Source: a virus. Taken from it: DNA of 42,615 bases. The translations under genes and the position numbers were made by a program. The stretch covers positions 1-42,615 of IMG/VR virus record IMGVR_UViG_3300017748_000021. One strand, written 5' to 3'. This document shows positions 1-42,615 of this stretch, piece after piece (position 1 is the stretch's first letter; each line of letters starts with the position of its first letter). The notes under the pieces were generated by a model that made no database searches, was not told the origin of the DNA, and worked only from the letters and a program-made list of their open reading frames with translations.

Positions 1-399
1 GAGTCATCGGGTGAAGCTTTCGAAGCTGAGGTGGATTCATTGCAACGCCAAATACTTTCCGGCGTCGTCGCTACCGCCGTAACTGCCTCAAAACCAACGA
101 GTTCCGAAGATCCGAAGAAGTTAGCACGCCGAAACGCTGAGACCGCCGGCAGAAACGCTTTGAGAGTCGCAAGTGAGGCGCCGCCTCCAATTAAAACGTG
201 GCGGGATCTTGAGATTGCCGCAAAGCTGGCCGGTGTTGCAACCGATCAAGGCGTTAAGGATCAACCACTTATAAACATCGGACTCCTAAATGATCCGACG
301 AAAATCGGAAAACCCCTCAATCAGAAAACCGTCAGACAAGGCAAAGCGGAAAAGGCACAAGTCCTTGATTCTCAGGACGTTGCAACGAGGGAGGAGTAG
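1..399 (+). CDS. C-terminal part of a truncated protein, possibly small terminase subunit
   Basis: The frame is open from the first base of the window to a TAG at 397-399, so only the last 132 residues are present and the start lies outside. The visible part is charged and alanine-rich. It ends with a TWRDLEIAAKLAG helix, then PLINIGLLND and a basic, disordered tail. In small terminase subunits I know, a similar linker and a short beta-like PLxNVxxL strand close the protein, which is why I suggest that role. The evidence is weak, and it could be any phage structural or regulatory protein. Joining the window ends into a circle does not put this frame in register with the last gene, so it is probably a separate gene. 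Confidence 0.35.
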   Translation, partial: ESSGEAFEAEVDSLQRQILSGVVATAVTASKPTSSEDPKKLARRNAETAGRNALRVASEAPPPIKTWRDLEIAAKLAGVATDQGVKDQPLINIGLLNDPTKIGKPLNQKTVRQGKAEKAQVLDSQDVATREE

Positions 400-427
400 G
401 CTTCTCAGGCCACGAGCTTTATTGCTA

Positions 428-523
428 GGGGGGGACGGCTCAGTCTGTCGTAAGTCGTTGAGTTGCAACGGGTTAAGGGGGGCGGGGGCTAGGGGCAGGG
501 GCGCGGCGCGGGCCCGGGCGTGA
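428..523 (+). other. G-rich low-complexity stretch with G-quadruplex pattern
   Basis: The gene-free stretch 400-634 starts with a run of seven G at 428-434. It then has four closely spaced G runs: six G at 477-482, five at 484-488, four at 492-495 and four at 498-501, with loops of 1, 3 and 2 bases. This is a textbook intramolecular quadruplex pattern. A GC-only palindromic tract (cgcggcgcgggcccgggcg) follows at 502-520. No coding frame is evident here. The composition differs sharply from the rest of the window. It lies between a possible small terminase and the lysin gene, so a packaging, termination or replication-pausing role is conceivable but not shown. Confidence 0.6.
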
Positions 524-534
524 CATATCGGGTG

Positions 535-588
535 TTTCTGAACAAATTACTAATTTTATAATGGGCGCATAAAACTAAAGCTTGCGCC
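535..588 (+). promoter_or_regulatory. Candidate lysin promoter and 5'-leader hairpin
   Basis: A perfect -10 hexamer TATAAT lies at 557-562. The -35 position is poor (TTTCTG at 535-540, 16-base spacer). Just downstream, GGCGCA and TGCGCC form a 6-bp stem at about 564-588, inside what would be the leader of the lysin gene that starts at 635. The -10 box is convincing; activity is inferred. Confidence 0.4.
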
Positions 589-634
589 GGGTAAGTTGCT
601 CGCTAAGCTTGCTTCCCTAAATCAAAAATACAAA

Positions 635-1123
635 ATGAAAAAGATTATCTTTGCCATTCTCGTAATAAATACCGTCTTCCTATTGTTTGGGCAATGCCAA
701 GGCAAGCGACCTCTATTTGGTTCTCCGACATTCTTAGGAACTGCCAAATCGTGGGAGGGAAAATACTTCCGGAAAGGTCAATCGCTACAGTGCGCTAATT
801 GGGTAAGTGAGGTCGCGTCTTCCTGCGGCGTCTCATTGCCGAGAGGTCATAGCATGGCGAGGAGTTGGCTTGATTGGGGAAGACCTATTCATATTTCATC
901 ACTGCGTCCGGGTGATGTAATCATAACATGGCGCGGGTCGCGAAACGGAACCTCCGGCCACATCCTAATTTATCTAGGTGGGGGTCAATGTATTCACCGA
1001 CCGACCTATTCGAAGCCCGTGCAGAAAATCCCCCTGTCCTACTATGAGGGCCGCATTCTGGGCGTTCGCCGGGTTAAAGCCGAAACTTTAAGTTTTCTCG
1101 GTAAAAGTCAGAAATCTCCTTGA
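635..1123 (+). CDS. Secreted NlpC/P60-like endolysin
   Basis: This is a probable cell-wall hydrolase for host lysis. The ATG at 635 is chosen over an in-frame TTG at 596 because it opens directly on a signal sequence: MKKI, then a hydrophobic stretch to about residue 19, then GQCQGK. Export by signal peptide, lipoprotein or signal-anchor-release all fit. The catalytic domain follows: nucleophile Cys53 in QCANWV, the LRPGDVI strand, His109 in SGHILIYLG and a second His121 in IHRP. This Cys-His-His order is typical of NlpC/P60 and related CHAP-type amidases or endopeptidases. The whole protein is 162 residues, a normal single-domain size. Its last 50 bases overlap the end of the convergent minus-strand gene. 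The bond cut cannot be deduced. Confidence 0.75.
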   Translation: MKKIIFAILVINTVFLLFGQCQGKRPLFGSPTFLGTAKSWEGKYFRKGQSLQCANWVSEVASSCGVSLPRGHSMARSWLDWGRPIHISSLRPGDVIITWRGSRNGTSGHILIYLGGGQCIHRPTYSKPVQKIPLSYYEGRILGVRRVKAETLSFLGKSQKSP

Positions 1124-2237
1124 GGGCAGGGCCGCCCAACCAAGCTTCCGCACTTTCATTGGCGCTGCCGCGCTCAGTCTTCGGGTAAACATTCGGCAAG
1201 ACTCTCTCCAAGTTTAGAAGTCGTTGTTTGACTAGCGGAGACAGGGGTGCGGAAAAGCCATACTTTTTTCGGAACCACTTAACCCGCCCAAGCAGAAACT
1301 CGACAACAGTCTGCTGGTCAAGGTTACTCACGTAGTCGCAGAAAACTGTCGAGAAGTGGGCGGGCGGTTGACTAGAAGAAACTTTTGCAACCAAGGCGAG
1401 AGCAATGTCTTCCAAAGACGGAACTTCGGCTGGGCGACGGCCGCGCTTTGTCTCCCAAGAAACAGAGGCAGCTAGAAGGGTAGTAACCAAAACATTCGTA
1501 AAGCGGAAAGCTTCCAAAATTTCATTTGGCTCGGCATCGGGCGGAACCAACTGCATTTGGTAACTTACCTGCCCTTTAGGTTGCAGTGGTAGTTCATGTG
1601 GATTCTCCGCGAAATACTTGTCAGAGAAAGTAGCGTCGGGATTTTGTTCGACCTCGGCTACTCGTTCAGCAATCAAGAAATCATACCGCGTGTCGCCAAG
1701 AAGTTCTCGGTCGGAGACTGGCGGGTAGGGCCGTTTGACTTTAGTTGCTCCCTCATAGTGGAAGAGTGGGGGCAAATTTGCCGAGGCTTCTTCCCCATCA
1801 AGGAAAGGTCTCCCGTGGCGAACTCGCGTGGAAGCTTTGGCTCGTAGGTTCGTAAGTCTCTGTTTCTCAGAGCGGATTCGGGTATCAAGAAAATCCCTCA
1901 TATCTTCCTCACACTCGTCCGACTGGGACTCCAACTCCTTCAAGCGATCAAGAAACTCGGGAGGGGTGTAGGAGGTTCTGCTAGGACTCGCAGAATCATG
2001 GAAGGCGGTGTCATCGGGTGGGGGTGTAGCAAAACCCATGAGACAAACTTCTTCAAAAAGTCGCTTGGCACTTCGGCCGACGTTGGTAATCTGTTCGGTC
2101 GCGTAATTTTCGTCCGGGTATAACTCCCCCAAGACAGCTAGGGCGACGGATTTCCAGTTAAGGCGTTTATCTACACGGAGGCGGATAATCATTTTAATTA
2201 GGGGCAATAAGTCACGTCTAAGCAATTTTTTGGTCAT
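1074..2237 (-). CDS. Hypothetical protein, possible DNA-binding regulator or initiator
   Basis: I do not recognise this 387-residue protein. The ATG at 2237 is preferred over a TTG at 2267 because AAGGA lies seven bases upstream (2245-2249), the only good Shine-Dalgarno sequence I noticed in the window. The N-terminus is basic and helical (KKLLRRD, RLNWKSVALAVLGEL) and could bind nucleic acid. The middle is charged and probably disordered, and the C-terminus is a second basic helical region (GRVKWFRKKYG). It is transcribed away from the gene-free control region 2268-2876, and a 15-bp palindrome sits about 55 bases upstream of its start. That placement would suit a repressor or replication initiator, but no domain supports a firm call. 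It overlaps the lysin tail by 50 bases. Confidence 0.6.
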   Translation of the reverse strand: MTKKLLRRDLLPLIKMIIRLRVDKRLNWKSVALAVLGELYPDENYATEQITNVGRSAKRLFEEVCLMGFATPPPDDTAFHDSASPSRTSYTPPEFLDRLKELESQSDECEEDMRDFLDTRIRSEKQRLTNLRAKASTRVRHGRPFLDGEEASANLPPLFHYEGATKVKRPYPPVSDRELLGDTRYDFLIAERVAEVEQNPDATFSDKYFAENPHELPLQPKGQVSYQMQLVPPDAEPNEILEAFRFTNVLVTTLLAASVSWETKRGRRPAEVPSLEDIALALVAKVSSSQPPAHFSTVFCDYVSNLDQQTVVEFLLGRVKWFRKKYGFSAPLSPLVKQRLLNLERVLPNVYPKTERGSANESAEAWLGGPALKEISDFYRENLKFRL

Positions 2238-2291
2238 AAGCATATCCTTTAGCCCATTTCGGGGCAAGTTTCAACAAAAAAGGCTAAAATC

Positions 2292-2306
2292 TGCCATATT
2301 ATGGCA
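2292..2306. promoter_or_regulatory. 15-bp palindrome, candidate operator
   Basis: TGCCATA-T-TATGGCA is a perfect palindrome around a central base. It lies about 55 bases upstream of the minus-strand gene starting at 2237. Its size and position fit a dimeric regulator's operator, for example autoregulation of that gene. No second exact copy was seen. Confidence 0.4.
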
Positions 2307-2355
2307 ACGTCCATATTGTTCAAGAATTTGGAGTATAACTAGCAAGGTGCTACAT

Positions 2356-2384
2356 CCCTTATGTATCAAGGGTTTCCAATTAGG
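2356..2384 (+). repeat. Hairpin plus CCAATTAGG box, copy 1
   Basis: CCCTT (2356-2360), seven bases, AAGGG (2368-2372), then CCAATTAGG at 2376-2384. The same architecture recurs at 2443-2472. Confidence 0.6.
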
Positions 2385-2442
2385 ACTCTTTACAATATGT
2401 TTGTAACCGAGCATAATACACACGACTCCCTATTTGGCCAAA

Positions 2443-2482
2443 CCCTTGTATAATAAGGGCTCTCCAATTAGGTTCCGGGAAG
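2443..2482 (+). repeat. Hairpin plus CCAATTAGG box, copy 2 and left arm of a 19-bp inverted repeat
   Basis: CCCTT (2443-2447), seven bases, AAGGG (2455-2459), then CCAATTAGG at 2464-2472 continuing as TTCCGGGAAG. The 19 bases 2464-2482 are repeated exactly in inverse at 2585-2603. Confidence 0.65.
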
Positions 2483-2584
2483 TCCTACGTTTTTATTCAT
2501 ATAGTAATATAAAATATAATATATAGTATGGTGAGCGCGGCGGCACTGGTGTAAGTTAGGAGACTTTTCTTAGTAGAGAGTGCT

Positions 2585-2603
2585 CTTCCCGGAACCTAAT
2601 TGG
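2585..2603 (-). repeat. Right arm of the 19-bp inverted repeat (inverted CCAATTAGG box)
   Basis: CTTCCCGGAACCTAATTGG is the exact reverse complement of 2464-2482. The arms are 102 bases apart and enclose the AT-rich core. Confidence 0.65.
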
Positions 2604-2876
2604 CAACACCCGATGTATCAACGACTTATGACTTAAATATGTCTTGACTGTTATGGAGTTGGACAAATTGCTTTTGGGTAGTCATAATTGCCAGCCCCCA
2701 TTATATAAGGCTCTCAGCGTTATGCACGTTATACGCACTCTCGCGTGCGCGTTATGGAGTTGAGCCAAAATATGGTAATTTTCCCCGATTTTGGGGTTTT
2801 CGTAGCCGTGAAAACTGGCCATCGGGTGAAAACAGCCTGTTGCGAAACCGATTTTCTGTGAGAGCGTCTTTTAAGT

Positions 2877-3590
2877 ATGAGACATTTGTTAATCCTCTCT
2901 CACGGTGCTTCCGGAACATCGGCAGTGGTAGACCAGTTATTCAATAACAAAAACGTCTTTTTACAATACAACAAAGAACCACTAAACACAAAAGACCCCC
3001 CAAGGAGAAACACTCGCATACTGCACGGCATTCACTGGTATGACGAGCATATTACCGAACTGGTTAATCTTGCGGAGTCCAACGAGCAAAAGCTACTCAT
3101 CCATATAAAACCGATGCACCTCTCTCCGATTTCCGTTTCTATCGCCGAGGCCGTGCAAAAGCTGCACCATCAGTTCGATTTTATACTCATTCTGCGTAAA
3201 AACTACTTGGCCCGAAAATGCAGCGCCGCTTTTAAATTACTCCAGCGCAAGAACAATAGCCCGCAGGCTAAGGTGACGCTAAACATTAACGCAGCCGATT
3301 TTGCCGAAGACGACCGAACCCACCGGGAAATGCTGCGTCTCACGGAGCCCTGCAATCCGTTTTTCATTGATTACGAGCGCGACCTCCACCAAAACACACG
3401 AAAGACAATCGACTCGCTCTGCCACCATTTTGAGTTTTACCACCCGTATCAATACCGGCCGATGAAGCCCAATTACCACGCCAAGAAAAATCAGTGGTCA
3501 GCGATTAAGTTGCAAGATAAGATTGCAAACTTTGACGAAATCCGGGACAAACTTTCCGGCACGAAATACGAATGGATGCTGCACGAGTAA
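2877..3590 (+). CDS. Sulfotransferase-like protein
   Basis: The 237-residue protein opens with a strand and a P-loop-like turn, LILSHGASGTSAVVDQL, which matches the 5'-phosphosulfate loop of PAPS-dependent sulfotransferases except that the usual Arg is Ala. About 105 residues in, FILILRKNYLARKCSAAF matches the 3'-phosphate loop (hydrophobic strand, Arg, then Ser). By family knowledge it would transfer sulfate from PAPS to a sugar or other hydroxyl; the acceptor is unknown. It is the only plus-strand gene between the control region and the early operon, and it converges on the HNH-like gene with an 18-base gap. It stands alone like a moron. Two further sulfotransferase-like domains occur in this window. 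A divergent P-loop protein of another kind is the main alternative. Confidence 0.55.
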   Translation: MRHLLILSHGASGTSAVVDQLFNNKNVFLQYNKEPLNTKDPPRRNTRILHGIHWYDEHITELVNLAESNEQKLLIHIKPMHLSPISVSIAEAVQKLHHQFDFILILRKNYLARKCSAAFKLLQRKNNSPQAKVTLNINAADFAEDDRTHREMLRLTEPCNPFFIDYERDLHQNTRKTIDSLCHHFEFYHPYQYRPMKPNYHAKKNQWSAIKLQDKIANFDEIRDKLSGTKYEWMLHE

Positions 3591-3608
3591 CGAAAGTTTA
3601 CCGCTGAA

Positions 3609-4067
3609 CTATCTACCCAGACCCCGGCCTACCGCCTGTCGCCCTTTTGGAGTAGGGACTACTAATTTCAGATTCCCTTCTTGAAACCCTAAATTTAAGT
3701 TTATTCTTCTAATGTAGACCCTATGGGGCGATTGCTCTTGCTTTTGTAGGTAGTTTACCCTAAAACACCAGTCTTCAAATTCCGATAAAGTGAGGTTAAA
3801 ATCTTTACCCCGTCTTTTTGCTGCTTGCCGTAATCTCGAATACGCATTTGAGATGGGGTTATTTTTACGCCATAGCCGCATTTTGCAACCGCTACAGATT
3901 CCCCCTGTTTTACTACTGACGCCATAACTCCTCGGCGACGGTTGATTGCAAAACTTTACGGGGCAGAGATCCGCATGTTTGTTTTCGTCTAAAACCAGTT
4001 CCCAAAGGTTCTCGATCTTTACAATCTGATTTCCTATTTTTTCGGTTTTCCGGTTTGCAAAACCCAT
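3609..4067 (-). CDS. Zinc-finger, HNH-like endonuclease family protein (degenerate)
   Basis: The 152-residue protein has two cysteine pairs, CPVKFC and CSGCK, about 25 residues apart, that could form a zinc knuckle. A basic helix follows (SRLRQAAKRRGKDF), then FEDWCF and a C-terminal RVYIRRINLNLGFQEGNLKLV segment. The last part aligns by eye with the IDRIDN..GY..GN tail of phage HNH homing endonucleases, but the usual Asp/His residues are replaced. It may therefore be inactive, or a DNA-binding relative. The ATG at 4067 overlaps the upstream membrane-protein gene by 34 bases; a longer form from 4100 is possible. It is the last gene of the minus-strand cluster. Confidence 0.45.
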   Translation of the reverse strand: MGFANRKTEKIGNQIVKIENLWELVLDENKHADLCPVKFCNQPSPRSYGVSSKTGGICSGCKMRLWRKNNPISNAYSRLRQAAKRRGKDFNLTLSEFEDWCFRVNYLQKQEQSPHRVYIRRINLNLGFQEGNLKLVVPTPKGRQAVGRGLGR

Positions 4068-4225
4068 TTTGCAATATACCACGGCCAGAACAAACCGCAC
4101 TTAACGGCTACCTTATTTGGCGGGTGATCCCCAAAACCAACATAATACGTCACTCCCACAAAACAACCTGTCAGGTAGCCTATGACGGCGTATAGAGTTA
4201 CAATAGTCGCTAAAGTAGTCATCAT
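4034..4225 (-). CDS. Small membrane protein
   Basis: 63 residues. A hydrophobic segment at about residues 5-30 (LATIVTLYAVIGYLTG) is followed by a polar loop and an aromatic amphipathic stretch (GLFWPWYIAKW). One or two membrane segments are likely. The start codon is an ATGATG at 4220-4225 whose second half overlaps the TGA of the upstream gene, so translation is probably coupled. Function unknown. Such small phage membrane proteins are often involved in exclusion or lysis timing, but nothing here shows that. Confidence 0.55.
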   Translation of the reverse strand: MMTTLATIVTLYAVIGYLTGCFVGVTYYVGFGDHPPNKVAVKCGLFWPWYIAKWVLQTGKPKK

Positions 4226-4494
4226 TTTGGTTTAATGGGGTTATGCAGCGGGCAGTTTTGCGAAATTACGTAAGCGTTTGGAACCTCAGCATATCCTTCA
4301 CCCGAATGGTTGTCTTCTTTGGGGCAGGTGCAACCTAGTTCTATAGCCTCCGGAGAGCCCGGATGGTTGGCTTGAGCGACTTTAGCTCTTCCCATTTCTT
4401 TAGTTCTATAAACTTCGTCTAGTAGCATGTCTTCCCAGTGTGGGTGCCCTGCGTAGCCTGTTTGAAATTTAAGGATAAGTTTTTCTTCAGTCAT
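4222..4494 (-). CDS. Small Cys-rich phage protein, CTCP...CPLH type
   Basis: A 90-residue hypothetical protein. The C-terminal half has the pattern AIELGCTCP, then a DN-containing loop with glycines, VISQNCPLH. I recognise this as a recurring small phage protein that looks like a compact zinc-binding motif (Cys, Cys, Cys, His). Function unknown. It starts with an ATGA overlap on the upstream sulfotransferase-like gene and ends in another overlap, so it belongs to one translationally coupled cluster. Confidence 0.55.
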   Translation of the reverse strand: MTEEKLILKFQTGYAGHPHWEDMLLDEVYRTKEMGRAKVAQANHPGSPEAIELGCTCPKEDNHSGEGYAEVPNAYVISQNCPLHNPIKPK

Positions 4495-5090
4495 CTCCGA
4501 ACTTGGTTAAACCATGTGCCCCACACGTCAGCTAAATCAGCGTGGCGAATTAAACTCTTTTCAATACTCAACCAATCGTGAGCCGTCAACTTTTCTAAAT
4601 ACTTTTGTTTTCTGTAGTAGTCTGCATCAAAAGTATCCAGCTTGTTTTCGTTGCCGCCCATGTCCATTTTGCCGCTGGGCAGGTTTATGGGGCCCGAAAC
4701 TAGCCCCTCCTCCGTCAGACGCTCCCAGAACCTAAGAGGGTTCGTAACTGCCTGCATAGTGTCTATGACGCTACATTCACCTACACCCCGAAACTTTGAC
4801 CACCAGAAGTAACTGGCGTCCCTAGCGGCCCAGTCTTCTATGGCAGTCCACCGCTCTTCGGAAATTTTGGCGCTTTCTATAAAGTCGTCATGCTTGCGGT
4901 TACTAACCAACCAAGCGGCCGGGTTTCTCATGCAGATTACGACGTAGTCTACTTTGCCGAGGATGTTTTCTGGGATTCGACCGTGTTTCCACCCGTGGCT
5001 GTTAACGTGGACTTCGTGACCCGCGACTTGCAAGATGTATTCCATCAAGTTGGTGCCGGTTCTTTTTTGGCCGTAAAGTTTAATTTTCAT
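4491..5090 (-). CDS. Second sulfotransferase-like protein
   Basis: 199 residues. The ATG at 5090 is chosen because it overlaps the upstream stop as ATGA and opens directly on the fold: KIKLYGQKRTGTNLMEYIL, a P-loop-like PAPS-binding turn with Arg. Near residue 55 comes VDYVVICMRNPAAWLVSNRK, which resembles the 3'-phosphate-binding strand and helix of sulfotransferases and related kinase-like folds. The remainder is helical and Trp-rich. By analogy it would sulfate a glycan or other acceptor. The alternative is another P-loop transferase. It is embedded among four tiny genes of unknown role, unlike the free-standing copy at 2877. Confidence 0.5.
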   Translation of the reverse strand: MKIKLYGQKRTGTNLMEYILQVAGHEVHVNSHGWKHGRIPENILGKVDYVVICMRNPAAWLVSNRKHDDFIESAKISEERWTAIEDWAARDASYFWWSKFRGVGECSVIDTMQAVTNPLRFWERLTEEGLVSGPINLPSGKMDMGGNENKLDTFDADYYRKQKYLEKLTAHDWLSIEKSLIRHADLADVWGTWFNQVRR

Positions 5091-5344
5091 GCTTTCTCCA
5101 GCAAAGCCCCCGTGCTGTTTTCGTCCCAACCTTGATCCTCGTTGATTTCTGCGGTTGTCTTCTTACTGAATTTAAGTTCACCACAATAGATAAAATCATC
5201 ATCAACTGCCGTAACTAATATCTCTGTTGAAACGATGCCCCCAAAAACTCGCCGCACGAGGTCTCCCACTTTAGCAGTTTTAATCCACTCTAGCGTGTGG
5301 GGACTTATTTCTACTTCTGCTGTAGTTTTCTCTTTTTTATTCAT
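5087..5344 (-). CDS. Small conserved protein with VGDLVRR...GWDENSTG domain
   Basis: 85 residues, starting at the ATG that overlaps the upstream stop (5341-5344). The motif order VGDLVRRVFGG, LVTAVDDDFIYCG, then EINEDQGW corresponds to a small beta-rich domain that I recall from hypothetical proteins of Planctomycetes, Verrucomicrobia and relatives. No function is known to me. It has ATGA overlaps at both ends, consistent with co-translation with the sulfotransferase-like gene downstream. Confidence 0.5.
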   Translation of the reverse strand: MNKKEKTTAEVEISPHTLEWIKTAKVGDLVRRVFGGIVSTEILVTAVDDDFIYCGELKFSKKTTAEINEDQGWDENSTGALLEKA

Positions 5345-5652
5345 AAAACCTCCACGAAAGCGTGACACCAAGTTTTACCGTCATATTCAAATGAATTAAG
5401 GTATTGCAACTCCGAACTACTACCGGCCATTTCGAAACCAGTTTTGTAAATGTGAATAACCGCAAAGTCTCTTTCCGCATTCGGGTCTATATTTTCGCTC
5501 AACTCAACTATTGCCCAAGCTGTGGGTGCGCCACAGTCCGAAAGCCCAACTTGCAAAACTTTGACAAATTTTGCTCCAGTCACTTCTATTTCGTTAATTG
5601 CTTTCCCCGTAACTGTCAGAGGGAACTCCTGTATTTGGTGATAACCATTCAT
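5341..5652 (-). CDS. DUF7352-like small phage protein
   Basis: 103 residues, all-beta in appearance. It starts FPLTVTG, continues with KFVKVLQVG and AWAIVEL, and closes with HIYKTGFEM, LQYLNSF and CHAFVEV. This strand order matches a small protein family common in phages and mobile elements (DUF7352 in my recollection). Function unknown. It is the first gene of the ATGA-coupled cluster running to 3609, 22 bases after the primase/helicase stop, so it probably shares the early transcript. Confidence 0.5.
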   Translation of the reverse strand: MNGYHQIQEFPLTVTGKAINEIEVTGAKFVKVLQVGLSDCGAPTAWAIVELSENIDPNAERDFAVIHIYKTGFEMAGSSSELQYLNSFEYDGKTWCHAFVEVL

Positions 5653-5674
5653 TGTCTAATGCAGTATGTTTGTT

Positions 5675-7843
5675 TTACCGAGTTAATTTTTCCAAGCTCC
5701 AAACCCGTTTTCTGCCCGACATTTTTACGGACATAAACGGGCAACTTCCGTCTTTTTGTAATTTATCTAAAGCTCTCGCAAAGCTTGTAGGACTGTAGTT
5801 TTTGAGGACTCCGCGCAGACCCTCGTGAACCGTCATTTGGGCCAATAGGGCAGAAGCTGTTCCTTCCCATGTAGGTGAGTCATCCGGGTCTGTTGGATCA
5901 AACCGAGTCAACTCCCGCCAGATGTCTATAATTTCTTCTAGTCTGGCGTGGCTAGTCACCTCTTTGGCGACTTGTAACAGATCAGGGTGGTGATACGGGC
6001 GAACTCCAAATCTAACGCTATTATCCATGACTTCAGCCGGAGCCTCGTAGTGAAATAGTAGGTATCCCACAAAATAGGGGAGTTCCTGCTCCAGCAAAGT
6101 GTGCAAGTCTGAACTTGGCGGAAAAGCTATTTTTCGACGCGCCAGCTTGTAAAGGCTAACTTTGTCTCGAATAGTCATGTCCATGTTTGGTATAATGCTT
6201 AGCGAGTCCGGATCGTCGTTGCAAGTAATTGTAATTCGGCCATACCAAGGTATGACGTTTGCATCTTGGAACTTGGGGTGATACACCACCTCGGGCGTTG
6301 CAACGTGCTTTTTTAGTGTTTCCGAGAACAGCATGTGACGTTGCGAAGAACTCGCGCTCTGGTTGTCATCTACATACCAATGAAAACTCTGAGCAAGCTC
6401 TTTGTTGAAACTTCCCTGCTCCAGCAAAAACTTACCAGCGTCAGTATTAGAGCCAAACAGCATCCTTTTAATTTTTACCGCCATAAGAGACTTACCTAAG
6501 TCTTTCCCTCCCGACAAGATTTCTGCCTTCCCAGAGCACGGTTCGCCTTCGTGCAGAGACCTCAAGGTTCTTTGAATATCCGCAAGCCAATACTCCAGCG
6601 GACTACAGCCATCTTGTGGTTTGTCATCAAAATATCCTTCCAGATATTGACTTACCCAAGGAAAGTTAGTCCCGTCCGCACACTCTTCTTTGGCAGCGGG
6701 TGGCATAGGTTTCCTGTGGTTGATGTTTAAGTAGCGGTTCCCGTTATGGTCTACGAATCTATCGTTCGTATGCGGAAATGGACAGGCTGCGTAGACTCGG
6801 TGGTGACTCCGAATACCTTCCATAATCTGATCGACCTCGGTGCTAGTAGCTTTTTTCTTCAGCCGATGACTATAGCCTTGAACCTTGAGGGTCTGAGTCA
6901 GGTCGTCTTTTGTAGTAAAATCCCACCTACCACTAGAAGCTCGATCCCAGTATAGCTTTCCATCAAAGAACCTGTTTTCTACGGCGTCGGTCAGCTTCTT
7001 TTCTGAGAACTGGCGCATAAAATCAGCACCCAGAATATCTTCCCAGAACGTCATTCCTTGGTCTGCCCGTGTCGAGAACGAGTAAACCCCCCATTCTGCA
7101 CAGATAGCTGAGCAGTCCGGGTTGCCGTCATCTATCCAAAACAGAGGCACCCGAACATCTCTACCAAGAGTGACTCCGCTCAAGCGTCCGGGAAACTTCT
7201 CTTCGACCTTATCTTGAATTTTATCCCAAGGTATCTCGGTAAACTCAGTTTTGATTGTCTTGATGGCTCGGCACGCCTCAAATTGCAACTTAGTAAGCGT
7301 TTGAATGCTCAATTCGTTACCTTTACCCACGACAGTCCAATCTGTTCCAATCTCCCAAGTTATGACGGGGCTAAACGAAGCGTCGTCAAATCCCGGAGCG
7401 AGGCGTTTGGCTTTTACTAACTCAGCAAGCTTCTTTTGAAAGGCAGAGTTTACCTCGGGCTGATCGGCCCATACAAAGTTTTCAAACTTCCAAACTACTC
7501 TAGCTCCCCCACTGAACGTCTTACTAACTGCCGTAGGCTGCAAATCCTCTGGTATTTCTTTGTCGATACGGTCAAGGAGTTCCGATAGCTCGCCTTTGTA
7601 ATCAAAGTCGGCAACCCAAGCCCACTGCTTTAGCGGCGGATTGTTCTCTTTCTCAATTCGTAAACCCGGATTAAGTGCTTCAAAAGCATAGAAAAATATG
7701 TGTGACGTGTTCTCGTCTTTGCACCATTTTCGGTAGGCCGCTTTGTCACTCAACGCGGGTCTCTGAGCCACGTAGTCCCATGGGTTTCCTGCCAGCTTCT
7801 GAGCTTTGCTCGTGCTGTGATTAGGTATTGTGAACCAACTCAT
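5675..7843 (-). CDS. Primase/SF3-type helicase fusion
   Basis: 722 residues. The ATG at 7843 forms an ATGA overlap with the DNA polymerase stop, so I prefer it to a TTG at 7855. The N-terminal half looks like an archaeo-eukaryotic-type primase: WVADFDYKG (Asp79, Asp81), then SGGARVVWKFE and WEIGTDW in the order of its three motifs. The C-terminal half has a superfamily-3 style ATPase: Walker A SGGKDLGKS near residue 448, Walker B FHWYVDDNQ near 489, and a sensor-like ITITCNDDP. The protein would unwind the fork and prime synthesis for the polymerase encoded just upstream. The helicase half is clearer than the primase half. Confidence 0.7.
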   Translation of the reverse strand: MSWFTIPNHSTSKAQKLAGNPWDYVAQRPALSDKAAYRKWCKDENTSHIFFYAFEALNPGLRIEKENNPPLKQWAWVADFDYKGELSELLDRIDKEIPEDLQPTAVSKTFSGGARVVWKFENFVWADQPEVNSAFQKKLAELVKAKRLAPGFDDASFSPVITWEIGTDWTVVGKGNELSIQTLTKLQFEACRAIKTIKTEFTEIPWDKIQDKVEEKFPGRLSGVTLGRDVRVPLFWIDDGNPDCSAICAEWGVYSFSTRADQGMTFWEDILGADFMRQFSEKKLTDAVENRFFDGKLYWDRASSGRWDFTTKDDLTQTLKVQGYSHRLKKKATSTEVDQIMEGIRSHHRVYAACPFPHTNDRFVDHNGNRYLNINHRKPMPPAAKEECADGTNFPWVSQYLEGYFDDKPQDGCSPLEYWLADIQRTLRSLHEGEPCSGKAEILSGGKDLGKSLMAVKIKRMLFGSNTDAGKFLLEQGSFNKELAQSFHWYVDDNQSASSSQRHMLFSETLKKHVATPEVVYHPKFQDANVIPWYGRITITCNDDPDSLSIIPNMDMTIRDKVSLYKLARRKIAFPPSSDLHTLLEQELPYFVGYLLFHYEAPAEVMDNSVRFGVRPYHHPDLLQVAKEVTSHARLEEIIDIWRELTRFDPTDPDDSPTWEGTASALLAQMTVHEGLRGVLKNYSPTSFARALDKLQKDGSCPFMSVKMSGRKRVWSLEKLTR

Positions 7844-9624
7844 TTTGTGTAGCAATCCATGATTTCTGCTTCTGCTGATACGGGGAGCCCCTCAGCCCAT
7901 GGAGGCACAACGGCCATTAAATGCTCTATCTCTCGGGCAGCCTCTACTGCATCCTCTTCCGGCACCAAGCAGACAACCTCATCGTGAACTCGCATGATTA
8001 CCGGAATGCCTGCTTCCTCTACTCTGAGGACGCCCTCTACAAACAGGTCTCTTGCAGTAGCTTGAACTAGGTTCTCAGTCAGCTTACCACCCCAAGTTTT
8101 GGTGTGGATGAAGTTTCTACCTTTGGGGACAGCTACCGTCAAAACTTGAGAGTATTCGTCACCACGTCGCTTGACACCCCTATAGCGTAGCTTCCTACCA
8201 CTAGGTAGTTCTATATCGTAGGTGGCATCATTGTTGTCCCAAATATCGCGCTCTAGCTGCTTCCAGAGTTTGGGAACTGGAGTCGTTTTCCGATACTCTC
8301 GGACGATTCGTTTGGCTTCTGTTTCGCCGATCTCCAGATTATACATTGTTTTAGCCATTTGCCGGAACTTGTTGGCCCCACAACCGAAGCCGAGCGACAA
8401 TACCCGAGCTTTGGCCAGTTGTCGCATATCAGGATCAACATTTTTCAACTTGTCGCTGTTTTTGTAGCCCATTGTCGCACGAGCGTGTGCCTCATATATG
8501 TCCACACCCTGCCTAACCAGTTCCAGTAAGTCTGAGTCACCAGCAAGCCACGCTGTAACTCTTGCTTCAATTTGTCCGTAGTCTGCAACAACCAGTTTAA
8601 ATCCGGGAGGTGCTGTAATCATTTCCCTGATGCACACCCCAAACATTTCTGCCCGAGGTAGGTTTTGCATGTTCACTCCACCAGACCCTGAGTCGCGCAA
8701 GGTGTGAGCCCCACCGTAAAGTTGGTTATACGCCATCCAGCCGGGGTCGTCATATTTTATGCGAGCCTCCATAGCCGACAACTTCTTTGCAATCATGTTG
8801 CAACGACGCCAAACCCGCATGGCTTTGACCCACGAGTATTTCTGCCCATACTTGTCTTCCCATTCAGCACACTCCACACTATCCATAGCTAGACTTTTCG
8901 GAGCTTCTATACCAACTTCCCTACACTGCTTTGCCAAGGCTTTTGGGCTCAGGGGGGTTTTATCCTTGTCCCATTTCCATGGGATTTCGTTCTCGGACTC
9001 CCAGATTTGTTCTTTCAGCTTTGCAATCCCCTCGCGTATCTTATCGCCGTCTACTGGAACACCTCGGTTTCCCATTGTCACGGTGTGATCGGAATACTTT
9101 CGCTCTACTTCGGGCCAATACTTCCCGCACTTTACAAAAATATCTCGACAAAGGCGGCTATCTTCTGTGGCATATTCCAATACTTCCTTTTGGAACTCAG
9201 GGGTCATCTCCTCCCACTTCTTACCCTGCATTTTGTCGCGCGTGCTTTTGTCGGGTATTTCGTCTAGCAAAAACTTTGATGCGTTATCCAGAGCCCTCGG
9301 GAAACCTAAAAAGGCAGTCAAGTCTGCCGAGCAATGCCACTCTTCTGGAAATACGTTAGGTAGCTTGCCGTTTTGAACGAGAGCTTCATAAACAGTTTTG
9401 TCAAAACTCTTATTGTGGCTAACCCAAACGTCTCCGGGTTTGCAAATGGAGGCATAATCAAACTCTTCGGGTCGCCCTGCCCACTTGTTGTCTTGGTCGT
9501 CTACAATGGAGATCATGTAGGCGTCAAACTTGGGATGCCTACAATAGTTGTAACTCCCCTGCACTTTGATTGAAACTTCCTTGTCGTAGTATGTTTCAAA
9601 ATCTACTCCGATGATTCTTTTCAT
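7840..9624 (-). CDS. Family A DNA polymerase with 3'-5' exonuclease
   Basis: The 594-residue replicative polymerase lacks a 5'-3' exonuclease domain, as in T7-like enzymes. Exonuclease motifs: DFETYYD (Asp8, Glu10), SHNKSFDK and YATEDSRLC. Polymerase motif A is VVADYGQIEAR, motif B is the KARVLSLGFGCGANKF helix and motif C is MRVHDEVV. Motif A has Gly-Gln-Ile-Glu-Ala-Arg where bacterial Pol I has Ser-Gln-Ile-Glu-Leu-Arg, as in many phage enzymes. It is the first gene after a strong terminator, so it may have its own promoter or depend on read-through from the upstream operon. It overlaps the primase/helicase start by four bases. Confidence 0.9.
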   Translation of the reverse strand: MKRIIGVDFETYYDKEVSIKVQGSYNYCRHPKFDAYMISIVDDQDNKWAGRPEEFDYASICKPGDVWVSHNKSFDKTVYEALVQNGKLPNVFPEEWHCSADLTAFLGFPRALDNASKFLLDEIPDKSTRDKMQGKKWEEMTPEFQKEVLEYATEDSRLCRDIFVKCGKYWPEVERKYSDHTVTMGNRGVPVDGDKIREGIAKLKEQIWESENEIPWKWDKDKTPLSPKALAKQCREVGIEAPKSLAMDSVECAEWEDKYGQKYSWVKAMRVWRRCNMIAKKLSAMEARIKYDDPGWMAYNQLYGGAHTLRDSGSGGVNMQNLPRAEMFGVCIREMITAPPGFKLVVADYGQIEARVTAWLAGDSDLLELVRQGVDIYEAHARATMGYKNSDKLKNVDPDMRQLAKARVLSLGFGCGANKFRQMAKTMYNLEIGETEAKRIVREYRKTTPVPKLWKQLERDIWDNNDATYDIELPSGRKLRYRGVKRRGDEYSQVLTVAVPKGRNFIHTKTWGGKLTENLVQATARDLFVEGVLRVEEAGIPVIMRVHDEVVCLVPEEDAVEAAREIEHLMAVVPPWAEGLPVSAEAEIMDCYTK

Positions 9625-9656
9625 ATGTTAAAACTAGGTGTGCGGTATAAAATAAA

Positions 9657-9692
9657 GGGGGTCAGAAGTCAGATTACCGACCTCCGACCCCC
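9657..9692 (-). terminator. Intrinsic terminator between ssDNA-binding-like gene and polymerase
   Basis: On the minus strand, GGGGGTCGGAGGTC pairs with GACTTCTGACCCCC as a 14-bp stem with two G-U pairs, around an 8-base loop, followed by TTTATTTT. It would stop or attenuate transcription after the gene ending at 9726, splitting the early region into two units. Confidence 0.8.
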
Positions 9693-9725
9693 GTGCGGAA
9701 CCAAACTACCATGAATGGTTAGAAC

Positions 9726-10520
9726 TTAGCCCGAAATTTGGGCTGCGAGGTCGGCAAAGAACGCCAACCGCTCAGGGTCGGTCAATTTGCCCTTGAATCG
9801 TGGAACAGGAACGAACCAACGACCCTTAGCATTTGACCGCTTTTCGGGACGAACCTCCCAAGCGCGACTCCAGATACCATCAGCACCAGCAGTTTGCGCT
9901 GCGGTAATCATCTGCTTGCCGAACGAGTTATAACTAGAGCCATTAACCGTAAGGGCCACTCGTGTCCATAGTTCGTCGCCAAGTTCCAGATCGAATCGGG
10001 CTGCAAGCTCCTCCGAAGCTTCATCAGGGCAGCGAACTGCCACGACAAAGTGCGCCAAGTTTTCGAAGTATCTGCCACCCTCAATCGCCTCTTTTGACCA
10101 TTCAGTAGTGCCACCATAATCCTTGACCTCCTTACGAGTCCCATAAACAATGGGAGATTCTTCGGATTCTCCAAAAGGTAGTTTTTGTTGGTAGAGCTTT
10201 TTGCCCCACAACGTAACCAAATGGATTGGATTAGCGTCATTTCCGACCTCGATTTCCTTGTCGAGAACAAAGGAACCCGGTGTAAACTCGTCAGCAATTT
10301 GTGACGTGCTTTGCACAAGGTTGATGCGAGGTAACTTAATGTCCTCAGCATCAATATCACCTTCGATACCGCCGCCCCCAGAGGGGGTTGCAATTTCGCC
10401 TTTCGGCGACTCTTGGGTTTGAGCGACTTCGGTTGTCGGATCGGTAACTACCTCAGCTTCCACTTCGGTAGATTTGGTTTCGGGAGTTTCCTCCCTTTTT
10501 GCGAATGATGTTTTAGCCAT
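9726..10520 (-). CDS. Phage replication-associated protein, possible ssDNA-binding protein
   Basis: 264 residues. The first 50 are acidic, Thr/Glu-rich and probably disordered, ending in a glycine run. The folded part starts with DIKLPRINLVQSTSQ and FTPGSFVL, a pattern I know from uncharacterised phage proteins encoded next to polymerases and Cas4-like nucleases. Beta strands and a conserved aromatic region follow (GIWSRAWEVRP, GRWFVPVPRF). The gene sits between the nuclease and the polymerase, where many podoviruses encode their ssDNA-binding protein. That context, rather than a recognised OB motif, is the reason for the suggestion. It is followed by a strong terminator. Confidence 0.5.
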   Translation of the reverse strand: MAKTSFAKREETPETKSTEVEAEVVTDPTTEVAQTQESPKGEIATPSGGGGIEGDIDAEDIKLPRINLVQSTSQIADEFTPGSFVLDKEIEVGNDANPIHLVTLWGKKLYQQKLPFGESEESPIVYGTRKEVKDYGGTTEWSKEAIEGGRYFENLAHFVVAVRCPDEASEELAARFDLELGDELWTRVALTVNGSSYNSFGKQMITAAQTAGADGIWSRAWEVRPEKRSNAKGRWFVPVPRFKGKLTDPERLAFFADLAAQISG

Positions 10521-10539
10521 GCTATATCGTTATTTTAGT

Positions 10540-11700
10540 TTAGTTTTTGTTGTAGTTTCGGTCTACTCGCAGTTGAGATGAAGCTGAATTGCCACCAGTT
10601 AAAACTTCAGAGTCCCGTAGAACATCCTCCGCTTCTTCGCAGCGTTTCGCTTTCTCACCCCGAGGGGCCTTTTCTTTTAGAATGTCCTCTAGCTTGCCAA
10701 CGGCAATTCCAGAACAACAATCTAAAAATTCTTCAAGCGAGAGATCAAACTCGCTTCCGGGGCCAACCAAATCAAAAGCCGCAGCCGGATTTGAAATTGT
10801 CCTTTTTGTTTTAACTTCGATCTTTTTGAAGCCGGGAATATCCCAACCTTCCTCAAAGGCTAACACCCTAGCTTGAGCCCACACTCCATCACTCCAGCCT
10901 TTAAGTAGTCGGGCTAACTGCAATAGTTCTGCTACTTTTTCGGGGGTTTCGTGAGAATCCCCAGTCACACTGTCCGGGATTGGAAATGGCTCATTGTTTT
11001 CCGAGCTATACTTTTTAGCGATAACAAGAGCCTTTTCAGCCAAAGCATCACATTTACTTTGAGCCCCACAAAACTCACAAAGGTTATGGTTGGGGTTGAA
11101 AATTTTACCACCTTGTTCTTTAGCTCGGCGGATAATTGTGCTCACGCGGACTAGGTGTTTTTCCGAGTCCTCTCGCGTGAATGTTGCAAAAGAAATCTCG
11201 TCTTGCCTCGGTAGAATTAAAAAGAACTCAAGTTCTTCCAATTTAGGATATGCTTGAAAAATCCCCACGGTGTAGGCAGCTACTTGAGCATTAATTTCTG
11301 CGTCATCAACTGACATCAGACCAAATTTATAGTCTATTGCGAGGGCATACTTCCCATTTTCGGAAACGACAAGTTTATCACAAGTTCCAAAAGTATCGTC
11401 TCCATGGGGTAGATTTATACTAAGCCTCACTTCATTTATCACGTTGGGCTTACTACCAAATTTATTGGGACGGTCTCCTTCTGAAAGAATATCCGATACG
11501 ACTTGGGCGGTAAGCTCATAAAGCTCGATTTCATCATCACCCTTGAGATTTTTAGCACTACCAAACTCTAAAGCTTCATGCACTCGACTGCCCATTTCAG
11601 CAACTGGGTTGCTTTCCTGATCCACGCGGTTTTCGTAGCTTGGGCATAACTCCCACAACTTTAAAGAACTTGGGTTGTATCTAGCGTGTTCTTCTGGCAT
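10540..11700 (-). CDS. Cas4/RecB-like PD-(D/E)XK nuclease with Fe-S cysteines
   Basis: 386 residues. The start at 11700 lies one base after the helicase stop. N-terminal SSLKLWELCPS carries the first cysteine of a Cas4-type cluster. GSRVHEALE supplies the conserved His, NEVRLSI a glutamate, and ALAIDYKFG the catalytic Asp-x-Lys. CEFCGAQSKC gives the remaining three cysteines at the expected distance, so a 4Fe-4S nuclease is very likely. The C-terminal 150 residues are helical and rich in Lys/Glu. Phage relatives process DNA ends for recombination or degrade host DNA. It lies between a SNF2-type helicase and the ssDNA-binding-like protein, consistent with a helicase-nuclease recombination unit. 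Confidence 0.75.
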   Translation of the reverse strand: MPEEHARYNPSSLKLWELCPSYENRVDQESNPVAEMGSRVHEALEFGSAKNLKGDDEIELYELTAQVVSDILSEGDRPNKFGSKPNVINEVRLSINLPHGDDTFGTCDKLVVSENGKYALAIDYKFGLMSVDDAEINAQVAAYTVGIFQAYPKLEELEFFLILPRQDEISFATFTREDSEKHLVRVSTIIRRAKEQGGKIFNPNHNLCEFCGAQSKCDALAEKALVIAKKYSSENNEPFPIPDSVTGDSHETPEKVAELLQLARLLKGWSDGVWAQARVLAFEEGWDIPGFKKIEVKTKRTISNPAAAFDLVGPGSEFDLSLEEFLDCCSGIAVGKLEDILKEKAPRGEKAKRCEEAEDVLRDSEVLTGGNSASSQLRVDRNYNKN

Positions 11701-11701
11701 G

Positions 11702-12994
11702 TCAGACAGATTTATTATGCAGGGTTTGAAGATTAGCAAGCTTTTTATTTACAGATTTGCGAATTTCATCTTCTACCGTTCCCTCGCCAAACAAAATACG
11801 CTGTATTGACGGGGTTTTTCCTCCGGCCCGATCTACCCGGCCCGTGACTTGAATTATGTCTTTAGCATTCCAACTAGGACTTATTAGAGCGACCCTTGGA
11901 AAATTTCCGTTTAGGTCGTGCAAACTTACCCCTACTCCGCCTGCTGCGACGTTACAGACGACAAACCTAAGTTCATCAGCTTGAAATCTTCTAATAATCT
12001 CTTGTCGTTCCGCCCCAGTTTGCTTGCCCCATATTAGGCCGACTTCTTCCCCGATTAAATTTTGACATGATTCAATACTGGCATCAAAATTTAGGAAGAT
12101 GGCCACGCTCAAGTCGTTTTCATAGTAATCTTTCGCCATCTCAGCTAAAACAGGGATTTTTAAGAGTTCTATTTCTTGCCTAGCTCTTAATTGCGCCGTA
12201 AGAGCAGCGGCTGCGGGGTTATCGTTTTCTCGCGATTCTTCTAAAGCAATGAGTTCCTCCTCCATAGCTTCATAGATTCTCTGTATCTTCCCCTCATCTC
12301 CAAAGTCTACTGGTTCCGTGGTAATTTTAGTTTCTTGGAAAAAGTCCCCCATTTCGTGCCGTGTAACTTTGTGACCCCGATCAGAGTATATTTCTTGGTT
12401 CAACTTAGTGAGAACTTCATCTCGTTTACTTGTTGCAAACTTTAGGTTCCTCCACGGGTCTAGGTAGCACCCGTGCATCTTTGCCCACGGGATAAATTTT
12501 CTGGGGTCATCAAAAAGATTCAGCAAATACCCAATATTTTTAAGTTCAGTTGGGTCTTCTGCCGCCGTCGCAGATAGCATCAGGTTGCAAACACCCTTAC
12601 CTGACAAAAGCAGTTTACCATTTTGAGTTACACGACCCTTGCACTTGTGAACTTCATCCCAAATTAAAAACTGAACTCGGTCATCAAAAACGAACTTTTT
12701 AACACCTCGGTCGGTTTCCCACTCACCCCACTCCGTTCTACCAGTCCGAAGTTTTTCATAATTCAACACATCTAGGTATGCCACGCCCTGCTCTTCGAAG
12801 GTGGCTTTCCACGACGGGATTACACTCTTTGGGCATACAACCAGAGGCTTATTGTTGCAAAGTCGACTAATCTCAACAGCTTTAAGGGTTTTTCCTGTCC
12901 CCACGTCACTAGAATCCAATGCAGCACCGTGCTTTTCTAGTGCCGAGATCAGAACATCTAAAGATTCTTTTTGGGGAGGAAAAAGAATCTTCAT
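11702..12994 (-). CDS. SNF2/DEAD-type superfamily 2 helicase
   Basis: 430 residues with the complete SF2 motif set: SSDVGTGKTLKA (Walker A near residue 32), LVVCPKSVIPSW (Ia), LIWDEVHKCKG (DEVH at about 113-116) and LMLSATAAED (III). The second RecA-like domain follows with VAIFLNFD and VVCNVAAGGVGVSLHD (V), ending in IIQVTGRVDRAG (VI). Phage members remodel DNA or help recombination-dependent replication. It starts with an ATGA overlap on the glycosyltransferase gene upstream and is followed one base later by the Cas4-like nuclease. Confidence 0.85.
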   Translation of the reverse strand: MKILFPPQKESLDVLISALEKHGAALDSSDVGTGKTLKAVEISRLCNNKPLVVCPKSVIPSWKATFEEQGVAYLDVLNYEKLRTGRTEWGEWETDRGVKKFVFDDRVQFLIWDEVHKCKGRVTQNGKLLLSGKGVCNLMLSATAAEDPTELKNIGYLLNLFDDPRKFIPWAKMHGCYLDPWRNLKFATSKRDEVLTKLNQEIYSDRGHKVTRHEMGDFFQETKITTEPVDFGDEGKIQRIYEAMEEELIALEESRENDNPAAAALTAQLRARQEIELLKIPVLAEMAKDYYENDLSVAIFLNFDASIESCQNLIGEEVGLIWGKQTGAERQEIIRRFQADELRFVVCNVAAGGVGVSLHDLNGNFPRVALISPSWNAKDIIQVTGRVDRAGGKTPSIQRILFGEGTVEDEIRKSVNKKLANLQTLHNKSV

Positions 12995-14103
12995 CCTTTT
13001 GAGCGGTCGCTCTCCTCAACTTTTAAAAGTTGAACCGCTTTTTCCACAACTTGGGTAGGGGGGATGCTGTTTAAAACTTCACAATAACCTGTTTTTTCAC
13101 AAACCTCATCTTCCGGAAATACTTGGTTCCCTTTTTGATGGTGGTAGCACGGAGCTATTTCACACTTGTCTAAATTTCCTTCTATTGGGTGATTTTTAGG
13201 TAGGTTTTGCGTCCTAAGTTTGGCGGGCACTGAACCATGTAGAGATATAGAGGGTATTTCAAGTGCCCCAGCTACGTGAAGCAATGAAGAGTCTACCCCT
13301 ATAAATAAGTCCGCAGTAGCTAGGACGGCCGCCGATTGTCTGAACGAAAGCGGAATAGAAGTCATATTGTAAATGTCGACTACGGCGTTTTCCTCGGAAT
13401 CAAAGCCAGAGATTTCTCCGGGAGCACCCAGTAAAAATATTTCACAATTTTTTGTCCAAAGTCCCCTAATAACTTCAATCCATTTTTCAGTTTCGTAGGT
13501 TCTCGTAGGTGTGGAGGCTCGACATTGAATTGCAATGCGCGGTATTTCCCCACGCTTCTTAGGCAGTTGCAACTCAACCTCAGCTTTCTCTGATTCAGAA
13601 ACGCTATATTCTAAGCGGCCTCCGTCAGTAAGGTCTATCCCCGCGCACTCTGCGAACACTTCAACCCCCGGAGTATCTTTTGCAACCTCGCGGTTTTCTA
13701 AGGTATCTTCCATCCAGATAATTTGGTCAAATTCAAGTAGCTCGTTTTCTTGCATCGGATAAGGTCGCGTTGCAACGACCCCTCTAAGGATAGTCCCGTA
13801 AGTCTCTGCACACGCTACCGTTACCGTTGATAACGGAAACTGCTGTCTCAATGCCCTAATAAGGGGCGTCAACATCAGGAGGTCGCCATACGCGCCCGGA
13901 CGGACAATTACGATTGAGTCCCCATCTTTACAGTTAATCGGGCTAAACCCTTTAATTGATTTGGGGTCTGCTATCGTTTCTACGACGCAGTCTGGGGATT
14001 GCGCCATGCACGCAGCCGCTGCTGAGTTTTCTAATAGATAAGTTCCGGGATCTTTCCAAGAATGAAGGTAATTCCACGAGTGAGTTGTTGTTATTTTTTG
14101 CAT
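12991..14103 (-). CDS. Glycosyltransferase family 9-like (heptosyltransferase-type)
   Basis: 370 residues with a GT-B fold signature. After about 65 residues comes SIVIVRPGAYGDLLMLTPLIRAL, the hallmark N-terminal motif of ADP-heptose:LPS heptosyltransferase relatives. The C-terminal domain has CRASTPTRTYE in the donor-binding position and FIGVDSSLLHVAGALEIP, the GT9 nucleotide-sugar signature. A Cys-rich tail follows (CEIAPCYHH, CEKTGYC). It should transfer a sugar onto a lipopolysaccharide-like or other glycan acceptor. Its presence in a replication operon, TGATG-coupled to another glycosyltransferase-like gene and ATGA-coupled to a helicase, is unusual. Early expression suggests alteration of the infected cell's surface rather than of virions. 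Confidence 0.8.
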   Translation of the reverse strand: MQKITTTHSWNYLHSWKDPGTYLLENSAAAACMAQSPDCVVETIADPKSIKGFSPINCKDGDSIVIVRPGAYGDLLMLTPLIRALRQQFPLSTVTVACAETYGTILRGVVATRPYPMQENELLEFDQIIWMEDTLENREVAKDTPGVEVFAECAGIDLTDGGRLEYSVSESEKAEVELQLPKKRGEIPRIAIQCRASTPTRTYETEKWIEVIRGLWTKNCEIFLLGAPGEISGFDSEENAVVDIYNMTSIPLSFRQSAAVLATADLFIGVDSSLLHVAGALEIPSISLHGSVPAKLRTQNLPKNHPIEGNLDKCEIAPCYHHQKGNQVFPEDEVCEKTGYCEVLNSIPPTQVVEKAVQLLKVEESDRSKG

Positions 14104-14774
14104 CAGTTGATTTCTTCCCAGTGTAGTTTAGTTACAGGTATAGACACCTCCGGCCTTGGGTAGATATGCCAGAATCTTTTTTGGTCAGGGTTTGGTTGAA
14201 GGTTTTCCATTAGACAGAAAATACAACTGTTTATGGCGTGCAGTTCTTCAGCCTCTTCTAACACTCCAACCAAGTTTAGCAAGTTTTTGTTTAGTAGGTC
14301 TCGCGGGTGGGTTGCATTTCGGATACGGGGAAACCTTTTTCGCGATATTGTAAAATGCCGAGTCGGGTCGTCGTGACAGATAATTTTTGGTCGAACTTTT
14401 AATTCTTTGCTTCGATCTCGTTTGTAGTAAAAGCTGTCCCAGCGGTGACGGTAGTCTATGTCAGCCCACCTATAAAACTCCCTGTCAAATTCTTCTAATT
14501 TGAAGTCTGCACCATGACTAAACATTGTTAAGTCGACAATTCTTTCACTAGGCCACTTAGGCCGAATTTGCCTAAAAATAACCGGATATGGGTCGTGCCT
14601 CGGAACCTCTATTAGTTCGACCCGCGAACCCAAGTCGCGATACATCCATGATACTGTTACTAAGTTGTCATCTCGGCACGGGAGAGTTATATTTGCATCT
14701 GGATTTCGAGATAGCCATTCCCGCACAAGACCGTTGCAAATAAAGAAATCCCCCAAGCCCAGATGCAGAAGCAT
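14103..14774 (-). CDS. Glycosyltransferase-like protein, partner of the GT9 gene
   Basis: 223 residues from the ATG at 14774, which forms TGATG with the upstream stop. The N-terminus LMLLHLGLGDFFICNGLVREWL resembles the Gly-rich acceptor loop of GT-B enzymes (GLGD, then a small-residue helix). Near the end, EELHAINSCIFCLMENL matches the donor-site pattern (His, then Ser-Ser-hydrophobic, then Ile-Glu-Asn-Leu) of GT9 and fucosyltransferase-like enzymes. The middle is short, so it is a compact or divergent member. It is also TGATG-coupled to the GT9 gene downstream, so the two probably act on one glycan. Confidence 0.55.
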   Translation of the reverse strand: MLLHLGLGDFFICNGLVREWLSRNPDANITLPCRDDNLVTVSWMYRDLGSRVELIEVPRHDPYPVIFRQIRPKWPSERIVDLTMFSHGADFKLEEFDREFYRWADIDYRHRWDSFYYKRDRSKELKVRPKIICHDDPTRHFTISRKRFPRIRNATHPRDLLNKNLLNLVGVLEEAEELHAINSCIFCLMENLQPNPDQKRFWHIYPRPEVSIPVTKLHWEEIN

Positions 14775-15160
14775 CAGCCAGTTTTCTTTTCTTTTTGAGA
14801 GTTTTTCGACTCTGTTTCCGCCTGACATTCTTGAACCTTTTCTTGGAGTTTGCTTATCGACTCTTTTTGTTTATCGACTAAATTTTGCAAGGAGTCCAAG
14901 GCGGACGCCACTGCTTCTGGAAGTCCTAAAATGTTTTCCACTGCCCCAAGTTTTCTCTCCAGCAAGATTTCTACGATGGCTTGGCAACTAAGTTGACTTG
15001 ACGGATTCGGATCATTTTCCGCAGCTAATTTTCCATCTAGCGTCCAGAATTGTTCAATAACTCTATTAGGGTCTCTTTCGACCCCACTCCCCCGACGCTC
15101 TAACTCCGTCCTAATTAACTCAACTGCGTGAGCTTTTGGATTTTTATTTAGTTCACTCAT
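14774..15160 (-). CDS. Hypothetical protein with C-terminal coiled coil
   Basis: 128 residues, not recognised. The first 60 residues are helical with ELIRTELERRG. The last 45 (from about SLQNLVDKQKESISKL) have heptad spacing and end in a Lys/Glu tail, indicating a coiled coil. It precedes the glycosyltransferase pair by a TGATG overlap and follows the dATP/dGTP diphosphohydrolase-like gene by six bases. No function can be assigned. Confidence 0.5.
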   Translation of the reverse strand: MSELNKNPKAHAVELIRTELERRGSGVERDPNRVIEQFWTLDGKLAAENDPNPSSQLSCQAIVEILLERKLGAVENILGLPEAVASALDSLQNLVDKQKESISKLQEKVQECQAETESKNSQKEKKTG

Positions 15161-15166
15161 TTTATT

Positions 15167-15484
15167 TTATTTTAAGCTCCGCACTTCCTCGATTTCACGC
15201 TGAAGCATTGCCAAGGCTCGCCATGCGACCTTAGCCGTGTGTCGAATACCCTCTCCATCGACAGATCCCCTACTTAAAAAGTGTCGCATTAGGGCGTCCG
15301 CGTCATCAGAACTTTTTTCACGAGACCAATGCAGAGGTTGACCCGGGTTGTGTTGGTCATTAGCAATTAGCGAGAGCTTTGCAACCTCTATGATGGCATC
15401 TGGAAAGTAGTCCACAAAACCAGTCGCTATTGGGATTGCTTTTCGACTCTCGGCGTCTTTAGGAAACTGCGGCGTCGTTTTCAT
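15167..15484 (-). CDS. dATP/dGTP diphosphohydrolase-like protein (DUF5664, MazZ-like)
   Basis: 105 residues covering essentially the whole DUF5664 domain. KDAESRKAIPI is followed by FPDAIIEVAKLS, then the conserved DQHNPGQPLHWSREKSSDDADALMRH with its His/Asp/Glu metal site, and DGEGIRHTAKVAWRALAMLQ. Family knowledge: such all-alpha MazG/HisE-like proteins hydrolyse dNTPs. A named member, MazZ, clears dATP and dGTP in phages whose DNA carries 2-aminoadenine, but the domain also occurs in many ordinary phages. No PurZ gene is present in this window. It lies one base from the RuvC-like gene and shares the early operon. A nucleotide-pool role is likely. Confidence 0.7.
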   Translation of the reverse strand: MKTTPQFPKDAESRKAIPIATGFVDYFPDAIIEVAKLSLIANDQHNPGQPLHWSREKSSDDADALMRHFLSRGSVDGEGIRHTAKVAWRALAMLQREIEEVRSLK

Positions 15485-15485
15485 A

Positions 15486-15980
15486 CTAGATAAGTTCTCG
15501 GGTCGCTGCGTAGTAAATTAGGAAAGCGTCCGAAGTGTCTAAAGTTATATGGTGAGTTGGGAACAAGTTTTGGGCGGCACCTTTCAGTTTATTTTTCCAC
15601 TCTGTATTAGTTTTACCGGCTTTTTTGCCCAGAGCTAGAGCCCTTTGCCAGTTTAACGGCGTGACTAAAATTAAACGCATATTGGCGCAGGCAATAACCC
15701 CCTCCAAGATACCTACGTTCCTCCCAAAGTTAAACATAGAGGAACCCGGAAGGCGAGAGCCCGATATAAAACCCCCGACCTTTTCCATATACACGGTAGG
15801 GGTTACACCCAATTCTGAAGTTATTTCGTCCAGAACATCCCGAAGGTCGTGTGGTGTTTGTGGCATCTTTGCAGCCTTAGTCATCTCCGGGGAACCGTCC
15901 CCCCAAACTAAACCACCTTTTTTTCCGGGGTCTATGGCGAGGATTGGCGGGGATTCTTCGAAAGGTAAGTCTTCGGTCAT
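15486..15980 (-). CDS. RuvC-like Holliday junction resolvase
   Basis: 164 residues, the size of a RuvC core. Catalytic acids of the RNase H fold are visible in order: Asp17 in ILAIDPGKKGG, Glu66 in TVYMEKVGG, and Asp148/Asp151 in ITLDTSDAFLI. VTPLNWQRAL is the family's conserved internal motif. It should cut four-way junctions during recombination or trim replication concatemers before packaging. The start codon overlaps the stop of the small RHH gene upstream as ATGA. Confidence 0.85.
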   Translation of the reverse strand: MTEDLPFEESPPILAIDPGKKGGLVWGDGSPEMTKAAKMPQTPHDLRDVLDEITSELGVTPTVYMEKVGGFISGSRLPGSSMFNFGRNVGILEGVIACANMRLILVTPLNWQRALALGKKAGKTNTEWKNKLKGAAQNLFPTHHITLDTSDAFLIYYAATRELI

Positions 15981-16132
15981 TTTGAGTCAGGGTAAGTTGC
16001 AATAAATTCAGAAAATAGATCACTAATAGACTTATTGACTCGTTTAGCTATTTTTCTAGCCTTTAAAACCGTGCTCTTCTCGACGTATAGGTTTAGTTTT
16101 TGCGGCTCTTTGAACTTTTGTGGTCTGGCCAT
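15977..16132 (-). CDS. Small ribbon-helix-helix-type DNA-binding protein
   Basis: 51 residues. The N-terminus is MARPQKFKE, followed by KLNLYVEKSTVLKARKIA and then KRVNKSISDLFSEFI. A short strand with alternating residues, a helix and a second helix beginning at N-KSISDL form the classic RHH (CopG/Arc-like) pattern. The gene lies between integrase and resolvase and overlaps the latter by ATGA. That is a usual place for a small regulator or recombination directionality factor. RHH proteins bind palindromic operators as dimers, and it may control the early operon. The role is inferred; the fold call is moderately firm. Confidence 0.6.
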   Translation of the reverse strand: MARPQKFKEPQKLNLYVEKSTVLKARKIAKRVNKSISDLFSEFIATYPDSK

Positions 16133-16166
16133 GTTTTATTTTAGGCGCATTTTTGTGACATTGCAA

Positions 16167-17315
16167 TCAAAGTGATTGAGGGATAGCAAACCATTCTCCA
16201 GCTCTGTCTTTTGTAACTAGGCCCTTGTAAGTAGATTGCAGAATAGATTCTGAGTGCCCGCACTCTTCTGCGATTTTATGCGCAGACTTTTCACCACTAG
16301 CAACAGCATAGCTTATGTATGACTTTCGCAACCCATTCCGTATAGGCTTTACCGCTGCCTTTTGGAAGCTTTTGCAAATTTGGCGGGACACACTCGCCCC
16401 GACGGAGACCTTTGATTTGGGTTGAGGTTTGTAACGGTTAACCCACTCCCGTAGAAATTTTGTTGCTTGTGGCGAGATACTAGCAATTCTTCGTCGACCT
16501 GTTTTTGTAACCGACGCACTTAGGTAAACTTCCCCATCCCCTAAAATAATGTCTTCCCAAACTAGCCGCTGTAGTTCTGCGTTCCGAATCCCGGAGAAAG
16601 CTGCCAGAGTGAGGTGCGGGAGTATTTTATAGTTAGCCTCGCTAAAAACTTTTTCAAAGTCTTCTGGCACATATACTTCTGGGTCTTTTGCGGCGATTAT
16701 GGGAATAGTTGTTTTATCGGCTTCCGTAAATTGTTTATCTTGCAACATTCCTTTTTTCGTTGCCCACCTCCAAAGCTGAGTTGCGGTTGTCCTATGGTTT
16801 TTTCGGGTAGTTAAGTTATCAAAACTTACCCGGAGCCACTCGTCGATTTGGCGAGCATTGATTTCACCTATGGCCGTTTTGCCAGATTGGAAGTATTTAA
16901 CCAGCGATGCCAGACGAGATCGGTTAGTTTTTATTGTTACTGCCGACACATCCCGACTAATTTGGTCGGAAATAAAGCCTTGCACGACTTCTTCAAGGAT
17001 TTTTTCTTCAGAAATACCCTCTGAAAGTTCTTGCCACTCATCGTAGATTTCGAGCAAAGACTTTCCAGCTTTTTTGGCTTTTTGATTTAGGAAATGAAAA
17101 GTTTGCAACTCTTTAGGTGGAATAGGCTCTCGCAAGTTTTCGAGTTGGTTTTGTATTTCTTTAGCTCTTTCAATGGATTCTTCGTAAGATTTTCGAGTTT
17201 CTCTGCGTTTTACCTTTCCGATATTGTATCGAATTTCAAAACTGTTGATTTTGACATGATAAATGCGAACCTTGGCTAATCCTTGCCCCATGAGGACTGG
17301 AGGGTGTTTTTTCAT
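16167..17315 (-). CDS. int: Tyrosine recombinase (phage integrase)
   Basis: 382 residues from the ATG at 17315, six bases after a perfect promoter -10. An N-terminal arm-binding-like region of Lys/Arg-rich strands comes first. It is followed by a SAM-like core-binding helical domain (QGFISDQISRD, VTIKTNRSRLASL) and the catalytic domain. Catalytic residues are visible in order: Arg in GIRNAELQRL, Lys in VTKTGRRR, NGLRKSYISY (Asn in the place of the usual His of H-x-x-R), His in ECGHSES, and the tyrosine in STYKGLVTK. The ending, with A-x-EWFAIP after the tyrosine, is a pattern I associate with Verrucomicrobiota integrases. It would integrate and, with a helper, excise the phage. Confidence 0.85.
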   Translation of the reverse strand: MKKHPPVLMGQGLAKVRIYHVKINSFEIRYNIGKVKRRETRKSYEESIERAKEIQNQLENLREPIPPKELQTFHFLNQKAKKAGKSLLEIYDEWQELSEGISEEKILEEVVQGFISDQISRDVSAVTIKTNRSRLASLVKYFQSGKTAIGEINARQIDEWLRVSFDNLTTRKNHRTTATQLWRWATKKGMLQDKQFTEADKTTIPIIAAKDPEVYVPEDFEKVFSEANYKILPHLTLAAFSGIRNAELQRLVWEDIILGDGEVYLSASVTKTGRRRIASISPQATKFLREWVNRYKPQPKSKVSVGASVSRQICKSFQKAAVKPIRNGLRKSYISYAVASGEKSAHKIAEECGHSESILQSTYKGLVTKDRAGEWFAIPQSL

Positions 17316-17321
17316 ACGCCC

Positions 17322-17350
17322 ATAATAATCAGAGCCTAAAACTATGTCAA
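17322..17350 (-). promoter_or_regulatory. Integrase promoter, TTGACA-17-TATTAT
   Basis: On the minus strand, TTGACA (17350-17345) and TATTAT (17327-17322) are separated by exactly 17 bases. Transcription would begin about at the integrase ATG (17315), giving a leaderless mRNA. The -35 box lies over the first codons of the divergent terminase gene. Confidence 0.75.
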
Positions 17351-19158
17351 GCGGTGAAATAATCGAAAGGTATGGGTGGGAGTGGCCCGCCACCGAAACC
17401 GACCTATCTATTGAGTTAGCCGCCTACAAAATGGGATTAACCCCAGAAGAAGGGGGGCTGGGTAAGTCAGGGCATTTTCTGAACATTGTTAAGATGTTGT
17501 GGGGGCGTCCCGACATACCCAAACAGCTTATCGTCCACCCTTGGTTTGAGCAGATGGCAGATCGAGCCCAACAACATCAGTGGTTAGCTCTTGCTGGTTG
17601 CGCCTCGTCTGGTAAGACCGATTTTGCAGCAGCTTTTGGGTTAATAGAATACTTGGCTGACCCCGCGAATACTATGGTTTTTGCAACTTCAACTAGCCTA
17701 AAAGACTCTCGCCGAAGGATATGGGGTTCTATTTCTGATTTGTGGCGTGGAGTGCCCGGGCTACCCGGAAAACTTGTGGATTCTATAGGAATTATAAGGG
17801 GTGTGAATCTTAGCGGAGATTTAGTTGAAAATCGGGGGATCGCTCTCCTAGCCGGAGAAAAGTCTAAAGAGAAAGACTCCATAGGAAAGCTCATTGGTTT
17901 CAAGGCCCCCCGCGTTATTATGCTTATGGACGAGTTACCGGAGTTGTCGTTCGCATTGCTGGAAGCGATGACCACAAACTTGGAGTCTAATGATTATTTA
18001 AAAGGCATCGGCATCGGAAACCCCAAGAGTTTCTACGATCCTTTTGGAATGTTTGCCGAACCTTTAGCTGGTTGGGACTCCATTTCTCAGATGGAAGATG
18101 GATGGGAGACAAAAATGCTCGGAGATGGTAAATCACCCGGATACTGTTTGCACTTTGATGCAACCAAGAATCCTAATATGCTTGCGGGAGAAGTTATTTA
18201 CTCGTGGATGCTAACCCCCGAAAAAATTGACAAAATTGCCCACAATACCGGAGGAACTAACAGTCCCGGTTATTGGCGAATGGTAAAAGGCTTTTGGAGT
18301 CCTACGGGAGCCCAAGCAGCGATTTACTCAGAATCTGAAATCGTGATGGCTAAGGGCAATAAGAAAGTCGTGTGGCGAGAGCCTCCAACAGCTTTGGCCG
18401 CATTAGATCCTTCTTTTGTTACCGGGGGAGATCGAGCTATCGCTTACTTTGGACATTTAGGAGTATCCTCGGAGGGGACTCATACTTTGCAATTTAACGA
18501 CTGGATCGAGTTGACTGAAGATATTACAGACCAAACGCCTAGAAATTATCAAATTGCGCGTCAATTTAGGGATTTATGCCGAGATCGAAATGTCTCCCCG
18601 CTTAATGCAGGCTATGACTGGACAGGTGGAGGTGTCCCCTTTGGGGACATAATATACTCCGAGTGGTCTCCTGACGTTCTCGGAGTATCCTTCGCCGGAG
18701 CCGCCTCCGAAAGAGTTACTAGCATTTCCGACCCAACCCCGGCTTGCAACCGCTACAGAAACAGAGTTTCTGAGCTTTGGTGGGCTGGTAAAGAGTTGTT
18801 GCGCCAAGAACAGCTTCGCGGCTTAGACACGGACACTATCCGAGAAATGACCGCTAGGTCTTACACGACACACAAAACAACTAAAAATGAGGAGGGCCTT
18901 CTCTTCGAAGTCGAGCCTAAGAAGTCTATGAAGACCCGGATTGGATTTAGCCCGGACTTGGCAGATGCGGCGTTTGTTTTAGTTGAGGTTGCTAGGGAGA
19001 GACTTGATTTTTCCCCTTCGGGCCAAGCCAGCGTTCATTCTGAGGCGACAAAATCTTGGCAAAGCCAAATTAGACAACTTGGTGGGCGGGTGAACTCAAG
19101 AGGTGGAAGTTTATCTAGGGGAAGTTCTGGAATCTCCAGAAAGTTAACTCGGCAATAA
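17344..19158 (+). CDS. terL: Terminase large subunit
   Basis: The 604-residue packaging motor and nuclease. The ATPase domain has Walker A GCASSGKTDF at about 85-94 and Walker B RVIMLMDELPE with Asp197/Glu198. The RNase H-like nuclease domain follows: LAALDPSFVTGGDRA (first Asp), NAGYDWTGGG (second) and SPDLADAAFVLVE (third). The C-terminus is a basic Ser/Gly/Arg-rich tail. It is the first gene of the plus-strand virion module. The start at 17344 is 28 bases from the divergent integrase start, so its own promoter must lie inside the integrase gene. Confidence 0.9.
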   Translation: MSSGEIIERYGWEWPATETDLSIELAAYKMGLTPEEGGLGKSGHFLNIVKMLWGRPDIPKQLIVHPWFEQMADRAQQHQWLALAGCASSGKTDFAAAFGLIEYLADPANTMVFATSTSLKDSRRRIWGSISDLWRGVPGLPGKLVDSIGIIRGVNLSGDLVENRGIALLAGEKSKEKDSIGKLIGFKAPRVIMLMDELPELSFALLEAMTTNLESNDYLKGIGIGNPKSFYDPFGMFAEPLAGWDSISQMEDGWETKMLGDGKSPGYCLHFDATKNPNMLAGEVIYSWMLTPEKIDKIAHNTGGTNSPGYWRMVKGFWSPTGAQAAIYSESEIVMAKGNKKVVWREPPTALAALDPSFVTGGDRAIAYFGHLGVSSEGTHTLQFNDWIELTEDITDQTPRNYQIARQFRDLCRDRNVSPLNAGYDWTGGGVPFGDIIYSEWSPDVLGVSFAGAASERVTSISDPTPACNRYRNRVSELWWAGKELLRQEQLRGLDTDTIREMTARSYTTHKTTKNEEGLLFEVEPKKSMKTRIGFSPDLADAAFVLVEVARERLDFSPSGQASVHSEATKSWQSQIRQLGGRVNSRGGSLSRGSSGISRKLTRQ

Positions 19159-19200
19159 TTATTACTTGCGCCTAAAACAGTTAGAGTGCAGTATTGCAAT

Positions 19201-19986
19201 ATGCTGTTTGTATTTCCCGTTTCTGCCTCAGATCACGAGTTGGTTGAACCTCTAACTAAAACCATCAAGAAACTTGGCCCCATAGGGAATCATTCCGCGA
19301 TAATTAGCTCAACCCCAACAGCCGTTAAAGCAGCACAACACTTGCAAAAAGAATTGCAATCCTCTTTTAAAACGGTCGACCTTTTTGTGTTGGACACTGA
19401 ACCCGCCGGAGGTTGGCCAAAAGCTTGCAACATTCATTTTAGGGATACCGCCTACCACATCTATGAGAGATTTGGACAGATTATTCAGCCGTGGTATTGG
19501 TTTGAACTAGACAATACTCCTTTAGTTAGGGGCTGGGCAGACGAGCTACAGAAGGAGTTTAACGTCTCTGGAAAGCCGTTTATGGGGGTTGTTCACCCCA
19601 CCCACTTTGTTTCGGGATACGATGAGGACGGAAAACCTGATACGTTTGAGCAGCGCGGCTCCCACATGGTAGGAACTGGTATTTACCCAAGCAATCTCTG
19701 GAAACGATCTACTATGATTAAGTTCCTCGTCGAGCCTTTTGATGTGGAGATGCAATACGAAATCGTAGCCGACTGCCACAACACACCTTTGATACAACAT
19801 AACTGGTCTACAGGCAGTTATAAGCGTGACGCTAAATCCAATAAGGTTGTTTGCAAATCCTTGCACCCCGGTAGGTCGCCCTTGAAGCACGACAATCCAG
19901 TTCGAGACAATGCGGTCGTTCTGCATGGTTGCAAAGACGGAAGTTTGGCCGATGTTGTATGCCGAAAGCGTAATTCAACAAAGTAG
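19201..19986 (+). CDS. Putative glycosyltransferase-like protein
   Basis: 261 residues; the ATG at 19201 is preferred over a GTG at 19186. The features look like a GT-A type enzyme: an N-terminal strand LFVFPVSASDHEL, then GGWPKACNIHF, then QPWYWFELDNTPL with an acidic ELD in the place of a DxD metal motif. SHMVGTGIYP follows, then a C-terminal QYEIVADCHNTPLIQHNW that could give the catalytic and metal-binding His. It lies between terminase and portal with an 8-base gap to the portal gene, so it is expressed with virion genes. Function is inferred from shape and context only. Confidence 0.4.
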   Translation: MLFVFPVSASDHELVEPLTKTIKKLGPIGNHSAIISSTPTAVKAAQHLQKELQSSFKTVDLFVLDTEPAGGWPKACNIHFRDTAYHIYERFGQIIQPWYWFELDNTPLVRGWADELQKEFNVSGKPFMGVVHPTHFVSGYDEDGKPDTFEQRGSHMVGTGIYPSNLWKRSTMIKFLVEPFDVEMQYEIVADCHNTPLIQHNWSTGSYKRDAKSNKVVCKSLHPGRSPLKHDNPVRDNAVVLHGCKDGSLADVVCRKRNSTK

Positions 19987-19993
19987 TTATATT

Positions 19994-22267
19994 ATGGCCA
20001 AGCAAGGCATTGAAGAACTCGCCGACATGGAGTTGGCAACACTAAACCCGGAAACCGGCGAGGCACCCGAAGAAAGACTTCGCGATTTAGCTTCTGCTCA
20101 TAACTTATATACAAGCCTTCGCGACGATGATCACCAAAGCGCGATGAATCGAGCTTCGATTCGGGCAATGTTCGACGGGGAGCCACCTTTTGACGAGCAA
20201 GACCTTGTAGCCGCTAATCAGGGCGACCGTTGCAACCTTAACTTTGACGAAGCTGGAGCCATTCTCGATAAGGCGCAGGCCGGGTATATAGACTTGTTAA
20301 ATTCTGTCCCAACTTACATCTCAGTAAAGACTGACTATGGTGAAGAAATTGAGAGAGAAGAGTGGAACTCTATAATTGCAGACGAGTTTACTCGCATGGT
20401 AAAATCATGGCCAGAGTATTCCCACAGGTTTTTATTACTTTCGTCATATTGGTTACAAGACGGAGTTTCTTTTGCTTGTTTTGACCACGCCTATGATTGG
20501 AAATTCAATGTTGCAAAGTTTGGGGACTTTCTGATCCCTCGCCGAACTTTTGCTGCTGAGGAGAATATTCAAGTAGCTTGCTGGATTCGTGAATACGAAG
20601 CCCACCATCTTTATTCTTTTATTCGAAATGAAAAAACGGCAACTCGTGCAGGATGGAATGTAAAAGAAGTCCGCAAAGCTATTATTGATTGTAGCACTGC
20701 CAAAGAACTCGATAACACTCGCGGAGATCAGTGGGAAACTTGGCAAGAAGTTGCCAAAAATAATGATCTCTATGCTTCGACAATGGGAGCACCCATTAAA
20801 GTAGTGCATAGTTTTGTTCGAGAATTTGATGGCACTGTCAGTCACTACATCTTTCGCGAAAACGGGGAAGGTTCCGATTTTCTTTTTAAGAAGAAGTCTC
20901 GTTTTGAGAACATACACCAGTGCGCTGTTGGCTTTACTTATGGCCAAGGAACAAACGGATATTACCACGGTATCCGGGGTCTTGGTTGGAGAATCTTTTC
21001 ACTTATACAGGAACTGAATGTTGCGCGGTGCCAGTATTTGGATGGAGCAAAACTTGCTTCTTCAATGTTGATCCAGCCCCGGACTCCCCAAGACTTAGAG
21101 AAGTTGAGTTTAACTTACTTTGGGCCGTATGCCGTTTTGGCTCCGGGATTTGATGCTGTTCCATCTTCTATTCCTAACTTTGGTCAGAATATTCAGCCAG
21201 CAATTAACGAGTTAACTCGACTGGTTAATGATAAAGTCGGACAGTTTTCTAGTCAGGCTATGTTCTCCGACAGCCGAGATCGAACTCGTTTTGAAGTTGA
21301 AGCCTCTATGCAACAGGCTTCCGAATTGAGCATTACCAGCTTAAACTTGTTCTACGAGCCTATGGATAGGCTGTTTCGGGAAATGTTCCGCCGTGTTCAA
21401 CGGAAGAATTACCCAAGTAATGCCAAAGGAGGAGAAGAAGTTGCAAAGTTTCGCGCTCGCCTAGAAGCACGCGGTGTTCCGCTTGAGGCTCTTTATGAAG
21501 TCGACTTAGATTCAGTAAAAGTCACCCGTGCCGTTGGAGGCGGTTCCGCAGCTTCCCGACAAATGGCACTACGCGAGTTGACCGACCTTTCCCCCGCCTT
21601 TGATGTTTTAGGCAGACAACGACTTTTACGGGATCGAATAGCCTCCAGAATTGGTTATGATAGTGTAGATAGATACTTACCCCCACCAGAAGTTGAGCGT
21701 ATTGACATTAATGAGCAGTTGGCTATTTTAGAAAATAACGATTTAGTCGAAGGCCACGAAGTCCCAATTCGGCCGAATGATCCTCACATGATTCATTTAC
21801 CAGTTCACATTCGGAAGTTAAACGAGTTTGTGCAGGACGTTGAAGAGCGCGGAGCACCTTTGGAAAACGTGGCAGAGCCTATGACGGCTGTTCATGCCCA
21901 TGCGGTTTCTCACTTAGAATCAGTTCAAGCAGACCCCCTTATTCGCGAAGACGTTGCGTTTTATCGAGAGGCTTTACAACAAATTGGAGAAATTATTGTC
22001 AGAGCGATGCTCAGAATGGAAAAAATTCGCCGAGATGCAGCCGCACAGCAGCAGGCTGGGCCTGACGGAGCCGCTCCACAACAACAAGGTGAAGACGTTG
22101 AGTTTGCGGCTGGACTTCGCAGAAAACTTGAAGAGCACCAAGTTAAGTTGCAAATGATGCAACGTGAAACCGAAGCCAAGATTGCAATGCGTATTCAAGA
22201 GTCGCAGGCGAAGTCAGCTATCGCAGATAGTGAGGCTGCTGCCCGAATCGGAAGACCTAAGTTTTAA
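19994..22267 (+). CDS. Portal protein
   Basis: 757 residues from the ATG at 19994. The position directly downstream of terminase and upstream of scaffold and capsid, and the length, are those of podovirus head-tail connector proteins. Visible segments include HQSAMNRASIRAMFDGEPPF near the N-terminus, a long mixed alpha/beta wing, and LIQELNVARCQYLDGAKLASSML in the stem-helix position. The C-terminal 100 residues are helical and very Gln/Ala-rich (QQQAGPDGAAPQQQGED), like the barrel of large portals. It would form the dodecameric vertex through which DNA enters and leaves. Confidence 0.8.
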   Translation: MAKQGIEELADMELATLNPETGEAPEERLRDLASAHNLYTSLRDDDHQSAMNRASIRAMFDGEPPFDEQDLVAANQGDRCNLNFDEAGAILDKAQAGYIDLLNSVPTYISVKTDYGEEIEREEWNSIIADEFTRMVKSWPEYSHRFLLLSSYWLQDGVSFACFDHAYDWKFNVAKFGDFLIPRRTFAAEENIQVACWIREYEAHHLYSFIRNEKTATRAGWNVKEVRKAIIDCSTAKELDNTRGDQWETWQEVAKNNDLYASTMGAPIKVVHSFVREFDGTVSHYIFRENGEGSDFLFKKKSRFENIHQCAVGFTYGQGTNGYYHGIRGLGWRIFSLIQELNVARCQYLDGAKLASSMLIQPRTPQDLEKLSLTYFGPYAVLAPGFDAVPSSIPNFGQNIQPAINELTRLVNDKVGQFSSQAMFSDSRDRTRFEVEASMQQASELSITSLNLFYEPMDRLFREMFRRVQRKNYPSNAKGGEEVAKFRARLEARGVPLEALYEVDLDSVKVTRAVGGGSAASRQMALRELTDLSPAFDVLGRQRLLRDRIASRIGYDSVDRYLPPPEVERIDINEQLAILENNDLVEGHEVPIRPNDPHMIHLPVHIRKLNEFVQDVEERGAPLENVAEPMTAVHAHAVSHLESVQADPLIREDVAFYREALQQIGEIIVRAMLRMEKIRRDAAAQQQAGPDGAAPQQQGEDVEFAAGLRRKLEEHQVKLQMMQRETEAKIAMRIQESQAKSAIADSEAAARIGRPKF

Positions 22268-22273
22268 ATTATT

Positions 22274-22600
22274 ATGGCGGAAAATATAGCACCTACACCG
22301 TTAACTCGGTGGAACAACAACGAAGTAAATCAGCAGGAATTATCCCGATTTATAGTCTCTCCAGTGGGCAGTGAATTGCTGGATGTCTTACGGTTTTTAG
22401 CGGCACCACAATCACCAGTCCCTCCGGGACACCAAGGTGAAGATGCCGTATCGGGCAGAGCCTTACAATATTCTGAGTTGGTAGGTTATCACAACGCTTT
22501 AAATAATTTGCTGGCTTTGACGAGTCCAAACGTGGCCCCAGCACCTCTCCCACAACCTTGGGAGGGGACTCGTTTTAAATCTAAAACTAACCTTACTTGA
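22274..22600 (+). CDS. Hypothetical protein between portal and scaffold
   Basis: 108 residues, not recognised. It has an N-terminal polar segment, a helix SPVGSELLDVLRFLAAP, a Pro/Gly-rich loop, a helix ALQYSELVGYHNALNNLLAL and a Pro-rich tail. It starts six bases after the portal stop and its own stop lies two bases before the scaffold ATG, so it is part of the head-assembly operon. A minor head or assembly role is plausible. Confidence 0.55.
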   Translation: MAENIAPTPLTRWNNNEVNQQELSRFIVSPVGSELLDVLRFLAAPQSPVPPGHQGEDAVSGRALQYSELVGYHNALNNLLALTSPNVAPAPLPQPWEGTRFKSKTNLT

Positions 22601-22602
22601 CG

Positions 22603-23823
22603 ATGGACGACGCTACGGCTGGCACTGCACCCGATACCACAGACCGCTTGGATGAACTTATTGGTAGTTCGTATCCCGAGGGTTCCGATGTAACTCAGAA
22701 ACTAGACGGGCCCGCACCCAATACCACTTCTGAGCCCACCACTCCCGAAAAAGAGGCAATCTCTGAAACCTCTAATGACGAAGCTAAACCTTCTGGAGAG
22801 GGTAGTGAAAGTGAGACTTCTCCTACCGAAACTCAAAAGAGTGAAAACAAGTCTCAGGAAACTGACCAAGACCCCGATGATCTCGACTCCAAGTTTCCTG
22901 ATTTAGAAGGCCCGACATCCCCAAAAGCTCAAAATAAGTGGGCTGAATTACGGGGTGACTTGAAATCTACTCGCAATAGTCTTCGGGATAAAGAAGATCG
23001 AATCGCCGAGTTGGAACTACAGTTAAAAACCTCGGAGGGTTCCAAGGTTGAGCCGGAAACTATTGCAAAGTTGCAATCTCAGCTTAGCGAAAAAGAAAAA
23101 GAGCTTTCAGCATATCGAGTTGAGTCTACAGATTTATACCGCGAGCGGGTTTCTGTGCCTCTAGCCAAAATAGCTGAAGAAGCTGAAAAAATTGGCGGGG
23201 AGTCTTTGGTTTCAGCACTCTCTGAACCCGACCCACGCAAGCGTTCTGAGGCACTTTCTAACGCCGTAGAAGATTTGAACGAGTATGACCGAACCACTGT
23301 TTTTCAGATGGCTCGTGAGTTAGACGGGGTCATCGACCAACAATCAAAGCTGAGAAGTAATGCTGCCGAGGCGATGAAAGAACTTGAGCAGCAGAAAGCT
23401 TTGCAACAGACCCAAGCTCAAATTGAGCAGCAAAAAGAGTATTCGTCCGCAGCTAAAGACGCTTGGGGTGTTTTTGAAAAGAAGTTACCTTTTATGAAAG
23501 GTTCTGATGGTGATTTGCGAGAAGAGTTTAAAGAAGTTATGAAGGAGGGGTTGAATACTAACCTTGTAGAAAAATCTTCTATGATCCAAGCTTACTCTTC
23601 GTTTTCAGGGCTCTTGCTCCCAAAACTGCTAAAAGAAGTATCATCTCTTCGCTCTGAAAACTCAGCTTTGTCCGAAACTATCTCAGAACTGGAAAGCTCT
23701 ACTCCGGGTGGTTCTGGTGGTTCTGGCGGCTCTACCGAGGATAGTTTGGCAGACGATGGGGACGGCGGGTTTGGGGACAGTCTCGAAGCCCGACTCGCTT
23801 CCGGTGACATTACGTGGACATAA
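22603..23823 (+). CDS. Scaffolding protein
   Basis: 406 residues. The first 110 are acidic, Ser/Thr/Glu-rich and unstructured. Long Lys/Glu coiled-coil stretches follow from about RNSLRDKEDRIAELELQL to the Gln-rich EQQKALQQTQAQIEQQ, then a GGSGGSGG linker. The end is the short acidic tail SLEARLASGDITWT. Low complexity, high charge and the position between portal and major capsid are the usual marks of scaffolding proteins. In known examples the C-terminal helix binds the coat protein. The same tail motif recurs in the small protein encoded just after the capsid gene. The ATG at 22603 is chosen over a TTG at 22597. Confidence 0.75.
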   Translation: MDDATAGTAPDTTDRLDELIGSSYPEGSDVTQKLDGPAPNTTSEPTTPEKEAISETSNDEAKPSGEGSESETSPTETQKSENKSQETDQDPDDLDSKFPDLEGPTSPKAQNKWAELRGDLKSTRNSLRDKEDRIAELELQLKTSEGSKVEPETIAKLQSQLSEKEKELSAYRVESTDLYRERVSVPLAKIAEEAEKIGGESLVSALSEPDPRKRSEALSNAVEDLNEYDRTTVFQMARELDGVIDQQSKLRSNAAEAMKELEQQKALQQTQAQIEQQKEYSSAAKDAWGVFEKKLPFMKGSDGDLREEFKEVMKEGLNTNLVEKSSMIQAYSSFSGLLLPKLLKEVSSLRSENSALSETISELESSTPGGSGGSGGSTEDSLADDGDGGFGDSLEARLASGDITWT

Positions 23824-23827
23824 ATAA

Positions 23828-23869
23828 TTTTATAGGCTGGCTACTCCAACTCCCTGTTGGCCTATAAAA
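23828..23869 (+). terminator. Hairpin directly after the scaffold gene
   Basis: TTTTATAGGC at 23828-23837 and GCCTATAAAA at 23860-23869 form a perfect 10-bp inverted repeat starting five bases after the stop codon. It could act as a bidirectional terminator or an RNA-stabilising hairpin. Confidence 0.5.
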
Positions 23870-23897
23870 CTTGACATAAATAAGACTAGGTGAAGCG

Positions 23898-23940
23898 GGG
23901 AGGCTCTTGGATTTATTTCTGAGAGTCTCCCTCTTTTTTT
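23898..23940 (+). terminator. Intrinsic terminator after scaffold
   Basis: GGGAGGCTCT (23898-23907) pairs with AGAGTCTCCC (23922-23931) with one G-U pair, followed by CTC and seven T. This is a strong factor-independent terminator that closes the terminase-to-scaffold transcript. Confidence 0.85.
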
Positions 23941-23941
23941 G

Positions 23942-24169
23942 TTGCAAGTTGCAAAAATTTAGGTAAGATTATTATTACGGTTCCGAAACCGGAAAAAATT
24001 CGGCAGACGCTCGATCTGTTAACTCGTTCTTCTCATACATCTTATGCGCTATTTGACAGCTTTACGAAGTTGTCGTTGGTCTTCTCTGGGCGCAAGAGAA
24101 GCAACGAAAGCACTTGCTTGCAATGTGCTACTAAAACCTTTGTTGCGATTAACAAAGATTTTTTTTTAA
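23942..24169 (+). ncRNA. Structured RNA between scaffold and capsid genes (candidate sRNA or attenuating leader)
   Basis: After the scaffold terminator a weak promoter (TTGCAA at 23942, TAAGAT at 23964-23969) precedes about 190 bases with three successive hairpins. The first is TCGTTG-gt-CTTCTCT / AGAGAAG-CAACGA (24073-24107). The second is AGCAC...GTGCT with an inner TTG/CAA stem (24109-24129). The third is CTTTGTT/AACAAAG (24138-24157), followed by nine T. This is the layout of a stable small RNA with its own terminator. A 41-codon frame (ATG at 24044, stop at 24167) runs through all three hairpins, so a leader-peptide attenuator is an alternative. No known RNA family was recognised. Confidence 0.4.
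24138..24167 (+). terminator. Intrinsic terminator just upstream of the capsid gene
   Basis: CTTTGTT (24138-24144), loop GCGATT, AACAAAG (24151-24157), then A and nine T (24159-24167). It lies 24 bases before the capsid ATG and would block read-through from upstream. Confidence 0.75.
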
Positions 24170-24177
24170 CTTAAAAT
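24149..24177 (+). promoter_or_regulatory. Capsid gene promoter, TTAACA-17-TAAAAT
   Basis: TTAACA (24149-24154) and TAAAAT (24172-24177), each 5/6 to consensus with the ideal 17-base spacing, lie inside the terminator hairpin and T-tract. Predicted initiation near 24184 leaves a leader of about eight bases before the ATG at 24192. Confidence 0.6.
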
Positions 24178-24191
24178 AGAATACTGCCACC

Positions 24192-25355
24192 ATGGCTTAC
24201 GACATTAACGACCTACTACAACAGGAAAGTGGACGTATTGGGCCCGACATCTTTGATAAGAGTCTCAATACCTCCCCTTGGCTCAAGCTCGTGCAACGCG
24301 ACACTTGGCCAGACGAAATGGGTCAGAGCATCCAAGTTCTGACTTACGAGAGATCCCTACCCGGAACCACCCCTTCGTGGTCTACTGTAGACTACACGAC
24401 CGGAACTGGAGCGGGCTCTTGCACCCCAACCGCTGAGGAAGTGTCTTTTGCGAGCACTCTCCGCACCTATAACCTTCAGCAGACTGCGCTTGAGTCGCCT
24501 CCGATCTGTGTGAATGACCTTCGCTTCACTACCATGCGTCGTGAGCAGCTTCGTTCATGCTTTGACGTGCTTCAACAGAATGCCCGCTACTTGTGGCAGG
24601 AGCGTTATCGCGACGAGTATATTCGTCTCGCTGAGCATAAGGTTATCGTCAAGACTGGTTTCCCAGAGAGCGATTCTGCTTTCCCCGCCCAAATTCCTAC
24701 CTCCAAGCTTACTCAGGGAACCCTCGACAGGTTCTATCTGAAGTTGCTTCGCGACGGTGCTGGCAATAACGCTGTCGACCGTGTTAACGGCCGTCCGCAG
24801 TTTATCGCTATTATGGGCCCCGAAACTCAGGAGAATATCCTCAAAGAAATTGGAGATATTCGCGATGACTTCCGTTACTCTGATCGAGTAGGGGAGCTTC
24901 TCGGGCCATTGGGTGTAACTCGTCCTTACAAGGGCTTTTTCCACCTGATCGACGACTTCCCACCCCGTTATAACTTTGACGGAACAAATTGGGTAAGAGT
25001 TGAGCCTTACATCGCATCTTCTGCCTCTAAGGGCCAGAAGTATGACATCAACCCAGCTTGGGAAACCGCCGCTTACGAAGATACCATTCTCTTCCACGAG
25101 GATGTTTATACATCTATGGTTCCTAAGCCAATTACTTCTCCCGGTGGAAACACTACGTTCGAAGCCGTGAAGTATATGGGTGATTGGAAGTGGTTAAACG
25201 AGTTCGACAAGACCGAGAACCCTGACAAGACTATCGGATACTTCCGAGGAATCTTCTCTGACGGTTCTAAGCCTATTCATCCAGAATTTGGCTACGTTCT
25301 TCGCCACCTCCGTTGTGCGCCTGAGCTTAATTTGGGTGCGTGCGCTGCCACGTAA
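24192..25355 (+). CDS. Major capsid protein
   Basis: 387 residues, the usual size for an HK97-fold coat without a large added domain. It is identified by its place after scaffold, its own strong promoter with terminators before and after, and the codon usage. That usage is visibly more selective than in neighbouring genes (many CGC/CGT, CTC/CTT, AAG and GAG codons), as expected for the most expressed protein. Sequence hints include an N-terminal DIFDKSLNTSPWL arm, a long helix REQLRSCFDVLQQNARYLWQ in the spine-helix position and FIAIMGPETQENILKEIG. I cannot confirm the fold from motif alone. Confidence 0.8.
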   Translation: MAYDINDLLQQESGRIGPDIFDKSLNTSPWLKLVQRDTWPDEMGQSIQVLTYERSLPGTTPSWSTVDYTTGTGAGSCTPTAEEVSFASTLRTYNLQQTALESPPICVNDLRFTTMRREQLRSCFDVLQQNARYLWQERYRDEYIRLAEHKVIVKTGFPESDSAFPAQIPTSKLTQGTLDRFYLKLLRDGAGNNAVDRVNGRPQFIAIMGPETQENILKEIGDIRDDFRYSDRVGELLGPLGVTRPYKGFFHLIDDFPPRYNFDGTNWVRVEPYIASSASKGQKYDINPAWETAAYEDTILFHEDVYTSMVPKPITSPGGNTTFEAVKYMGDWKWLNEFDKTENPDKTIGYFRGIFSDGSKPIHPEFGYVLRHLRCAPELNLGACAAT

Positions 25356-25377
25356 TCCGCCGCCAACAAAAGCCAAT

Positions 25378-25416
25378 AGCCGGGGCGTCTGAGAATAAAT
25401 CTTAGATTCCCCGGCT
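25378..25416 (+). terminator. Hairpin terminator after the capsid gene
   Basis: AGCCGGGG (25378-25385) and CCCCGGCT (25409-25416) enclose a second stem TCTGAG/CTTAGA. The T-tract is short (TTTA), so it may be a partial terminator that sets the high capsid-to-tail expression ratio. Confidence 0.6.
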
Positions 25417-25432
25417 TTACCCTTAGAAAAAC

Positions 25433-25735
25433 ATGGTAGGCGGCCCCCTTACATTTCATTTGCCCGAAGAGTTTGAAGTCCCACCGTCTTCTGACGGAGA
25501 AGATTTCGAAACTTTAGCCACACTACGCCGACTCCCGGATGGTAGTGTTCGCCTCGTCGCAGTTGACGGGAACTCTCTTTCCGATATGTCTGCTCCCGAA
25601 AACGACTCAGGAGCGGAAACTCCGATGCCCGAAAATCAAGTTGCAATGCAAGCCGAGTCCCCCCAAAAAGGTGGCATGCTCGATACTATTGAAGCTCGTT
25701 TGGATGGTGTCTCCCCCTCAGACATTACATTTTAA
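25433..25735 (+). CDS. Small capsid-associated protein with scaffold-like C-terminal tail
   Basis: 100 residues. It opens with GGPLTFHLPEEFEVPP and a short beta region (LRRLPDGSVRLVAVDG), continues as a disordered acidic Pro/Ser stretch, and ends MLDTIEARLDGVSPSDITF. The ending matches the scaffold C-terminus SLEARLASGDITWT (EARL, Gly, then DIT plus an aromatic residue). Encoded right after the capsid gene, it could be a decoration or cement protein, or a second assembly factor that docks on the coat through the same peptide. That role is inference; the shared tail is seen directly. Confidence 0.6.
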   Translation: MVGGPLTFHLPEEFEVPPSSDGEDFETLATLRRLPDGSVRLVAVDGNSLSDMSAPENDSGAETPMPENQVAMQAESPQKGGMLDTIEARLDGVSPSDITF

Positions 25736-25743
25736 CTAAAGCC

Positions 25744-27990
25744 ATGGCGCGAGTTCTTTATTTACAAGCTGACTCAGGCAAAAACTCGGGTCAGTTCCTA
25801 ATCGACGCAAAAACTCGCGAGAGACCTGTAATTTCTGACGGAACCAGCCTTACGGTTCGATTAGGGTCTTTTCATTTTGATACCCCCACGTCTCTTGCAA
25901 ACCTTACTCAGCTTAACTTTGAGTTTCGAAAGACTTCTTCGGATTCAGAAACTCCGTTCCTCTCCCGAAATGTAACTCTACCGATTGCAAACGAGGAAAT
26001 TTTACTTTCTGCTTGGAACTCTAAATCTTCGTGGAATGCTGAGATTGATTTTACCTCAGAAGAATTAAACTACGACATACCCGACGAGTCTGACCACGCA
26101 GACCTCTTCTTGATTATTACTGCGACTTTCAGCAGTGGGTCGCAAAACACTTTAGGTGCGGGAACTATTAGGATCGCCGCCACTAACGACTCAGGGGCGT
26201 CCGAGAGTTCGTTTATGTTAAAGTCAGTTTATGACGCCAACAACGATGGGATTGTTGACCAAGCAGCCGTAGCCGATTCAGTAGACTGGTCGAACATCTC
26301 AAGTAAGCCCACCTCGTTTACTCCAAGCACTCACAGCCACACAAAGTCCGAAATTTCTAACCTTGCATCCTTTTCCGGTGCTGGGGAAGCTAATCTTGTC
26401 CCCGACCCCGTTTCAGAAACAGGTAAGTTTTTGCAAGATGACGGAACTTGGGTAGACCTCACAGTTAGTTGGTCAGACATTACAGGAGTTCCTTCCGACT
26501 TTATTCCCGGAGACCACAGCCACACAAAGTCGGAAATCACCGACCTTGCAGCTTTTTCTGGTGCCGGAGAAGCTAATCTTGTCCCCGACCCTTCAACCGA
26601 AATTGGAAAGTTTCTCCGAGACGACGGTTCTTGGGCAACTGAATCTGATTTCTCCGGTAACGGGGCTTCTGGGCTTGTCCCAAACCCGGGTTCTGAAACT
26701 GGAAAGTTTCTCCGAGACGATGGAACTTGGGCAACTGCGTCAGGCAGTGTCGCTTGGGCCGACATTACCGGCAAGCCTTCTTCGTTTACTCCCAGTAGCC
26801 ACACTCATTTGCGAGCAGAGATCACTGATCTTTACAACTTTTCTGGTGCAGGTAGCGTCGGCCTTGTTCCCGATCCGACCGTAGCTTCCGGAAAGTTTTT
26901 GCAAGACGACGGTTCTTGGAGTTCTCCAAACATTCCGTCTATTCCTAATTTCAGTGGCGCTGGCTATGAGGGCCTCGTTCCTGACCCTGTCACCGAAACG
27001 GGGGGCTTCTTAAAAGACGACGGTTCTTGGGAGATACCCTCCGTTAGCAGCAGTGGAGCCGTTACCGCGAGCGCCGCAACGGAGACAAAGCAATTTGATA
27101 ACTCCACAGGGCTAAATCTTGGAGCTACCGTAGACAAAAGCATTGGGGAACTCCGAGTTTTAAACCGCGACCCTGCGGTTACTTCTGAAGAAGAACCTCA
27201 TGCTGCACAGATTTTCGAATTAATCAACGCTGTTGTAAATTCTAGGGATGTTACCGACATTACCTCAAACGAGTTTACTTTATCTGCGGGACAGGAATTT
27301 AATACTGGACAATGCGTTGTTATCCGTTCTACCGGAGACATTCCTACGGGCGTAGTTCAGAACCAACTTTACTGGATTTCTAGTGGTGCTTCTAGCTTCA
27401 AACTCCACAACAACTACGCCGACGCACTCAGCGACGACTCTCCCGTTACCGTAACAGACTCTGGAACCGGAACAGTTACGTTTTATCAAGCTAATTATCC
27501 TTACGAGGTCATTCCAAATGATTATGACCCCACCACAAACGCTAGAATTTGGCAAAAACGAGAACTCGACCCTTTGGTAACTCTTTCTTACGAAGGCGAA
27601 GCTCCGGATGTCGAGCTAGTTTCAGCCGGTTATTACGACCTCGGAATCGTTCCCTACCCGATTGTCGTAGAGAACGTCCTAATACACTCACTTAACGACA
27701 ACGGCGGAAACGAACCCTACCTAGATTTAGAGGTAAACGGTTCTTCGGGGTTGAAAGACGGTGCATCTATATTAGGTAATACCGGAGGCACTAGCAGCAG
27801 CGGGTCAAGCCCTTGGTATGCCGTGTATTCAGTAAAGAACGCATTTAACAGTGAACTCCGATTGTTAAGCGTCGGAGATACTTTAAGCCTCCATTGCGAA
27901 GACGACGGGTCTGCGTCGGGCTCAGCTTCGTCGGGCTGTGGGGTTACTATTACTGGGCGGCCGCTTAGAAAAGTTCATACTAACTTTTAA
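25744..27990 (+). CDS. Tail fibre / receptor-binding protein with HxH and GKFL-DDGSW repeats
   Basis: 748 residues. Residues 1-170 look like a BppU-type baseplate- or tail-binding beta domain. From about 190 to 430 comes a shaft of repeats of two alternating kinds. One is W-x-DI-x-KP-x-SF-x-PSSHTH followed by AEI-x-DL (HSH, HSH, HTH: the HxH metal-binding triplets of trimeric fibres). The other is FSGAG-x5-LVPDP-x-ETGKFLRDDGTW. A C-terminal beta-rich region with Gly/Ser runs probably forms the receptor-binding tip. It should be trimeric and determine host attachment. Its stop overlaps the start of the glycosyltransferase-sulfotransferase fusion by one base, so the two are translated together. 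Confidence 0.75.
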   Translation: MARVLYLQADSGKNSGQFLIDAKTRERPVISDGTSLTVRLGSFHFDTPTSLANLTQLNFEFRKTSSDSETPFLSRNVTLPIANEEILLSAWNSKSSWNAEIDFTSEELNYDIPDESDHADLFLIITATFSSGSQNTLGAGTIRIAATNDSGASESSFMLKSVYDANNDGIVDQAAVADSVDWSNISSKPTSFTPSTHSHTKSEISNLASFSGAGEANLVPDPVSETGKFLQDDGTWVDLTVSWSDITGVPSDFIPGDHSHTKSEITDLAAFSGAGEANLVPDPSTEIGKFLRDDGSWATESDFSGNGASGLVPNPGSETGKFLRDDGTWATASGSVAWADITGKPSSFTPSSHTHLRAEITDLYNFSGAGSVGLVPDPTVASGKFLQDDGSWSSPNIPSIPNFSGAGYEGLVPDPVTETGGFLKDDGSWEIPSVSSSGAVTASAATETKQFDNSTGLNLGATVDKSIGELRVLNRDPAVTSEEEPHAAQIFELINAVVNSRDVTDITSNEFTLSAGQEFNTGQCVVIRSTGDIPTGVVQNQLYWISSGASSFKLHNNYADALSDDSPVTVTDSGTGTVTFYQANYPYEVIPNDYDPTTNARIWQKRELDPLVTLSYEGEAPDVELVSAGYYDLGIVPYPIVVENVLIHSLNDNGGNEPYLDLEVNGSSGLKDGASILGNTGGTSSSGSSPWYAVYSVKNAFNSELRLLSVGDTLSLHCEDDGSASGSASSGCGVTITGRPLRKVHTNF
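26290..27035 (+). repeat. Tandem fibre-shaft repeats (protein and DNA level)
   Basis: The shaft coding region repeats GGAAAGTTTCTCCGAGACGA-like and TCYGGTGCYGGAGAAGCTAA-like segments several times, in step with the protein repeats of about 25-40 residues. Near-identical neighbouring copies suggest recent duplication or recombination. Confidence 0.65.
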
Positions 27991-29555
27991 TGAGCCGACG
28001 CAGAAATTGCTCTGAGTCACGCAACTCAAAAGCTAATCGTAGCCCCGTTCTCGCTACGGCACCCGACCCTTTAAAGCGAGAAGATATTAAGTTTTCTGGT
28101 TGTGGTTGGGGGCAAGCTTTGAATAAAGAACCTCCGTTTGTAGTGGTGATTCCGTTTATGAACCGGGATTTGCAAGCTACCCACCGAGTCTCTGCCTTAA
28201 AAACAATAGTTAAAAAGTTTCAAGAAGCTCATGTAGAGACAATTTTAGTTACCCAAGGAGAGAGTCCAAAAGATTTCAACACTGGGGGTAGGCTTTATGT
28301 TTGCGAACAATACGATTTAGGTGATTCCGACTTTTACAAATCTACTTTAATTAATCGAGGCATTGAATTTGCGCTAGAACATTTTCCAAATTGGAAGTGG
28401 CTCTGGCAGTCCGATGCAGATATTCTGTTTCCTGTGTCCGAGGCAATAAAAAGTGCCGAAGCTTGCCCCCAAGACACACACGTCATAGTCCCGTGGAAAA
28501 ATTGGTTGCGATTAAATCAAGCTCAGACGGCACTCGTTTCCGATTTTCCCCAAAACTCGCGAGTATTTGAAGACTCGTCCCCAAGAAATATCAATGTCGG
28601 GGCCGGTGCTGGGGGTATAATGTTGCAACGCAGTATCCTAGAAGAAGGCTTTAGGTGGGATGACACCTTCGTAAATTGGGGGTGGGAAGACTCAGACGCC
28701 GCTAAGCGGGCTATATCTTGGGGTTCTAAGGGTTGCAAAGTTCATCGAGGCAAAACTTCGGGCCTTCATTTGTGGCACGAAAACGACCGCGTAGTTCAAG
28801 TGTCTAATGGAGAACATTATTTCCAAGGTGAAATACCTAAAAATAATATGTCCGGTGTTTTGCTAGAAGCTAAAACTAAGTTTCTAGTAGTAGCGACGGG
28901 TCGGAGCGGTGGTCACTTGCTTGGACGTTCTCTGAGTTTACACCCTCAAGTTCATTGCGATAATAAAGAGCCTTTCATTCACTCTAAACCCCAACCCCCC
29001 ATTCAAGAGCAAAATGTTCTTATGCGAAACTGGGCATTTCGCGGGCCACTTTTTAGTGAAAAGCCTGTAGTGGGGATGAGATTGCAATACGTGATAAATA
29101 ATCCTAGTTTTAAATTTTCCTTCAAAAGTTTTTTGCAGTGGGCTGATAAGCTAGAGTTTAATTTTATTCATTTAATTAGGAGAAACTCTGTAGAGCAGGC
29201 AATTAGTCATGCACTGGCTACGCGGAGCGGGCGGTGGATTCACAACAAATATGATGATACCAAAATTTACTTACCCCCGAATGAATTTAAAGGTTTTTAT
29301 CGTTGGGTTGAGTCCAAAAAATCGGAATTTACCCCCTTGCTGAACAACTACGGAGCACACGTAGTTTATTACGAAGATTTATGTGAAAACTGGGACTCAG
29401 AAATGGGCAAAATTTTTAAGTCTTTAGGCGTTAAGCCTCTTGAGGTAGAGCAAGCTGTCCCAAAACAAACTAAAAAACCTCATCGAGAATATATCTCTAA
29501 TTGGTCTGAAATAGAGGAAATAGCAAAATCTTTTAAATCGGAAACGCTCAGTTAG
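27990..29555 (+). CDS. Fusion of GT7-like glycosyltransferase and sulfotransferase
   Basis: 521 residues in two domains. Residues 45-270 are a GT-A glycosyltransferase of the GT7/galactosyltransferase C-terminal type: PFVVVIPFMNRD start, WLWQSDADILFP with the DxD metal motif, NVGAGAGGIMLQ, and the signature VNWGWEDSDAAKRA. Residues 292-520 are a sulfotransferase: KFLVVATGRSGGHLLGRSL (5'-phosphosulfate loop), then FIHLIRRNSVEQAISHA (3'-phosphate loop with Arg and Ser). One polypeptide could therefore add a sugar and sulfate a glycan. It is translationally coupled (TAATG) to the tail-fibre gene and precedes the holin. That points to late expression and possible modification of virion or released-cell glycans. 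Confidence 0.8.
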   Translation: MSRRRNCSESRNSKANRSPVLATAPDPLKREDIKFSGCGWGQALNKEPPFVVVIPFMNRDLQATHRVSALKTIVKKFQEAHVETILVTQGESPKDFNTGGRLYVCEQYDLGDSDFYKSTLINRGIEFALEHFPNWKWLWQSDADILFPVSEAIKSAEACPQDTHVIVPWKNWLRLNQAQTALVSDFPQNSRVFEDSSPRNINVGAGAGGIMLQRSILEEGFRWDDTFVNWGWEDSDAAKRAISWGSKGCKVHRGKTSGLHLWHENDRVVQVSNGEHYFQGEIPKNNMSGVLLEAKTKFLVVATGRSGGHLLGRSLSLHPQVHCDNKEPFIHSKPQPPIQEQNVLMRNWAFRGPLFSEKPVVGMRLQYVINNPSFKFSFKSFLQWADKLEFNFIHLIRRNSVEQAISHALATRSGRWIHNKYDDTKIYLPPNEFKGFYRWVESKKSEFTPLLNNYGAHVVYYEDLCENWDSEMGKIFKSLGVKPLEVEQAVPKQTKKPHREYISNWSEIEEIAKSFKSETLS

Positions 29556-29668
29556 TCTTTTGTCTTCTACCCTTGATTCTCAGAGTAAATAACTGTAACT
29601 TCCCTAGCTAAAAGTTACCCCATTATTTTTGCAGCAGGGGTAGCATAAAACTAACTAAATTCCATCTT
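29556..29668 (+). other. Intergenic stretch with a TACCCC/GGGGTA hairpin before the holin gene
   Basis: 113 bases without a gene. TACCCC (29616-29621) and GGGGTA (29637-29642) can form a six-bp stem around a T-rich loop. There is no T-tract after it, so it is more likely a regulatory or RNA-stability hairpin than a terminator. Confidence 0.35.
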
Positions 29669-29911
29669 ATGAAAGATATTAAGAATCCATTTGCCTCAAA
29701 AACTGTTTGGGGCGCTATTCTAGTTGTCCTCGGGTTACTCGGACGTGCGTTCGGCGTAGATGTCCCAAAGGAAGAGATCAGTAGTATAATCGAACTCTTG
29801 GGAGCTAACTGGGAAAACTTTACTCAACTTTTTGGGGCTATTTTGGCTATTTGGGGCCGAATCACCGCAGATAAGAAGATTGGGTTTTTCAAGAAAAACA
29901 AAGGCGACTAA
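29669..29911 (+). CDS. Holin-like membrane protein
   Basis: 80 residues: KNPFASKTVWGAILVVLGLLGRAFGV forms a first hydrophobic helix, an acidic linker (PKEEISSIIELLG) follows, then FTQLFGAILAIWGRITA as a second helix and a basic Lys-rich tail (FFKKNKGD). Two membrane helices, short length and a charged C-terminus fit holins of the type that often carry the SKTVWG start. It would permeabilise the inner membrane for the lysin, which here lies far away at 635. It ends just before a strong hairpin terminator. Confidence 0.65.
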   Translation: MKDIKNPFASKTVWGAILVVLGLLGRAFGVDVPKEEISSIIELLGANWENFTQLFGAILAIWGRITADKKIGFFKKNKGD

Positions 29912-29925
29912 TTTAATCAACTTTA

Positions 29926-29961
29926 AGCCCCGTCTGGGAAAATCATATCACAGACGGGGCT
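29926..29961 (+). terminator. Hairpin terminator after the holin gene
   Basis: AGCCCCGTCTG (29926-29936) and CAGACGGGGCT (29951-29961) form a perfect 11-bp stem with a 14-base loop. The downstream tract is ATTCTAT, only moderately T-rich. Confidence 0.65.
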
Positions 29962-30001
29962 ATTCTATAGGTATGCTTGGCGGCAGCCTGCCTAGCCACT
30001 C

Positions 30002-30007
30002 TATAAT
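30002..30007 (+). promoter_or_regulatory. Candidate -10 box TATAAT before the coiled-coil membrane protein
   Basis: A perfect TATAAT lies ten bases before the ATG at 30017, so transcripts would be nearly leaderless. The -35 is poor (TTGGCG at 29977, 19-base spacer). Confidence 0.35.
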
Positions 30008-30016
30008 TTTAGTAAC

Positions 30017-30556
30017 ATGGCTGAAAATTCTCTGATGAACGCCGCCGAGAAAAACCGGATAGACCAAGCCGAGCAGGCGATTGTTGGTTTATCTGGTCGA
30101 ATGGATGGCTTTGATGCCCGCTTAGAAGCTGTTGAAGCAGATACTTCTGAGACAAAAAAGGGAGTTCAAGTTCTCCTTGCCCGAACCGGCGGCATGGAGG
30201 CAACTCGCGGAATGGTTCCCGTAACTTCAATTTTAGCTGCGGGGGCGCTGTTACTAACCTTAGTGGGCATAGGGCTTAAAATTCAGTATGATTCCGAAGC
30301 AAAGCATGACGCCAAAATCCAAACCATAATAGATTTGCAAAATGCTCGACACAGCACAGTAGACGCTCTTTTCGAAGCCATTGATAGCCGTCTTACCGAA
30401 ACCGCTAATGGGTTAGGTGGTAGCCGCGAACAACTAATTAGGCTCATGGTTTCCGGAGAGAATGTTGCAACTCGGATTGAACAGTTGGAGTCTATGTTGG
30501 AAGAAACTGCTACTAAGAGTGAACTCGATCAACTTTTGGGCTCTAATAAACCTTAG
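30017..30556 (+). CDS. Membrane-anchored coiled-coil protein
   Basis: 179 residues. Residues 10-65 are a heptad-rich helix (NRIDQAEQAIVGLSGRM, DARLEAVEADTSE). One membrane segment at about 67-88 follows (PVTSILAAGALLLTLVGIGL), and a second long coiled coil runs to the end. The layout and position after the holin could fit a spanin-like or lysis-related protein. An alternative is a small membrane protein of the injection apparatus. No family was recognised. Confidence 0.5.
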   Translation: MAENSLMNAAEKNRIDQAEQAIVGLSGRMDGFDARLEAVEADTSETKKGVQVLLARTGGMEATRGMVPVTSILAAGALLLTLVGIGLKIQYDSEAKHDAKIQTIIDLQNARHSTVDALFEAIDSRLTETANGLGGSREQLIRLMVSGENVATRIEQLESMLEETATKSELDQLLGSNKP

Positions 30557-30588
30557 CTCTCGACACCACACTATACTTTACTTAATCC

Positions 30589-33210
30589 ATGCCTCCTCAT
30601 CCCCAAGCCGCCGAACGCCAACGGATTCTTACTTCGGTTACACCTAAGATTGCGGATATTATTTTTTATGAGCGGCACGATAGCCGATTAGCTAAAAATA
30701 AACGCGATTCCCGGCAAAGAAGTTACGGCACCCCGCACCCGTCAAAGTCAGAGTTTCCCCACCACAAGTTAGCTTACGTGGAGCCTGATGACAGCAAAGG
30801 GTGGGAAAAGTGGTATTATGTTGCAGATAGAGACAGTCAAGACGATTACAACTTTGAAACTGATTATCCCTATAGCGGACTCAAACAGTTCCCTCGATAC
30901 AAGAGAACCTATGTCTTGCCCCGCGATAGTTACGCTCCTTTAAATAAGGGTGTAGCTGATCCCCGCTATCCCGAGGCAAAGTTAATTTTTGAAAGCCAAT
31001 CAAGGACAGGCGAGCGGCAGTTAGATAATCTTTATGTGGTAGTCACGCGGGAGTATGACCACGTTCCCGATATACAACAACAAAACTTACATAATCTTGA
31101 AATTTCCTATCCTTACGCGGGTTTAAAAGACTTTCCACGATACACGCGCAATTATGTTTTGCCGCGACAAGAATATGAGCCTCTCGAAAAGGGAACTTCC
31201 GACCCTCAGTTTGCAGACGCAAAACTGATTGGTGAAACACAGCGGCAGTTAGGAGATCCGAAGTCAAAGTCTTTATATCATCAAGTCATTCGCATTTACG
31301 ACGAGGTTGCAACCGAGTCTCAGCAAGCTTCTTACAATGCTCAGATCAGTTACCCACACGCAGGTCTCAAAGATTTTAAACGAATTACTCGGCGATTTGT
31401 TTTGCCTAGAGCGGGTTATGCAGAACTGGAGATCGGTAGTTCCGACCCACAGCATCCAACGGCTAAACTGATTTCCCAAAATACTTCGCCATTTAACGAT
31501 GATGCCTTAGATAGCATCTATATCCAAGTTACCCGTGTTTACGACGCGGTTCCGTCCACTGCGGAGCAAGACGCCTACAACGCTAAAGTTTCCCGACCTT
31601 ACTCGGGGCTGCCTGCCTTTAAGAGAATTGCTCGAAATTATGTCATCCCCCGTAGTGAGTTTTCTCCGGCGGCTATCGGAACTGCCGATACCGAACATAG
31701 TGACGCAAAGCTGATCGAAGAGCAACAGTTGCAATTCGAAGGCTCAGAAATGCAGTCTTTTTATGTTAGGGTTCAACGGGTTTTTGACTTTTTGCCCGAT
31801 ACAGCTACTCAAGAAACTTACAATTTTGAAGAATCTTACCCGTATCGGAGCATTAAAGATTTTCCGCGCTACACTCGCCGATATGTCTTTTTGAAGTCGG
31901 AGTATGCTCCGCTTTCGCACGGGACACCAGACCCCAACAACTCTGAGGCTGTCTTAGTTTCTCAGCGTATGACTCGGTTTTCTGAATCTAGCTTAGACAG
32001 CCGATATGTCATTGCAACGCGAGTTTTTGATGTTATCCCGGATATTTCTGACGAAGATGACGCGGGAGTTCTAAAAGGATTGGGTTATCGCGTCCTAAGA
32101 CCTCATGGCGACGATAGCCACCCACAATTAGTTTGGAGCTTTCCAATCAAGCGAGAAGATTTCGCATCTACTCCGGAATACTCTATTTGTCCAATTCCCG
32201 GGTATGGCCCCTCTTCTTCTGATCCGCGTTTACTGCTTACGGATGAGCGAATGGAAGATGATCCACAGTCTCCGGTAATGGTTAATGTTTCTCGGACATA
32301 TTCGTTACTCCCGGGGCCTGATTTGCAATCCGTCGTAACAGACTCGCCTGCCGATGTCCCCGGTAAGTTTGTCTTGCAACGCACTACTACTCTTAATCGC
32401 CAAGACCAGAAAAACGACGCAGAAGTCGATACCGTTGGTGGTGACGTAACCGACTCCAGTGGAGCCGTTCTCCGATCTACCTCGGGCCCTGCTGGGCGGT
32501 CTACCATTGTTCATTCGAAAGAAAACACTACAGTAAAAGTCGAAGTAGCGAGTCTTCTCACGGCCCATGAGATGGACTTTGAGACGGGTATTAACTTTCC
32601 AGTAACTCAAGAACTCGTTGCCTCGGGAACAGATACTGGTTCCAACGTGGATTCAGATGGTTTTTATTCTGAGATTCAGCCTTACAATGCTTATTGGGAT
32701 ATTAAGACTACGCGAAAATCTACAGGTTTAACTGATAGCCGTAGTTATGATACCTTTGTCCACTATACGTGGCCAGCAATTTTACTTAGCTTAGATTTTT
32801 ATGCGGTTTTAAAAGACGGCGGTGGGGTCAACTATGTCGAGCGTTATGGTTATAACGTCGAAACGACTTCATCTTACCACGGCCCGTGTTTTGCTACAAT
32901 TACGGAGGGTTGGTCGAAAGAAACGCCGTCAGGTTTGGGGAACGGCCCGACAATCATGCAACCTCGCGAAATTTCTTGGAATTTCATTCTTTCACGAGGA
33001 AGCATCCCGCCAACACTTCATCCCGGTTTTACTCTTTACGAAACTACCGGAACTCACGACCCCCGTTACCCGTATCAAGTGATGACTAAAACATTTGAAG
33101 GGACTAACTTTACAACTTGGCCCGATCAAATTACTTCTGGATTTAGCGTAACTCCTTGGAGGGGTGGGTATCGTTGGAAGAGAACGGTAATAAAAGCACC
33201 TTATGTCTGA
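30589..33210 (+). CDS. Large tail protein with five 81-residue repeats
   Basis: 873 residues. From residue 87 an 81-residue unit repeats five times (starts at 87, 168, 249, 330 and 411). Each runs YNxExSYPYxGLKDFPRYTR, YVLPRxEYxPL, GTxDPxxxxAKLI, then LYVxVTRVYD. Residues 6-86 look like a worn sixth copy. The remaining 380 residues are unique and beta-rich, with Tyr/Trp-rich stretches such as GGVNYVERYGYN. This looks like a rod or stalk made of beta domains carrying a C-terminal tip, consistent with a tail appendage. A role in adhesion is likely but not shown. A TATACT -10-like box lies at 30572-30577, just before the start. Confidence 0.6.
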   Translation: MPPHPQAAERQRILTSVTPKIADIIFYERHDSRLAKNKRDSRQRSYGTPHPSKSEFPHHKLAYVEPDDSKGWEKWYYVADRDSQDDYNFETDYPYSGLKQFPRYKRTYVLPRDSYAPLNKGVADPRYPEAKLIFESQSRTGERQLDNLYVVVTREYDHVPDIQQQNLHNLEISYPYAGLKDFPRYTRNYVLPRQEYEPLEKGTSDPQFADAKLIGETQRQLGDPKSKSLYHQVIRIYDEVATESQQASYNAQISYPHAGLKDFKRITRRFVLPRAGYAELEIGSSDPQHPTAKLISQNTSPFNDDALDSIYIQVTRVYDAVPSTAEQDAYNAKVSRPYSGLPAFKRIARNYVIPRSEFSPAAIGTADTEHSDAKLIEEQQLQFEGSEMQSFYVRVQRVFDFLPDTATQETYNFEESYPYRSIKDFPRYTRRYVFLKSEYAPLSHGTPDPNNSEAVLVSQRMTRFSESSLDSRYVIATRVFDVIPDISDEDDAGVLKGLGYRVLRPHGDDSHPQLVWSFPIKREDFASTPEYSICPIPGYGPSSSDPRLLLTDERMEDDPQSPVMVNVSRTYSLLPGPDLQSVVTDSPADVPGKFVLQRTTTLNRQDQKNDAEVDTVGGDVTDSSGAVLRSTSGPAGRSTIVHSKENTTVKVEVASLLTAHEMDFETGINFPVTQELVASGTDTGSNVDSDGFYSEIQPYNAYWDIKTTRKSTGLTDSRSYDTFVHYTWPAILLSLDFYAVLKDGGGVNYVERYGYNVETTSSYHGPCFATITEGWSKETPSGLGNGPTIMQPREISWNFILSRGSIPPTLHPGFTLYETTGTHDPRYPYQVMTKTFEGTNFTTWPDQITSGFSVTPWRGGYRWKRTVIKAPYV
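30847..32061 (+). repeat. Five tandem 243-bp coding repeats
   Basis: Unit starts at 30847, 31090, 31333, 31576 and 31819 are spaced by exactly 243 bases each, with no insertions or deletions. Protein similarity is high but DNA identity is moderate, so the array is old and its length is under constraint. Confidence 0.8.
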
Positions 33211-34165
33211 GATTTCACAGCTTCGCGCCGAGGTTCAAAGCCTTAAAACCACTGTTGCAGCCCTGACTCAGTCTTCTCAGCCCGGCGGGGAAAAATCTGG
33301 TGGTCAGCCTGACGCAACTCCAGAGGCTTCTTCAATAAAAAAAGCTCAACCCAAACCGGGGTTGCAAGCTGATTCGTTGCAAACTGGTTCGTTGCAAACT
33401 GGTTCGTTGCAAACTGGTTCGTTGCAACGCCCCGATGAACGGAGTCTGGTCGCAGAACCTGACGCCAGTGAACTCGCTGAAAGGCAAATCGCAGCTAATT
33501 ACTCCGAGGATCTTTCAGGAACCAACGGGCCCCTCAACCAGTTTAGGGCTGTCCGAGAGATTGCGGAAACTACCACGAAAGCAGGCTTTGATGACTTAAC
33601 TATTTCGTCCGCAGACGAGTCGTCCATTTTCGGAGATTGGCCTTTTATGACGTTAAAAGCAGGGGGTCGTAAGGGAGAGACGTCCGCAGATCCCCAGAAT
33701 TTTCAAGCCCCTCCGCTACCATTTGCAATTTCTGGTGGAGGCCCGCAAATTCAGATAAACGGAGGGTCTATTTGGATCGCTGCCAAAGATCATTTCATTG
33801 AAGGCAAATCCATCGCCGCGAGTGGAGGAGACTCCGTTTATATCAATTTTGAATTAGAACCGTATTCGATTAACATTGCTGCGGAAGGTGACTCCCTTAG
33901 TTACATTATTAGGGGTTTTCTCCCGACCCCCGTTTCAGAGCCAGAATTTTCCACTGAGTCACAAACCCAGTTTGCCGAGATACATCCCAACACTGGAATT
34001 GTTATTAAGAACGGGAAGTTCTCTATTCAACTCGGAGTAGTGGGTAATCCAGTCCAAAACCGATATGGCCCTTTAACGGTGGCACAATGCCCCGAAGCGG
34101 GGAGCATTATTGTGCAGTCGCCTGCTTACGCCTTTTACGACCCGTCTAATCCTCAAACCGGGTAA
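33203..34165 (+). CDS. Tail-associated protein with coiled-coil start and SLQTG repeats
   Basis: 320 residues; its start overlaps the end of the repeat protein gene by eight bases. Residues 1-22 form a coiled coil (ISQLRAEVQSLKTTVAALT), suggesting a trimer. A disordered Pro/Gln-rich linker follows, with DSLQTGSLQTGSLQTGSLQ. The rest is beta-rich and Gly-rich (ISGGGPQIQINGGSIWIAA), like a small fibre or tip domain. Probably a trimeric tail accessory or fibre-tip protein. Confidence 0.5.
   Translation: MSEISQLRAEVQSLKTTVAALTQSSQPGGEKSGGQPDATPEASSIKKAQPKPGLQADSLQTGSLQTGSLQTGSLQRPDERSLVAEPDASELAERQIAANYSEDLSGTNGPLNQFRAVREIAETTTKAGFDDLTISSADESSIFGDWPFMTLKAGGRKGETSADPQNFQAPPLPFAISGGGPQIQINGGSIWIAAKDHFIEGKSIAASGGDSVYINFELEPYSINIAAEGDSLSYIIRGFLPTPVSEPEFSTESQTQFAEIHPNTGIVIKNGKFSIQLGVVGNPVQNRYGPLTVAQCPEAGSIIVQSPAYAFYDPSNPQTG
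33374..33427 (+). repeat. 15-bp tandem repeat TCGTTGCAAACTGGT
   Basis: Three perfect units (33374-33418) and a partial fourth (33419-33427) encode SLQTG. Each unit contains TTGCAA, the palindrome that is over-represented throughout the window. Confidence 0.85.
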
Positions 34166-34169
34166 TAAC

Positions 34170-35183
34170 ATGCCATTTCCTGATAAAGATGAAGTGCTTT
34201 TCCCATCAGCGGAAGAGCCAGAGTTACAGGATTCGACTAACGTCTTAGAGCACCGCGACCCGCTATCTTTTATTAAGGGGTCGTTTGATCCCGAGACTGA
34301 GCAAGACACTGGCCGGTTAGAAGGGGGCTGTTGCAGTTTGTGCTGTGGTTACTCCTGCCAAATCGACTTAGGAGACATAACTTACCGGAATCAGGGAACT
34401 ATTGTTGTAAAACCCGAGTATCATCCAGATGGACTGGAAACTTATGACTATGATATTACTGAGACCTACGACTTTGTAAGCTGGGAAGAGTTGGATGGGG
34501 ACATGGGCAACCTTTCTGGAAATCAATACACGGGAGTTCAACTCAGTGCAGACAGTTGCCATTGCGAGAGATTCGTTGTTTTTTCGAAGATTACCGAACC
34601 GCAAGAAACCGTAACTGTTTTCGAAAGTGATGGCGGGAGCACCTTTGGTGAACGTGAAATTACAATCCAGAGAGGGCCCGCCTTTTTAGCCCATTCTGGT
34701 GGTGATTCCACCAAGTTATACGCTTTCTTAGCTGAGTGGGACAAGGATGTAACTTACGAGTGGGATTACCGACAAATATCACCTAATGACCCAGATGATC
34801 CTGATGCGGGAGACCCAGATTTTGGTGACGAGATTTTTGGCGGCTCGGTCTACACCGATTTCGGCGCTTTCACAGGCGGGCCCGACTTTCACGTTGCAGC
34901 CCTTCGGGATGTTGACCAAGCGGGAGACCCAGCCCCAATTCCTGCCCCTTGTTCTTTTTTAGGTATGGTTGCAATAGGAGCCTCGGAACAATCACTAGAG
35001 TCTGGCGGTGAGTCAATAACTTGGAGTCGAGGTTCTACGTTTGTCCAAGAGTTTTGCGCTCCGCTTATTCCCAGCCAAGAAAAGCGTTTGGAGCTAGGGT
35101 TGCCAAAGTTTCCTATTACCGACGCCGAGAGAGGCGGCGACCTCGCACCGGGCGACGTGCTCAGCGACTACGCCCCTAAATGA
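34170..35183 (+). CDS. Hypothetical cysteine-rich tail protein
   Basis: 337 residues, start at 34170 four bases after the upstream stop. An acidic, disordered N-terminus of about 55 residues leads to CCSLCCGYSC, six residues that could bind a metal or form disulfides, followed by beta-rich sequence with SCHCERFV. A DPDDPDAGDPDFGDE loop looks calcium-binding-like. No family was recognised. Position among tail genes suggests a structural role. Confidence 0.5.
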   Translation: MPFPDKDEVLFPSAEEPELQDSTNVLEHRDPLSFIKGSFDPETEQDTGRLEGGCCSLCCGYSCQIDLGDITYRNQGTIVVKPEYHPDGLETYDYDITETYDFVSWEELDGDMGNLSGNQYTGVQLSADSCHCERFVVFSKITEPQETVTVFESDGGSTFGEREITIQRGPAFLAHSGGDSTKLYAFLAEWDKDVTYEWDYRQISPNDPDDPDAGDPDFGDEIFGGSVYTDFGAFTGGPDFHVAALRDVDQAGDPAPIPAPCSFLGMVAIGASEQSLESGGESITWSRGSTFVQEFCAPLIPSQEKRLELGLPKFPITDAERGGDLAPGDVLSDYAPK

Positions 35184-35222
35184 TCGGTGGTTTATTGAGA
35201 TTAAATGTGTTAAATTGCAACG

Positions 35223-36188
35223 ATGATTACAGTTCACGGACTTTCTGGAGTTACTCTCGGAAAACTTAGGAGCCTTTACGCTAGTAAGTTTTTCGATACC
35301 GACACGTCTACTCCCGAGTTTGCAACCATGGTAAACGAGGTGGTTGAGAGATTTCACATAGACTCCGATTGGGTGGGGACAACCGGCATTTTTGAGTTCG
35401 ATGTCCCTGCGGACGGATTTATTACGCTTCCGTTATTTTTGGAGAGTGTGCTAATGGCTCAGTTTAACAACCGGCCTCGGCCCGTTATGACGAGTCGGTA
35501 TGAGTTTTTGCATCATGGAGTTGGTCAAATTGACCCTACAACTTCCGGTTTGGGAGTTTTAGTTGACCACGGAAACGTAGGAATCTCCACTACCTTTCCC
35601 GAAGATAATGCCGGTGTTTTAACTGTGACCCATTCTACTGAAGATGCTGGGGCTAAAGTCCGTATTTTAGGGGTCGATCAGAACGGGCAAGAAGTTTATG
35701 ATGATAGAGGTGTTCCCGGCGAGTTGGTAACTCTCTCCGGAACCAGCACCGATACGACTAACCAGTTTTCCGATGTTCTCGGAATCCAGAAGCCCATCAC
35801 CAAGTTTCCTGTAGCCGTTAGCCGAGGTGCTACAGAACTAGCTGATATTCCCCCGGGAGTCACACATCCCGTTTATCGGAGGTATAAAGTTGCAAATTCC
35901 TCGGCATTAGGAGAGTCCTCTTACGTTAGGGCCGTCTGTTCCCGGCAAGCTATACCTATTGCAAACGAAGAGGATTATGTAGTTCCGGGAAACTTGTCGG
36001 CCCTTAAAATGGGTTTATATTGCATTACTTACGAAGAGAGCAACGATCTTGACCGAGCCGAACAGTATTGGTCTAAGGCAATCAGCTTTTTGAACCACGA
36101 GGCCGAGAAACACCGTGGCGGCGCTCACCCCCTTGCAACTTTCCACCCAGCGGGTTTTGGGATTGGAAAAACTAAACAAATATTGTAA
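35223..36188 (+). CDS. Putative tail tube/adaptor protein (podovirus gp11-like)
   Basis: 321 residues. It opens with a helix (LGKLRSLYASKFFD, TMVNEVVERFHID), then beta strands with the pattern DVPADGFITLPLFLESVLMAQFNNRPRP, then a domain RYEFLHHGVGQ. An Ig-like or beta insert follows at about 110-200, and a closing helical segment LSALKMGLYCITYEESNDLDRAEQYW. This order resembles T7-like tail tubular protein A and related adaptors. Its place before the internal virion proteins fits. The match is by pattern only. Confidence 0.45.
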   Translation: MITVHGLSGVTLGKLRSLYASKFFDTDTSTPEFATMVNEVVERFHIDSDWVGTTGIFEFDVPADGFITLPLFLESVLMAQFNNRPRPVMTSRYEFLHHGVGQIDPTTSGLGVLVDHGNVGISTTFPEDNAGVLTVTHSTEDAGAKVRILGVDQNGQEVYDDRGVPGELVTLSGTSTDTTNQFSDVLGIQKPITKFPVAVSRGATELADIPPGVTHPVYRRYKVANSSALGESSYVRAVCSRQAIPIANEEDYVVPGNLSALKMGLYCITYEESNDLDRAEQYWSKAISFLNHEAEKHRGGAHPLATFHPAGFGIGKTKQIL

Positions 36189-36205
36189 CTTCTATATCTT
36201 TTAAT

Positions 36206-37849
36206 ATGGCTACTCCAGAAGAAATAGCTAGAGCCCGAGCTGTTGCCGCCGGACGGCAAGCTCGTTATCAGGCCGACATGGCTTCTCGCGCCCAGCGTCA
36301 GCAACAGAAAGGGCCTGTTGGAGCGAGTTCCAGTTTAACGGGTTTTGGTAGGCAGGTTCAGATACGGGCCAACATGGATAGGCACCAAGTAAACCGCCAA
36401 AAGCGTGTTCAGAGACTTCTCGACCGCCGAGCACGGAAAGGCGATATAAATGCCGCCATGATGGCTGAGCAGTTTGGGGCCCGTATGCGCGAAGAAGGTG
36501 GGCCGCTTTCTCAAATTACTGGGCCGGGAGTCCGCGAAGGGGTTGCAACTCGTTCATTGGAAGACGAGGAGACACTCGCAGCTATGCGACGTGGCGATAC
36601 TGGTGGCGACATGTCAGCGTATCAGGAGCCTTACCGCCCGCCCCTCGCTCCGGGTGCTCAGGGCGTCCCTCCAGCAGATGCAACTCAGGATAGCGCCACA
36701 AACAGCGCAACCGCTGCTGCCATGCGAGATGTCCCCGAGGGTGCCGACGTGTCCAGATCGCCAGACGTTTCTGTTTCGGAGCCGCCGCTTGCCACTTCTC
36801 CCGAACCCTCTATGTCAGACTTGATGGATCAAGAGCTTGCGGAGCAGCGTGAGCGCGTAGCTAGAGAAACCGCAACCAGCCCGAGTCCCACACCCGAAGC
36901 TACGCCTACTGTAGCTGACATAGACGCCGCAGCCCAAGAACTAGGGTTTCCTCCTGATGGAGCGTCAACTCCCGACATAAACGAAGCTATGAAGCGTGCT
37001 CGCGCTAACGCGAACATTGTTGCAATCAGCGACGGGGTTCCTTATTTCAAAACCTCTGGCGGCGACGTAGTTGAGTTTCCCGGAGGTATGGACGAGCTAA
37101 ATCGACGTGCAGAAGACGAGCAACGCTATATGTCCTCTATGGAGACTGTTGAAGAGTTAAAAGATTCCGGGGTAGGCGAGGCCATAGAGGAGTTTCAGCA
37201 ACGAGAACTTCGCCGAAACTTATCCGCTGGGGATCGACCCACAGCAGAATATGCCGAGTTTATGGGGCTTCCCCAGTCAGTTACTACTCGCGGGGATAGG
37301 ATTGCAATGGCCGCTGACGAAGTCACGGTTCCTCAAGATGCTACAGCTAACGTGGTAGGTAGTGAGTTCGAACCTGCGGCTACTTTTCCAAGCATGGGAG
37401 AAGATTTAAGTCTACCTGTGGGTTATGATCCACGCCTTGAGTCAATATTCGACGAAGACGTAAGGCGTAAATACGAGTCAGCCTCAAACCCAGACGAAAT
37501 TACACCGAGAAGTTTTAGGGGGGATTTCAGTTTCGAGGGTAGAGCTTTGCAAGCCGAACGGCTGGCTGCCCAACGGTTTGCAGAAACAAATCCTTTTGCC
37601 GCAAGAGGGCTTTCTGCACGACAGCAGACACAACAAGCCCTCGGACAAGCAGTTCAGACGAGTGGAGCACTTGTTATGGGAGCTAATATTGCCTTGGCTG
37701 AGGCTGCCGACGCAACTGCCGACGCAACTGTTGAGGCCGGTGCTAGAGCCTTGGGGGCTACTAAAGGTTTTGCTCAGGGAGTTTTTGGTGAAAACCCTAT
37801 GGGCTACGGCGAACTGCGCCCGATGTCTACTTACCTACCACGCAATTAA
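36206..37849 (+). CDS. Internal virion protein-like, first of three
   Basis: 547 residues, Ala/Arg/Glu-rich and mostly helical or disordered. N-terminal IARARAVAAGRQARYQ looks like a basic helix. The centre has Pro/Ser linkers, and the C-terminal LGQAVQTSGALVMGANIALAEAADATADATVEAG is an amphipathic to hydrophobic helix. Three such consecutive genes after the tail-tube protein are the arrangement of podovirus ejection proteins, which leave the head with the DNA. No specific domain was recognised. Confidence 0.5.
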   Translation: MATPEEIARARAVAAGRQARYQADMASRAQRQQQKGPVGASSSLTGFGRQVQIRANMDRHQVNRQKRVQRLLDRRARKGDINAAMMAEQFGARMREEGGPLSQITGPGVREGVATRSLEDEETLAAMRRGDTGGDMSAYQEPYRPPLAPGAQGVPPADATQDSATNSATAAAMRDVPEGADVSRSPDVSVSEPPLATSPEPSMSDLMDQELAEQRERVARETATSPSPTPEATPTVADIDAAAQELGFPPDGASTPDINEAMKRARANANIVAISDGVPYFKTSGGDVVEFPGGMDELNRRAEDEQRYMSSMETVEELKDSGVGEAIEEFQQRELRRNLSAGDRPTAEYAEFMGLPQSVTTRGDRIAMAADEVTVPQDATANVVGSEFEPAATFPSMGEDLSLPVGYDPRLESIFDEDVRRKYESASNPDEITPRSFRGDFSFEGRALQAERLAAQRFAETNPFAARGLSARQQTQQALGQAVQTSGALVMGANIALAEAADATADATVEAGARALGATKGFAQGVFGENPMGYGELRPMSTYLPRN

Positions 37850-37870
37850 AATCTATTAAGCATAATACAC

Positions 37871-38956
37871 ATGGGAATTGAAGACTCTTATAACTCGGTT
37901 TTTGGGCAGGGCTCTACCGTTCAGTTTGCACCTGTCAGCCAAAGAGCGGGCAGCCCCCAAGGCGGGGCTATCCCGTCGCATACTTTCGACGCTATGGATC
38001 GAAAGCACATGAAGCGGGCGCAAGAGATTCTGACTTTTCGAGATAATGTTGCACTGCTGAAAGAGCGCGAATCCGCTCGCGTGCAAGGGAATATGGCTAT
38101 GCGCCAAATTTCACAGCTCGATCCTAGTCAGCCCGACTATTTGCAACGGCGAAATCAGATTATGACCCAATATCCCAAAGCGGGATTAGATCAGACGGCT
38201 CAAAGTTTTCTTGGGATGCAAGAAGACGTTTACACTGAGGAGTCTCGACGTAGGCAGTATGAGCTAGAGAGGCAAAACAGGTTTGAAGATCAGTTAAACC
38301 AATATGAACAGATGGCCGAGCGCGAAGATCAGCGGGCTGAAATTCAAACGGCCAAAGAGCGTTCTCGGGAAGTCATGGATATGTCTTCGGGCGCTCAAAC
38401 CACTTATTACAATTCTATGCAAGCTGGCGACGACCCAGAAACTGCTTTCCGGAGAGCTGTTGCGTTTGCTCAATCGGAGAGCGGAACACTGGAGTATTTA
38501 AAATCGGGGGGCCTCGAAAAAGACCTCTACGTTACTGACCCTGAGACGGGGGCTACTCGCCGTAGAACGCAGGAAGAACTTGCCCAACAGATGGGTGCGT
38601 TCGAACGCCAAAAAAGGGAGCAGGGCACCAGAGATGTTCGGGAGAGAGACTTGGAGGCTCAGTCTGACTTGGTTTCGGATCAGATCAAACAGCTAGTTGA
38701 CCAACTCTCTTCAGATGCCTTGCTAGAATTGACGACAGAGGAGCGTTCGGCCGCGACGGAACAAATCAATAAAAAGGTTGCAACATTGCAAGACAACCTC
38801 GATAGTTACCGCAATCAACTGGCCGACTTGAGAGGGTTGGGGAGTGGGACACAAAGTGCTGTTCCGTCCGCCGCCCCTACCGAAGAAGGAGGTTCCACAA
38901 CAACGGGCACAAGCTCGATTACGGGACAACGCTTCGTGCCTCAAGGGAGCCCATGA
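37871..38956 (+). CDS. Internal virion protein-like, coiled-coil
   Basis: 361 residues with long charged helices (RRRQYELERQNRFEDQLNQY, EQMAEREDQRAEIQTAKERS) and a C-terminal Lys/Gln/Asp coiled coil, then a short Ser/Thr-rich tail. It lies between two other large helical proteins at the end of the virion module, which suggests an ejection or core protein. It begins 21 bases after the previous stop; a CATAAT box sits five bases before the ATG. Confidence 0.5.
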   Translation: MGIEDSYNSVFGQGSTVQFAPVSQRAGSPQGGAIPSHTFDAMDRKHMKRAQEILTFRDNVALLKERESARVQGNMAMRQISQLDPSQPDYLQRRNQIMTQYPKAGLDQTAQSFLGMQEDVYTEESRRRQYELERQNRFEDQLNQYEQMAEREDQRAEIQTAKERSREVMDMSSGAQTTYYNSMQAGDDPETAFRRAVAFAQSESGTLEYLKSGGLEKDLYVTDPETGATRRRTQEELAQQMGAFERQKREQGTRDVRERDLEAQSDLVSDQIKQLVDQLSSDALLELTTEERSAATEQINKKVATLQDNLDSYRNQLADLRGLGSGTQSAVPSAAPTEEGGSTTTGTSSITGQRFVPQGSP

Positions 38957-38971
38957 ACTCCCTAATCAAAA

Positions 38972-41900
38972 ATGTCCCAACAACAAAGCCCGTCTTGGAT
39001 TCCTTGGAACTCCGTTGAGCAATCTCCCGAATATCAGTCCGCAAACGACGAACAGCGACTCGGAGCTTTAAGGAACTGGGAAGATTACATCGTCAAAGAG
39101 CGTAACGACGCTGGCGACTGGACTCCCGAGTCTTTGGTAGAATACCGCCTTTTCACGGCGGCTAAGCGTCGTCAACTCCTTGGGAGTAGTGAAGAGCGCC
39201 AAAACCCAGCTTTTATTCTTGGAGAGTTTCAAGTAGAGGCCGAAGATGAAGCTAAAAAACGAAAGCTTCTGCTAGATGAGGCCCAAACAGTTGCTAGCGC
39301 TCAGAAGGATTTAGACTTTGCAAAGCGGAAAACTTTTAATCCATTCGGAGATAACTCCGTTCTCCGCTCGGATGAAGAGAAAGCTGCTATTCAAGAAGCT
39401 GTATTAGAGTTTGAGTCTATCGTTGCAAACTCAGACGAACGAATCAACGAAAATCTGGGCGAAGGAAGGCTTTTCAACCGATACTTCGCCAGCAAGGTCG
39501 AGGATGTTCTCAACGGTAAACGCGATGCCGTAGAGGTAATGGGCCAAGGAATAATTTCTCCTGAGTTTTACCGAAACAACGATAAAGCGGGTGCGGCTTC
39601 GGCGCTCCGCAAAGAGGGCGCTACTGAGGAGACCGTAGCGGAGGTTATCGCTGGGTTTGGCCAACAGCGAGTAGAACAAGGTGCTCGTGACGCCAATATT
39701 CTGTCCGGAATAAGTTTCGAGGGAATCCAAGATTTTGGCGAGTGGCGTGCCTCACAAAAAGAAGAGATGGCGGATGCCGACGCGGTTTTGGCCTTTAAAG
39801 CCGCCCACCCGAAGTCTATGGCCTTTGAGGCCGCGCAAAAAGGTTTGCAAATTGGTCTTCAAGACATAGAGCAGCAGTTTATTGGGCTACCTCTCTTTTT
39901 GATGGGGAACGAAAACGCTCAGAAATATCTGGGAACTGATGCTGACAAGTTTTTTGCAACTTCTGAACAGGTCAAGCAGCGTCTCCGAGAACAGGGTGAC
40001 ATGGTTGGTGGGGGCTCGGTTCTCGGGATACCTACTATGGATTTAGTAGCGGGAGCTACGAGTTTATTTCCGACCATTGGGGCGGCCGTCCTGTCAGGTG
40101 GTGGAGCAGCCATCGTGTCAGGCGCGGCAAAGATGTCTTTAAAAGAAGCTGCAAAATCCGCCGCAAAGTCTGTAGTTAATAAAAAAACTCGCGACTTTGC
40201 CGTTGGGCGCGCTGCTCTCAGTGCCGGAAACGGCTTAGGGTCAAAACTAAATTCCCGAGAATTTTCTCAGATGTTAGTTAAAGCAGGCGTGTCAACCGCT
40301 GGAGGTATTCAATCTGCGGGCGGGACTGTCTACGAATCCTACCAAAACCGACTAAAATTATTGGAAGAACAGGGTTTAACAGGCGAGGCTTTAGAGGAAG
40401 CCGCTCGCCGAGGAGCCATAGGTGATGCTGTTCGTGCTGGTGTTGTTACTGCGGGAATTATTGGTGTGACAGGCTTGCGGGGTTCGGAAGCCGTAGGCCG
40501 ACTTGCCGTTGTCGGTAGGAGTGCCGCTGCGCGAAAAACTTTCGGCCAAAAATTAAAAAGAGTCCTGACCGAAGATGTTTTAGGTGAGGCCGGAGAGGAA
40601 GCTTTGGATAGCGCCCTCAACTCCGCTTGGGACGGGTTATCAAATAACCCGGACTGGACTTTTGAGGAGTTCGTCGAGGAAGTTGCTATGTCCGGTAAAA
40701 TGGGGGCCTTGTTGGGTGGTGTTGCCGGGGGCCCAGTTACTTTGTTTGAGCGTCAAGCAAGCGAAGTTGCCGACGCCGTTGCGAGCAGCCCTGCCGTTCA
40801 AGCTGCCCAAGGTGCCATAGATTCCGCAGCAGCGGGGGGCGCTTCTGAGTCTGCCGCCGCTGCTCAGGAAGTCTTGGCAGGAGAAACGGCTGATCGGGTC
40901 TCAGACGCAGTCGGAGAGTTAGCTGGGGAGACTGAAGCAGTAATTCTACCCGAAGACTTAGACACCGAACTTACCGAGGAGCAGTTAGCTGCCGCCGAGA
41001 GGAACCTAGAAGCTTTATCTTCTTTTCAAGAAACGGTCATTGCTAAAACGATTTCGGAAGGCCGTGCTCCAGATTCGGCTGAGTGGCAAGAACTTGCTTC
41101 CCTAGACAGCACCCTAGATGACGCGACGGAATCCGAGTTGCAAGAAGCTGTTTTACAAGGTGTCACCACAGCAAAAGAGAGGGTTAGGCAAACCGCAGAA
41201 GAGGCCGGGCAAGACCCCGAAGAGGCGGCTAAAGGGATTACTATTCCCGATTTTGGCTCCGAGCCAGAGCCGGTGGTAGAGACTCCAGCAGAGACTCCAG
41301 AAGAGACTCCAGCAGAGGCCGCACCCGCACCTGAGCCTACAATAGCAAGCCCACTTGCTGAAAACGAAAGGATTACCGAGGCCGAACTGGACGCAGAGAT
41401 TGAACGATACGCGGAACTCGACCTTGAGAATGACCAAAACACCGAGATCACCGAGGAGGAGCGTGCGGAGACTAAGGCAAGTCTTGAGCGCACTGCCCAA
41501 GCGTTGCAAGTTGCCAAGGAGACATTTGCCGAAGAGTCTGTCATTGAGCTTTCGCCGACCGAAACACCCGCTGACTCCGACCCCGGCACCGTAGCTCCTC
41601 CAGATCCAACACCTGAGCCCGGACAGAACCAAAACGCTTTCGTCGAAGCTTCCAACCGGAATTTGGGCGAGAAGTTTTCTGAAGTTGCAACCGAGAGCGC
41701 CGACCTGCTAAACCTTTTGGAATCTCAAGGAACTCGCGTTTACGTCGTGGATTCTAAGGAAGAGGGTGAGAAAGTCATCGGGCGAAAATTGAAGTCTGAT
41801 CGAGGCGGGACTTCTGTCCGAACTACAGACGGCGACGGCAACTCTGTCATCCTGATGATGTCAGATCGGATTAACGAGCGCGACAGGAGTAAAACTAAAG

Positions 41901-42615
41901 CTGGCCAAAAAGAGGAGTTGCAAGCGACGTTATTTCACGAAGCTATCCATGCAGGGCAAGACACCTTTGTCAAGCAGACTGGCAATAAGGACTTGATTAC
42001 TGAGGCTGAAAAAGCTTTCGAAAAGAAATCTGGTCAGTTCGATAAGAAGTTGAACGCCTTCATGCAGAAGGAATACAAGGGCTTTGCAAACCTTTCCACG
42101 CGGCAAAAAGTTGCCGAGGCCACCCGTGCTATTGTCGAGGGCCGCTACAAGTCAAAAACCAGCAGCAACGGTTTTGGCCAATACTTGAAAAAGTTTTTGG
42201 AATACATCCGAGGAAACTTTGAAACCGAAGGAAACCCGGCCTTGCAAAGTTTGGTCGCAGGCATCGAGTCCACCATGGATCTGGATACGTTTGCAGATCC
42301 CGACTCACGGACTACTAAGTTTACTGCCAGCCAAAAAGGGAAGCTGCTTGACGCACTCCCAAAAAATTCGGCGCTGGCTAAAAAGATCAAATCGGCCAAG
42401 CCTAATAAAGAGATCCAGTTTACTCCGCAGGAAGCCAGTCAGTTGGCTCCTGTGTTGCAACAAGTCCGGGACGCTGTAGCCAACACCAAATCCAAGGCGT
42501 CTTTTGACCGCAAGTTGGAAGACTTGGGCGCTCCAGCGCCTGCTGTTACTCCCCCAGCGCCTGCTGTTACTCCCCCAGCGCCTGCTGTTACTCCCCCAGC
42601 GCCTGCTGTTACTCC
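38972..42615 (+). CDS. Large ejection/polyvalent-type protein with HEAIH metallopeptidase domain (3' end missing)
   Basis: The frame is open from the ATG at 38972 to the window end: at least 1214 residues without a stop. The first 280 residues are helical and charged. Residues about 350-640 have Gly/Ala-rich hydrophobic stretches (GAAVLSGGGAAIVSGAAK, GALLGGVAGGPVTLF) that may insert in membranes. A Glu/Thr/Pro-rich disordered region follows (ETPAETPEETPAE). At residues 989-993 comes LFHEAIHAGQD, an HExxH zinc motif, with KVAEATRAIVEG downstream as a possible third ligand. The tail ends in APAVTPP repeats. Large podovirus ejection proteins often carry such enzymatic modules to cross the cell wall. 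The end cannot be seen. Confidence 0.75.
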   Translation, partial: MSQQQSPSWIPWNSVEQSPEYQSANDEQRLGALRNWEDYIVKERNDAGDWTPESLVEYRLFTAAKRRQLLGSSEERQNPAFILGEFQVEAEDEAKKRKLLLDEAQTVASAQKDLDFAKRKTFNPFGDNSVLRSDEEKAAIQEAVLEFESIVANSDERINENLGEGRLFNRYFASKVEDVLNGKRDAVEVMGQGIISPEFYRNNDKAGAASALRKEGATEETVAEVIAGFGQQRVEQGARDANILSGISFEGIQDFGEWRASQKEEMADADAVLAFKAAHPKSMAFEAAQKGLQIGLQDIEQQFIGLPLFLMGNENAQKYLGTDADKFFATSEQVKQRLREQGDMVGGGSVLGIPTMDLVAGATSLFPTIGAAVLSGGGAAIVSGAAKMSLKEAAKSAAKSVVNKKTRDFAVGRAALSAGNGLGSKLNSREFSQMLVKAGVSTAGGIQSAGGTVYESYQNRLKLLEEQGLTGEALEEAARRGAIGDAVRAGVVTAGIIGVTGLRGSEAVGRLAVVGRSAAARKTFGQKLKRVLTEDVLGEAGEEALDSALNSAWDGLSNNPDWTFEEFVEEVAMSGKMGALLGGVAGGPVTLFERQASEVADAVASSPAVQAAQGAIDSAAAGGASESAAAAQEVLAGETADRVSDAVGELAGETEAVILPEDLDTELTEEQLAAAERNLEALSSFQETVIAKTISEGRAPDSAEWQELASLDSTLDDATESELQEAVLQGVTTAKERVRQTAEEAGQDPEEAAKGITIPDFGSEPEPVVETPAETPEETPAEAAPAPEPTIASPLAENERITEAELDAEIERYAELDLENDQNTEITEEERAETKASLERTAQALQVAKETFAEESVIELSPTETPADSDPGTVAPPDPTPEPGQNQNAFVEASNRNLGEKFSEVATESADLLNLLESQGTRVYVVDSKEEGEKVIGRKLKSDRGGTSVRTTDGDGNSVILMMSDRINERDRSKTKAGQKEELQATLFHEAIHAGQDTFVKQTGNKDLITEAEKAFEKKSGQFDKKLNAFMQKEYKGFANLSTRQKVAEATRAIVEGRYKSKTSSNGFGQYLKKFLEYIRGNFETEGNPALQSLVAGIESTMDLDTFADPDSRTTKFTASQKGKLLDALPKNSALAKKIKSAKPNKEIQFTPQEASQLAPVLQQVRDAVANTKSKASFDRKLEDLGAPAPAVTPPAPAVTPPAPAVTPPAPAVT
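42533..42615 (+). repeat. 21-bp tandem repeat at window end (APAVTPP)
   Basis: CCAGCGCCTGCTGTTACTCCC is present nearly four times (three full units plus 20 bases) and runs into the window edge. The sequence probably ends here because this repeat could not be assembled. Confidence 0.9.

Follow-up and report, generated by a model that had tools for sequence, protein, structure and literature searches.

A probable accessory glycan-decoration gene set, with an apparently swappable slot after the primase gene, in a virus of an uncultivated group

The DNA analysed here, a 42,615-base linear IMG/VR virus record that is open at both ends (hereafter the window), carries sulfotransferase-like and glycosyltransferase (GT) genes that probably form an accessory glycan-decoration set. 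In this set, a fusion of a GT and a sulfotransferase (ST) domain, the stand-alone protein ST2 and possibly the diverged protein ST1 would sulfate glycans via PAPS, other GTs would add sugars, and the enzymes encoded at a place after the primase gene would be swappable.

Results

Setting of the genes

Because both ends of the window are open and larger contigs with terminase relatives measure 66-78 kb, the window probably covers some 60% of a complete genome. Replication genes occupy its left side on the minus strand, and head and tail genes occupy its right side on the plus strand; we call these the early and late clusters, labels that were taken from gene position alone. A tyrosine recombinase gene adjoins the terminase-like gene. 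The terminase-like and probable capsid genes had no match among 50,697 phage records, yet relatives of the terminase were present in 166 viral contigs, so the virus appears, by these genes, to belong to an uncultivated group. A verrucomicrobial host, which had been proposed in the original prediction, was unsupported: the patterns used detected no terminase relative in about 85,000 prokaryote genomes, and DNA polymerase matches, at about 27% identity, were spread across unrelated hosts. Coordinates are collected in Table 1.

Table 1. Genes and domains discussed in the text, with two features of related records
Feature	Position	Strand	Basis or remark
ST1, diverged sulfotransferase-like protein	2877..3590	+	Shares four motifs, in the same order, with the fusion ST domain; gene converges with the early cluster
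ST2, stand-alone sulfotransferase-like protein, 199 aa	4491..5090	-	PAPS-binding motifs and bacterial relatives; early cluster
Primase-like (DUF5906) gene	5675..7855	-	PF19263 9e-8; homologues serve as synteny anchor for the variable slot
GT9-type (heptosyltransferase-like) glycosyltransferase	12991..14103	-	Glyco_transf_9 PF01075 6e-17, 62.1 bits versus a cut-off of 22
GT-like protein (HLGLGDFFICNGLVR)	14103..14828	-	Homologue within the cyanophage S-SRM01 sugar cluster
Terminase-like gene	17344-19158		No PHROG match
Predicted GT-A fold glycosyltransferase	19201..19986	+	Between terminase and portal; AlphaFold pLDDT 88.6, pTM 0.88
Portal-like gene	19910-22267	+	Right-hand cluster; no PHROG match
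Probable capsid gene	24192-25355	+	Right-hand cluster; no PHROG match
Tail-fibre-like gene	25744..27990	+	PHROG minor tail/tail fibre matches, 4e-17 and below; overlaps the fusion directly downstream
GT7-like (galactosyltransferase-type) domain of the fusion	27990..28865	+	PHROG 1721 galactosyl transferase, 1e-9
Stf0/Sulfotransfer_3-like sulfotransferase domain of the fusion	28866..29555	+	PF13469 2.4e-5; PF09037 8e-4
APS kinase of two related records	L145 6507-7085 (G034); L146 9219-9797 (G035)		PF01583 8e-46
FkbM methyltransferase of the closest relative	L144 1051-1974 (G001)		PF05050 4e-7

Several further features of the left side were observed. An NlpC/P60 domain gene with a lipoprotein-like start (596-1123; PF00877 4e-8) may encode a cell-wall hydrolase. 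The non-coding stretch at 2280-2870, upstream of ST1, contains repeated CCTAATTGG-like elements and an AT-rich tract and could be an origin or control region.

A GT7-like domain and a sulfotransferase domain are joined in one protein

The ORF at 27990-29555 encodes 521 aa, with a GT7-like domain at the N terminus and a sulfotransferase domain at the C terminus, and the identification of both in one protein is strong. The N-terminal domain contains a DxD-like motif, SDADILFP (28410-28433), and WGWEDSD (28677-28697); its match to Glyco_transf_7C lay exactly over WGWEDSD and scored 0.049 (13.7 bits), below the 23-bit cut-off. The two motifs presumably correspond to those of GT7 galactosyltransferases and bacterial chondroitin-type polymerases, from which the domain differs in its weak Pfam score and in the sulfotransferase attached to it.

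In the C-terminal domain, GRSGG (28899-28913), HLIRRNS (29169-29189), YYEDL (29367-29381) and ISNWSEI (29493-29513) were found, including a 5'-PSB loop (GRSGGHLL) and a 3'-PB Arg...Ser motif (LIRRNSVEQAIS). The Sulfotransfer_3 match, at 25.2 bits, was slightly below the 27-bit cut-off, and hhalign aligned the domain (93%, E 3e-7) with a locally built profile that combines seven bacterial sulfotransferases with one Stf0-like phage protein. The Stf0 and Sulfotransfer_3 enzymes include the Sinorhizobium LPS sulfotransferase LpsS and the mycobacterial trehalose 2-sulfotransferase Stf0. The fusion domain resembles them by its PF13469 and PF09037 matches and a weak match to a trehalose 2-sulfotransferase model; unlike them, it is joined to a GT7-like domain, is phage-encoded and scores below the Pfam cut-offs.

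The start of the fusion overlaps the stop of the preceding tail-fibre-like gene (TAATG). The G+C content of its sulfotransferase half, 0.399, was the lowest among the genes measured (0.475 for the window), as expected for a recent arrival. Directly after the fusion lies a gene for an 80-aa protein (29669-29911) that has a hydrophobic segment and is holin-like by eye.

Two stand-alone sulfotransferase-like proteins differ in how far they keep the PAPS-binding motifs

ST2 carries a 5'-PSB loop, GQKRTGTN (YGQKRTGTN), and a 3'-PB Arg...Ser motif, CMRNPAAWLVS, both with standard residues, and its gene has a 4-base ATGA-type overlap with each of its neighbours. Through a weak plasmid match (E 0.3), a bacterial family was identified that aligns with ST2 at both PAPS-binding motifs and some members of which match Pfam sulfotransferases weakly (best 0.024). 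Genes of this family adjoin an APS kinase in Aureimonas sp. AU20 and A. psammosilenae and, by reading of the ORFs, lie near glycosyltransferase-like ORFs in Sphingomonas, Pacificimonas and Erythrobacter (Sphingomonadales). In the local hhalign comparison, which supported the fusion strongly, ST2 did no more than rank first among the remaining 36 window proteins. AlphaFold prediction of ST2 with 12 bacterial relatives gave no usable model (pLDDT 44), and Foldseek matches to it are not meaningful. A scan with the pattern KRTGTN returned a single match, which was unrelated. On its motifs and relatives, we grade the identification of ST2 as a putative sulfotransferase as moderate.

ST1 has four motifs (SHGASGTS, ILRKNYLARKCS, DYERD and IANFDEI) whose order and similar spacing are common to the fusion domain and to P0011, a protein of Virus Rctr41k with an Stf0 match at the cut-off. 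The four-motif chain, a pattern written after inspection, occurred in 3 of 4610 ORFs (ST1, the fusion and P0011) and in none of the reversed or shuffled sets. Profile comparison of ST1 by hhalign was not significant, with 34 of 250 background ORFs scoring equally high, and searches of Pfam, NCBIfam, PDB, phage and plasmid sequences gave no match and those of PHROG no functional one. In its PSB loop, HGASGTS, Ala replaces the usual Arg/Lys, so that the key basic residue is absent; in the PB motif, the Arg-to-Ser distance exceeds the usual one by a residue, and Lys occupies the standard Arg position. ST1 is likely to be related to sulfotransferases, with an activity that may be altered, and its identification is graded weak. 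An Endonuclease VII-like gene (3609-4100; PHROG 3e-6) also lies in the region after the primase gene, and nuclease-like genes, recognised by eye, follow the primase in relatives too (L045 and L145).

Three glycosyltransferase genes lie outside the fusion

The identification of the GT9 protein is strong, and its gene is kept at the same place in the closest relative (54% identity). The adjoining 14103-14828 protein is called GT-like by context, because its homologue, a hypothetical protein, sits inside a cyanophage S-SRM01 cluster with an NDP-sugar synthase, a fucosyltransferase and a GT2. The ST2, GT9 and 14103 genes all overlap neighbours on the minus strand.

The predicted structure of the 19201-19986 protein (an alternative GTG start is possible at 19186) matched, in Foldseek, a xylosyltransferase, the collagen galactosyltransferase COLGALT1, the blood-group transferases GTA/GTB, glycogenin and viral glycosyltransferases. 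A putative metal-binding acidic motif, WFELDNTP, was present in most of 20 homologues and diverged in a few. By this model the protein would have a GT-A fold, an identification that we grade as strong.

The original prediction had described a glycan-modification set of three sulfotransferase-like and four glycosyltransferase-like domains spread over early, late and moron positions. All seven modules proved to be real ORFs at about the positions given, and a spread over the early and late clusters was confirmed, with ST2, GT9 and 14103 early and the GT-A gene and the fusion late; the strength of identification turned out to be uneven, ST1 being recognised by motifs only. Family HMM searches, which it had recommended, placed the GT9 protein over the cut-off and the C-terminal domain of the fusion just under it, and gave no family match for ST1, ST2 or the 14103 and 19201 proteins. 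Sequence searches of the PDB yielded no informative match. Its concern that the two stand-alone P-loop proteins might be unrelated kinases was not borne out, as neither matched a kinase family.

The sulfotransferase genes are accessory and the GT-A gene belongs to the lineage

Conservation was examined in 50 related virus records, mostly fragments with several of full-length size, by a search that was a loose first look in which single absences are weak evidence. ST1, ST2, the fusion and PF13469 were each found in none of these records, most of which are fragments, so the three sulfotransferases are accessory genes for which a conserved function cannot be argued. Absence of the set from related phages is what the original prediction had named as evidence against it, and for the sulfotransferases this absence was observed. 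Conserved-peptide patterns, which demand near-exact peptides, likewise detected no direct relatives of ST1, ST2 or the fusion in viral contigs. The GT9 gene occurred in one of the 50 records and the GT-A gene in 30, the latter just upstream of the portal gene whether the terminase and portal genes run collinearly or are inverted. The GT-A gene is therefore a lineage gene beside the portal. On these counts we reject the inheritance of all seven genes as one conserved module.

The place after the primase gene looks like a swappable slot

Sub-threshold PF00685 matches were detected in two related records (G034 and G035), within an ORF of 497 aa. Its N-terminal half reads as GT-A-like (FFDADLVFL) and its C-terminal half contains IHYGKSGGVY and MFYRDPREIICS, which makes it a candidate GT-ST fusion, different from that of the window. 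Pfam gave no match to this ORF and hhalign no support. A paired sulfotransferase-motif pattern, written after inspection, matched only the window fusion, ST2 and this ORF among 1629 related-virus ORFs; control counts were 0 in the reversed set and 2, 0, 0, 0 and 0 in the shuffled sets.

About 0.5 kb from the relatives' candidate fusion lies a gene for APS kinase, the enzyme that makes PAPS, the activated sulfate donor. This gene was found in 2 of the 50 records, exactly those with the candidate fusion. The two records are near-identical (their candidate fusions share 496 of 497 residues), so the pairing represents one lineage and one event only. The candidate fusion and the kinase gene follow shortly behind the primase gene, at the place held by ST2 and ST1 in the window, and in the closest relative the same place is held by the FkbM methyltransferase gene. 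In four other long relatives, inspected by eye, no such gene was recognised after the primase. The place thus looks like a swappable glycan-decoration slot that in one lineage comes with its own sulfate-donor supply. FkbM genes also occur in G008 and G017, at other places. Pfam scans detected no APS kinase in the window proteins that they covered, so PAPS would be supplied either by the host or through the part of the genome that the window lacks.

Discussion

Glycan decoration by exchangeable enzymes is suggested by the candidate GT-ST fusion beside an APS kinase, by the APS kinase neighbours of the bacterial ST2 family and by the methyltransferase that fills the slot in the closest relative. 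In the mechanism that we propose, the GT7-like domain of the window fusion would first transfer a sugar, and the sulfotransferase domain would then use PAPS to sulfate that sugar or a neighbouring residue. ST2 and possibly ST1 would act as additional PAPS-dependent sulfotransferases, while the GT9, 14103 and GT-A proteins would add sugars. The slot after the primase would exchange enzymes between lineages, with ST2/ST1 in the window, the FkbM methyltransferase in the closest relative, and a GT-ST fusion with APS kinase elsewhere. The GT-A gene by the portal and the fibre-coupled fusion are both late, which hints at glycans of the virion or of the exit stage; their products would most likely modify the virion or a glycan that it encounters. 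The ST2, GT9 and 14103 proteins, being encoded early, would most likely act on the host surface. A two-stage model, with an early change of the host and a late change of the virion, fits the gene positions and is offered as a working hypothesis. More tentatively, and as a possibility rather than a probability, the genes may belong to a phage-encoded glycan sulfation system, in which bifunctional enzymes, encoded both at the slot and among the late genes and accompanied in one lineage by an APS kinase, would add a sugar, sulfate it and so alter the surface charge of virion or host.

An unlikely alternative would be several GTs with one sulfating enzyme, the fusion being the sole working sulfotransferase and ST1 and ST2 being diverged P-loop proteins with another role. 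Neither of the two has a family match, ST1 departs from both PAPS-binding motifs, and ST2 gave no usable structural model. Against this, both PAPS-binding motifs of ST2 have the standard residues, ST2 belongs with a bacterial family found beside APS kinase or glycosyltransferases, and the four motifs of ST1 are collinear with those of the fusion. We consider it improbable that the enzymes act on phage DNA or small molecules rather than on surface glycans. The GT9 and 14103 genes do sit among replication genes, and a DNA-protecting role has been proposed for phage glycosyltransferases (PMC10202952). However, Pfam scans of the main window ORFs detected no hydroxymethylase, thymidylate-synthase-like or other base-modification gene, and the GT-A gene and the fusion lie among head and tail genes. 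We also know of no sulfotransferase in DNA hypermodification.

Still less probable is that the genes are relics or cargo from hosts that drift without a selected function: intact ORFs that tightly overlap their neighbours, and the occurrence in this virus group of another candidate GT-ST fusion, unrelated and accompanied by an APS kinase, speak against it, although the absence of the sulfotransferase genes from the 50 relatives examined and the low G+C content of the fusion sulfotransferase domain would be compatible with such an origin. An accessory set that would decorate glycans is our preferred reading.

Marine and glacier phages have been reported to encode sulfotransferases (PMC10580990, PMC8290583), the function of which has been described as unclear (PMC10580990). 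The genes reported are of the PF13469 type, as here. Those reports concern single genes, whereas the contig here bears up to three sulfotransferase domains, one of them fused to a GT, and a relative has an APS kinase gene next to its candidate fusion. In the literature searched, which left most subscription journals outside its scope, we found no paper on phage GT-ST fusions or on phage sulfation with APS kinase. The fibre-coupled fusion, and the relative's candidate fusion by its APS kinase, make the function of phage sulfotransferases directly testable, by asking whether glycans are sulfated on virions or infected cells. Viral cysC, the same kind of gene as the relative's APS kinase, has been read as assimilatory sulfate reduction (PMC10134843). 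The relative's gene lies near a candidate sulfotransferase and more likely supplies PAPS for sulfation; if this is true, sulfation rather than assimilation would be the role of viral cysC in some phages.

Phage glycosyltransferases have been proposed to glycosylate virions, to prevent superinfection and to protect DNA, and the phages concerned resemble the window virus in having several GT genes, some of them by structural genes. Unlike those genes, the GT-A gene here is kept beside the portal across an uncultivated lineage, and no cultured relative was matched by the terminase-like or probable capsid gene. The content of the terminase-portal interval (17344-22267 in the window) varies among loci L003-L086: it holds the GT-A gene, nothing, an ORF pair of about 1.9 kb that reads as GT9-like plus diverged GT-A-like (with family support of no more than E 0.15, in one case), or collagen-like/fibre-like genes, as at L038 and L059.

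Follow-up and report, generated by a model that had tools for sequence, protein, structure and literature searches.

The DNA directly in front of the major capsid protein gene of an uncultured virus encodes two predicted RNA pseudoknots, PK1 and PK2, and covariation among related loci shows that both are conserved immediately 5′ of the capsid gene in a phage lineage without cultured members. The region is rather likely to serve as the 5′ untranslated leader of a capsid mRNA that is transcribed on its own, with a role in its stability and/or its translation, a reading drawn from comparison of sequences. The window, that is, the whole stretch of DNA analysed here, is a 42.6-kb virus record, in which the following features bear on this reading.

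23897–23940, + strand: intrinsic terminator after the upstream (putative scaffold) gene; 15 pairs by scan, T7 tail, −25 kcal/mol
23942–23969, + strand: putative promoter; −35 TTGCAA at 23942–23947, 16-nt spacer, −10 TAAGAT at 23964–23969
23949–23954 with 23970–23975, + strand: alternative putative promoter, TTGCAA with TATTAT
23978–24003, + strand: PK1, an H-type pseudoknot near the inferred 5′ end, with the same topology in relatives
24025–24034, + strand: CGTTCTTCTC, second copy of a PK2 stem strand, with an alternative nested pairing to 24096–24106
24045–24101, + strand: PK2, a loop/upstream-strand pseudoknot, from a descriptor scan, shuffles and relatives
24109–24129, + strand: hairpin AGCACUUGC-uu-GCAAuGUGCU 3′ of PK2, predicted in the fold
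24138–24167, + strand: weak A+U-rich hairpin with T9, either a weak terminator or a U-rich ribosome entry site; −6.2 kcal/mol
24192–25355, + strand: major capsid protein gene by predicted structure; 387 aa, no Shine-Dalgarno sequence
25378–25416, + strand: strong hairpin immediately following the stop codon of the capsid gene; −27 kcal/mol

The window encodes DNA polymerase A and a tyrosine-type integrase, and its gene order is as expected for terminase, portal, scaffold and capsid, the first three labels being assigned from order and size only. Searches of Pfam and PHROGs gave no name for the capsid, portal, terminase or scaffold proteins, and sequence comparison of the product of 24192–25355 with Pfam, PHROGs and PDB gave no match. 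Its AlphaFold2 model reached a pLDDT of 76 with a 43-sequence alignment (a model from 10 sequences was poor, pLDDT 41). The best PDB matches of this model are the capsid proteins of phage N4 and its relatives (E 6.8e-12, TM-score 0.53), and its matches in BFVD are also capsid proteins (E 2.8e-13). By its predicted structure, the product is a capsid protein with an HK97/N4-like fold, and the label of capsid gene is right. The region had been placed by the initial annotation between scaffold and capsid genes; the capsid half of that placement holds on the predicted fold, and the scaffold role follows from gene order only. No relative was found among isolate phages searched with capsid, portal and terminase, and none among genome contigs searched for capsid relatives. 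A portal search of genome contigs returned two contigs of metagenome-assembled genomes, from bins of Candidatus Falkowbacteria and Acidimicrobiaceae; the contigs L174 and L175, binned under these names, carry portal and capsid relatives. These bin labels may reflect contamination, and as they conflict no host is claimed. Elsewhere in the window, the proteins of 2877–3590, 4491–5129 and 27990–29555 resemble, by eye, relatives of sulfotransferases or glycosyltransferases.

Two scans of IMG/VR yielded 29 and 75 partly overlapping loci with homologous capsid genes. The relatives amount to dozens of metagenomic loci, and their capsid proteins show roughly 35–60% identity. In these loci, the stretch from the upstream gene to the capsid gene recurs as a leader of about 150–330 nt, a few being longer, apparently from extra genes. 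Nearly all leaders inspected carry a TTGACA-like promoter, then PK1 and then PK2, and both pseudoknots covary extensively. Many loci are near-duplicates, so that the counts given here are of non-independent events. In a table compiled by hand of 34 different PK2 elements, that of the window among them and part of them assigned by hand, standard pairs fill 98% of cells of the loop helix, 92% of the inserted hairpin and 98% of the stem, with 17, 77 and 53 two-sided changes, respectively. None of 1000 column shuffles came up to these pairing levels; the alignment favours paired cells in the inserted hairpin and in the stem, and its anchor for the loop helix was position. Unedited MAFFT alignments gave the same picture. 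The covariation score was 0.396 against 0.178 after shuffling in A6 (22 sequences, window excluded), where all seven stem pairs change on both sides, 0.245 against 0.128 in A5, and 0.337 against 0.185 in A4. Each score was reached by 0/500 shuffles, and sliding the partners by one to three columns destroyed the signal. Compensatory changes in homologous regions, for which a check had been proposed, are thus abundant in the hand table, in all three MAFFT alignments and in PK1.

In 13 of 22 records, a covariance model, R1, picks out a single confident copy of the element per genome, always in leader position; its other matches in the 22 records are at chance level. Likewise, all genuine motif matches in a pattern scan of IMG/VR lie at capsid loci, one of them, L110, at a contig end. 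Candidates for the RNA away from the capsid gene were rejected, being coding-sequence coincidences without the stem or chance-level model matches only. The most distant capsid relatives (L092, 2540–2958; L175, 11745–12340) carry other leader motifs, not PK2, and these appear to be repeated (ggttgctctagcc...tagttctag).

PK1 of the window reads CGGU-u-CCGAA-ACCG-gaaaaaa-UUCGG, in which S1 pairs CGGU (23978–23981) with ACCG (23988–23991), and S2 pairs CCGAA (23983–23987) with UUCGG (23999–24003) across an A-rich loop (23992–23998). On its own it is not significant, as 6% of shuffles do as well (p about 0.06), and the call leans on relatives. Among 23 leaders assigned by hand, the PK1 topology has 210 standard pairs out of 217, built from 9 distinct S1 and 20 distinct S2 types. 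Examples are GUUC-g-UUGAUA-ua-GAAC-uaaaac-UAUCAA in L007 (the same in L009 with UUGGUA/UACCAA), GGAA-cc-ACAGA-UUCC-guaauu-UCUGU in L018, AGGC-g-GUCUGA-GCCU-uaa-UCAGAC in L004, and CGGU-CUGGA-u-ACCG-cuaaaua-UUCAG in L042, the last of which resembles PK1 of the window.

In PK2 of the window, the upstream strand UGCGCU (24045–24050) pairs with the loop GGGCGCA (24088–24094), which is closed by the stem CTTCTCT (24081–24087)/AGAGAAG (24095–24101), and a hairpin is inserted at 24054–24075, which is borne out (−8.9 kcal/mol). The usual family form is GAGCU(U)AAAA, inserted hairpin, stem, U GGCUC, stem, with GAGCU pairing to the loop GGCUC; the pairing loop of the family has 6–8 nt. Inside A6 the loop helix hardly changes, and most of its variation is between groups, where it occurs as GAGCU/GGCUC, GAGCC/GGCUC, GAGCG/CGCUC and GGCAU/AUGCC, and as GCGCU/GGCGC in the window, which is one compensatory change from GAGCU/GGCUC. 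The group of L056 and L070 has a topologically similar UGGGGC with GCCCUA or GCCCCA. In most leaders, GAGCU(U)AAAA and UGGCUC are conserved in sequence beyond the needs of pairing. The UAAAA linker after the upstream strand is absent from L018, L053, L078 and the window (AUUUGAC instead), so that it is common rather than defining for the family. Additionally, a covarying hairpin occupies the place of 24109–24129 in two relative groups.

In the window, a strong terminator precedes the putative promoter of the leader. U-tract terminators also stand directly before the promoter in L005, L022, L011, L014, L040 and L089, giving 7 of the 22 loci inspected with the window included, and with a terminator there the capsid gene would form a transcription unit by itself. 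A TTGAC pentamer occupies the promoter place near the leader start in 35 of 44 leaders. The putative promoter of the window is weak (8–9 of 12 consensus matches) and not significant alone, and transcription would start at about 23976. Between the upstream gene and the first terminator there is an inverted repeat at 23828–23869, TTTTATAGGC...GCCTATAAAA, and an 11-base direct repeat, GACATAAATAA, occurs at 23817 and 23873. At the other end of the gene, a hairpin of −18 or lower follows the stop codon in 26 of 28 capsid genes, compared with 17% of 125 other gene ends; these 3′ hairpins are mostly without a T tract and differ in sequence between loci. The bracketing by terminator and 3′ hairpin fits a protected, separately controlled mRNA.

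On the leader reading, the terminator at 23897–23940 would stop transcription from upstream, and a dedicated promoter would restart it for the capsid mRNA. The new transcript would carry PK1 first, then PK2, then the capsid gene, and a strong hairpin at its end. The knotted 5′ end and the 3′ hairpin may slow the decay of the late mRNA in greatest demand, and the level of capsid translation would be set, and may be adjusted by feedback, through the leader. Shielding of the 5′ end by PK1 is the preferred role, because no extra factor is needed; protein-bound feedback is the main extension, because GAGCU(U)AAAA and UGGCUC are so widely kept as sequence. A Shine-Dalgarno-like 4-mer precedes only 1 of 28 predicted window genes, which makes the T9 tract attractive as a ribosome landing site, and many gene starts in the window are preceded by A/T-rich stretches such as taaaac. 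The relatives mostly lack Shine-Dalgarno sequences too, with a strong AGGAGG at the capsid gene in several (L006, L007, L018). As the capsid gene has a Shine-Dalgarno sequence in some relatives and lacks it in others, one translation mechanism does not fit all.

By analogy, the closest working parallel is the operator of T4 gene 32, of which the leader is not a member. There, a 5′-terminal pseudoknot of about 28 nt and the adjacent UUAAA/UAAA are both needed for autogenous repression by gp32, which binds the pseudoknot and the U/A-rich sequence next to it (PMC535899). The likeness is one of layout, the present leader being known from sequence alone: a 5′-terminal pseudoknot of about 26–30 nt in a phage mRNA leader, with U/A-rich elements next to it in most relatives, stands upstream of an abundantly made phage protein, and the topology stays while the sequence diverges. 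In contrast, the gene here encodes an HK97/N4-type capsid protein and not a self-repressing single-strand-binding protein, and the present layout has a 3′ hairpin and one more pseudoknot. It is doubtful, although this layout and the sequence conservation beyond pairing in most leaders speak for it, that the capsid protein, or some other protein of the phage, when in excess shuts down capsid translation by binding PK1/PK2. Such an operator is at odds with the pairing of PK2, which differs between groups, and with the window, where UAAAA is missing; moreover, we know of no HK97-fold capsid protein that acts as an RNA-binding repressor. Another parallel is the transcription unit of T7 gene 10, which encodes the capsid protein and has its own promoter and leader. 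As in T7, a capsid gene here appears to have its own promoter and leader for high expression, and unlike in T7 the promoter is sigma-70-like in look and not of the phage-polymerase type. To our knowledge, no pseudoknots occur in the T7 gene 10 leader.

The initial annotation had read the region as enclosed by two intrinsic terminators and had offered a choice between a phage small RNA and a leader controlling capsid synthesis. The first terminator is sound, whereas the second, CTTTGTT-gcgatt-AACAAAG-A-T9, has only two G-C pairs and does not hold as a strong one; none of 43 relative leaders scanned has a terminator comparable to it, with only a few weak hairpin/U-rich matches. The T9 tract may be a weak attenuator or a U-rich ribosome landing site. 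Several points do tell against the leader reading: in the window, the T9 hairpin could end the RNA before the gene, the promoter is sub-consensus, UAAAA is missing and R1 misses the copy, and across relatives the Shine-Dalgarno sequence of the capsid gene is unevenly present. One alternative is a free small RNA of ~190 nt, running from ~23976 to the terminator at 24138–24167 and acting in trans, with the capsid gene served by a separate promoter, TTAACA-N17-TAAAAT, at 24149–24177. The hairpin with T9 is present, and this promoter-like site, with 10 of 12 matches, overlaps it. However, the terminator stem is weak and without counterpart in the leaders of relatives, promoter-like sites are no commoner than in shuffles (1 found, 3.4 expected), and the element always adjoins the capsid gene. 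A small RNA, which rests on a weak terminator special to the window, is unlikely for the family and, less firmly, for the window. The leader reading is the one that gains support, as every confident find of the element by covariance model or motif is immediately 5′ of the capsid gene, and relatives have no credible terminator in between.

The window itself is very probably a divergent member of the capsid-leader double-pseudoknot RNA. R1, which was built without it, misses the window copy and gives only chance-level matches elsewhere in the window, and it does recover L018, L174, L110 and L011; membership of the window therefore rests on position and topology. The missing UAAAA also speaks against membership. 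As for position, the region is flanked by the upstream gene on one side and by a homologous major capsid gene on the other. As for topology, its PK2 is joint top of 31 descriptor matches on both strands of the 42.6 kb, at a level reached by 0.7% of 2000 dinucleotide shuffles, and its score of 32 is attained in these phages by 3 of 119 regions upstream of other genes. Across the family, the leader position beats the 119 other gene-upstream regions with the PK2 descriptor (p 3e-7). That the window copy is mere chance, the relatives having the RNA and the window having diverged or lost it, is very unlikely. The R1 miss, the weakness of PK1 alone and an ordinary fold (z −1.8) would agree with chance; a top-ranking PK2 exactly at the expected place, a loop helix one compensatory step from the family form and the likeness of PK1 to that of L042 would not.

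On its own, the region has no more than a slight folding advantage over shuffles (z −1.83, 8/200, for 23942–24192). The longer stretch 23824–24192 gives z −4.6, which is probably driven by the first terminator and the inverted repeat upstream of it. The minimum-energy fold misses the likely architecture of PK1 and PK2. The 13-bp bulged hairpin described earlier, CGTTG-gt-CTTCTCT/AGAGAAG-CAACG (24074–24106, −13.4 kcal/mol), does exist and is one PK2 stem, but the minimum-energy fold takes the other 5′ strand, at 24025–24034, in its place. The duplicated strand, CGTTCTTCTC (24025–24034) and CGTTGGTCTTCTC (24081–24087), allows two exclusive folds of similar energy: a nested one of −27.4 kcal/mol, and a pseudoknotted one of −22.4, to which the loop pairing adds up to about −8. 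The duplication is possibly a switch or an accident. A ligand-sensing riboswitch for the capsid gene is most improbable: compact pseudoknots with A-rich loops are generally like small-ligand riboswitch folds and the window can form these two folds, but neither the window nor the relatives match any Rfam riboswitch and the element is found only at a structural gene.

As far as Rfam and the open-access literature show, the RNA family is new and its kind, a structured cis-acting mRNA leader, is known. Rfam release 15 gave no match at or above the gathering cut-off in the window or in 21 relative loci, and permissive cut-offs gave chance matches only, which were rejected. In the open-access literature, no capsid-gene pseudoknot leader in tailed phages was found described. 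The leader resembles the RNA motifs of comparative genomics as presented in the main text of two such studies (PMC2864571, PMC8040213), being of cis-regulatory type and found by covariation in metagenomes and phages; the word 'capsid' is absent from the main text of both.

The capsid protein is among the phage proteins made in greatest amount, and little is known, beyond model phages, of how its amount is kept in proportion to scaffold and portal. Tentatively, the present elements may form a new class of phage cis-regulatory RNA, in which a double-pseudoknot leader and a 3′ hairpin bracket the capsid cistron in a lineage with N4-like capsids that otherwise hardly uses Shine-Dalgarno sequences, and in which capsid output would be adjusted by feedback or by mRNA shielding. 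As a covarying RNA restricted to the capsid gene of a lineage that has no cultured member, the leader is defined and testable, and it would add a structured-RNA family that is absent from Rfam.
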